From a virus, in IMG/VR virus record IMGVR_UViG_3300045970_000271, positions 1 through 27,363 of that record: a DNA stretch of 27,363 bases; one strand, 5' to 3'. The position numbers were made by a program, and so were the translations under genes. A model generated the notes under the pieces. That model worked only from the letters and a program-made list of their open reading frames with translations. It did no database searches and was not told where the DNA came from. Positions 1 to 27,363 of this stretch are shown one piece after another (position 1 is the stretch's first letter; the number at the start of each line of letters is the position of its first letter).

Positions 1-1200
1 ACCAACACTCTTAGTGATAACTGGTGTACCGTAAGCAGTCCAATTCCTGTACTTGGTAATAGCAAACTTAGGTGGTCTAGGATTAGATGTCGATGTCGCA
101 GTAAATAAATGTCCAGATATACTACTTGAAAAAGATGCCGTGCTTGTAGACGAAGTTGAGCATGTTACGGTGTATGTTGTTCCCGTTGATGGAACTTCTC
201 TTGACCATTGCAAAATCTTTGCTGAACCAGATGCCACTACATAAGCATATTTGTTATTTGGAGTTATTGCTACCCCGTATAAAGCAGTTCCAGCACCATT
301 TGATGTTGTGGAAATTAGAGTTAATTGACCACTGCTAGTATTCCTACTATATTGAAATATGTTATTTGATCCGTATGTTGCAACATATACGGTTAAACCA
401 TCAGGTGAAATACTAATTTCTTGAGGATTAGTAGTACAAGAAATATCACGAGTTGAGAGTGCTGTTAACAAACCGGTAGAACTATTTCTACTATATTGAC
501 TAACAACTGATGAACACACGACATAAACATGAGCCCCGTCTGGTGATATACATACGAACTTTGTTGCACCTCCAGCAGTTGCAACCGTTGGTGAACTAAG
601 GGCAGTAAGAAGACCAGTTGTTGAATTACGACTATATTGTTGCAATGTTGCGGCACTATAGTTAGCAGAATATACGTGGGCACCATCTGGTGATATACAT
701 AAACCTACAGGCGACCCACCAGTCCCAACTGTTGCTGGGCTAAGTGCTGTTAATACACCTGACGTTGTATTCCTGCTAAATTGACTAATTGTATTATTAG
801 AGAGATTTGTACAATATACATGATTATTGTCAGGGGATACTTGACACCAAAATCCAGTCTTTGTTCCTACTGTTGCAGGGCTTAGTGCAGTTAATAGTCC
901 AGTCGTAGAGTTCCTACTAAACTGCGACATCATGTTAGTACCACCGTTATTTGCTACATATACGTGATTACCATCCGGTGCAACCGTAACCATATTTGGT
1001 GATGTACCAGTTGTAACAGATACAGGTGATAGAGCAGTTAGTAATCCAGTTGATGAATCAATACTAAATTGTGATGAACTTGCTGAACCCGCATTAGCCG
1101 TGTATACGTGCTTACCATCAGGTGAAACAAATACGCCAGTTGGTGTAGCACCAGTTGATAAACTGGCTGGAGAAAGTATTGTTAAATTACCTGTTGCCAT
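1..1200 (-). CDS. Seven-bladed beta-propeller (YVTN/lactonase-like) virion-associated protein, 3' end cut by window
   Basis: The minus-strand frame is open from an ATG at 1200 to the window edge (400 codons, no stop), so the C-terminus is missing. The first ~340 residues consist of seven repeats of about 45-50 residues with the pattern SPDG-HVY-AN near the middle and QFSRN-TTGLLTAL at the end; the seventh is more divergent. This is the layout of YVTN/6-phosphogluconolactonase-type seven-bladed propellers. After blade 7 comes a Ser/Thr-rich linker and a further domain beginning near residue 365. The gene lies at the far end of the tail-fibre/decoration cluster, 1 nt after the previous stop, so a role as a receptor-binding or tail-tip accessory protein is inferred. 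No catalytic assignment is possible. Alternatives are a carbohydrate-binding or lactonase-like enzyme carried on the virion. Confidence 0.85.
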   Translation of the reverse strand, partial: MATGNLTILSPASLSTGATPTGVFVSPDGKHVYTANAGSASSSQFSIDSSTGLLTALSPVSVTTGTSPNMVTVAPDGNHVYVANNGGTNMMSQFSRNSTTGLLTALSPATVGTKTGFWCQVSPDNNHVYCTNLSNNTISQFSRNTTSGVLTALSPATVGTGGSPVGLCISPDGAHVYSANYSAATLQQYSRNSTTGLLTALSSPTVATAGGATKFVCISPDGAHVYVVCSSVVSQYSRNSSTGLLTALSTRDISCTTNPQEISISPDGLTVYVATYGSNNIFQYSRNTSSGQLTLISTTSNGAGTALYGVAITPNNKYAYVVASGSAKILQWSREVPSTGTTYTVTCSTSSTSTASFSSSISGHLFTATSTSNPRPPKFAITKYRNWTAYGTPVITKSVG

Positions 1201-1201
1201 T

Positions 1202-1495
1202 TTATGACTTACTAATATTGTTCATAGCCACACCATTTACTGTTATATCTATACCATCGTTAACGTTGAATGTTGTGCCGCTTGTTACTGTATATGTAAT
1301 AACTGGGAATGAAGATAAGTCTCCATACAGTTCTTGGGCTAACGCACCTGCCTCAATATTTGTAAGGGTTGTTTGACCATCCATCACAACATTAGATAAA
1401 ACTGAGGGGACTCCTTGTGTGTATATTGTTATAGGTTCACTGCCTACTGTGAAGAAAATCAAATCCTCTTTAATCGTATCGTGGATAGTTGTCAT
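1202..1495 (-). CDS. Small protein of unknown function in tail accessory cluster
   Basis: A 97-residue protein, acidic in its first half, with no recognised domain, signal peptide or membrane segment. The ATG at 1495 is chosen because AAGGGCG lies 5 nt upstream; a TTG 12 codons further up has no such site. It ends 1 nt before the propeller gene, so the two are probably co-transcribed and co-translated. A strong hairpin terminator separates it from the upstream gene, and a TAAATA promoter-like motif sits in between, so this pair looks like its own transcription unit. Possibly a partner or chaperone of the propeller protein; that is inference from position only. Confidence 0.6.
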   Translation of the reverse strand: MTTIHDTIKEDLIFFTVGSEPITIYTQGVPSVLSNVVMDGQTTLTNIEAGALAQELYGDLSSFPVITYTVTSGTTFNVNDGIDITVNGVAMNNISKS

Positions 1496-1517
1496 AGATT
1501 CGCCCTTAGTTACTGAT

Positions 1518-1525
1518 ATATTTAG
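1518..1525 (-). promoter_or_regulatory. TAAATA late-promoter-like motif (CTAAATAT)
   Basis: CTAAATAT on the minus strand, 22 nt upstream of the ATG at 1495 and just downstream of the terminator at 1535-1560. It matches the core of motifs found in most other gaps of the late region and resembles the T4-type late promoter TATAAATA. Confidence 0.45.
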
Positions 1526-1534
1526 TAGCAAATG

Positions 1535-1560
1535 AAAAAGGCGACCTCAGTCGCCTTTTT
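1535..1560 (-). terminator. Rho-independent terminator, bidirectional
   Basis: A perfect 11-bp stem (AAAAAGGCGAC / GTCGCCTTTTT) closes a CTCA loop and gives a T5 tract on either strand. It lies 18 nt after the stop of the 1579-1968 gene and ahead of the next promoter-like motif. The hairpin core is nearly the same as that of the terminator at 25032-25055. Confidence 0.85.
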
Positions 1561-1578
1561 ATGTAACTATATTAGTTG

Positions 1579-1968
1579 TTAAGCGTAAGCAACCTTCATA
1601 GTTGCCTGAATGCTGTCGCCTGATGCTAAGTTAACAACTGGAAAAGTTGCTGACATATACATATTGCCAGCAGTAGATGCATCAAATAAACCTGCCTCAT
1701 CAACTGCAATTGACGCACCAGCCGTAACTAATCCAACTACTTGATATGTGTCATTAGATGTCGTTGTAGTAGCTACAGACGATGTGCCTGTTGCACGAGT
1801 GCTATATTGAGTAGATAATGCTGAGTCAGCAGCGGAAGCAGTGCGAGCCGCTCCTGTTGCGCCTGTGCCTACTCCAAGATATACAGGCTCAGTGCCTGTT
1901 CCTTTGATGCGGTTAGCAGTAATTGCTCTGCCGCTGTTTGTTAAAACTGTTCCTGTTCCGAATGCCAT
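1579..1968 (-). CDS. Phage structural protein, fibre/decoration type
   Basis: A 129-residue protein rich in Gly, Ala, Thr and Ser. The N-terminal pattern (LTNSGRAI-ANRIKG-GTEP-YLG-GTG) and the C-terminal GLFDASTAGNM-MSATFP are typical of small phage tail-fibre or virion decoration proteins that sit after the tail-tip gene. AAGGAA lies 7 nt upstream of the ATG. The start overlaps the 3' end of the preceding small gene by 28 nt. It shares its style, including a FDA/YDAATAGN signature, with the 2133-2531 product, so the two are probably distant paralogues. The exact position in the particle is not known. Confidence 0.7.
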   Translation of the reverse strand: MAFGTGTVLTNSGRAITANRIKGTGTEPVYLGVGTGATGAARTASAADSALSTQYSTRATGTSSVATTTTSNDTYQVVGLVTAGASIAVDEAGLFDASTAGNMYMSATFPVVNLASGDSIQATMKVAYA

Positions 1969-2129
1969 AATATGGTTTCCTTTATATTTGTATTGCTATC
2001 TGATGTAGCACTTATTGTTTGATTTGGTGCGTAGCGAGCCACGACACCTAAATCCTCTATAGTTCCGTTAGCACGAATTACCACAATTGATAATTCTGCT
2101 TCTTTTACTGTTGCTGTCGCGTTATTCAT
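1941..2129 (-). CDS. Small hypothetical protein (62 aa) between two fibre-like proteins
   Basis: ATG at 2129, 3 nt after the upstream stop codon, so translation is probably coupled; no clear ribosome-binding site is seen. It fills the only gap between the two fibre-like genes. Residues 13-30 read VVIRANGTIEDLGVVARY, a short beta-rich stretch. The last 28 nt overlap the next gene, and its C-terminal residues are read from the ribosome-binding site and first codons of that gene, which suggests the C-terminus is under little constraint. No known family is recognised. Confidence 0.5.
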   Translation of the reverse strand: MNNATATVKEAELSIVVIRANGTIEDLGVVARYAPNQTISATSDSNTNIKETILWHSEQEQF

Positions 2130-2132
2130 TGA

Positions 2133-2531
2133 TTAAGACAATGTAATAGTTACGCCACCAGCCGCTACAGATGCTGTATCACCTGCCAAAATGTTTTTAG
2201 CTACTGTCAACACGCCAAAGCCTAAGCAATTGCCTGCTGTAGCAGCATCATATAAAACACCATAAGTTAAATTTGCACCTGATAACCAATCTGCTGAAGC
2301 AGCGGTGAACGTAATTGCACCAGTGTTAGTAATAGCACCTGCTGCCGCAGTGCCCCAAACGCCTGCTGTAGCCACGCGAGCATAAGCACCGCCTGTTGGT
2401 TCAGTTACGTTAGTTCCACCCACTGTAGGAGTTGTTGAAGATAGAGCCAAATATGTAGTTGGCATTGTGTAAGCGGTCTTTCCGACCTGATGTTCGAGCA
2501 AGGAATTTGCTAAGAAAGTAGTTGCAGGCAT
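2133..2531 (-). CDS. Phage tail fibre-like structural protein
   Basis: A 132-residue protein with the signature of a widespread class of small phage structural proteins: TYLALSSTTPTVGGT near residue 26, EPTGGAYARV near 44, a central AGAITNTGAITF block and GVLYDAATAGN near 89. Such proteins usually lie next to tail-fibre genes and are annotated as tail fibre or virion structural proteins. AAGGAGA lies 7 nt before the ATG. The gap upstream, after the GIY-YIG gene, carries a TAAATA motif. It is related in pattern to the 1579-1968 product. Confidence 0.7.
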   Translation of the reverse strand: MPATTFLANSLLEHQVGKTAYTMPTTYLALSSTTPTVGGTNVTEPTGGAYARVATAGVWGTAAAGAITNTGAITFTAASADWLSGANLTYGVLYDAATAGNCLGFGVLTVAKNILAGDTASVAAGGVTITLS

Positions 2532-2580
2532 TGTTATGTCTCCTTAATAATTATTTGTTGAGGCAATCTTTGCCTTCAGT

Positions 2581-2967
2581 TTATTTATCCTTTGATTTCT
2601 TTTCCCTCATAGCAGCCTTCCACTTTAATGTTCTGTCTGCAAGAGCCTCAGCGGTGTCTGTATGCTTATATCCAGCAATTCCTTCACCACCATCTGTCTT
2701 ATTAAGTAATGGCCCTTTACCTAAGTCTTTCCTACCGATAATATTGATCAAATGCATTTCAAGATCAAATGCACCTTGCTCTGAATCTTGTTTATAGATC
2801 ATTGGTTCCATAGAAAACCCTTCTTTTGATCTCTTTTTATTCACATTCGCTAAATGATGTTTACCCCATTTATGTTTCCAAGCACGATCTTCACAACCTT
2901 TACCTATGTATATAGGCAGATTTGTTTTTGGGTCTTTATAGACGTATGTGTAGAATTGTTGTGTCAT
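2581..2967 (-). CDS. Free-standing GIY-YIG homing endonuclease, short form
   Basis: A 128-residue protein with an N-terminal GIY-YIG nuclease domain of the LEM-3-like type. Visible elements are Y6-T-Y8, the YIGKG motif at 20-24, Arg28 (DRAWKH), Glu70 in the FDLE helix and GR at 78-79, followed by N89-x-TDGGEG. These positions correspond to the Tyr, Tyr, Arg and Glu of the GIY-YIG active site, so it should be catalytically intact. It stops soon after the domain and lacks the NUMOD3 repeats of its three paralogues. It is closest to the nuclease at 20482-21120, including a 30-bp identical DNA stretch. AAGG precedes the ATG by about 7 nt. It sits between two intact virion genes and is not inside an intron. 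Confidence 0.85.
   Translation of the reverse strand: MTQQFYTYVYKDPKTNLPIYIGKGCEDRAWKHKWGKHHLANVNKKRSKEGFSMEPMIYKQDSEQGAFDLEMHLINIIGRKDLGKGPLLNKTDGGEGIAGYKHTDTAEALADRTLKWKAAMREKKSKDK
2582..2589 (-). promoter_or_regulatory. TAAATA late-promoter-like motif (GATAAATA)
   Basis: GATAAATA on the minus strand, overlapping the stop codon of the GIY-YIG gene and about 50 nt upstream of the 2133-2531 gene. It belongs to the family of TAAATA motifs in late-region gaps. Confidence 0.35.
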
Positions 2968-3062
2968 AACTTACCTTAAGTTGATACCCTTAACCCCAAG
3001 TAATGGGAGGGAAGCAAACGGGTAAGCATTTGTTTTCGTCCTGCAGGAACTATCCCTACAAT
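2968..3062 (-). promoter_or_regulatory. Non-coding leader of GIY-YIG gene, similar to leader at 24921-25004
   Basis: About 95 nt between a TAAATA motif and the nuclease start. It aligns to the leader of the GIY-YIG gene at 24174-24920: both have TAGGGATAG just after the motif, then AAACAA 14 nt later, then a small hairpin (here CAAATG / CGTTTG) and a CCCT stretch. It also holds a palindromic TCCTGCAGGA. A role in timing or attenuating nuclease expression is inferred. Confidence 0.4.
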
Positions 3063-3070
3063 TATTTATC
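3063..3070 (-). promoter_or_regulatory. TAAATA late-promoter-like motif (GATAAATA)
   Basis: GATAAATA directly after the TAG stop of the upstream gene, about 95 nt before the GIY-YIG start. It heads the shared nuclease leader. Confidence 0.45.
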
Positions 3071-3432
3071 TATCGCGTAATCTCTCTATTAATTATAAAA
3101 GTTCCTTTTGATGGCTTATATACTTTTCCGAGAGAACTAACAATTTCGAGGTCATAGAAAGCTTCTAACGTATCATCTTCCTTATTAGCGAATTTGATAC
3201 CTTTTGTTTCATCAGGGGTAAAGAACCAAATGATCGTATTCAATGCAATTACTAATTGAGCATTCTCTGTTGTTGCATCAATAATTGCACTTGTATTTCC
3301 ATAACTGCGACGAACTTGTGCTCTTGCAGTAAACCCACTTAAATCAAATACCGCTCCATCCGTATCCAAAAGAGTGAATGTATATGCGTATGTACTGCCT
3401 TGATCTATCGTTATATTCTTAATATTTGTCAT
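3070..3432 (-). CDS. Baseplate upper protein-like (BppU-type) structural protein
   Basis: A 120-residue protein with the pattern of small Ig-like phage baseplate/tail proteins: an IDQGSTYAYTFTLLDTDG start, DLSGFTARAQVRR near residue 31, a central variable strand region, then FYDLEI near 91 and a closing GTFIINREITR. Related proteins are found downstream of tail-fibre genes in many siphoviruses and are thought to link fibres to the tail tip. AGGGA lies about 9 nt before the ATG at 3432. The assignment is by pattern, not by a catalytic motif. Confidence 0.65.
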   Translation of the reverse strand: MTNIKNITIDQGSTYAYTFTLLDTDGAVFDLSGFTARAQVRRSYGNTSAIIDATTENAQLVIALNTIIWFFTPDETKGIKFANKEDDTLEAFYDLEIVSSLGKVYKPSKGTFIINREITR

Positions 3433-3453
3433 TTGTATCGTCCCTGTAATTGA

Positions 3454-3461
3454 TATTTATT
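3454..3461 (-). promoter_or_regulatory. TAAATA late-promoter-like motif (AATAAATA)
   Basis: AATAAATA overlapping the TAA stop of the 3460-4038 gene, 21 nt upstream of the 3432 start. It is in the short gap before the baseplate-like gene. Confidence 0.3.
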
Positions 3462-4038
3462 ACCAAGTGAATGAACTTGCTGTAGAGATAGATGATGCAG
3501 AAGCTATACTCGTCTTTAGCGAATATGAGTGAGAGTAGTTATAAACTATTTGTGCAATCATAGCCGCGTAAAATGCATTCCATGCAGATACAGTAGTTAT
3601 AGAAACAAATGTGTTATCTATTGCTCTCCATTCACCAACCCAGCCAGAAGGTAATGCATTATTCAATACGACATAAGCATTAATTCCGTCAATATCAATT
3701 CTGCTATATTGATCCATTGAAAAGTCTTTGCTGCTGTAAGTGAAAGTAGATTGATTAGCAGAAATCCGTGCCTGTTTAATCGCTTCCGTTTGTGCTGCTT
3801 GGACATCAGCAAGTGTTCTCAAATCTTCCCATGTCTTAGTAGTCCAGTTGAATGTGTAGTAAGATGCGGGTTGAGCAGCCATTTGAACCCAAGCAGTTCC
3901 GTTATAGTAATAATCTGATGCAGTAGGTTCACCCTCAATAAGTGACTCACCGCTTCCTAATGTACCAACGCTGTCTGCTGATGGCATATCATATATTGCT
4001 AACTGCTTTCCATCACTATTAATTTTTGTATATTTCAT
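3460..4038 (-). CDS. Tail fibre-associated protein, DUF4376-like
   Basis: A 192-residue protein. The N-terminal part (YYYNGTAWVQMAAQPAS, TWEDLRT) looks like a tail-fibre assembly or fibre tip segment. Residues ~85-180 (KQARISANQSTFTYSSKDFSMDQ..., EWRAIDNTFVSI, a Trp-rich helix, then HSYSLKTSIASA) match the pattern of DUF4376 domains found C-terminally in phage fibre accessory proteins. It starts 4 nt inside the J-like gene (ATGA overlap), so it is translationally coupled to the tail-tip protein and probably acts with it, as a chaperone or distal tip subunit. Confidence 0.6.
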   Translation of the reverse strand: MKYTKINSDGKQLAIYDMPSADSVGTLGSGESLIEGEPTASDYYYNGTAWVQMAAQPASYYTFNWTTKTWEDLRTLADVQAAQTEAIKQARISANQSTFTYSSKDFSMDQYSRIDIDGINAYVVLNNALPSGWVGEWRAIDNTFVSITTVSAWNAFYAAMIAQIVYNYSHSYSLKTSIASASSISTASSFTW

Positions 4039-7000
4039 CTCTTAGTTCCTATTGCAAATAATGAAGCACCAGACTTCACTATAGATGTACCTGTTCCAGT
4101 AATTCCATCTATATATTGTGATATGCCGCGTAGTTCAATATGTCTATTTCCACCGCCAGATACAGATGTTGATATAGCAAATGGACCTTCTAAATTTGTC
4201 TCAATTTGTTGCACTCCATCTACCCATATTGATACCTTTGGATATAAAGTAAAACTCACTCCTGAACCACCGCCAGATACTAAAGGAGCGGCGCCCATTG
4301 CACATATCCATATCGGTGCCCCTTGGACATCAACATAGCAATCTAAGATTACGGTTGTTGAGTATCTGTTACATACAATATCTGATGTCGTTTTAACACT
4401 AACAGGGAATGTAATTGCATTACCAGCAATCTGTAATGTGTTAACTGCCAAGTCGGCAATAAATGTAGATGCATTACTGCTATTGATTTGCTGGTTCACT
4501 GTAAAGTTGAACGGACCATAATCAACCATAGTTCCATTATTCGGAATACCACCTGGCATTACAGAGTAAGAAGGAATTAAGTAAATCTCAATCTTATAAA
4601 TTGGCTTTGCTACGCCACTAACAATCGCATTAGCAGTAAATGCCATATCTTGCCAACCAGAAACTGTGTTGTCTGTAATTGGAACCCAGTTATCCACCAT
4701 TTGTGTTAACGATGAATTGGTATACAACCTAACCAAGAACTGAGGCTTACCACCACCAACATTTGCAACCATAAACATGCTGCAAGTACCAGTAATATAT
4801 GACCCAGCAGGTAGCGGTTTGGTGTATGTGTACCCTTTAACCGCCCATGTGTCGCTATATGTTGTTAACCTAACTGAGTGAGGTGCGTTATGTGTATTGC
4901 TTGTTGTTTTTGCAATAGTGCCACCTGCAGGACCATAGAATGTCCATCCGTCAGGTGCTGTTCCTGTTGATGCACCACTCCATGCTGCATAACTTGAGTT
5001 GAATCCCATGTGTGCAGAATCGTCTGAACCCAACACACTACCAGCGGAAAGTATTACCGTTCCATTCGCATCTTTGATACTCAATCCTCGAGCATCAATC
5101 TGTGTTGCTGTAATAGTATTAGTAGCAATTCTGTCACCAGTAATAGTTCCAGCTGCAATTTCAGCGGCAGTAATAGTACCAGCAGCAATCTTAGATGCAT
5201 CAATAGTATCTGCACCAATATTATTTGCTGTTAATATACCAACCTGAGCAGTTCCAATTGCAGCACCATCAATATATGTAGTTGCATTAGCGGAAGTGAT
5301 TTTGCTAAGTGATGCAAATGTACCTGCTCCAAGTCCAGTTAGTGTGACATTGCTATTCAACCAACCAGCATCTGGTGTTATGTAAGTAGATGTCCATTTA
5401 GTAGGAGTACCACCTGAATCAAATAGTAAAGTTCCATCTGCCTTCTTAATTGTTAATCCACGAGTATCAATCTTTGCTGCTGTTAAAAGTCCTGTTATAT
5501 GTGCATCGTTGATCGTCGCATTCGCAATTTGTGCTGATCCAGTAATAACAGCAGAGCCTGTAACTAACTGACTTGAGCCAATTGTGCCAGCCAATATAAA
5601 GCCACCATCCATGTATGCATTACCATCACCATACTCTAATGACGTGCCGCCTCTATACGTGGCGACAATCATTTTGTTAGTCGCTATTGCATTTGTTATC
5701 GTGGACGTAGCAGAGAGCGTGGAAGACCCCTCCGTGAGGTAGATATAAAGCATTCCACTTGTCCATGCCGCATTGCCAGCACTTACTGCCCAAGTCGTAC
5801 CTAATCCGCTGCCTTGTGTTTTAGATGCAGTGCATGAAGTCCACGAAACATAGTTAGTAGATGGACTATTTGGAGTCCAAATGATGCCCGTTAACTTATA
5901 CTCATTTGTATTATTTGGTGATGATGTTGTGCCACTTGCTGATGCAGATACATTTAATCCTGTGGCATTTGCTTTATCTGACTCAGCAGTAAAGTGGTCA
6001 TAAGCCGCAACCTTGTAATAGTAAGTCGTTCCATCTGCCAACCCAGCGGATAGGAATGCGTTACTATCTAAGTCAGCAATTAAGTTAGCAGCACTTGGTG
6101 TAAACGTTGAAGCGACATCACGCCAAATCAAGTAGCCAGCAAAGTCGTTATCTGCAATAGTATTCCATTTCAAGTTAATACCTTGGAATCCTCCATTAGT
6201 TGTTAACCCAGTTACCGCAACAGGTGCTGGATTATTAAATGTAGCAGTTACTGGATTAGATATGTTGTTATTTGAATCACGACAACGAACTTGAACCTGC
6301 ACATTACGACGTGGACCGCTATCAGCCATATTCATGGAATATGTGTAGGAGAACGTCTGTGTTTGTCCTGCGTTGACGGACTTAATATATTCCGTTCTTA
6401 CAGTAGTTGAACCAGTTGTCTCTATAAACCGAACATCAAAGTCTTTGAGTGTTGCTGCTACTGTTGAATTAGTGGAAGGATTAACCCAAGAGAAGTTTAT
6501 ATCCATACCACTAAACGTAGTACCACCACCTATAATTTGAAGCGTTGTAGGGGCATTTAATGGGCTTGCTCCACCTCCTGCACTGCTTATGGTGTAAGTG
6601 CCTGTCGCATCAGGTCCAATAACTCCGTTAACCGCATTTACTGCATACACTTGAACTTCGTAAGTTCCTTCTAATACATTAGATAACTCATAGGACGAAG
6701 TAGTTAGCGGAACCTCAACCCATGAAGTTGCTGACCTGCGATATCTAAGAACATAACTGCTAACAATTCCCTGCGATGGTCTTGTCCAACTTATCATCAA
6801 TGATCTATGAATGACATTGTTTACATTAGTAGAAGCCTCACGGAACGCTAAGTTAAGTGGTGCAGATGGGATAGTTACTGGAGTTTGGTAAACAGGCGTT
6901 GGTCCTGTTGGTGTATTATCTACACGACCAAATTTATTTGGGTCATATTCAACAGCAGCGACTTCATATTTGCCTGTACTTGCTTCTGTTACACCAATTA

Positions 7001-8753
7001 CTTTGAATAGGCGAGGGCTAATAGCACCTGTAAATATTACATCTGCACCAACGGAAACACTAATAGCACCACCGCTAAATGAGACAGAGAATGTATTAGT
7101 AGCAGTTGCAGATACTGTGCGATTGTAAATTGTTACTCCATCACTACCTACCACATCAAATGTATTACCTGCGATAACGCTAACTGCACGATCAAGATTA
7201 ATTGTTGATGTAGACCAAGAAGTAACTTTAGCCTCGTTCATTACCGAGGCATAGTCTGTGTCCATTAACTTAAACACTTCGCCAGGCTCAAACCCAGCAT
7301 TAGCAAAACCAACAGTAAATGTAACCGAGTCTGTATTATTAACACCCGTATCAACAACCCACTTTGCTTTACGCATTGCCTGACCTTCGGTTGTAATACC
7401 AATGCCAGTTGTTTCATTCACATTTAGCCCATATCGTGATGTTGCTGCTGTATCCTCGTAATAGCAAGGAACGCTTAACCAATTCTCTGCTGGGTTATTC
7501 CAATAAACAATAGCAGCGGATGATCTTGTATCGCCTGGAGATGAAACATAGGAAAATAAACCATTTTCGACATTTGAGTTAGTAATGATTCGTGAGTAAC
7601 CAGTAGGACGATCTTGAACTAACTTAACTCTGTTACCTGATGTATACACGACTGCATTAAATGTAGCTGCTACATTTTGAATAGTTGTCCATGCACTTTC
7701 CTGTGTCATGAATTGATAATTGAACGTATAACGCGGTTCTGTGCCGCTAATAGAGCCCATTACTAATGCAGGCACATATCCATCGTTATATACCGCAGCG
7801 TCATAAAACGAGTATTGATCAATATCGCTTGCTTGTATAACGTTACCCATTCCGTGCGAGTCATTAGTTAGCAAGTCATATAACACCCATGCTGGGTTAT
7901 CACATACTTCAGGTAATGACTTAAATGTGCCATCCCATGTACCGCTATAACTGCGAGTTGATACTGTATAGTTAGAAGGAACTTTAACCTTAATTCCGTA
8001 ACTGTCCATCGCTACCAATGGATAACTTGATCCTGTTGCTTCCGCAGTTACAGTTAACCCAATTACGGCTCGATTGTTATATGACTTACTTACGAGTTGA
8101 ATTTCAGCAACTGCCTGTAAGTAGATATCATTAGCCAAAGTCATTGCTGAGTTATCAGCAGTAATACGAACTACCTTAATAGACCAAGTGCCTGTTCCTG
8201 ACGGACGATCAATCATATAATCGCAATCAGCAGGTGAGGTGCATTTATCGTTCTTAGTAATTGTCTTAACTAAACTAAATGCACCTGCACCTAGTCTACG
8301 ATGTATCTCAAAACTTACAGATGTTCCTGTCGTATCTCCATTTGTTTGTTGGGCAAATAGTGCAGGGAATCTAATTGTCACACGCATTGCATCAGGTGCA
8401 GACGTAGATGAGGTATATGTAACAGATGTCCCTGTTGTTACCTTAGCACCTACATTGTATGTAGATGAAGCAGACGGATAACCGCTCATTACAGACTGAG
8501 AAGGTAATCCATATCGTTCATCTAACGAGATATTACTAAAATTTGTCGTTCCATTTGCATTCATTACAGGCACATTATTGAAGTAAACAGATTTCAATTT
8601 GTTAGACTGATCCGCTAAACCTCCAACTTCACCATCACTTGTAAGAAATATTACTCGTGCAGTGCTTTTAGATATAAGAGTATTTGGTGAATCTACAGGT
8701 GTATCTCCACCGCCACCGCCACCCATACCAACAATATTTTCTATTTGTTTCAT
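4035..8753 (-). CDS. J: Tail tip / host specificity protein, lambda J-like
   Basis: A 1572-residue protein, the largest in the window and longer than lambda gpJ (about 1130 aa). It opens with a Gly-rich stretch, then a STARVIFLTSDGEVGGL segment typical of J proteins and a hub region to ~610 that contains the CTSPADCDYMIDRP segment. Three fibronectin type III-like domains follow at about 622-716, 730-835 and 838-930. After that come low-complexity AAGTITAAEI-type repeats with two related RGL-IK-A-GT motifs. Residues ~1250-1416 look like a jelly-roll carbohydrate-binding module (DGWTFYGPAGG... SVRLTTYSDTW), and a C-terminal ~155 residues are probably the receptor-binding tip. It follows the I-like gene by 3 nt. 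Role: central tail hub and receptor recognition. Confidence 0.92.
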   Translation of the reverse strand: MKQIENIVGMGGGGGGDTPVDSPNTLISKSTARVIFLTSDGEVGGLADQSNKLKSVYFNNVPVMNANGTTNFSNISLDERYGLPSQSVMSGYPSASSTYNVGAKVTTGTSVTYTSSTSAPDAMRVTIRFPALFAQQTNGDTTGTSVSFEIHRRLGAGAFSLVKTITKNDKCTSPADCDYMIDRPSGTGTWSIKVVRITADNSAMTLANDIYLQAVAEIQLVSKSYNNRAVIGLTVTAEATGSSYPLVAMDSYGIKVKVPSNYTVSTRSYSGTWDGTFKSLPEVCDNPAWVLYDLLTNDSHGMGNVIQASDIDQYSFYDAAVYNDGYVPALVMGSISGTEPRYTFNYQFMTQESAWTTIQNVAATFNAVVYTSGNRVKLVQDRPTGYSRIITNSNVENGLFSYVSSPGDTRSSAAIVYWNNPAENWLSVPCYYEDTAATSRYGLNVNETTGIGITTEGQAMRKAKWVVDTGVNNTDSVTFTVGFANAGFEPGEVFKLMDTDYASVMNEAKVTSWSTSTINLDRAVSVIAGNTFDVVGSDGVTIYNRTVSATATNTFSVSFSGGAISVSVGADVIFTGAISPRLFKVIGVTEASTGKYEVAAVEYDPNKFGRVDNTPTGPTPVYQTPVTIPSAPLNLAFREASTNVNNVIHRSLMISWTRPSQGIVSSYVLRYRRSATSWVEVPLTTSSYELSNVLEGTYEVQVYAVNAVNGVIGPDATGTYTISSAGGGASPLNAPTTLQIIGGGTTFSGMDINFSWVNPSTNSTVAATLKDFDVRFIETTGSTTVRTEYIKSVNAGQTQTFSYTYSMNMADSGPRRNVQVQVRCRDSNNNISNPVTATFNNPAPVAVTGLTTNGGFQGINLKWNTIADNDFAGYLIWRDVASTFTPSAANLIADLDSNAFLSAGLADGTTYYYKVAAYDHFTAESDKANATGLNVSASASGTTSSPNNTNEYKLTGIIWTPNSPSTNYVSWTSCTASKTQGSGLGTTWAVSAGNAAWTSGMLYIYLTEGSSTLSATSTITNAIATNKMIVATYRGGTSLEYGDGNAYMDGGFILAGTIGSSQLVTGSAVITGSAQIANATINDAHITGLLTAAKIDTRGLTIKKADGTLLFDSGGTPTKWTSTYITPDAGWLNSNVTLTGLGAGTFASLSKITSANATTYIDGAAIGTAQVGILTANNIGADTIDASKIAAGTITAAEIAAGTITGDRIATNTITATQIDARGLSIKDANGTVILSAGSVLGSDDSAHMGFNSSYAAWSGASTGTAPDGWTFYGPAGGTIAKTTSNTHNAPHSVRLTTYSDTWAVKGYTYTKPLPAGSYITGTCSMFMVANVGGGKPQFLVRLYTNSSLTQMVDNWVPITDNTVSGWQDMAFTANAIVSGVAKPIYKIEIYLIPSYSVMPGGIPNNGTMVDYGPFNFTVNQQINSSNASTFIADLAVNTLQIAGNAITFPVSVKTTSDIVCNRYSTTVILDCYVDVQGAPIWICAMGAAPLVSGGGSGVSFTLYPKVSIWVDGVQQIETNLEGPFAISTSVSGGGNRHIELRGISQYIDGITGTGTSIVKSGASLFAIGTKR

Positions 8754-8756
8754 TTA

Positions 8757-9314
8757 TTAAGCCTCATCATTTGAGAAGTCTGTGCTAATCACCACACCTG
8801 AAGCACGGCTAACCCTGCCATATATCAAAGGAATAGGACCGCCTTGTGTTATTACATTCACCGCTCCGTTATAGATTGATGAGCCTCGTTGGTCTTGCGG
8901 TTGAGAAGGACTGCTATTATTTGGTTTAGTTAACATTTCCGCAATACCACCTAACACCATTGATATACCAAATTTAACTAACCAGGGTTGAGCAAATACC
9001 ATTCCAACAACAATCAATACTGCACCTAAGATAACTCTTAATGCACCACTTGCTCCCTCTACTGCTGGAAGTAAGTGCAAAATCTTAGCCTTAATCTTTT
9101 TGTTTTGTATATCTAACTCATCTAAGTCATTACCAGCCTTAACTTTGTTCTCGCATACATGCCAATCGTGTGTGCGTATATCTTCTTTAAACTCAGCACC
9201 AAAACGTGACACTAAGCCACTCATAATTTGATACATATTTTCACCAGCAAGAATAGCCGTTTTGCCATACTTCTTACCCATAAAGCCATGCAATTGAACT
9301 GTTATTAGACTCAT
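8757..9314 (-). CDS. I: Tail assembly protein, lambda I-like
   Basis: A 185-residue protein. The N-terminal ~80 residues resemble the ubiquitin-like fold of lambda I family proteins. A hydrophobic, Gly-rich pair of segments follows at about 91-125 (ILGAVLIVVGMVF; GISMVLGGIAEML), then a linker and the family-typical end (IYNGAVNVITQGGPIPLIYGRVSRASGVVIS). Lambda gpI is needed for tail-tip assembly but is not found in the finished tail. The start overlaps the K-like stop by 4 nt (ATGA), with AAGGAT upstream. Its place between K and J matches lambda exactly. Confidence 0.88.
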   Translation of the reverse strand: MSLITVQLHGFMGKKYGKTAILAGENMYQIMSGLVSRFGAEFKEDIRTHDWHVCENKVKAGNDLDELDIQNKKIKAKILHLLPAVEGASGALRVILGAVLIVVGMVFAQPWLVKFGISMVLGGIAEMLTKPNNSSPSQPQDQRGSSIYNGAVNVITQGGPIPLIYGRVSRASGVVISTDFSNDEA

Positions 9315-10006
9315 TGTTTATCCTTATATCTGGCAGCAAACTTTATATAATTTGCCCATTTACCGAAACTTTCAACACATGAAACTCTTCCAAACCAGTG
9401 ACTTAGAACTTCATTATTTCCAAGGTATATACCAAGGTGATTTACTACGGGACTTCTAACTTGGTAAAAGAGAATTGAACCAATACTCAATTCAGATAGA
9501 GCTATTTGCTCAAAGCCCCATTTGGGGTAGAGTGTTTCCATGTAATCATGTCCACATTCATTCCAATCTGCATCGCGTGGCTCAGTTGGTAATACTATTC
9601 CATGCTCGTTATAAAACCAGTCTTGGCATAAGCATAAGCAGTCTTGAATATTGAATATAAATTCGCGGTCAAGTAGAGGAGGGCGGTTGTTTGGATTGCC
9701 CCAGTACAAAGGGTCTTCACATACTTGTCCATCAGTTACGCATATACCCCATTCAATTGCTGTTGCTATTTGAGATTTCAAATCAGTAAATGATGGTGAA
9801 CGTGGGTCGTGTGTTTGTATTTCAAACCCAGTTGTATGTGAGTGCAGTAAGCAGTCAGGCTCATTAATAAGGAATGAAGGATCAACTTCAAATTGGTGCT
9901 TCTTATCCTCTGCAATATTCTCAAGTGGAAAGAACTCGCTATCTTTCAGATAACCAACTGCCTCTTCTGGCCACTTACTGATAAAGTAATCTTTATAATA
10001 TGTCAT
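9311..10006 (-). CDS. K: Tail tip peptidase, lambda K-like (JAMM/MPN + NlpC/P60)
   Basis: A 231-residue protein with two domains. Residues 1-~95 are a JAB/MPN metalloprotease fold with H55-S-H57 and S72-x-x-D75, the JAMM zinc motif, and a candidate Glu at 14/15. Residues ~115-228 are an NlpC/P60 cysteine peptidase with Cys123 (NIQDCLCLCQDW) and His190 (VNHLGIYLG). Lambda gpK has the same arrangement and acts in tail-tip assembly; NlpC/P60 domains cleave peptidoglycan stem peptides, which may help genome entry. Both active sites look intact. It starts directly after the L-like stop codon. Confidence 0.9.
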   Translation of the reverse strand: MTYYKDYFISKWPEEAVGYLKDSEFFPLENIAEDKKHQFEVDPSFLINEPDCLLHSHTTGFEIQTHDPRSPSFTDLKSQIATAIEWGICVTDGQVCEDPLYWGNPNNRPPLLDREFIFNIQDCLCLCQDWFYNEHGIVLPTEPRDADWNECGHDYMETLYPKWGFEQIALSELSIGSILFYQVRSPVVNHLGIYLGNNEVLSHWFGRVSCVESFGKWANYIKFAARYKDKQ

Positions 10007-10525
10007 TTAGTTTTTACGAAATAAACCTGCACCTGGGAATTCAGTCCTAAGCACTTGTTTACTTGGTAGTTTTAGTTGTGGTACATCAATAATGCTTCCT
10101 AACTTAAACTCCACTTCAAACTTGGACTGATTAACTTTCTGTCTAATCATATATACGCAAGTATTAAACGTCTGAGTTGAATCAGGGGAACTGCCATTGT
10201 CTAAGTATTTATCGAACGTCTGATAGCGTGTTAGTCTTGCACCAACTAAGTCCTTATAACTCGTCAAATAGGACTGTATAAACTTAGTAACATTAGATAT
10301 TTTTAAACTTGGTTGTGGTGCTTGTCCATTAATGGAAGTTTCCCAACCACTACCAGATACAGGCATTGCTGTATATGTAACTCCACCAAAACTAATAGAT
10401 GAGGAACCATTTACTGTTGATGGTGTGAAATACAACATCGAGCCGCCCAATGTTGTTAAGTCCAAAACAAATAACTCAATATAGTTTGGTAGGACTGGCT
10501 TTTTTAGTTCTTGTTGAATAGTCAT
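10007..10525 (-). CDS. L: Minor tail protein, lambda L-like, lacking the C-terminal Cys region
   Basis: A 172-residue protein from the ATG at 10525, 1 nt after the M-like stop; an in-frame TTG 4 codons earlier lies inside the M-like gene. The N-terminal half (YIELFVLDLTTLGGSMLYFTP, FGGVTYTAMPVSGSGWE, PQPSLKISNVTKF) is characteristic of lambda gpL, which joins the tail tube to the tip. Lambda gpL is about 232 aa and ends in a Cys-containing domain that binds an Fe-S cluster. This protein stops about 60 residues earlier and has a single cysteine, so that domain is absent. Confidence 0.85.
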   Translation of the reverse strand: MTIQQELKKPVLPNYIELFVLDLTTLGGSMLYFTPSTVNGSSSISFGGVTYTAMPVSGSGWETSINGQAPQPSLKISNVTKFIQSYLTSYKDLVGARLTRYQTFDKYLDNGSSPDSTQTFNTCVYMIRQKVNQSKFEVEFKLGSIIDVPQLKLPSKQVLRTEFPGAGLFRKN

Positions 10526-10526
10526 A

Positions 10527-10874
10527 TTAGAGATCAAATACCTGTTTTAACGAACAACTAACCGTAAACACACTTCCTGCTAATGCAGATCTTGTATATG
10601 TTGTAACAATCCACTTCTTGCTGCTACTATCCCCAGGTGCAGTCCATGTAAAGTAATCTGTTCCTTTAAATCCATCAAATGCAGCGGTTAGTGTGCCTAA
10701 CTCACTTGCTGATATATTTTCCCAATTAACAGTCCATTCAGCCTGAACGCTGTTATAGCCATCCCCTGCTCGTTGGCTATAGCCATTGCCATAAGCAATT
10801 TCAATTACTTTGAAATTTGTAGTAGCTTGTGATGCTTGGCTTATGTTTGTTGATAACGGTAATGCTTGTGGCAT
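10527..10874 (-). CDS. M: Minor tail protein, lambda M-like
   Basis: A 115-residue protein with the family pattern FKVIEIAYGNGYSQR-GDGYN near residue 22 and the end region YTRSALAGSVFTVSCSLKQVF, as in phage minor tail protein M. It is part of the distal tail between tube and tip. The ATG at 10874 is preceded by AAGGATC. It is the first gene after the tape measure, as in lambda. Confidence 0.88.
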   Translation of the reverse strand: MPQALPLSTNISQASQATTNFKVIEIAYGNGYSQRAGDGYNSVQAEWTVNWENISASELGTLTAAFDGFKGTDYFTWTAPGDSSSKKWIVTTYTRSALAGSVFTVSCSLKQVFDL

Positions 10875-10884
10875 GATTTGATCC

Positions 10885-13164
10885 TTATGCTATTCTGCGA
10901 TTTAACATGCCGCCTTGACGCATTTCATTCGCCATTGTTTGCTTGCTTGTATTAATCATCATTCTTTGTATTTCTTGAAGTAACTCTTTCTTTCGCTCGC
11001 TGCTATCAACAGAGCCAATAGATACGGTTAGATTGTTATTAATGACTTGGTTACTGCTACTACCTAATGCACTATTCGGAATAATAGTTCCTGGCATTTT
11101 TGGTATAAACAACTCAGCTCCCTTTTCACCAACAATGCTGGTCTTACCTACTTGCGGTTCACCACCATCAGCAAAGCCAAACATACTTCCTATTGCTCCT
11201 AAGAAACTACCTCCACCAGATGTGCCACTTAGTGACTCTTTAAGTGCTTTAGCAAGTGGTATCATTATGGTGAATTGGATAATCATCTTTAGTATGTCAT
11301 TGATGATTGATCTTGCGAAGTCTGCAAAATTGAACTTCCCACTTGTAAACAATGTATCAAGTGTTGACTCAAATTCTCCAAGTCCCTTATTAACCAATCC
11401 AGCCATAGCATCATCCATCTTGCCTATGCCGTTAATATAAGACTCAACTCCATTACCCATCCAATCTTTCTCTTTAGTAACTAACTTATCGTGAGCAGCA
11501 CCTGCCTCATCCATAGATGCGTTATAGTTATCTTGTGCTGCTGTAATAGACTCTTGAGTAAGTAAACCTTTTTGCTGAAGTTCAAGCAATGTCTTCAAAT
11601 AGTCTTGTTTGATCTTTAATTGCACATTCTCAAATGCCAACTCGCTTGCCGACTTCTTAACAGGGTTAATTTGGTCATTAACTGCTTTTGTATAAGCATG
11701 GGTTGTCTCTATCAACTTTTGTGAACCGTCATTTAACATCTTCTCAGTTGTTAGTCCGTCTTTCATTAAAGCCAATCCTCTTGCTAATGCAAGGTTATAT
11801 TGATTTGCTTCTTTGTATTTTCCGTTAGTCAGTTCAAGTGCTAATGTATCAACAGCATTCAACTCTTGTGCAACTGCTAATTGCTTCTGCATTCCAGCGA
11901 TTAAACTTTCAATTGCATTTTGTGATGTGTCTTTTACTTCTTTAACTGGAGCCGTAGTTCCACCACCATGTGTATAGTTACCAGCCTTTGGTTTAGCAAT
12001 TTTGTCGTCGTGTTCCCATACTTTTGTTACTCTATTCCAACCAGTTGTTGCTGTGGTAACAATATCGTCGAATGAGTTAGACATATCGTCTTTCCACATT
12101 TTGCCCAAGTCTTTCATTACATCACTTGCACCAGATACATCACCTCTAAGTAATCTTCCTAATGCAGTTGAAAGTCCATCAATTGTGTATACAGTATCGA
12201 CTAATGCTCTGCCAAATAATTTGAATGCTGACCATAGTGTTTGCACTACACCAACAGCACCCATGAATATTGTCATTACTCCATCAGTCGCAATTCGTAT
12301 GCCATCAAAAGCCATTGCAACTAATCCACCTTGTTTATAACTTTCAACGAAATCTTTAGTTAATCCAGTAAATGCAGGAATTACATCAGCCACAATTTTG
12401 GAACCCATAGCAGTCATAATGAACGACAAGTCTTGATTAATTGACTCGTTATCACCAGCGGCTTTAGTTGCTGCTTCTGTTATACCAATACCAATCTCGT
12501 TATACTCATTAACTCGCTTTTGTGCATCTAAAGCACTTTCAATCGCTGGTATATTTTCGAGAAAGTTAGAGCCAAGTATCTTTTGTGCGGCTGCTAAGTC
12601 AGCAGTCGTTTGTTCGCCAGTCTTCCACTTCTCAATAGTTTCAGTTACAAGGTCATTTGTGCTCTTTAATTGACCACTTGCATCCTTAATGTTTATACCT
12701 AACTCTTGGAATGCGTAGCCAGTTCCTTTTAATGGGTCTTTGGCTTTAAATGCTGCGGCTGCTACCTGATTGAATACGCCAATTACTGCTGATAATGAGC
12801 CGCCGTTTTCTTCTACTTGCTGCTTCATTAACGCCATTTGCGATGCTGTATAACCGTATTTGTCCCCTAAGTCTCCTAACTCATCAATCTTCTCGTTGTA
12901 TTTGAATGCCATTGCAATGCCTAATGCACCTAATGCACCAACTAACGCAACTGCACCAACTGCTACCGCTGCTATACCTAACTCAACACCACTAAGGATT
13001 TTACCCATATCCTTTGCTATGTCTCCTACTTTAGAGAACCCATCACCAAGTCCAGGAACTTCTTTAGTAAGGTCTTTAACCTTATCCTTTAACTGATCAA
13101 TTGACTTTTCAGCAGAGTCAAGTTCTTTTGTATCAGCCTTAAACAGCAAATCTAAGATATTCAT
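10885..13164 (-). CDS. Tail tape measure protein
   Basis: A 759-residue protein. The N-terminus is a charged coiled coil (residues ~1-50), followed by a long hydrophobic Ala/Gly/Val segment at about 58-90 and another near 290-315, then more coiled coil. The C-terminus has the lambda-type tape measure end: FARSIINDILKMIIQF, then FGFADGGEP-VGKTSIVGEKG and a short tail. The protein sets tail length; at the usual ~1.5 angstrom per residue it would fit a tail of roughly 110 nm, which is an estimate. No lysozyme or peptidase domain is seen. Its ATG overlaps the T-frame stop (TAATG). Confidence 0.92.
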   Translation of the reverse strand: MNILDLLFKADTKELDSAEKSIDQLKDKVKDLTKEVPGLGDGFSKVGDIAKDMGKILSGVELGIAAVAVGAVALVGALGALGIAMAFKYNEKIDELGDLGDKYGYTASQMALMKQQVEENGGSLSAVIGVFNQVAAAAFKAKDPLKGTGYAFQELGINIKDASGQLKSTNDLVTETIEKWKTGEQTTADLAAAQKILGSNFLENIPAIESALDAQKRVNEYNEIGIGITEAATKAAGDNESINQDLSFIMTAMGSKIVADVIPAFTGLTKDFVESYKQGGLVAMAFDGIRIATDGVMTIFMGAVGVVQTLWSAFKLFGRALVDTVYTIDGLSTALGRLLRGDVSGASDVMKDLGKMWKDDMSNSFDDIVTTATTGWNRVTKVWEHDDKIAKPKAGNYTHGGGTTAPVKEVKDTSQNAIESLIAGMQKQLAVAQELNAVDTLALELTNGKYKEANQYNLALARGLALMKDGLTTEKMLNDGSQKLIETTHAYTKAVNDQINPVKKSASELAFENVQLKIKQDYLKTLLELQQKGLLTQESITAAQDNYNASMDEAGAAHDKLVTKEKDWMGNGVESYINGIGKMDDAMAGLVNKGLGEFESTLDTLFTSGKFNFADFARSIINDILKMIIQFTIMIPLAKALKESLSGTSGGGSFLGAIGSMFGFADGGEPQVGKTSIVGEKGAELFIPKMPGTIIPNSALGSSSNQVINNNLTVSIGSVDSSERKKELLQEIQRMMINTSKQTMANEMRQGGMLNRRIA

Positions 13165-13616
13165 TATTTGGTCCTTTCGCTTATGATGCGGTGTATTGTT
13201 TCGATATACGCCAAGTCAAGTGCTTTAAGCGTTTCAATTTCATACTCTGAGAATATGTAATTATTTATAGCAATCCATGATTGCATATCGGACCACGATA
13301 TTGATTGAACCCCGTTATACCCTGTTTGGCGACCAGCCGACATAGAGTGATATAGAGTTAATAGAGCAGCACCGTATAGGTGGTATCTATCTGGGGAGTT
13401 AAATGCTATTGCATCTAATCTTGTATCACGCTGCCAATGAGATGGCATATTCTTTGATGCAAATTCTAACGATTGCTTTAATGTATTACCATTCTCATCA
13501 GGCGTGTTTAACTCTGTATTATTCTTAATCAGACCTACGAGGTCATTCGCCAACAGGACGAAAAAAGTTAGATTCGTTTGATACGAATGTATTAACTTGT
13601 TTTCGCAGCCATTCAA
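13164..13616 (-). CDS. Tail assembly chaperone, T-like frame expressed as G-T fusion
   Basis: This frame overlaps the end of the G-like gene and has only a TTG start, with no ribosome-binding site, so independent translation is unlikely. The real product is probably a G-T fusion made by ribosomal frameshifting near 13559-13569, which would contribute about 130 residues from here. The C-terminal part (WSDMQSWIAINNYIFSEYEIETLKALDLAYIETI) has the Trp and LD-x-AY pattern seen in tail chaperone T domains. It ends in a TAATG overlap with the tape measure, the protein these chaperones fold around. The frame offset needs +1 or -2, not the -1 of lambda. Confidence 0.75.
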   Translation of the reverse strand: MNGCENKLIHSYQTNLTFFVLLANDLVGLIKNNTELNTPDENGNTLKQSLEFASKNMPSHWQRDTRLDAIAFNSPDRYHLYGAALLTLYHSMSAGRQTGYNGVQSISWSDMQSWIAINNYIFSEYEIETLKALDLAYIETIHRIISERTK

Positions 13617-13944
13617 GTCCTGGGTCGCTCATTAACTTAGCAGCATATTCAGGTGTATAAGGACCACCCATTGCTTCGTCATCTGACCAACCTACAATTG
13701 CTAATGCTGCAACTTCTGCGGCTGAAGTCTCAGCAGTCTTAACAAGGTTTGCTAACTCAACTGGCTTGTTTTCCTTTTGTGCAGATTGCAGCCATGCAAG
13801 AGTCTCAACTGATTTTTGTCTAACAGATGGTGTATATCCACCTTGTATCTTTAGAGTAAAATCTAATACCCCATGTGTTGGATGTGTAACGAGCATATCC
13901 TGTGCAGTGGGGCGAAGACTTGCTAATGTAAATTTTGTTGCCAT
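13543..13944 (-). CDS. Tail assembly chaperone, lambda G-like
   Basis: A 133-residue protein between the tail tube gene and the tape measure, the position of the G chaperone in most siphoviruses. The N-terminal part (FTLASLRPTAQDMLVTHPTHGVLDFTLKIQGG) has the beta-strand character of such chaperones, the rest is helical. The ATG at 13944 is 1 nt from the tail tube stop, with no separate ribosome-binding site, so it depends on translational coupling. Its end overlaps the T frame by 74 nt, and the fusion to that frame is the functional argument for this assignment. Confidence 0.8.
   Translation of the reverse strand: MATKFTLASLRPTAQDMLVTHPTHGVLDFTLKIQGGYTPSVRQKSVETLAWLQSAQKENKPVELANLVKTAETSAAEVAALAIVGWSDDEAMGGPYTPEYAAKLMSDPGLEWLRKQVNTFVSNESNFFRPVGE
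13557..13569 (-). other. Candidate programmed frameshift site for G-T fusion
   Basis: On the minus strand the G frame reads AAC TTT TTT CGT about six codons before its TGA. Slipping one base forward on TTT-TTT-C lets the same Phe tRNA pair with TTC and enters the T frame (GTC CTG TTG). A -2 slip gives the same frame. A -1 slip does not. Confidence 0.55.
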
Positions 13945-13945
13945 A

Positions 13946-14851
13946 TTAAGAGTTACGAGTAATTACGATTGAAGATGCAGAAGTGTTGTCATAGAGTGCA
14001 GTAAAAGGAACAGTTAATGAAATTGGTCCTTGTCCTGTAATAGTGCGAGTTAATCCTGTGTATCTAACATTTGGAAGATTAAATTCCATTGTGTTAGAGC
14101 CATCTGACAAAGTGAAATCCAATGTCGTAGCCGTTCCATTTAGATACTTGTTAGCAATAACAGCATCTTGGAACATAACAGTCGCTTGACCTGAAACAGT
14201 AACAACACCTGACGATAAGTTTTGTGTCGTTGATCCGCCTAATGTAAAGTTAGACGATGTTTTGTTATCAATATTCAAAGTTAGTGCAGTTAACAATGCT
14301 GTGGTTGTTCCTGCTTCTTTAAATGTTCCGCCTAAGTGAGTATATGGAGCACTTTCCATAACAGCGGTTGGAGTTGCACAAATAGTGGAACTTGCTAATG
14401 CTGCCGCTTTACCTAATACAGAGAATTTGGCACTTACAACACCAGTGGTATTAATAGTTAATGATAACTTGTCCATCATTACACCTGTATAAGTCCAATA
14501 CTGGTTTACATCTAAAGCACCTTGTTCAACAGTAAATGAACTTTGTGTATTACCAAACTTCAATACATTGCTTGCCCAAGAGCCTGTAAGTAATGATGCA
14601 AAGAACGGGTCAAAGTTGTGATGAGTTAAATTTACATCTAAATCACCAGCGACGTGGGAGTTACCATTAAGTGAGTATCTTTGTTGTCTATCAGCACGGA
14701 TAGATGCATCAGAGAATTGGTCAATAGTTGAATTAATATTGAACGATACGAATGGAATTAGTGTTGTTGCTGGCGTTGTTGGTGTCACACCAAAAGTAGA
14801 TTCTGACACGTATGTAACTTGTGAACGTGCCCCTTGTGCGAATGTAGTCAT
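13946..14851 (-). CDS. Major tail tube protein
   Basis: A 301-residue, beta-rich protein (GARSQVTYVSESTFGVTPTTPA start, then FNINSTIDQFSDASIRADRQ) of the type placed in phage tail tube families of siphoviruses. Many of these carry an N-terminal tube fold and an added Ig-like outer domain, and the length here allows that. It follows the tail terminator-like gene and precedes the chaperones, the standard place for the tube gene. AAGGAGT lies 7 nt before the ATG, and a TAAATA motif lies in the upstream gap, consistent with high late expression. Confidence 0.88.
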   Translation of the reverse strand: MTTFAQGARSQVTYVSESTFGVTPTTPATTLIPFVSFNINSTIDQFSDASIRADRQQRYSLNGNSHVAGDLDVNLTHHNFDPFFASLLTGSWASNVLKFGNTQSSFTVEQGALDVNQYWTYTGVMMDKLSLTINTTGVVSAKFSVLGKAAALASSTICATPTAVMESAPYTHLGGTFKEAGTTTALLTALTLNIDNKTSSNFTLGGSTTQNLSSGVVTVSGQATVMFQDAVIANKYLNGTATTLDFTLSDGSNTMEFNLPNVRYTGLTRTITGQGPISLTVPFTALYDNTSASSIVITRNS

Positions 14852-14890
14852 TTGTTGGACTCCTTATAATTGTTATTCTTGTCCTGCATT

Positions 14891-14898
14891 TATTTATC
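14891..14898 (-). promoter_or_regulatory. TAAATA late-promoter-like motif (GATAAATA)
   Basis: GATAAATA in the 49-nt gap before the tail tube gene, 39 nt upstream of its ATG and just after the stop of the tail terminator-like gene. Confidence 0.45.
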
Positions 14899-14900
14899 TC

Positions 14901-15308
14901 TTATGATCTGTAAACGCTCCACTGCACTCTGACTGGAATGCAGTAGTATTTATTGATTGTGTATGCTGCCATAACACTTGCAATTTCAACCGTAACTGTT
15001 GTTGTGCCACTTGTTAGTGTTAACCCTATTGGGAAAGTGTTCACAATAGCGTCAGAAAGCGTTCTCGCTGCTTTTGTTCCTATATCGCTTGGGTAGAACA
15101 CATCTACTTGGTATAAGCCAAGCATCTGCTTTTCTGCTGTAACACCCAAACTAATTACTGTTGACTGTGATGGCAATAATGTTGCACGAGTAAAGGCAGT
15201 TAAATTCTTTGATGCATCTAAGCGAGTGTTTTCAGTTTGTAATGCAGGTAAATCAACTATTGTTTTTAATTGATCATCCAACGCTGTTTGAATATCTAAT
15301 GTGTTCAT
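14901..15308 (-). CDS. Tail terminator-like protein
   Basis: A 135-residue protein with the order and pattern of phage tail terminator proteins: an N-terminal helix (LDIQTALDDQLKTI), central AEKQMLGLYQVDVFYPSD strand region, then a helix (KAARTLSDAIVNTF) and a C-terminal strand pair ending in IPVRVQWSVYR. Tail terminators cap the tube and set its final length with the tape measure. It overlaps the preceding gene by 4 nt (ATGA) and sits just upstream of the tail tube gene. Confidence 0.75.
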   Translation of the reverse strand: MNTLDIQTALDDQLKTIVDLPALQTENTRLDASKNLTAFTRATLLPSQSTVISLGVTAEKQMLGLYQVDVFYPSDIGTKAARTLSDAIVNTFPIGLTLTSGTTTVTVEIASVMAAYTINKYYCIPVRVQWSVYRS

Positions 15309-15616
15309 TTGATCCCTGCCTTTTGTTTAGCCACGGCTGCTATTTGTTCTTTTTCTAATAATGTCGTCGCTACCATTCCCACAGGAGCCATATGTTCCGT
15401 TCCCCATTCGACAAAGCCTGCATAAGGTTGGACATTAGATAAGGTAAATCCTGTTTGCTTTTGATCAGTAACCCAACCTTTTTGTAATGCACCTGTTCGA
15501 ACTGGTGAACGCTGTTCAACTCTTTGCTGAAACTCCATAGCAAATTCCTGTTTGAATTTGCGTAGGTTAGTTTTTAAATCAACAAAAAATTGATCAATCT
15601 CGCCTTCTGTTTTCAT
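15305..15616 (-). CDS. Tail completion / neck protein, HK97 gp10-like
   Basis: A 103-residue protein with the conserved pattern of HK97 gp10-like neck proteins: an N-terminal helix with charged residues, then RSPVRTGALQKGWV near residue 37 and QPYAGFVEWGTEHMAP near 64. These proteins join the connector to the tail. Four-nt ATGA overlaps at both ends couple it to the stopper-like and terminator-like genes. Confidence 0.85.
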   Translation of the reverse strand: MKTEGEIDQFFVDLKTNLRKFKQEFAMEFQQRVEQRSPVRTGALQKGWVTDQKQTGFTLSNVQPYAGFVEWGTEHMAPVGMVATTLLEKEQIAAVAKQKAGIK

Positions 15617-15939
15617 TGCAAACTCAACTTATATGCTATTACTACATTCGCAGGGCGATATGCCTCTACTCCAGTAATGTTATATGAACGATTATTACCA
15701 GTTAAGTTATCACCTACCTCTGGTGCCTTTGCTGTTGCTGCTATGTAGCAAACTACTGTGCCAACGGTCATAGGTGACGTAAACGATAATGAGTTAGTTG
15801 TATCTGATGATTTTTTATCTTCATCAAATACACCATACGTCTTAATACTGCTGCCATTTGCTTTTGTCATGGTAATAGACATACCATAAGTTTGTATTGT
15901 TTTAGCAATCTGTTGCCTAGTTACATTTGCATTAAACAT
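15613..15939 (-). CDS. Head-tail connector / stopper-like protein
   Basis: A 108-residue, mostly beta protein that lies between the adaptor-like and the gp10-like genes, the slot of the head closure (stopper) protein. The C-terminal half contains APEVGDNLTGNNRSYNITGVEAYRP, a pattern common in stopper proteins (a -G-x-x-Y-x-I-x-x-V motif). It begins directly after the previous stop codon (TAAATG). Confidence 0.7.
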   Translation of the reverse strand: MFNANVTRQQIAKTIQTYGMSITMTKANGSSIKTYGVFDEDKKSSDTTNSLSFTSPMTVGTVVCYIAATAKAPEVGDNLTGNNRSYNITGVEAYRPANVVIAYKLSLQ

Positions 15940-16470
15940 TTATGCCTTTAGCGACCAATTGCCAGGTTTACGCAATAATGGAAGCATTAATATGTCTATC
16001 TTTCTAAATCCGTCAAATGTCTCGCCTTCGGGTGCTCTTATGTAATCTGTTACTACACCTAATGAGCCTAACTTAACATTGTCTGATTTAACTAATCCTG
16101 ATGTTGATTGCATTGGGAATATATTTGCACCGTTAATCTGCATTAATGCAATTTCACTAACTGCATCCTTTAGTGATAACGGAATAGTATGTTCTGGAAT
16201 AATACGTCCTGTATTGTCCCAAAAGTATGCACGAGGAAACAATAACGGCTGATTTGAATCTGGATACATGAATGACAAGTATTTTGATCCATATAGTAAG
16301 TCAACTGCCTTAGTTGCGAGAACTAATGCTTGTTTCCTAACTTCATCATCTGCTGCATCAGCCCAATCCGTATTGCCGTATAGGCTATGGTATCCTTCTG
16401 CTTCTGCAAGAGTTAGATAGGAGTTTGCTCCTACTACTTTAGTTCCATCTTCTACAATTAGTGTAATCAT
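15940..16470 (-). CDS. Head-tail adaptor, DnaT-like domain
   Basis: A 176-residue helical protein. It begins VEDGTKVVGANSYLTLAEAEGYHSLYG, followed by QALVLATKAVDLLYG and QPLLFPRAYFWDNTG, the pattern of the phage DnaT-like/head-tail adaptor family found after the capsid gene. The adaptor ring attaches to the portal. AAGGAG lies 7 nt before the ATG, inside the end of the zinc-ribbon gene. Confidence 0.8.
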   Translation of the reverse strand: MITLIVEDGTKVVGANSYLTLAEAEGYHSLYGNTDWADAADDEVRKQALVLATKAVDLLYGSKYLSFMYPDSNQPLLFPRAYFWDNTGRIIPEHTIPLSLKDAVSEIALMQINGANIFPMQSTSGLVKSDNVKLGSLGVVTDYIRAPEGETFDGFRKIDILMLPLLRKPGNWSLKA

Positions 16471-16473
16471 TTG

Positions 16474-16686
16474 TTAACTCCTTAATGGCTGGCCTCTAAA
16501 TGCCCAAGCCTTACCCATTGATGTTCCATCGCCATTAGCAAAGTGAAACGTAGATGCTGATATAACTTTAGTCATTTGCTCATGTGTTGAATCTTCTGGG
16601 CAAGTAGGAATATCTACTTCGCTCTTAACCATACGCTCTACATTTACCCCACATTTCAGACAACGATATTCAAATAACCGATACAT
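16474..16686 (-). CDS. FmdB-like zinc-ribbon small protein
   Basis: A 70-residue protein starting MYRLFEYRCLKCG, with Cys9-x2-Cys12 as in FmdB-type zinc ribbons. The second metal half is altered: instead of CxxC it has Cys29 and His35 (CPEDSTH). The rest (KVISASTFHFANGDG) also follows the FmdB pattern. Zinc could still be bound by three Cys and one His. Small zinc-ribbon proteins occur near capsid genes in some phages, with unknown roles. The ribosome-binding site AGGGG lies in the end of the GIY-YIG gene. Confidence 0.7.
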   Translation of the reverse strand: MYRLFEYRCLKCGVNVERMVKSEVDIPTCPEDSTHEQMTKVISASTFHFANGDGTSMGKAWAFRGQPLRS

Positions 16687-16687
16687 A

Positions 16688-17248
16688 TTAATTTCCCCTT
16701 TTTCTATTTATCTGTGCATTAATTCTTGCTTGTGACCAGGGTTTACCTTTTCTGGCTTTGGATAGAGCTTCTTTATGCTCAACAGTAAATGTCTTACCGA
16801 ATTTCGCTAAAGACATCATTAACTTAGTTTCATTGCTTCGCTTCCTACCTGTTGTTTGTGAAATTCGTTTGTTGATGGTATATAGTGACTGCTTTTGACC
16901 TTTTTGCGATATTGAATTTGCTAATCCAATTTTTCTCTTAGTCTCTTCAGTATGTTTTCTTCCACTTTCTCCCTCACCACCGTTAGTCAAATTAAACAGA
17001 GTTCCAGTTCCTAAGTCAGCTCTACCATATTGTTCAATCCAAACTTCCTCCATGAACAATGCAGTAGCATCATCTATTTCAAAGTTTATTATTGGATATA
17101 TTTCATATCCTTCCCTAATTCTTTTTCGCAGCAAATTTCCCAACCGTGTTTTAGCAGATAAGTGGTCCCATGCTCGTTCATTAGTTCCTTTTTCAATATA
17201 AACTGGAATATTTGTTTTTGGGTCTTTATATAGATATGTATAAATCAT
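16688..17248 (-). CDS. GIY-YIG homing endonuclease with altered YIG motif
   Basis: A 186-residue protein from the ATG at 17248. This start lines up with the other three nucleases (MIYTYLYKDPKTN); a TTG 5 codons upstream is the alternative. Y3-T-Y5, Arg25 and Glu67/68 are present, but the usual YIG is YIE (residues 17-19): the conserved Gly is Glu. NUMOD3-like repeats (HTEETKRKIGLANS; SNETKLMMSLAKFGK; TVEHKEALSKARKGK) follow to the C-terminus and probably bind DNA. Closest paralogue in the window: 24174-24920 (shared FMEEVWIEQYGR). No ribosome-binding site is visible; TATAAATA sits 4 nt before the ATG. It lies between the capsid terminator and the zinc-ribbon gene. Confidence 0.82.
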   Translation of the reverse strand: MIYTYLYKDPKTNIPVYIEKGTNERAWDHLSAKTRLGNLLRKRIREGYEIYPIINFEIDDATALFMEEVWIEQYGRADLGTGTLFNLTNGGEGESGRKHTEETKRKIGLANSISQKGQKQSLYTINKRISQTTGRKRSNETKLMMSLAKFGKTFTVEHKEALSKARKGKPWSQARINAQINRKRGN

Positions 17249-17252
17249 ATGA

Positions 17253-17260
17253 TATTTATA
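17253..17260 (-). promoter_or_regulatory. Exact T4-type late promoter sequence TATAAATA
   Basis: TATAAATA on the minus strand, 4 nt upstream of the GIY-YIG ATG at 17248 and 9 nt after the capsid-gene terminator. If transcription starts 6-7 nt downstream, as at T4 late promoters, the message would begin at the start codon. Confidence 0.5.
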
Positions 17261-17269
17261 CAAATGAGA

Positions 17270-17290
17270 AAGGGGACATAAAGTCCCCTT
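17270..17290 (-). terminator. Terminator downstream of major capsid gene
   Basis: An 8-bp GC-rich stem (AAGGGGAC / GTCCCCTT) with a 5-nt loop, 46 nt after the capsid stop codon, followed on the minus strand by TTTCTCATTT, an imperfect T tract. It would limit read-through from the highly expressed capsid gene. Confidence 0.65.
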
Positions 17291-17336
17291 GTCTGTTAGG
17301 TAAATGTGCTAAAACATTTTTACCTTACTATTTGCC

Positions 17337-18266
17337 TTATACCGCATTAAATGCTGATACCGATGATGCTGATTTGCCTAACCAGATTGATGTCTGATCA
17401 AGGATTTGAGTTTGTGATACTTCGTACCAACCAACATTGGCAAAACGAGCTAACTTGTCAAACGGACCCGTTAACACAATTGAACCTGGCTTGCTTGTCG
17501 CTTTACCTAATGCATTAGCACCAAGAAAGTAACTGTTATACAAGTCAACAAGTCCAGCACCTGTTTGATCTGCGAAAGTTGCACGGTTGTTGCGAACAAC
17601 ACGGAAACCCTTATACATACCAACTTCATTAGCCAACACTTCAATTGCACTGGAATACTTAACGACGTCAGTCCAAGAACCAACTGCTGTTGCAGCACGT
17701 AAGTCAGCAATAACGTCGTCGTGTGCAACCATTACATAGCTACCACCAATCATTGGAACGTTTGCACGAGCCAATTTATTGTAGAAGTAGTTAAGGAATG
17801 TATCGCTTGCAACTTGACCAGCAGTTACAGAACCTTCAGCAGTTCCACCAATAACGTATGTATTGGATGCTGCATCCATTGCTTGAATAGCTAATGCATC
17901 CATTGTCTCACCGTAGTTCATACCAACTAAAGAAGCCGCAGCAGCATCAACTAATCCACCTGTTTGCAATGAAGCAAGAGATGTCAAGGTAACTGCATTA
18001 CCGTATTCAGCTGGTGTAAATGTCACCTTTGTATCAGCCAATGCAACTGATGTAATGTCGTCTGTTTCCGTCAATGGAGTTGTAGCAACTGCTAAACGTG
18101 CATACTTAGGCATTTGAATGCTCTTAGCACCAATGTCAACTTTCTTAGTAATCAATGCGTCAGTGACGTTTGATTGACCGTATGCAATCCAAACCAATTG
18201 TTCGAATGCGGTTAATAGCGAGTCATCAACTTGTGTAGACCCTGTTAAATTCGTAGTAAAAGCCAT
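17337..18266 (-). CDS. Major capsid protein
   Basis: A 309-residue protein with the features of HK97-fold coat proteins of the N4-gp56-like group: an N-terminal helix (AFEQLVWIAYGQSNVTDALITKK), the E-loop-like stretch KSIQMPKYARL, TPAEYGNAVTLTSLA near residue 87, a long alpha-helical spine around 105-130, and YVMVAHDDVIADLRAAT near 178. It has no N-terminal delta domain, consistent with a separate scaffold gene just upstream. AAGGAGA lies 7 nt before the ATG, and a terminator follows the gene. Confidence 0.9.
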   Translation of the reverse strand: MAFTTNLTGSTQVDDSLLTAFEQLVWIAYGQSNVTDALITKKVDIGAKSIQMPKYARLAVATTPLTETDDITSVALADTKVTFTPAEYGNAVTLTSLASLQTGGLVDAAAASLVGMNYGETMDALAIQAMDAASNTYVIGGTAEGSVTAGQVASDTFLNYFYNKLARANVPMIGGSYVMVAHDDVIADLRAATAVGSWTDVVKYSSAIEVLANEVGMYKGFRVVRNNRATFADQTGAGLVDLYNSYFLGANALGKATSKPGSIVLTGPFDKLARFANVGWYEVSQTQILDQTSIWLGKSASSVSAFNAV

Positions 18267-18305
18267 AATATGTCTCCTTTATAGTTATATGTGTGGCGTT
18301 ATGTA

Positions 18306-18935
18306 TTAGTTCATACCCATGCCGTACTTAGCCAAAATCTTCTGCACATCAGATGGGTTTTTAGCCATTGCCATCTCTGTCTTAAACGATGCTATTGGAG
18401 TTGTTTCTCCTGTTCGTTTAAGTGCTGGCGTTTGCACTTCCTGAAACAATACACTATCTGTCTTCTTTAATTCTTCAATTACGGACGCAATAGATTTAGT
18501 ATCCACTTCACCCTTATCATCTAACGTAATCTTAGATCGATCAACGACTTTTAATGCAGTAGGTAATGCCTTAACATTCGCCTTAGTTAGTTCCTCTTTT
18601 AGAACAGCATCTATGCGAGTGTTTTGTAATGCACTTCTTACCTCATTTAACTCATTAACCGTTGCTTCGTATTTGGTTTTAAGATCACCTGCTTCGTCGT
18701 CGTTTTTGAGAGCGGCTAATTCCGTCTCAAGTTCCTTACGGCGTGACTGGTTATCCTTCTCTCCGCGTCGAGCTTTCGCAAGTATTTCCTCAGTCTTAGC
18801 AAGTTTCTCTTGTAGTTCTTTTAACTGCTTTTCAGCATCAGAACTTTCGTTCTTATTAATCGTTTCGTCTTGCTTTGTAGATTCACTACTTACTTCTTTG
18901 GATGCATCCGCATCATTAACATTGGTATCCACCAT
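18306..18935 (-). CDS. Capsid scaffolding protein
   Basis: A 209-residue, highly charged protein. The acidic Ser/Asp/Glu-rich N-terminus (~1-35) leads to a long coiled coil (~35-105, KQLKELQEKLAKTEEILAKARRG and on) and a C-terminal helical segment (NPSDVQKILAKYG) that may bind the coat protein. This is the typical build of a phage scaffold, placed between portal and capsid genes. AAGGAG lies 5 nt before the ATG, and a TAAATA motif lies 33 nt upstream. No protease gene is seen nearby, so a P22-like scaffold release is possible. Confidence 0.85.
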   Translation of the reverse strand: MVDTNVNDADASKEVSSESTKQDETINKNESSDAEKQLKELQEKLAKTEEILAKARRGEKDNQSRRKELETELAALKNDDEAGDLKTKYEATVNELNEVRSALQNTRIDAVLKEELTKANVKALPTALKVVDRSKITLDDKGEVDTKSIASVIEELKKTDSVLFQEVQTPALKRTGETTPIASFKTEMAMAKNPSDVQKILAKYGMGMN

Positions 18936-18968
18936 ATAACTCCTTTATGCCCATCCAGGCTGATCATT

Positions 18969-18976
18969 TATTTAGT
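18969..18976 (-). promoter_or_regulatory. TAAATA late-promoter-like motif (ACTAAATA)
   Basis: ACTAAATA overlapping the TAA stop of the portal gene, 33 nt upstream of the scaffold gene. The ACTAAATAAAT context is shared with the motif ahead of terS (22944-22951). Confidence 0.45.
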
Positions 18977-20489
18977 CTTTCTTTTCTTCAGGTGTGCCAT
19001 CTATCTCAATCTTTTTGCCTTGCTCAATATTCTGGTCAATGGTTTCTACTTGTGCAGAATCTAATCCACGAAGTTTCGCGTCTCGCTTTTGAAATTCAAT
19101 AATATCTAAATACTTTTCTTCTGCTTCTTCGCATGTAATTCCATATACAGCCATCAGGTAGTCAATAGTTGTTGCCCTACCTTCTGCAATACGCAATGAC
19201 CAAACAGTTTCTTGGATTTGAATATCAACAGGCATTACAGGTTGGTTAAACTCTACGAATAGCTGTGAATCAGCAGGGAATGCGTTTACACCTGTCGCAG
19301 TATTAAACACTTGTGCCAACACGCGATAGAGGCGTTTAAAGCCTGCCTCAAACATTCTCTGACGTAGTTTGCGTAGGTCTAAGTTGTCGCCTTCTTCTAC
19401 AACCAACTGAAAGCCACTCTGTGCTCTGCCTTGTCCTGCGACTTCAATACGCACTGCCCAATCACCTGCAAAGCCTCTAACAAATTGCTCTACCACTTCT
19501 GTTAGTGGTTTAAGATCAATATTTGGGTTCTCGTATCTAACAAACGGGTTATCAACTCCCATACTGTCTAATACAACTGCTTGACCTGGACCTGCTGTAT
19601 AACCACTGTTTAGTGATGCAGGTATCATGCGTGGTAATGGACTACCATATACCTGTGCGACTTCAATATTGTCTACACCATCGCCAGTTGGTCGCATATT
19701 CGTGAACAGGGTAGACATCTTGCTCCATAAAATAGAGTATTCAGAGTCTGTTAAGTGCAAGTTATACATTTCATTCATATTGATGAGTGACTTATCTTGC
19801 TCGCACCAAAAGCCATTACGTGGGGTATTAGTATCGTAAAACACTGCAATAGGAATGATCCCAAATGGGTTTGCTTCTTGACTTACTACTGCAATTGATT
19901 GTTTATCTTCCTTTAACTCATATACGTCAGTTAATGTCCAAACGCAATACGAGTTATCTGATGTTCTATGTACCATTCCAACAGGCTTGCGATTTAACGG
20001 ATTGATAATTACTTCGCAGTTACCGCGATGCAATATATCTAATACCCATTTCTTTTCCTCTGAGTCCCACTGCACAAATACAATCGCTGTTTTAAGCAAA
20101 CGCAATACAGCATCAAAATTGGATGCAAACTCAATCAGTTCGTTCTTAGTCAACATTTCGTTGATTAATGCTGTAGCTGCTTCGTTAGTAGTTACTTCGT
20201 CTGCGTTATAGATTTCTAATATAGGTGGTTCGTCTTTAAAAATACGACCAGATTTCTCAATTACCATCCGTGTGATATTACGGAAGCGAGGTATAAGCCC
20301 ACGCTCACGCCATTTGTTTCTACCTTTAGATGGATCGTTAAGAACTTTTATTAGCTCTGCTTCTTGTTGTCCATCCAAATAATTTAGAGCCTTAATAGCG
20401 TCCACTGCTCGATCTGTCTGCAACAAATCCACCAATTCCTTGGCCGTTCTCCCTAATGCAATGATTTCTTGCTGTGTACTATTAAACAT
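18972..20489 (-). CDS. Portal protein
   Basis: A 505-residue protein of portal size at the portal position (between TerL and scaffold). The N-terminus is helical with GRNKWRERGLIPRFRNITRMVIEKSGRIF (residues ~55-85), the pattern of the DUF4055-like portal group; a wing region and stem follow (NMNEMYNLHLTDSEYSILWSKM near 240), then a QSGFQLVVEEGDNLDLRKLRQRMFEAG helix near 360. The portal forms the dodecameric DNA channel. Its ribosome-binding site (AAAGGA) and first 8 nt lie inside the end of the upstream GIY-YIG gene, so the nuclease inserted without losing portal expression signals. Confidence 0.85.
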   Translation of the reverse strand: MFNSTQQEIIALGRTAKELVDLLQTDRAVDAIKALNYLDGQQEAELIKVLNDPSKGRNKWRERGLIPRFRNITRMVIEKSGRIFKDEPPILEIYNADEVTTNEAATALINEMLTKNELIEFASNFDAVLRLLKTAIVFVQWDSEEKKWVLDILHRGNCEVIINPLNRKPVGMVHRTSDNSYCVWTLTDVYELKEDKQSIAVVSQEANPFGIIPIAVFYDTNTPRNGFWCEQDKSLINMNEMYNLHLTDSEYSILWSKMSTLFTNMRPTGDGVDNIEVAQVYGSPLPRMIPASLNSGYTAGPGQAVVLDSMGVDNPFVRYENPNIDLKPLTEVVEQFVRGFAGDWAVRIEVAGQGRAQSGFQLVVEEGDNLDLRKLRQRMFEAGFKRLYRVLAQVFNTATGVNAFPADSQLFVEFNQPVMPVDIQIQETVWSLRIAEGRATTIDYLMAVYGITCEEAEEKYLDIIEFQKRDAKLRGLDSAQVETIDQNIEQGKKIEIDGTPEEKKD

Positions 20490-21120
20490 TTTTTAATCCT
20501 TTGTTCCACGGAACTCGCCCTTTGTAATTAGGGTTTTCTCTGGCTCTTTGTTTTGCTTCTTCACTCATCTTCCTATTTTCAAAAGTTTTACCTTTAGTAG
20601 GAGATGGACGACCTCTTTGTTTTGCTGCTCTCTTTTCAATAGTTTCTTTGCTTTGTTTTTTGCCAAGATTAGCGATTGAATTTTTTGTACCAATTTTTTG
20701 TTTAGTTGTCTCTTTGCAGGCTCTACCTGTATTAGAGATTCTCATTGCTTCAATAGCTTTAATGTTTACTCCACGCTGTTTTGCAGATATAGATTGCTTC
20801 TCTTTTGTTGACTCTTTAACTACCCAACCAGAGTTTCCTTCGCCACCATCTGTTAAATTAAGTAATGGACCTTTACCTAAGTCTTTACGCCCGATAACAC
20901 TAATCAGATGTATTTCAAGATCAAATGCACCTTGCTCTGAATCTTGTAGGAATAACTTTGGCTCTACTGCATAATCTTCCTTAGTTCTCTTTTTTATTAA
21001 ATTACCTAAGTGATGTTTTCCACGAAAGTGATCCCAGGCTCTATTTCCATGACCTTTGCCTACATAGACAGGTAGATTTGTTTTTGGATCAAAGTAAACA
21101 TAGGTATAAAATTGCTTCAT
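20482..21120 (-). CDS. GIY-YIG homing endonuclease, free-standing
   Basis: A 212-residue protein. The nuclease domain has Y5-T-Y7, YVGKG at 19-23, Arg27 and Glu69, all expected active-site positions. Basic NUMOD3-like repeats follow (CKETTKQKIGTKNSIANLGK; SKETIEKRAAKQRGR; MSEEAKQRARENPNYKGR), ending PWNKGLKNV. It is the close paralogue of the nuclease at 2581-2967 (DSEQGAFDLE, IGRKDLGKGPLLN shared), with long identical DNA stretches. It lies between TerL and portal, overlapping the portal by 8 nt. No clear ribosome-binding site; ACTAAATA ends 4 nt before the ATG. Confidence 0.88.
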   Translation of the reverse strand: MKQFYTYVYFDPKTNLPVYVGKGHGNRAWDHFRGKHHLGNLIKKRTKEDYAVEPKLFLQDSEQGAFDLEIHLISVIGRKDLGKGPLLNLTDGGEGNSGWVVKESTKEKQSISAKQRGVNIKAIEAMRISNTGRACKETTKQKIGTKNSIANLGKKQSKETIEKRAAKQRGRPSPTKGKTFENRKMSEEAKQRARENPNYKGRVPWNKGLKNV

Positions 21121-21124
21121 CTTA

Positions 21125-21132
21125 TATTTAGT
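21125..21132 (-). promoter_or_regulatory. TAAATA late-promoter-like motif (ACTAAATA)
   Basis: ACTAAATA fills the 12-nt gap between the TerL stop and the GIY-YIG ATG. As at 17253-17260, it is too close to the ATG to leave room for a normal leader. Confidence 0.35.
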
Positions 21133-22416
21133 TCAACGATGAATGGTTAGTGAACCCTGCCCAATTACTGGGTAACGATAGGTCAGAAAGTAGCCTAGGG
21201 CGTCCAAACAATGGTCAAGGCCACTATCTTTATCTGGTTTACCATTTTTATATCCTTGCTGCTCAAGTCCCTTTACCAATACTTTGCACTTCTCCAAGTT
21301 AACAAAGCATCTAACTTCATCAGCAGCATTTTTAAATAATGCGTTTACAGATGGAACACGCTCCTTAACGATAGATGGATTATTTCCCTTATAGAAGCAT
21401 TGGAACCCTGCATCCTTTAGTAGAGTAATGCTGCTAACAGATGCATTAGCAGAGGCTGATTTACCGCTACTGTCGGGGTATGCGTACATTACGCGGTTTG
21501 GGTATTGCCTCTTTAGTCGTGCAATCATCGTCATAGTGTTCTTCTCAGCAGTAATCTCGTCAATTACATATACCTTACCATTCTCAACCACGTTAATAAC
21601 TGCACTCATATTCTCAACGTTAAAGTCCATTCCAACGTGCAGTATTGCATTTGCAGGGAAGTCTTTTAGTGTCTTGTTTGTGTTGTTAACTGCTGGGTCA
21701 AAGCAATAGTAAACAGCACCTGAGAATGCGTTAACAAACTCACCGTATATCTTAGCTTTCGCTTGCAATGGTGTATAGCGTTTAATCTGATCTTGTATAT
21801 AGGATGGAGGTAAGAATATATTTTCAGTCGTAGCGACTTGAATTAGCTTATGCTGTGGAGTTGCATTTTCTACGAATAGGTGATGCACTGCATGAAAGCC
21901 CTCAGGCGTTGTGGTGCAAAATGTTTGCCTTAGTGTTGCCTTTGGGTCTCTGCATCTATCGTTGAGCGCATTCCAGCAGGCTAATGCTTCCTCTTTGTTT
22001 GGTATAGTGTCAAACTCATCAATAAACGCGAATGACACGTTATAACCAACTAATGTTCTACGCCAGTTTTCAGCAGACACTAACCATAGCTTCTGTTGTC
22101 CACTTCCTAAATCAAATGTATAAAACGCTGGGCTGTTTCTACCACCACCGTTATAGGTATATTTAATACCTAATTCTTTGCAGGTGTTATCCATCTCTGA
22201 GGTAAAGATGGACAACTGTGGTCCTGTTGGCTCGCAGCCTATAGCACTGCACCCTTTATTGATTTGAAATAGATGTAATACCTTATAGCAGGCTGCTTTT
22301 GTTTTGCCAGAGCCTAACCCAGCTACTAATGCAAGGTATCTACTATCGTCGTGAACAAACTTTGCTTGGTAAGGTAATAGCTTTACTTGTTGTATTTTAT
22401 TCTTCTGAGTTGCCAT
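21133..22416 (-). CDS. terL: Terminase large subunit
   Basis: A 427-residue packaging motor. ATPase: Walker A GLGSGKT at 33-39, Walker B AFIDEFD at 130-136 (Asp133, Glu134), and a coupling motif candidate TTTPEG near 168-173. RNase H-like nuclease: Asp264 in HVGMDFNVENM, Asp315 in YAYPDSSGKS, and Asp401/405 in GLDHCLDALGYF. All key acidic residues are present. The enzyme cuts concatemeric DNA and pumps it through the portal. The start overlaps the terS end by 20 nt and has no good ribosome-binding site, so translation is likely coupled to terS. Confidence 0.95.
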   Translation of the reverse strand: MATQKNKIQQVKLLPYQAKFVHDDSRYLALVAGLGSGKTKAACYKVLHLFQINKGCSAIGCEPTGPQLSIFTSEMDNTCKELGIKYTYNGGGRNSPAFYTFDLGSGQQKLWLVSAENWRRTLVGYNVSFAFIDEFDTIPNKEEALACWNALNDRCRDPKATLRQTFCTTTPEGFHAVHHLFVENATPQHKLIQVATTENIFLPPSYIQDQIKRYTPLQAKAKIYGEFVNAFSGAVYYCFDPAVNNTNKTLKDFPANAILHVGMDFNVENMSAVINVVENGKVYVIDEITAEKNTMTMIARLKRQYPNRVMYAYPDSSGKSASANASVSSITLLKDAGFQCFYKGNNPSIVKERVPSVNALFKNAADEVRCFVNLEKCKVLVKGLEQQGYKNGKPDKDSGLDHCLDALGYFLTYRYPVIGQGSLTIHR

Positions 22417-22921
22417 TTGTATCGTTATCGTTGTTATTCTCTATTGCTATATCACCTTGCACTGCCGCAGCGATAATCTTTTGCTGCTCATCATCACTAA
22501 ATGCTTCAAAACTAAACTCAGATGCTACGTTTTCTACTTGCACCTTAACTGTACGTGTTGCTGGTGCCCATGCCTCTAACGTTTTCAAATCGTCACGGAT
22601 AATCTTTATCTTTAGTCCAGCACTTGTTTCTGCGTCATTAAGTATTGCGTCCTTCATTTCAACACGAGATATTTCATACTCTGCACGAGCAAGGTCTAAT
22701 GCCTCTCTTACTTTGTAAACACCTGTTGGGTATTCATAATCACATAGTTGTTGGAACTGTGCAAGTGTTATGCCTAAACGTGTTGCAATACTTTTGTCGC
22801 TAATTCCACGGCTTGCTAAATCACATAAGGTGACAAACCAAGAGGCATCTTCTTTTGCATTTGCCTTCTTTTTTGGTGGGTTAGTAGCAGTGTATTCCGT
22901 ATCTTTTAAGTGTTTAGACAT
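22397..22921 (-). CDS. terS: Terminase small subunit
   Basis: A 174-residue protein upstream of and overlapping terL. An N-terminal helix-turn-helix (SDKSIATRLGITLAQFQQLCDY, about 40-60) fits a DNA-recognition role, a central helical region (ARAEYEISRVEMKDAIL...) would form the ring, and the acidic Asn/Asp-rich C-terminus would contact TerL. GGAAC lies ~6 nt before the ATG. An ACTAAATA motif is 22 nt upstream, in the gap shared with the divergent lysis genes. It is the first gene of the late region on this strand. Confidence 0.85.
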   Translation of the reverse strand: MSKHLKDTEYTATNPPKKKANAKEDASWFVTLCDLASRGISDKSIATRLGITLAQFQQLCDYEYPTGVYKVREALDLARAEYEISRVEMKDAILNDAETSAGLKIKIIRDDLKTLEAWAPATRTVKVQVENVASEFSFEAFSDDEQQKIIAAAVQGDIAIENNNDNDTNGNSEE

Positions 22922-22943
22922 AGTAGTTCCAATAGATCATATT

Positions 22944-22951
22944 TATTTAGT
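22944..22951 (-). promoter_or_regulatory. TAAATA late-promoter-like motif ahead of terS
   Basis: ACTAAATA on the minus strand, 22 nt upstream of terS, followed by AATATGATC. It faces away from the similar plus-strand motif at 22978-22985. Confidence 0.5.
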
Positions 22952-22977
22952 GTCAAAAATCCGTGATACGGAATCTG

Positions 22978-22985
22978 GCTAAATA
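22978..22985 (+). promoter_or_regulatory. TAAATA late-promoter-like motif ahead of lysis genes
   Basis: GCTAAATA on the plus strand, 22 nt upstream of the ATG at 23008. The spacing is the same as for terS on the other strand, which supports a paired divergent promoter. Confidence 0.5.
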
Positions 22986-23007
22986 TCTGCATCAACAAGG
23001 AACTCTA

Positions 23008-23370
23008 ATGATGGAAATTGACTCAGTAACATTATGGACAGCCGCTGGTTCAATAGGAACGTTAGCTGCAATCGCAGGGGCTATTGTTGGAGCTATAAGG
23101 AAAAGTGACATGACTGGATATCATGAACGAGTTACTGAAGTAGACTCAAAAGTAAATGCCTTATCTAATGTAGTGTCTGAAAAGGCGCATAAAGACGAAG
23201 TTAGACGTATTGAGGCTCGCTTTGAGAAAGATATTACTGACTTACGCACAGATCAGAAAATAGGATTCTCAGAAGTTCGTAATGATATTAAAGATATGCG
23301 ATCTGACTTAATGGATGCATTAAGAGCACACGAAATCGGGGATAGAAAAAGAAGGCACGACGACGAATGA
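23008..23370 (+). CDS. Small membrane-anchored coiled-coil protein, probable lysis-region gene
   Basis: A 120-residue protein from the ATG at 23008, 5 nt after AAGGAA; a second ATG follows at once. One membrane segment (about 8-28, LWTAAGSIGTLAAIAGAIVGAI) is followed by RK and then a long charged coiled coil (~40-112). Acidic residues before and basic ones after the segment suggest that the coiled coil faces the cytoplasm, which argues against an inner-membrane spanin. It overlaps the holin-like gene by 4 nt (ATGA), so the two probably work together, perhaps as holin and regulator. No specific family is recognised. Confidence 0.65.
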   Translation: MMEIDSVTLWTAAGSIGTLAAIAGAIVGAIRKSDMTGYHERVTEVDSKVNALSNVVSEKAHKDEVRRIEARFEKDITDLRTDQKIGFSEVRNDIKDMRSDLMDALRAHEIGDRKRRHDDE

Positions 23371-23636
23371 ACGTAGTCAAACACATACTCACAGGAATTG
23401 ACGGTGAAACATACGATCCGTCACGTGTGCTATGGACTATTGGTGTTTTGTTTTTTCTTGTTTGTGAGACTATTACTGTTTATAGGAGCGGTGTTTTTGA
23501 TCTTGTTAACTACAGTATTGCATTTTCCACCTTATTAGCAGGTGGTGCGGTAGGGGTTAAGATTAAGGAAACAACAGAGCCACCCGCTAAGGCATCAATT
23601 CAGCCCATCGCTGCAACGAAAGACGTAGAGCAATAG
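23367..23636 (+). CDS. Holin-like membrane protein
   Basis: An 89-residue protein with two membrane segments (about 21-38 and 45-65), a cytoplasmic-type N-terminus and a hydrophilic, mixed-charge C-terminus. The start (HILTGIDGETYDPSRVLW) and LLAGGAVGVKIKETTEP are typical of a common small phage membrane protein usually called a holin. A class II holin topology is likely. It is coupled to the preceding gene by ATGA and followed by a strong terminator. No endolysin gene lies in this window, so the pair is incomplete or the enzyme is elsewhere. Confidence 0.7.
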   Translation: MNVVKHILTGIDGETYDPSRVLWTIGVLFFLVCETITVYRSGVFDLVNYSIAFSTLLAGGAVGVKIKETTEPPAKASIQPIAATKDVEQ

Positions 23637-23656
23637 TAGGGCGTATATACAAAGAA

Positions 23657-23679
23657 AAAGCCGCTCTAAGAGCGGCTTT
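23657..23679. terminator. Bidirectional terminator between convergent genes
   Basis: A 10-bp stem (AAAGCCGCTC / GAGCGGCTTT) with a TAA loop, T-rich on both strands. It lies 20 nt after the holin-like stop and 21 nt after the convergent secreted-protein gene. Confidence 0.85.
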
Positions 23680-23700
23680 CTTGTTTTGTGGTTGTTTACT

Positions 23701-24102
23701 TTAGTCTATTGCTTTCCAACCTCTTGTTTCTATCCAAGTTACTTTTGTATTTGGAAGATTAACAACTGCTGAATATACGCCTACCATATATGCTATGCAA
23801 TTAGCGGTATATTTTTTGTTTTCAATTGTGTATACAACATCTGTTGATGTATAGAATTCAGTTGTATTTGTCTCATCGTCAACTCGTGTCCCACCATATA
23901 GATTGACAGTGTTGGGAGTAAATTTTTTCCCATCAAGTGAGTCACTTATTTTATTAATTAGCAAGTTACTACATGCTTCAGTATTTGATACCAGCATATT
24001 AGCAATAAATTTGCTACCACTTGAAGTAACTTTGACTCCAGCGTTTGCACTAACTGCACTAACCATAACTAATGCAGCGATAACCGTTTTAATATTTGCC
24101 AT
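23701..24102 (-). CDS. Small secreted protein of unknown function
   Basis: From the ATG at 24102 (133 aa; preceded by GGGGATTAGGA) it has a clear signal peptide: MANIKTVIAALVMVSAVSANA, with an Ala-x-Ala-type cleavage site near residue 21. An ATG 5 codons further upstream is the alternative start. The mature protein of ~112 residues has two cysteines (TEACSNL; TANCIAYM) that could form a disulfide in the periplasm. No family is recognised. It has its own sigma70-like -10 element and a terminator, as morons do. Possible roles are host surface alteration or superinfection exclusion, but nothing in the sequence proves this. Confidence 0.7.
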   Translation of the reverse strand: MANIKTVIAALVMVSAVSANAGVKVTSSGSKFIANMLVSNTEACSNLLINKISDSLDGKKFTPNTVNLYGGTRVDDETNTTEFYTSTDVVYTIENKKYTANCIAYMVGVYSAVVNLPNTKVTWIETRGWKAID

Positions 24103-24135
24103 TTTCCTAATCCCCATTAAGTTGTTGATATATGT

Positions 24136-24141
24136 ATTATA
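24136..24141 (-). promoter_or_regulatory. Possible sigma70 promoter (-10 TATAAT) for secreted protein gene
   Basis: An exact TATAAT on the minus strand, 33 nt upstream of the ATG at 24102. The -35 region (TCGCTT, 17-nt spacer) is poor. This gap lacks the TAAATA motif present in most others. Confidence 0.4.
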
Positions 24142-24173
24142 ATTCCACCTTGTGAAATAAGCGAGTCTTTTGG

Positions 24174-24920
24174 TTATATTGCTTTTTCTGTGAAACTAGC
24201 ATACTCTTCTTTTGATATGTAGTAATACTCTTTTGGGCGGGATTTTATCCTATTCCAAATAGTTGATATGTTTATATTATTGGCATTTGCAGCTATTGTT
24301 GGTGAAGCGTATGGACCAGTATGTGTCATTATTGGTTTTTGTTTTGCTAAGGATAGTTTTGCTTTATGTTCAGCAGATAGAGTTTTTCCTTTTTTGTAGG
24401 AATGATTTCTACCTTTATGTTCAGCAGATAGAGTTTTTCCTTTTTTGTAGGAATGATTTCTACCTTTATGAGATACTGACATTTTTATTTTAGTTTCTAC
24501 AGAAAATATTTTGCCTTTGTTAGCAGCAGACTTTTTTGCTATAACTTCTGGTCTATTCTGTGCCTTTATATTTGCTTCTGATATTTTCGCCTTATGCTCC
24601 GCAGAAGGAGTTATTCCTTTTCTCGATGGTGGTGAATCACCACCAGCAGTTATGTTAAATAACGTTCCTTCGCCTGTCTTTTCTCTACCATATTGTTCAA
24701 TCCAAACTTCTTCCATAAAGTGTGCGTGTTTCTCATCTACTTCGTTATGAATAATTGGTTGCGGGTTATATCCTTCACTTATTCGTTTTCGAAGTAAGTT
24801 ACCTATCCTTGTATTTTCTTTTAGGTGCTTCCAAGCTCGTTTATTACAACCTTTACCTACATATATAGGCAGATTTGTTTTTGGGTCTTTCCAAAGATAT
24901 GTGTAATATTGATTTGTCAT
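24174..24920 (-). CDS. GIY-YIG homing endonuclease with NUMOD3 repeats and C-terminal HTH
   Basis: At 248 residues, the longest of the four. Nuclease domain: Y6-T... Y8, YVGKG at 20-24, Arg28 and Glu70/71, intact. NUMOD3-like repeats fill ~100-195 (SAEHKAKISEANIKAQ; SVETKIKMSVSHKGR; SAEHKAKLSLAKQK). The C-terminal ~40 residues (SPTIAANANNINISTIWNRIKS) look like a small helix-turn-helix of the kind found at the end of homing endonucleases. A 17-residue block (starting RNHSYKKGKTLSAEHK) is exactly duplicated in tandem. GAGG lies ~7 nt before the ATG. It is paralogous to 16688-17248; the upstream leader resembles that of 2581-2967. Confidence 0.9.
   Translation of the reverse strand: MTNQYYTYLWKDPKTNLPIYVGKGCNKRAWKHLKENTRIGNLLRKRISEGYNPQPIIHNEVDEKHAHFMEEVWIEQYGREKTGEGTLFNITAGGDSPPSRKGITPSAEHKAKISEANIKAQNRPEVIAKKSAANKGKIFSVETKIKMSVSHKGRNHSYKKGKTLSAEHKGRNHSYKKGKTLSAEHKAKLSLAKQKPIMTHTGPYASPTIAANANNINISTIWNRIKSRPKEYYYISKEEYASFTEKAI
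24363..24470. repeat. 51-bp tandem duplication inside GIY-YIG gene
   Basis: A 51-bp unit occurs twice with no mismatch, followed by 6 more matching bases. It keeps the frame and duplicates one 17-residue NUMOD3-like DNA-binding repeat. Exact identity indicates a recent event. Confidence 0.95.
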
Positions 24921-25004
24921 AATGTTGCCTCATTTGTGCCGCTTATTAGTAGGGCAGCAAGTGGGCATCACTTGTTTTTGGACTCGATTTCCTATCCCTA
25001 TAAG
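24921..25004 (-). promoter_or_regulatory. Non-coding leader of GIY-YIG gene, similar to leader at 2968-3062
   Basis: Shares TAGGGATAG, AAACAA, the hairpin (here CAAGTG / CACTTG, a perfect 6-bp stem) and TTGCTGCCCT with the leader upstream of 2581-2967, in the same order and nearly the same spacing. Confidence 0.4.
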
Positions 25005-25012
25005 TATTTATG
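25005..25012 (-). promoter_or_regulatory. TAAATA late-promoter-like motif (CATAAATA)
   Basis: CATAAATA heads the nuclease leader, about 84 nt upstream of the GIY-YIG ATG and 19 nt after the terminator of the H-NS-like gene. Confidence 0.45.
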
Positions 25013-25031
25013 CATCGACAAACAGGCGCAA

Positions 25032-25055
25032 AAAAAGCGACCTAAGTCGCTTTTT
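25032..25055 (-). terminator. Terminator of H-NS-like gene
   Basis: A 10-bp stem (AAAAAGCGAC / GTCGCTTTTT) with a CTAA loop, 16 nt after the stop at 25072, T-rich on the minus strand. It is nearly identical to the terminator at 1535-1560. Confidence 0.85.
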
Positions 25056-25071
25056 GTAGAGGGTTTTTTGT

Positions 25072-25494
25072 TTACTCTTTAACAAGAAAATCCTCATATT
25101 TGGCTCCATTTTCCACTAAATCAGCAAGCCATCCTTCAACTCTTCCCTTGCCAACTTTTGATTTGGTGTAAATGTGACCAGTTGCAGGGTCTTTAAAAGA
25201 CCTACCCCATAGTTCTCGCGGAAAATTGCTCTTAGTGCCTTTGCTTGCACCTCCACCACTACGTGCAGCACGAGAACCTAACGCCTCAATTCCCTCTGCT
25301 TTTGTAAAGCCTTTTGTCTCTAATGACTCAACAAAGAGGGAACAGATTTCTTTCAGTTCTTCCTTGCACAGTAAACCCCAATCACCACTTTGGTGTTTAG
25401 CAAGTAGTTCAAGTGGTTGCAGTTCATTTTCGCTAAAAAACGCTAAGGCGTTTCTTGTAATGACTGTTTGACCAAGTTTGAAAAGTGCTGACAT
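25072..25494 (-). CDS. Chimeric protein: plasmid-related-protein N-terminus and H-NS-like C-terminus
   Basis: A 140-residue protein. Residues ~4-45 (LFKLGQTVITRNALAFF..., PLELLAKHQSGDWG) match the first half of a ~90-residue family often named plasmid-related protein. The second half of that family is missing. Residues ~90-138 (SFKDPATGHIYTKSKVGKGR, then WLADL, then EDFLV) have the pattern of the H-NS family DNA-binding domain, YRDPATG-x-W-x-G-G-R-P-W. A Gly/Ser/Arg linker joins the halves. CGGAGC lies 6 nt before the ATG. It has its own promoter with an operator-like repeat and its own terminator. A role in silencing or anti-silencing is inferred from the C-terminal domain only. Confidence 0.7.
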   Translation of the reverse strand: MSALFKLGQTVITRNALAFFSENELQPLELLAKHQSGDWGLLCKEELKEICSLFVESLETKGFTKAEGIEALGSRAARSGGGASKGTKSNFPRELWGRSFKDPATGHIYTKSKVGKGRVEGWLADLVENGAKYEDFLVKE

Positions 25495-25519
25495 AAAGTG
25501 CTCCGTTGGTTAGTGAAAT

Positions 25520-25545
25520 TAACAAACGGACTAGTCCGTTTGTTA
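25520..25545. repeat. 26-bp perfect palindrome in leader of H-NS-like gene
   Basis: Two 13-base arms (TAACAAACGGACT and its complement) meet without a loop, centred on CTAG. It lies 25 nt upstream of the ATG at 25494. No T tract follows, so it is not a typical terminator; it may be an operator or an RNA hairpin that controls translation. Confidence 0.9.
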
Positions 25546-25549
25546 CACA

Positions 25550-25583
25550 GTAAACAGATAGGACTAGAGTCCTATCTGTTTAC
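25550..25583. repeat. 34-bp inverted repeat in leader of H-NS-like gene
   Basis: Perfect 16-bp arms (GTAAACAGATAGGACT) around a 2-nt centre, 4 nt from the previous palindrome. Both palindromes share a GGACTAG core, so they may be related binding sites. Confidence 0.9.
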
Positions 25584-25591
25584 AAGCACTT

Positions 25592-25620
25592 ATTTTGCTA
25601 TCACTTTGATAGCAAGTCAA
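25592..25620 (-). promoter_or_regulatory. Promoter of H-NS-like gene with operator in spacer
   Basis: -35 TTGACT (25620-25615), 17-nt spacer, -10 CAAAAT (25597-25592). A 21-bp inverted repeat with 9-bp arms (TTGCTATCA / TGATAGCAA, 3-nt centre) at 25595-25615 fills the spacer, where a bound repressor would block RNA polymerase. Confidence 0.55.
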
Positions 25621-26335
25621 GCATTAAAAGAATTTCAGCATGATTTATGAGCAAATATGGCTTTCTCAGTATGTAGAAGGCAGGTTTCACTATAAGTTAT
25701 GCTGAAAATAACTCATTCTCTTGACATGTTCTATAGACGCGGAATTGCAAGAACATACTAATGTACTATCTGCTCTGTAAATGTGAAATTAGGGTCAAAA
25801 AAGTGGCACGACAGGCATGAAGAATGCAGGTTTTTCCACCTGTTTTTCAATGGGTACCTTTGCAAATACAGTGAATTACCTTAGTGGTTTTCACAACATC
25901 GAAAAAAAATTTAAATGGCTTGACAGATGAAACGGTAGGGTACCCTTTTGATTAGCCCCAGTTTTTAAATTGTGAACTAAACCTATTACCTGAGTTGACC
26001 TTTTGATACCCAGGTTTGAAAACTGTCAAGACATTTTTGACTACCGCCAAGCAGATCACCAACCTAAACGCGGTATACCCCAGCCTGTCAATCGATATAT
26101 CAGATATATTTCGCCTCCAACCTATTGACAGATTTGAATCACTGTGGCCTTATGATGACCTACCACACCACCTGTATCAATGTGTGGCATATCTTGTAGC
26201 ACTGTGTGGTGAATGGTGATGCACGGTCACCAATGGTGACGTGTGCGTAACCTATTGATATCATTGAGCAATATCAAACGCTTATCTGACCATCACTGAC
26301 CGTCTGCCCCATAGTTTGTATATGTAGTTATGGGT
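25621..26335. other. Gene-poor control region with promoter-like hexamers and small palindromes
   Basis: No convincing gene. TTGACA occurs at 25721, 25920 and 26125 on the plus strand and at 26029 and 26091 (reading down) on the minus strand. Inverted repeats: TTTCAGCAT / ATGCTGAAA (25633-25641, 25699-25707), AGGGTACCCT (25937-25946), GTCACC-AAT-GGTGAC (26226-26240), TTGATAT / ATATCAA (26255-26277). The region could be an early control region or replication origin; the sequence alone does not decide. Confidence 0.5.
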
Positions 26336-26400
26336 CGTAACTTAGTTACATCATAGGCTATGGTATTAATAGCATAGAATAAGTTAGTAACTAAGTTACG
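26336..26400 (-). promoter_or_regulatory. Paired operator-like palindromes with adjacent TTGACA
   Basis: Two 13-bp palindromes, GTAACT-T-AGTTAC (26337-26349) and GTAACT-A-AGTTAC (26387-26399), have centres 50 bp apart and form a perfect 14-bp inverted repeat overall. Between them is a 20-bp near-palindrome (26358-26377, arms CTATG / CATAG around TATTAATA). A minus-strand TTGACA (26407-26402) lies 2 nt from the right-hand site, which would then fall in the promoter spacer; the -10 is weak. Confidence 0.6.
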
Positions 26401-26582
26401 ATGTCAAGCCATACCAGACTGAATAGGCCTGTCTCTATGATGTCAAGAACTGTTACATATTTCACTGTACCTATCGGCATATAGATTAGGTTGTTATTCA
26501 ACCATACGCCGTATCGTATATCAACCATTTGGTAGAACAGCCTATCGCACACGCTAACTATTTTTGGTATCGGCAAGTCCAT
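26391..26582 (-). CDS. Possible small hypothetical protein (63 aa)
   Basis: ATG at 26582, with AGGGAT about 9 nt upstream. The 63 residues are hydrophobic in places (IRYGVWLNNNLIYMPIGTVKYV) but show no known domain. The frame contains two TTGACA hexamers and ends inside an operator-like palindrome, so part of it serves another function. It is flanked by inverted copies of a 16-bp element. It could equally be non-coding. Confidence 0.3.
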   Translation of the reverse strand: MDLPIPKIVSVCDRLFYQMVDIRYGVWLNNNLIYMPIGTVKYVTVLDIIETGLFSLVWLDIVT

Positions 26583-26898
26583 ACCGATATCCCTAATGGG
26601 TCAGAGGCGGCTATTGATACCATAGCATTGATCTACCTAGATAACCTAATCTATTAATCACAATGTCGATGGTTGTTACGAACACTTACAATTGAACTAG
26701 ATATCGATTTCTTCTGATTATTCAAAATAAGTCAAATAGAGTCAGACTGAAAAGACCTGATATAGACTTGACAGGTCAGCATGAAGGGGATGATTATTCG
26801 AAGGTTACTAAAATAGTGCATGAATGGTTGAGAAGGTTTTGAGATGCACTAAAAAAGTGCAGGGGCGCTAGTCAAGTGCAGTCGCCCTCATCGTCATC
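26583..26898. other. Gene-free stretch with TTGACA and AGTGCA repeats
   Basis: No gene seen. Contains a plus-strand TTGACA at 26768 with GATTAT 18 nt later (a fair sigma70 match), and four AGTGCA hexamers between 26815 and 26880, one inverted, that form a 6-bp hairpin with an A5 loop (26845-26861). It lies 3' of the helix-turn-helix gene. Confidence 0.5.
26610..26625. repeat. Inverted copy of the 16-bp element at 26358-26373
   Basis: The minus strand here reads CTATGGTATCAATAGC; 26358-26373 reads CTATGGTATTAATAGC on the plus strand, 15 of 16 identical. The two copies flank the possible 63-aa gene. Confidence 0.7.
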
Positions 26899-27345
26899 TT
26901 AGTCCCCATACACCGTCCCATTGTCTCCCCTACTGCGTGGAGCCTCCACTCCAATAGGAGCCAAGTTCTTACCCGTCCTATTGCTTGGATCAAAAGAATA
27001 GCGTTGCATCTCAAAACCCTCGCTCTCAAACTTCCTTTTCCAACGCCATACCGTTTCCCTTGCACAACCAATCTTACGTGCAGTTTTCGATGAACTCCAA
27101 CCGCACTCTATTAGCGTAGCAAGCACAAGCTTCTGCCAATCGCTTTTGTATGTAGGCAGCTCTATCTTCTTAACTGCTGTATCAAAACTAACTTTGGTAA
27201 TGTCTTTTGTCATAATCTTATTTACTTGTATCGTTTGACCTGCTGTATCAAAACTAACTTTGGTAATGTCTTTTGTCATAATCTTATTTACTTGTATCGT
27301 TTGACCTGCTGTATCAAAACTAACTTTGGTAATGTCTTTTGTCAT
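26899..27345 (-). CDS. Helix-turn-helix DNA-binding protein with repeated N-terminus
   Basis: The core domain is a helix-turn-helix (WQKLVLATLIECGWSSSKTA, then RKIGCARETVWRWKRKF) like those of homeodomain-like regulators or transposase N-termini, followed by a short polar tail. Upstream, a 22-residue unit starting MTKDITKVSFDTA is repeated because of a 66-bp DNA tandem repeat; each copy brings its own ATG. Possible starts are 27345, 27279 and 27213; the last gives a plain 104-residue protein and is the simplest. The frame stays open to the window edge. No catalytic transposase domain is present, so a phage regulator is more likely. Orientation places it towards the control region. Confidence 0.65.
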   Translation of the reverse strand: MTKDITKVSFDTAGQTIQVNKIMTKDITKVSFDTAGQTIQVNKIMTKDITKVSFDTAVKKIELPTYKSDWQKLVLATLIECGWSSSKTARKIGCARETVWRWKRKFESEGFEMQRYSFDPSNRTGKNLAPIGVEAPRSRGDNGTVYGD

Positions 27346-27363
27346 AATCTTATTTACTTGTAT
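27174..27363. repeat. 66-bp tandem repeat, about 2.9 copies, cut by window end
   Basis: Exact period of 66 bp from 27174 to the last base. Each unit contains, on the minus strand, GTAAATAAGATT followed by ATG, that is a TAAATA core and a start codon. The length is a multiple of three and no stop codon is created. The true number of copies is unknown. Confidence 0.95.

Follow-up and report, generated by a model that had tools for sequence, protein, structure and literature searches.

In lambda-like siphoviruses, the late genes are usually thought to form one long operon under antitermination. T4-type phages contain PeSL cassettes, which are units of terminator plus promoter that lie in gaps and are shuffled between phages, with early promoters of the sigma-70 type. 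The late promoters of T4, dependent on gp55, gp33 and gp45, are built on a single −10-type TATA box that begins at −13, roughly one turn of the helix ahead of the start (PMC2988020), so that TAAATA occupies −11 to −6. The middle/late promoters of phiEco32 (tAATGTAtA) are also phage-specific single elements, read by the sigma factor gp36, with starts 6–8 bp downstream (PMC8948821). In mycobacteriophage L5, gap motifs known as stoperators are bound by the prophage repressor, halting elongation; they are asymmetric, occupy short gaps between genes and follow the direction of transcription (PMC9283540).

We analysed a window of 27,363 nucleotides of viral DNA (IMG/VR record IMGVR_UViG_3300045970_000271), for which a preliminary description listed eleven TAAATA-containing sites in the gaps of the late region. 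All eleven sites exist, with the exact coordinates shifted by 1–2 nt in places (corrected starts 1519, 2582, 3063, 3454, 14891, 17253, 18969, 21125, 22944, 22980 on the plus strand, and 25005). The excess claimed for the gaps was likewise borne out: the 14 curated gaps with lengths of 9 nt or more, totalling 874 nt, contained 10 TAAATA, located in nine of them, as compared with 1.39 ± 1.13 expected from 2000 dinucleotide shuffles, whose maximum was 6 and none of which reached 10. TAAATA is the most frequent hexamer in these gaps, where its same-letter permutations mostly occur 0–3 times; the exceptions, ATAAAT and AAATAT, overlap TAAATA. The whole window is not enriched (25 against 36 expected), indicating that the excess is limited to gaps. 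An additional, likely functional site at 16705 had been overlooked because it lies inside a gene and outside the gaps. An artefact of AT-rich composition would fit the A-rich gaps and the 39% GC of the window, but this possibility is negligible, because composition-preserving shuffles exclude it, the motif is conserved in a locus of 58% GC, and most of the more distant relatives whose GC is similar or lower lack enrichment. An Rfam scan of the window gave no match over the gathering threshold. The motif sites and associated genes are as follows.

1519..1524, minus strand: TAAATA behind a terminator hairpin (~1538–1557), 23 nt from the ATG of the tail-region gene ending at 1202
2582..2587, minus strand: GATAAATA, overlapping the stop of a GIY-YIG gene, 50 nt from the ATG of gene 2133–2531
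2581..2967, minus strand: GIY-YIG gene downstream of the motif at 3063
3063..3068, minus strand: GATAAATA, with a ~95-nt leader to GIY-YIG gene 2581–2967
3454..3459, minus strand: AATAAATA, 21 nt from the ATG of gene 3070–3432
14891..14896, minus strand: GATAAATA, 39 nt from the ATG of tail protein gene 13946–14851
16688..17248, minus strand: GIY-YIG gene inserted between the motif at 17253 and the downstream head gene
16705..16710, minus strand: GATAAATA within the 3′ end of a GIY-YIG gene, 18 nt from the ATG of gene 16474–16686
17253..17258, minus strand: TATAAATA behind the post-capsid terminator (17270–17290), 4 nt from a GIY-YIG ATG, leaderless class
18969..18974, minus strand: ACTAAATA, 33 nt from the ATG of the scaffold gene
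20482..21120, minus strand: GIY-YIG gene inserted between terL and portal, immediately after the motif
21125..21130, minus strand: ACTAAATA in the terL-portal gap, 4 nt from the ATG of the inserted GIY-YIG gene
22940..22949, minus strand: TAAATAAATA upstream of terS, with overlapping copies at 22940 and 22944, half of a divergent pair
22980..22985, plus strand: GCTAAATA, 22 nt from the ATG (23008) of a divergent putative lysis/membrane gene
24174..24920, minus strand: GIY-YIG/NUMOD3 gene downstream of the motif at 25005
25005..25010, minus strand: CATAAATA behind a terminator (~25032–25055), with a ~84-nt leader to GIY-YIG gene 24174–24920
26899..27345, minus strand: gene for a Fis-type HTH protein with a core of ~65 aa
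27219..27356, minus strand: 66-bp tandem repeats that contain TAAATA-N5-ATG three times (27219, 27285, 27351), at the 5′ end of the HTH gene

The spread of the motif was evaluated in the complete phage genomes G001 (G1) and G003 (G3), the 25.7-kb relative G012 (G12) and the prophages LEP (Leptothrix discophora CCM 2812), SAP (Sapientia aquatica SA-152) and VAR (Variovorax sp. J22R193), with gene starts picked by a simple script. Related phages carry TAAATA in the matching gaps, as do the prophages of Leptothrix, Sapientia and Variovorax. The motif occurs in the gap of the 14891 site in LEP, SAP, VAR and G12, and in all nine sequences covering the scaffold gap, and the 18-nt spacing of site 16705 is identical in the orthologues of G3, LEP and L020. 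As previously described, each strand of the divergent terS/lysis gap carries one site, 22 nt from its own ATG; this pair also exists in LEP, SAP, VAR and L064. In each of the six genomes, TAAATA was more frequent than in any of 200 shuffles, and it was the top upstream hexamer in G1, G3, LEP and VAR, joint top in G12 and near the top in SAP. Unbiased motif discovery recovered the same signal, since expectation maximization on 335 upstream regions taken from 9 sequences yielded GATAAATAAA, as it also did from random seeds. The resulting consensus, (G/C)ATAAATA, has eight letters and precedes most late transcription units of a small group of Burkholderiales temperate viruses. The copy at 17253, singled out earlier as an exact TATAAATA, is thus atypical: G or C is preferred at the first position, and T appears there in only 6% of 68 sites. 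Across these 68 sites, information was below 0.2 bit at all positions upstream of −2, indicating that there is no −35 element.

Outside this group, the cultured relatives JL1 and DMCA showed no motif enrichment; among cultured relatives, the only matches were to TerL, at less than 40% identity, and to the capsid, at less than 35%. A search of 398 other Burkholderiales genomes did not find any further prophage of this clade, and within open-licence papers the motif is not reported in any siphovirus.

Among starts with a gap of 15 nt or more, the motif was present at 40 of 73 in the late block and at none of the eight in the replication block; as with T4 late promoters, it stands before late genes and not early ones. 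Several of the 33 late starts without it are internal to a proposed unit, such as the capsid genes after the scaffold, or are gene-call errors. The distance from motif to start was bimodal, with 10 sites at 3–5 nt, a single one at 6–14 nt and a mode at 21–23 nt. Most sites lie 18–29 nt upstream of starts with a Shine-Dalgarno sequence, and a second class places the motif exactly 4 or 5 nt before the ATG and therefore, putatively, at the −10 position of leaderless mRNAs. When TAAATA-N3..6-ATG was scanned for with a minimum ORF length of 35 aa, N4 and N5 were the only spacings recovered, among them that of the HTH gene in six of six genomes, and N4/N5 spacing was also found at several endonuclease genes; from the leaderless spacing of these two kinds of genes we infer that the motif occupies −13 to −6. 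Additionally, a terminator lies just upstream of the motif at 15 of 79 motif starts, as compared with 7 of 253 starts without it (Fisher p = 5.8e-6). No terminator above the detection threshold was found between motif and start, and one weak hairpin with a T run, below this threshold, occupies that position at SAP 37982. Together, spacing and terminators argue that the motif sites are very probably promoters.

The same sites could be stoperators, because they are asymmetric, repeated in gaps and oriented with transcription, as in the temperate siphoviruses of the cluster A mycobacteriophages, and because the phages examined here are also temperate and have a conserved HTH protein. We consider this very unlikely: the motif follows terminators and was not found preceding them, its fixed distance of 4–5 nt to leaderless ATGs and the nearly empty 6–14 nt zone conform to promoter geometry, and it is AT-rich like a melting element, with a core 91–98% invariant in the expectation maximization set. 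Moreover, the replication genes, which are expected repressor targets, lack the motif, and the L5 type of repressor was unmatched here.

The promoter interpretation brings the sites close to T4 late promoters, as proposed in the preliminary description, and what stood of that proposal is a promoter-like, late-gene-specific, single −10-type element without a −35. Both systems share the TAAATA core, the inferred position, an AT-rich downstream region, late genes on either strand and homing endonuclease genes nearby. Conversely, the first base is T in T4 and G or C here, and the phages examined are temperate siphoviruses of 38 kb, unlike the T4 myoviruses. The analogy with T4 thus holds for architecture, not for membership.

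The need for a phage factor, also put forward earlier, is supported by the host genomes. Of 16 genomic SATAAATA sites, 12 are inside the prophage in Leptothrix, leaving four elsewhere in 4.6 Mb, and 10 are inside it in Variovorax, leaving six elsewhere in 5.8 Mb. This near absence from two host chromosomes outside the prophage suggests that the reader of the motif is very likely phage-encoded. Conversely, profile searches for gp55 (phrog_234) and for sigma-70 region 2 (PF04542) gave no match in G001, G003, G012 or the three prophages, so that the expected gp55-like or other recognisable sigma factor was not recovered. This last result would favour reading by a host sigma factor, although such host promoters are highly improbable given the scarcity of the motif outside the prophages (four and six sites), its poor fit to TATAAT and the lack of a −35; in a sigma-70 scan, promoter-like sites were fewer than in shuffles. 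Alternatively, a true gp55-like or ECF-like phage sigma might be too diverged for profile searches. The −10-only architecture, core and position are as in T4, Aeromonas phage Aeh1 carries a/gC for TA at −13/−12 (PMC2988020), and phiEco32 gp36 also reads a single, phage-specific element. Nevertheless, the phiEco32 element differs in sequence and its sigma factor is encoded by the phage, whereas none was detected here; given the negative profiles, and that no non-structural protein other than the HTH protein is common to all six genomes, a diverged sigma is rather unlikely.

Among non-structural genes, only the HTH gene was found in all six genomes, and it is itself preceded by a leaderless motif site; its 66-bp repeat has two copies in G001 versus three in the window. 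Its product scored above the cut-off for the HTH_8 profile (PF02954) in four of the five members scanned, with LEP below, and gave 9.8e-8 against ZraR. The structural model (pLDDT 80) contains only a three-helix HTH and no sigma region 2, and its best structural matches are Fis and NtrC-type domains, with weak Foldseek E-values (at least 0.03). By profile match and fold, the protein is a member of the Fis/HTH_8 DNA-binding family. We tentatively propose it as the leading candidate for the reader or its co-factor, with an autoregulatory loop. More specifically, and more doubtfully, a Fis-type HTH of ~65 residues without a sigma domain might redirect the polymerase of the host to a −10-type octamer that acts autonomously, turning on every late unit together with its own leaderless gene. 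Counting against the HTH protein as reader, its recognition helix differs between phages (RETVWRWKRK, RSYVFHLIQK, RNTIAIWLKV) while the motif is constant. No HTH match was found in L064 and L065, two incomplete motif-bearing fragments (TerL 36–39%), or in the distant relatives G16, G18, G15, G4, G7 and JL1, and it was weak in G17. The pattern in distant relatives is consistent with linkage between HTH and motif without proving it, because relatedness is a confounding factor, and common descent alone may be the cause of their co-occurrence. The HTH gene adjoins the probable origin, where its product could bind instead.

Homing endonuclease genes sit behind the same motif as late genes. In relatives lacking the GIY-YIG insert of the terL-portal gap, TAAATA is found 21–29 nt before the portal gene. 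The 25005 site is within a 105-bp region 79% identical to the stretch preceding an unrelated HNH gene in G3. A cassette of terminator, motif and leader is common to GIY-YIG and HNH genes, and the leader of the 3063 site is similar to that of 25005 (family D13). These cassettes resemble PeSL cassettes in combining a terminator and a putative promoter, but differ in having a late-type element. Arrival of the motif solely with homing endonucleases was rejected, since several phages carry it in endonuclease-free gaps.

Overall, these comparisons make it highly likely that the sites are single-element, −10-type promoters of separate late units, used by a host RNA polymerase reprogrammed by a phage-encoded factor. 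The sites would separately drive terS-terL, the portal gene, scaffold-capsid, the head gene behind the post-capsid terminator, the tail genes, the divergent lysis genes, the HTH gene and the resident homing endonuclease genes, and the polymerase would use them only once reprogrammed. Transcripts would start 5–6 nt past the motif, giving a short 5′ leader to most genes and leaderless mRNAs to the HTH gene and many endonuclease genes.

In a clade of temperate siphoviruses, late transcription appears to be divided among many short units, each behind a promoter like those of T4 late genes, with no recognisable sigma factor. If true, this would represent a new route to the reprogramming of RNA polymerase, through an 8-bp promoter that is compact and almost missing from GC-rich hosts, and would offer a testable example of how homing endonucleases settle immediately behind late promoters. 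Were the HTH protein the reader, the late switch would be unlike gp55, ECF-type phage sigmas, Q antitermination and Mor/C activators.

The genome of the window phage was completed by record G001 (38,102 bp, overlapping ends, 99.99% match to the window). It is a lambda-like siphovirus with a primase/helicase block, whose terminase, portal, scaffold, capsid, tail and J-like genes all lie on the minus strand. The window also carries four GIY-YIG genes, named from the sequence YTYxYxDPKT...YIGKG, as Pfam gave only NUMOD3, in two of the four. We compared it with viral records G003 (37.5 kb, end repeat, TerL 80%) and G012 (25.7 kb, incomplete), fragments L004, L019 and L020, and prophages (TerL 56–66%) of Leptothrix discophora, Sapientia aquatica and Variovorax sp., whose location indicates that the known hosts are Burkholderiales. 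Prophage bounds are approximate, the Sapientia sequence is partly masked, and gene starts and terminators were called by simple scripts. Separately, G003 (fragment L015, 204-686) possibly encodes a phage H-NS-like protein, judging from a weak match, below the Pfam cut-off, to the H-NS C-terminal domain.

All the TAAATA sites that the preliminary description had placed in the late gaps were present, and the enrichment proposed there held against dinucleotide shuffles: TAAATA, the commonest hexamer of the curated gaps, occurs 10 times in their 874 nt versus 1.39 ± 1.13, with no enrichment over the whole 27.4-kb window. Despite the divergence between the window and G003 (~75% DNA identity where alignable at all), both contain TAAATA before terS, in the terL-portal and portal-scaffold gaps and after the terminator that follows the capsid genes. 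All nine sequences covering the scaffold and portal sites keep them, and a divergent pair precedes terS in the window, the three prophages and the more distant L064. Enrichment exceeded every shuffle in the six genomes (G001, G003, G012 and the prophages) but was missing in most of the more distant TerL or capsid relatives examined, except L064 and L065 (TerL 36–39%), with the motif at the same positions.

Unbiased expectation-maximisation on 335 upstream regions, started from common or random words, converged on the same motif, GATAAATAAA, with a core 91–98% invariant. The logo of 68 sites reads (G/C)(A/C)TAAATA, followed by A-rich sequence and with no -35 element.

Three observations suggest that the motif is a promoter. 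Start codons follow it at bimodal spacings, in most cases 18–29 nt with a Shine-Dalgarno between, or else 3–5 nt. Terminators lie just upstream of it at 15 of 79 motif-bearing starts versus 7 of 253 others (Fisher p = 5.8e-6); no detected terminator separates the motif from its start codon. Finally, scanning for TAAATA-N3..6-ATG plus an ORF gave matches only at N4 and N5: the gene for a small helix-turn-helix (HTH) protein in all six genomes, several endonuclease genes of the GIY-YIG and HNH types, and a few further genes. Were their mRNAs leaderless, TAAATA would occupy -11 to -6 or -10 to -5. T4 late promoters, whose box begins at -13, placing TAAATA at -11 to -6, likewise lack a -35 element and are AT-rich downstream (PMC2988020).

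The motif is common to resident mobile genes, yet was not brought in solely by them. In the terL-portal gap, TAAATAtaag precedes the GIY-YIG ATG in the window and the portal leader in G003, indicating that the endonuclease gene lies directly behind a pre-existing motif. The post-capsid GIY-YIG gene is preceded by the motif at 17253; a further copy, at 16705, lies close to the gene's 3' end, the usual 18 nt ahead of the next gene. A terminator-motif-leader stretch preceding a GIY-YIG gene of the window shows 79% identity to the one preceding an HNH gene of G003. Some endonuclease genes have long leaders (window 24921-25004 and 2968-3062; G003 L015 9721-9802) with possible short upstream ORFs (MPTCCP.., MLTRLLP..), and a GIY-YIG/NUMOD3 gene contains an exact 51-bp tandem duplication (window 24362-24463).

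(G/C)ATAAATA sites are concentrated in the prophages of Leptothrix (12 of 16 in 4.6 Mb) and Variovorax (10 of 16 in 5.8 Mb), which favours a phage-encoded reader, since a sigma factor of the host would hardly lack targets on the chromosome. The AT-rich Sapientia genome, with 499 sites, is uninformative. Searches of the phage records and prophage interiors for the sigma-like factor expected initially found neither T4 gp55 (phrog_234) nor sigma region 2 (PF04542). Among non-structural ORFs, the single family common to all six genomes was the HTH protein (64–148 aa; E-values of 4e-21 to 4e-31 with the family profile), whose gene follows those for replication. It is of the Fis/NtrC type (Pfam HTH_8; PDB ZraR, 9.8e-8; AlphaFold pLDDT 80, best Foldseek matches Fis with weak E-values). 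Its surroundings in the window are:

26899..27345, minus strand: HTH gene
27163-27363: three tandem copies (two in G001) of a 66-bp repeat at the HTH gene 5' end, every copy carrying the motif and an in-frame ATG
25495-26890: gene-poor stretch with many TGTCAAG/CTTGACA repeats, a type also present in G003

In the prophages and G012 a gene-poor stretch with many GTCAACC/GGTTGAC repeats lies downstream of the HTH gene (600–700 nt downstream); such stretches are probably iteron-type replication origins. In these four (Sapientia L045, Leptothrix L042, Variovorax L048, G012 L049), a second TAAATA and a terminator lie further upstream of the HTH gene's own motif; the 73–148 nt from TAAATA to terminator are a candidate small RNA, with a CCTCCT-containing segment common to Sapientia and Leptothrix.

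The leaderless-class motif precedes the HTH gene in all six genomes. Phylogenetic relatedness confounds the association of this gene with the motif. The protein's variable recognition helix, against a constant motif, and the adjoining probable origin argue against direct reading, and we regard the HTH protein as a tentative candidate for the direct reader of the motif, with the odds somewhat against it.

Follow-up and report, generated by a model that had tools for sequence, protein, structure and literature searches.

The three palindromes found at positions 25520-25620 of this phage DNA are real and likely regulatory features of familiar kinds. The best explanation that we can offer for them, with confidence somewhat short of even, is that a repressible promoter is combined with stabilizing 5′ stems on a single small minus-strand unit. 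According to this model, the stretch would control one small minus-strand transcription unit composed of promoter, leader, gene (25494-25072), and terminator (Table 1). A repressor dimer seated on the 21-bp repeat between the promoter hexamers would block RNA polymerase. Cooperativity or looping could come from two further operator copies, ~760 and ~1010 bp upstream. Once the repressor is released, the mRNA would begin just before hairpin 1 so that its 5′ end is a stable stem, and a second stem would follow 4 nt after the first, with a linker bearing the ribosome-binding site (RBS) beyond it. Such a stem-capped 5′ end would be expected to resist 5′-end-dependent decay as ompA does, giving a long-lived message for an H-NS-like fusion protein. 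The analysis itself shows the palindromes, the recurring operator core, the positions of these elements, and the predicted fold, and from these we infer the use of the promoter, its start site, the repressor, and the stabilization of the mRNA. A weak point of the mechanism is that the GGAG of the RBS is only partly open in the RNA predicted to start at 25585 (0.25-0.54 per base).

Table 1. Features of the locus, in window positions. "KLGQ" is a label coined in the present analysis for the N-terminal family of the controlled gene.
Feature	Position	Strand	Description or basis
Predicted sigma-70-type promoter	25592-25620	minus	TTGACT 25620-25615, 17-nt spacer, CAAAAT 25597-25592; 9 of 12 positions
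Candidate operator O1 (21-bp inverted repeat across the whole promoter spacer)	25595-25615		9-bp arms, 3 central bases; core GCTAT-N7-ATAGC
O2, second GCTAT-N7-ATAGC copy	26357-26373		Between the 15-bp arms of an inverted repeat at 26335-26401
O3, third GCTAT-N7-ATAGC copy	26610-26626		Core recurrence
Leader hairpin 1 (predicted)	25550-25583	minus	34-bp inverted repeat, perfect 16-bp arms, 2 central bases; the longest among short-loop inverted repeats in G001; 0-4 nt past predicted start
Leader hairpin 2 (predicted)	25520-25545	minus	TAACAAACGGACTAGTCCGTTTGTTA, perfect 26-bp palindrome (13-bp arms)
Ribosome-binding stretch TAACCAACGGAG	25501-25512	minus	TAACCAAC and GGAG kept in relative G003
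Controlled gene (140 aa) with a KLGQ segment at the N-terminus and an H-NS-like C-terminal domain	25072-25494	minus	Alignments, profiles, fold search
Terminator-like hairpin 3′ of the gene	25032-25055	minus	AAAAAGCGAC-CTAA-GTCGCTTTTT; inverted-repeat listing

The window, meaning the whole stretch of DNA that was analyzed, is a phage record (G000) of 27,363 bases in which long frames lie mostly on the minus strand. A second record of the phage, G001 (38,102 bases), shows 2 mismatches to the window over 24,470 aligned bases and is identical to it over another 2,965 bases that include the palindrome region. The records end at different places, which makes an assembly artifact in the palindrome region unlikely. 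Both ends of G001 are matched by window bases 24344-24470, which suggests that the two records together describe a circular genome of ~38 kb that has an uncertain repeat number at its join. G001 starts and ends inside a NUMOD3 homing-endonuclease-like gene (24174-24920) that carries 51-nt internal repeats. TerL relatives in genome contigs come from Leptothrix (66%), Sapientia (60%), and Variovorax (56%), all of which we take to belong to the order Burkholderiales. Therefore, the phage host is probably a member of this order, and probably not Escherichia coli.

The description in the original prediction of three consecutive palindromes, the first two sharing GGACTAG, is exact. Among inverted repeats of G001 with loops of at most 12 nt, the longest arms are those of hairpin 1 (16 bp) and hairpin 2 (13 bp), followed by arms of 11 bp. 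When G001 was shuffled 40 times with dinucleotide frequencies preserved, the longest arm was 12 bp in one shuffle, 11 bp in two, and 10 bp or less in 37. The 21-bp repeat is ordinary by length alone, as other 9-bp arms are present in the genome. The intergenic region 25495-26898 as a whole holds 11 inverted repeats with arms of at least 6 bp and loops of at most 9 nt (200 shuffles: mean 3.5, maximum 10). All 29 arm positions of the two long palindromes form Watson–Crick pairs, with no G-U; arms of this kind would also fit a recent palindrome-making mutation or recognition at the DNA level. We also observed that CTAG is scarce in G001 (L015, L016), with 28 sites compared to ~149 expected and 24 of the 28 in the first 14 kb. 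Two CTAG sites lie at the centers of the two long palindromes.

The 21-bp repeat does lie in the spacer of a TTGACT/CAAAAT promoter, as had been proposed. It covers the entire 17-nt spacer (25598-25614) together with one base of the −35 element and three of the −10 element. The promoter assignment itself fares less well: both hexamers and the 17-nt spacer are present, but the match is not significant alone, given that 10 promoter-like sites occur in 25000-27363 (shuffle mean 6.1, SD 2.4). The core of the repeat, GCTAT-N7-ATAGC, is found three times in the 38-kb record (window 25597, 26357, and 26610). Since all three copies are confined to the 1.4-kb intergenic region, the 21-bp repeat is probably a true operator, which we list as a candidate. 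Only 2 of 1,000 shuffles of the intergenic region reach three copies for any 5-bp half-site at any spacing from 0 to 15, and this count lends sequence support to the notion of a repressor at the promoter. Because the core recurs beyond the shuffles and the hexamer evidence is weak, we grade the operator as likely and the promoter only as plausible. The relative G003 carries a single copy of the core, at 32037. Across the whole of G001, a different half-site and spacing, TTCCT-N7, has five copies, and it can be seen in the 51-nt repeats that the homing endonuclease gene carries.

The original prediction named the helix-turn-helix (HTH) protein of 26899-27345 or the H-NS-like protein as possible regulators, and nothing that we examined ties either protein to the sites. 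The HTH protein matches HTH_23, with transposase families below the cut-off, and these matches are uninformative as to what the protein binds. Its gene contains a 66-bp tandem repeat at the window end (27174-27363), of which there are three copies here and two in G001. This reflects either an assembly end effect or variation in copy number, and alters the N-terminus of the HTH protein. A search of viral contigs with TTGCTATC-N5-GATAGCAA matched 18 stretches, one of which is the present phage. Six of the other 17 have common flanks and come from AT-rich phages, where the site sits directly 5′ of a small gene. Of the 17, at least four are located within long frames, two carry two core sites, and none carries three. 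No repressor could be named from these viral-contig matches.

Other features of the intergenic region are given here as separate observations. The ~1.4 kb of 25495-26898 has no open reading frame longer than 67 aa and is a candidate control or replication region. TTGACA occurs eight times within it, whereas 1,000 shuffles gave a mean of 1.2 and a maximum of 5; the complete 38 kb has 21 copies. By eye, the eight copies are without good −10 boxes. The sequence GTAACTNAGTTAC is present twice (26337 and 26387), on either side of one operator copy. A replication origin in this region was considered and rejected, as the extremes of cumulative GC skew in G001 (bases 111 and 36,292) fall outside. Within G001 1100-3300, there are one-mismatch DnaA boxes only and no exact one.

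If the promoter is used, transcription is predicted to start near 25585, and hairpins 1 and 2 would occupy the leader up to the linker bearing GGAG, which is located 6 nt before the ATG at 25494. The leader folded from this start has a z score of −6.98, and none of 200 shuffles is as stable, which supports the earlier suggestion that the leader RNA is structured. Among 100-nt segments of G001 (step 10, both strands), the top 14 by stability all come from this locus and from G001 8019-8120 (L015). The latter, outside the window, is a 25-bp perfect inverted repeat with a 52-nt center in a gene-poor stretch (fold z −9.6). At the other end of the unit, a terminator-like hairpin follows the gene, so that the transcript appears to be monocistronic and to have stems at both ends; a terminator scan did not include this hairpin in its output. 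Rfam 15 gave six matches up to E 5 on 24900-27363, each well below its gathering score, and our literature search found no paper on phage leader palindromes or hairpins in combination with H-NS. Our preferred reading of the two long palindromes is that they are predicted 5′-leader RNA hairpins, and we favor a putative role in mRNA protection over one as DNA operators.

It is nevertheless worth considering that all three palindromes are DNA operators, with several repressor dimers covering the promoter and start region to block transcription. The symmetry of the double-stranded DNA is perfect, the sites are spread from the −35 element to about +65, and the third repeat acts like a recurring operator. 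Furthermore, both long palindromes carry GGACT at the apex, a coincidence equaled in only 406 of 200,000 arm shuffles. However, arms of 13 and 16 bp exceed usual operator half-sites, which are shorter. The centers of 0 and 2 bp would also rotate the half-sites differently, and because of this 2-bp difference one dimer cannot fit both palindromes alike, which makes them poor sites for a single DNA-binding dimer. The whole arms are not significantly alike (362 of 5,000 shuffles), a result on which we also rejected a common origin for hairpins 1 and 2. The prospect that these sequences recur elsewhere in the genome was borne out for the core of the spacer repeat, which has two more copies, but not for GGACT-N0-4-AGTCC, which is found nowhere else in the phage. 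Nor is this pattern in excess in three bacterial genomes with terminase relatives (21 forward occurrences versus 65 for a reversed-pattern control). Thus, we consider it unlikely that the long palindromes serve as operators.

Another possibility is that the long palindromes have no function and arose recently, by template switching or duplication, in a phage where perfect inverted repeats tend to form. Every pair is perfect, the arm of hairpin 2 resembles the adjoining RBS stretch at 10 of 11 positions, G001 contains the other 25-bp perfect inverted repeat noted above, and the long palindromes are missing from the relatives examined. Specifically, in the eight other leaders of the KLGQ family that were examined, each taken as the 160 nt preceding the match, neither hairpin is present and the best arms are 5-10 bp. 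The operator core and these hairpins are likewise found in none of 13 terminase-related loci, which are genome parts whose leader may lie outside; one of them (L025) holds a 14-bp-arm repeat of unrelated sequence. Protein scans of viral and genome contigs yielded no examined locus with the palindromes apart from G001, and DNA searches of phages and plasmids returned only a weak plasmid match (36 bases, E 0.9). The sole second copy, in G001, is identical there and offers no sequence change for covariation. The leader is thus specific to the present phage in what could be searched. Against a neutral origin, two such palindromes side by side exactly between a predicted promoter and an RBS would be in an improbable place for junk, and long perfect palindromes in DNA tend to be unstable. 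We regard an absence of function as improbable.

The sequence around the RBS raises two further possibilities, both involving alternative pairing. The first is that translation depends on the start of the transcript: AAGUGCUU, located just upstream of the predicted start, pairs with GAGCACUU across the Shine–Dalgarno region, such that a read-through RNA would be silent, whereas the local RNA, without AAGUGCUU, would be translated. Folding predictions agree in part. The last three bases of GGAG are open at 0.25-0.45 when the RNA starts at 25585 and at 0.00-0.11 when it starts at 25720 or 25800 (mean 0.33 for 25585 and 0.04 for 25720). The logic resembles that of the start-dependent helices that control T4 genes e and I-TevI, as outlined in PMC3014915. 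However, the first G of GGAG shifts the other way, toward greater openness (from 0.54 to 0.92), the helix is just 7-8 bp (runs of at least 7 occur in 138 of 3,000 shuffles), and the scheme rests on putative read-through and a predicted start. We therefore judge this control quite unlikely.

The second possibility is that the leader is a five-segment RNA switch, in which segments 1 and 2 and segments 3 and 4 are paired while the RBS (segment 5) is open, and in which loss of segment 1 stops translation. If segment 1 were cut off or occupied, the shared GGACUAG/CUAGUCC would let segment 2 pair with segment 3, and the freed segment 4 would pair with the RBS stretch, a copy of the 5′ arm of hairpin 2, turning translation off. 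The first 11 bases of TAACCAACGGAG have 10 positions identical to this arm, and a likeness of at least 10 is reached by 17 of 2,000 linker shuffles and 4 of 3,000 genome 25-mers. Folding predictions are consistent with strand exchange. Nonetheless, among 400 controls in which the palindromes had random arms, 126 dropped as far after a cut in hairpin 1 and 49 after a cut in hairpin 2; by ratio, 131 did so with segment 1 held open and 13 on both cuts. Because random-arm palindromes behave likewise too often, strand exchange is not claimed, and we view such a switch as very improbable.

The gene that the leader would control appears to encode a fusion. Residues 2-49 align to a 90-aa KLGQ family protein of the relative G003, and residues 44-139 align to an H-NS-like protein that G003 encodes separately. 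Plasmids commonly carry the N-terminal family: the G003 protein has 171 plasmid records, and among those listed several are named "type I restriction endonuclease subunit M." The C-terminus is probably H-NS-like by several weak signals from sequence and modeling, none conclusive singly. PF00816 matches below its cut-off of 25.6 bits both for the window protein (E 0.0062, 16.7 bits) and for the H-NS-like protein of G003 (E 4.6e-5, 23.5 bits). Profile matches of the window protein include Ler (2lev, E 0.053) and H-NS (2l93, E 0.66), whereas PHROG and NCBIfam gave no match. The top Foldseek match is again 2l93, the C-terminal domain of Salmonella H-NS, at E 0.45, and the structure model is of low overall confidence (pLDDT 60) but reaches 82-89 in ten-residue blocks over residues 91-140. 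The N-terminal oligomerization domain of H-NS was not found, in that no H-NS N-terminal model matched and residues 2-49 are the KLGQ segment. The original prediction overlooked the fusion and the terminator-like hairpin. Its account of the anatomy holds, and its account of the mechanism holds in half.

Comparison with G003 suggests how the fusion arose. G003 carries a KLGQ gene and a tyrosine integrase gene at one contig end and an H-NS-like gene at the other. Because both contig ends carry the final portion of the integrase gene, the three genes are taken to be neighbors across the join. G003 is a temperate relative in which separate KLGQ and H-NS-like genes flank the integrase. The tyrosine integrase family PF00589 matches G003 and has no match in G000 or G001. 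In DNA alignment, the window gene first tracks one G003 gene, that of the KLGQ family, including its RBS (TAACCAAC..GGAG), and from there on tracks the H-NS-like gene; the two alignments overlap by 8 bases at the junction, where both G003 genes read AAAGAGGA. This suggests a deletion between 8-bp repeats, by which the integrase would be lost and the genes on its two sides joined in frame. The opposite route, insertion of an integrase, is possible but would need to complete both genes. The controlled gene is the apparent product of a fusion that accompanied the loss of the integrase in an ancestor. Separately, the leader of the G003 KLGQ gene (L036:3590-3625) contains TAAACAGAT, which is also present in the arm of hairpin 1. 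A different, short hairpin lies beside this sequence in G003, and the fold of the G003 leader has a z score of −2.55.

If our explanation is true, it shows how an H-NS-like gene is maintained as its own switchable unit with a long-lived message in a phage in which no tyrosine integrase was found. The G003 comparison adds a plausible single step that could both remove an integrase and make a new two-part DNA-binding protein. We consider the chimeric gene and the missing integrase to be more instructive than the control elements.

Among known systems, the nearest functional model for the leader, by analogy, is the 5′ stem-loop of E. coli ompA mRNA, which resists 5′-end-dependent decay; its role as a stabilizer is reportedly the subject of papers by Emory, Bouvet, Arnold and Belasco. 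The ompA 5′ untranslated region has a stable stem a few nucleotides from the 5′ end, a second hairpin, and an RBS linker, as the predicted leader does here. In contrast, the present leader has no known sequence relation to ompA and comes from another host, and its start and any gain in half-life are predictions. Lambda-type promoter operators are similar in having a dyad core of ~17 bp in the promoter spacer and further copies nearby. However, the half-site here is GCTAT, the extra copies are 0.76 and 1.0 kb away, and no tyrosine integrase (PF00589) was found in the present phage. The leaders of T4 genes e and I-TevI (PMC3014915) resemble this one in that a strand that can hide the Shine–Dalgarno sequence lies upstream of the predicted start of a local promoter, whereas here the helix is short, its statistics are weak, and two extra hairpins are present. 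Finally, phage-encoded H-NS is known from EPV1 (Skennerton 2011, PMC3097231) and is also described in PMC7074111. The present gene is comparable to that of EPV1 as a phage gene with an H-NS-like DNA-binding domain, but its H-NS-like part scores below the Pfam cut-off and is fused to an unrelated N-terminal segment.
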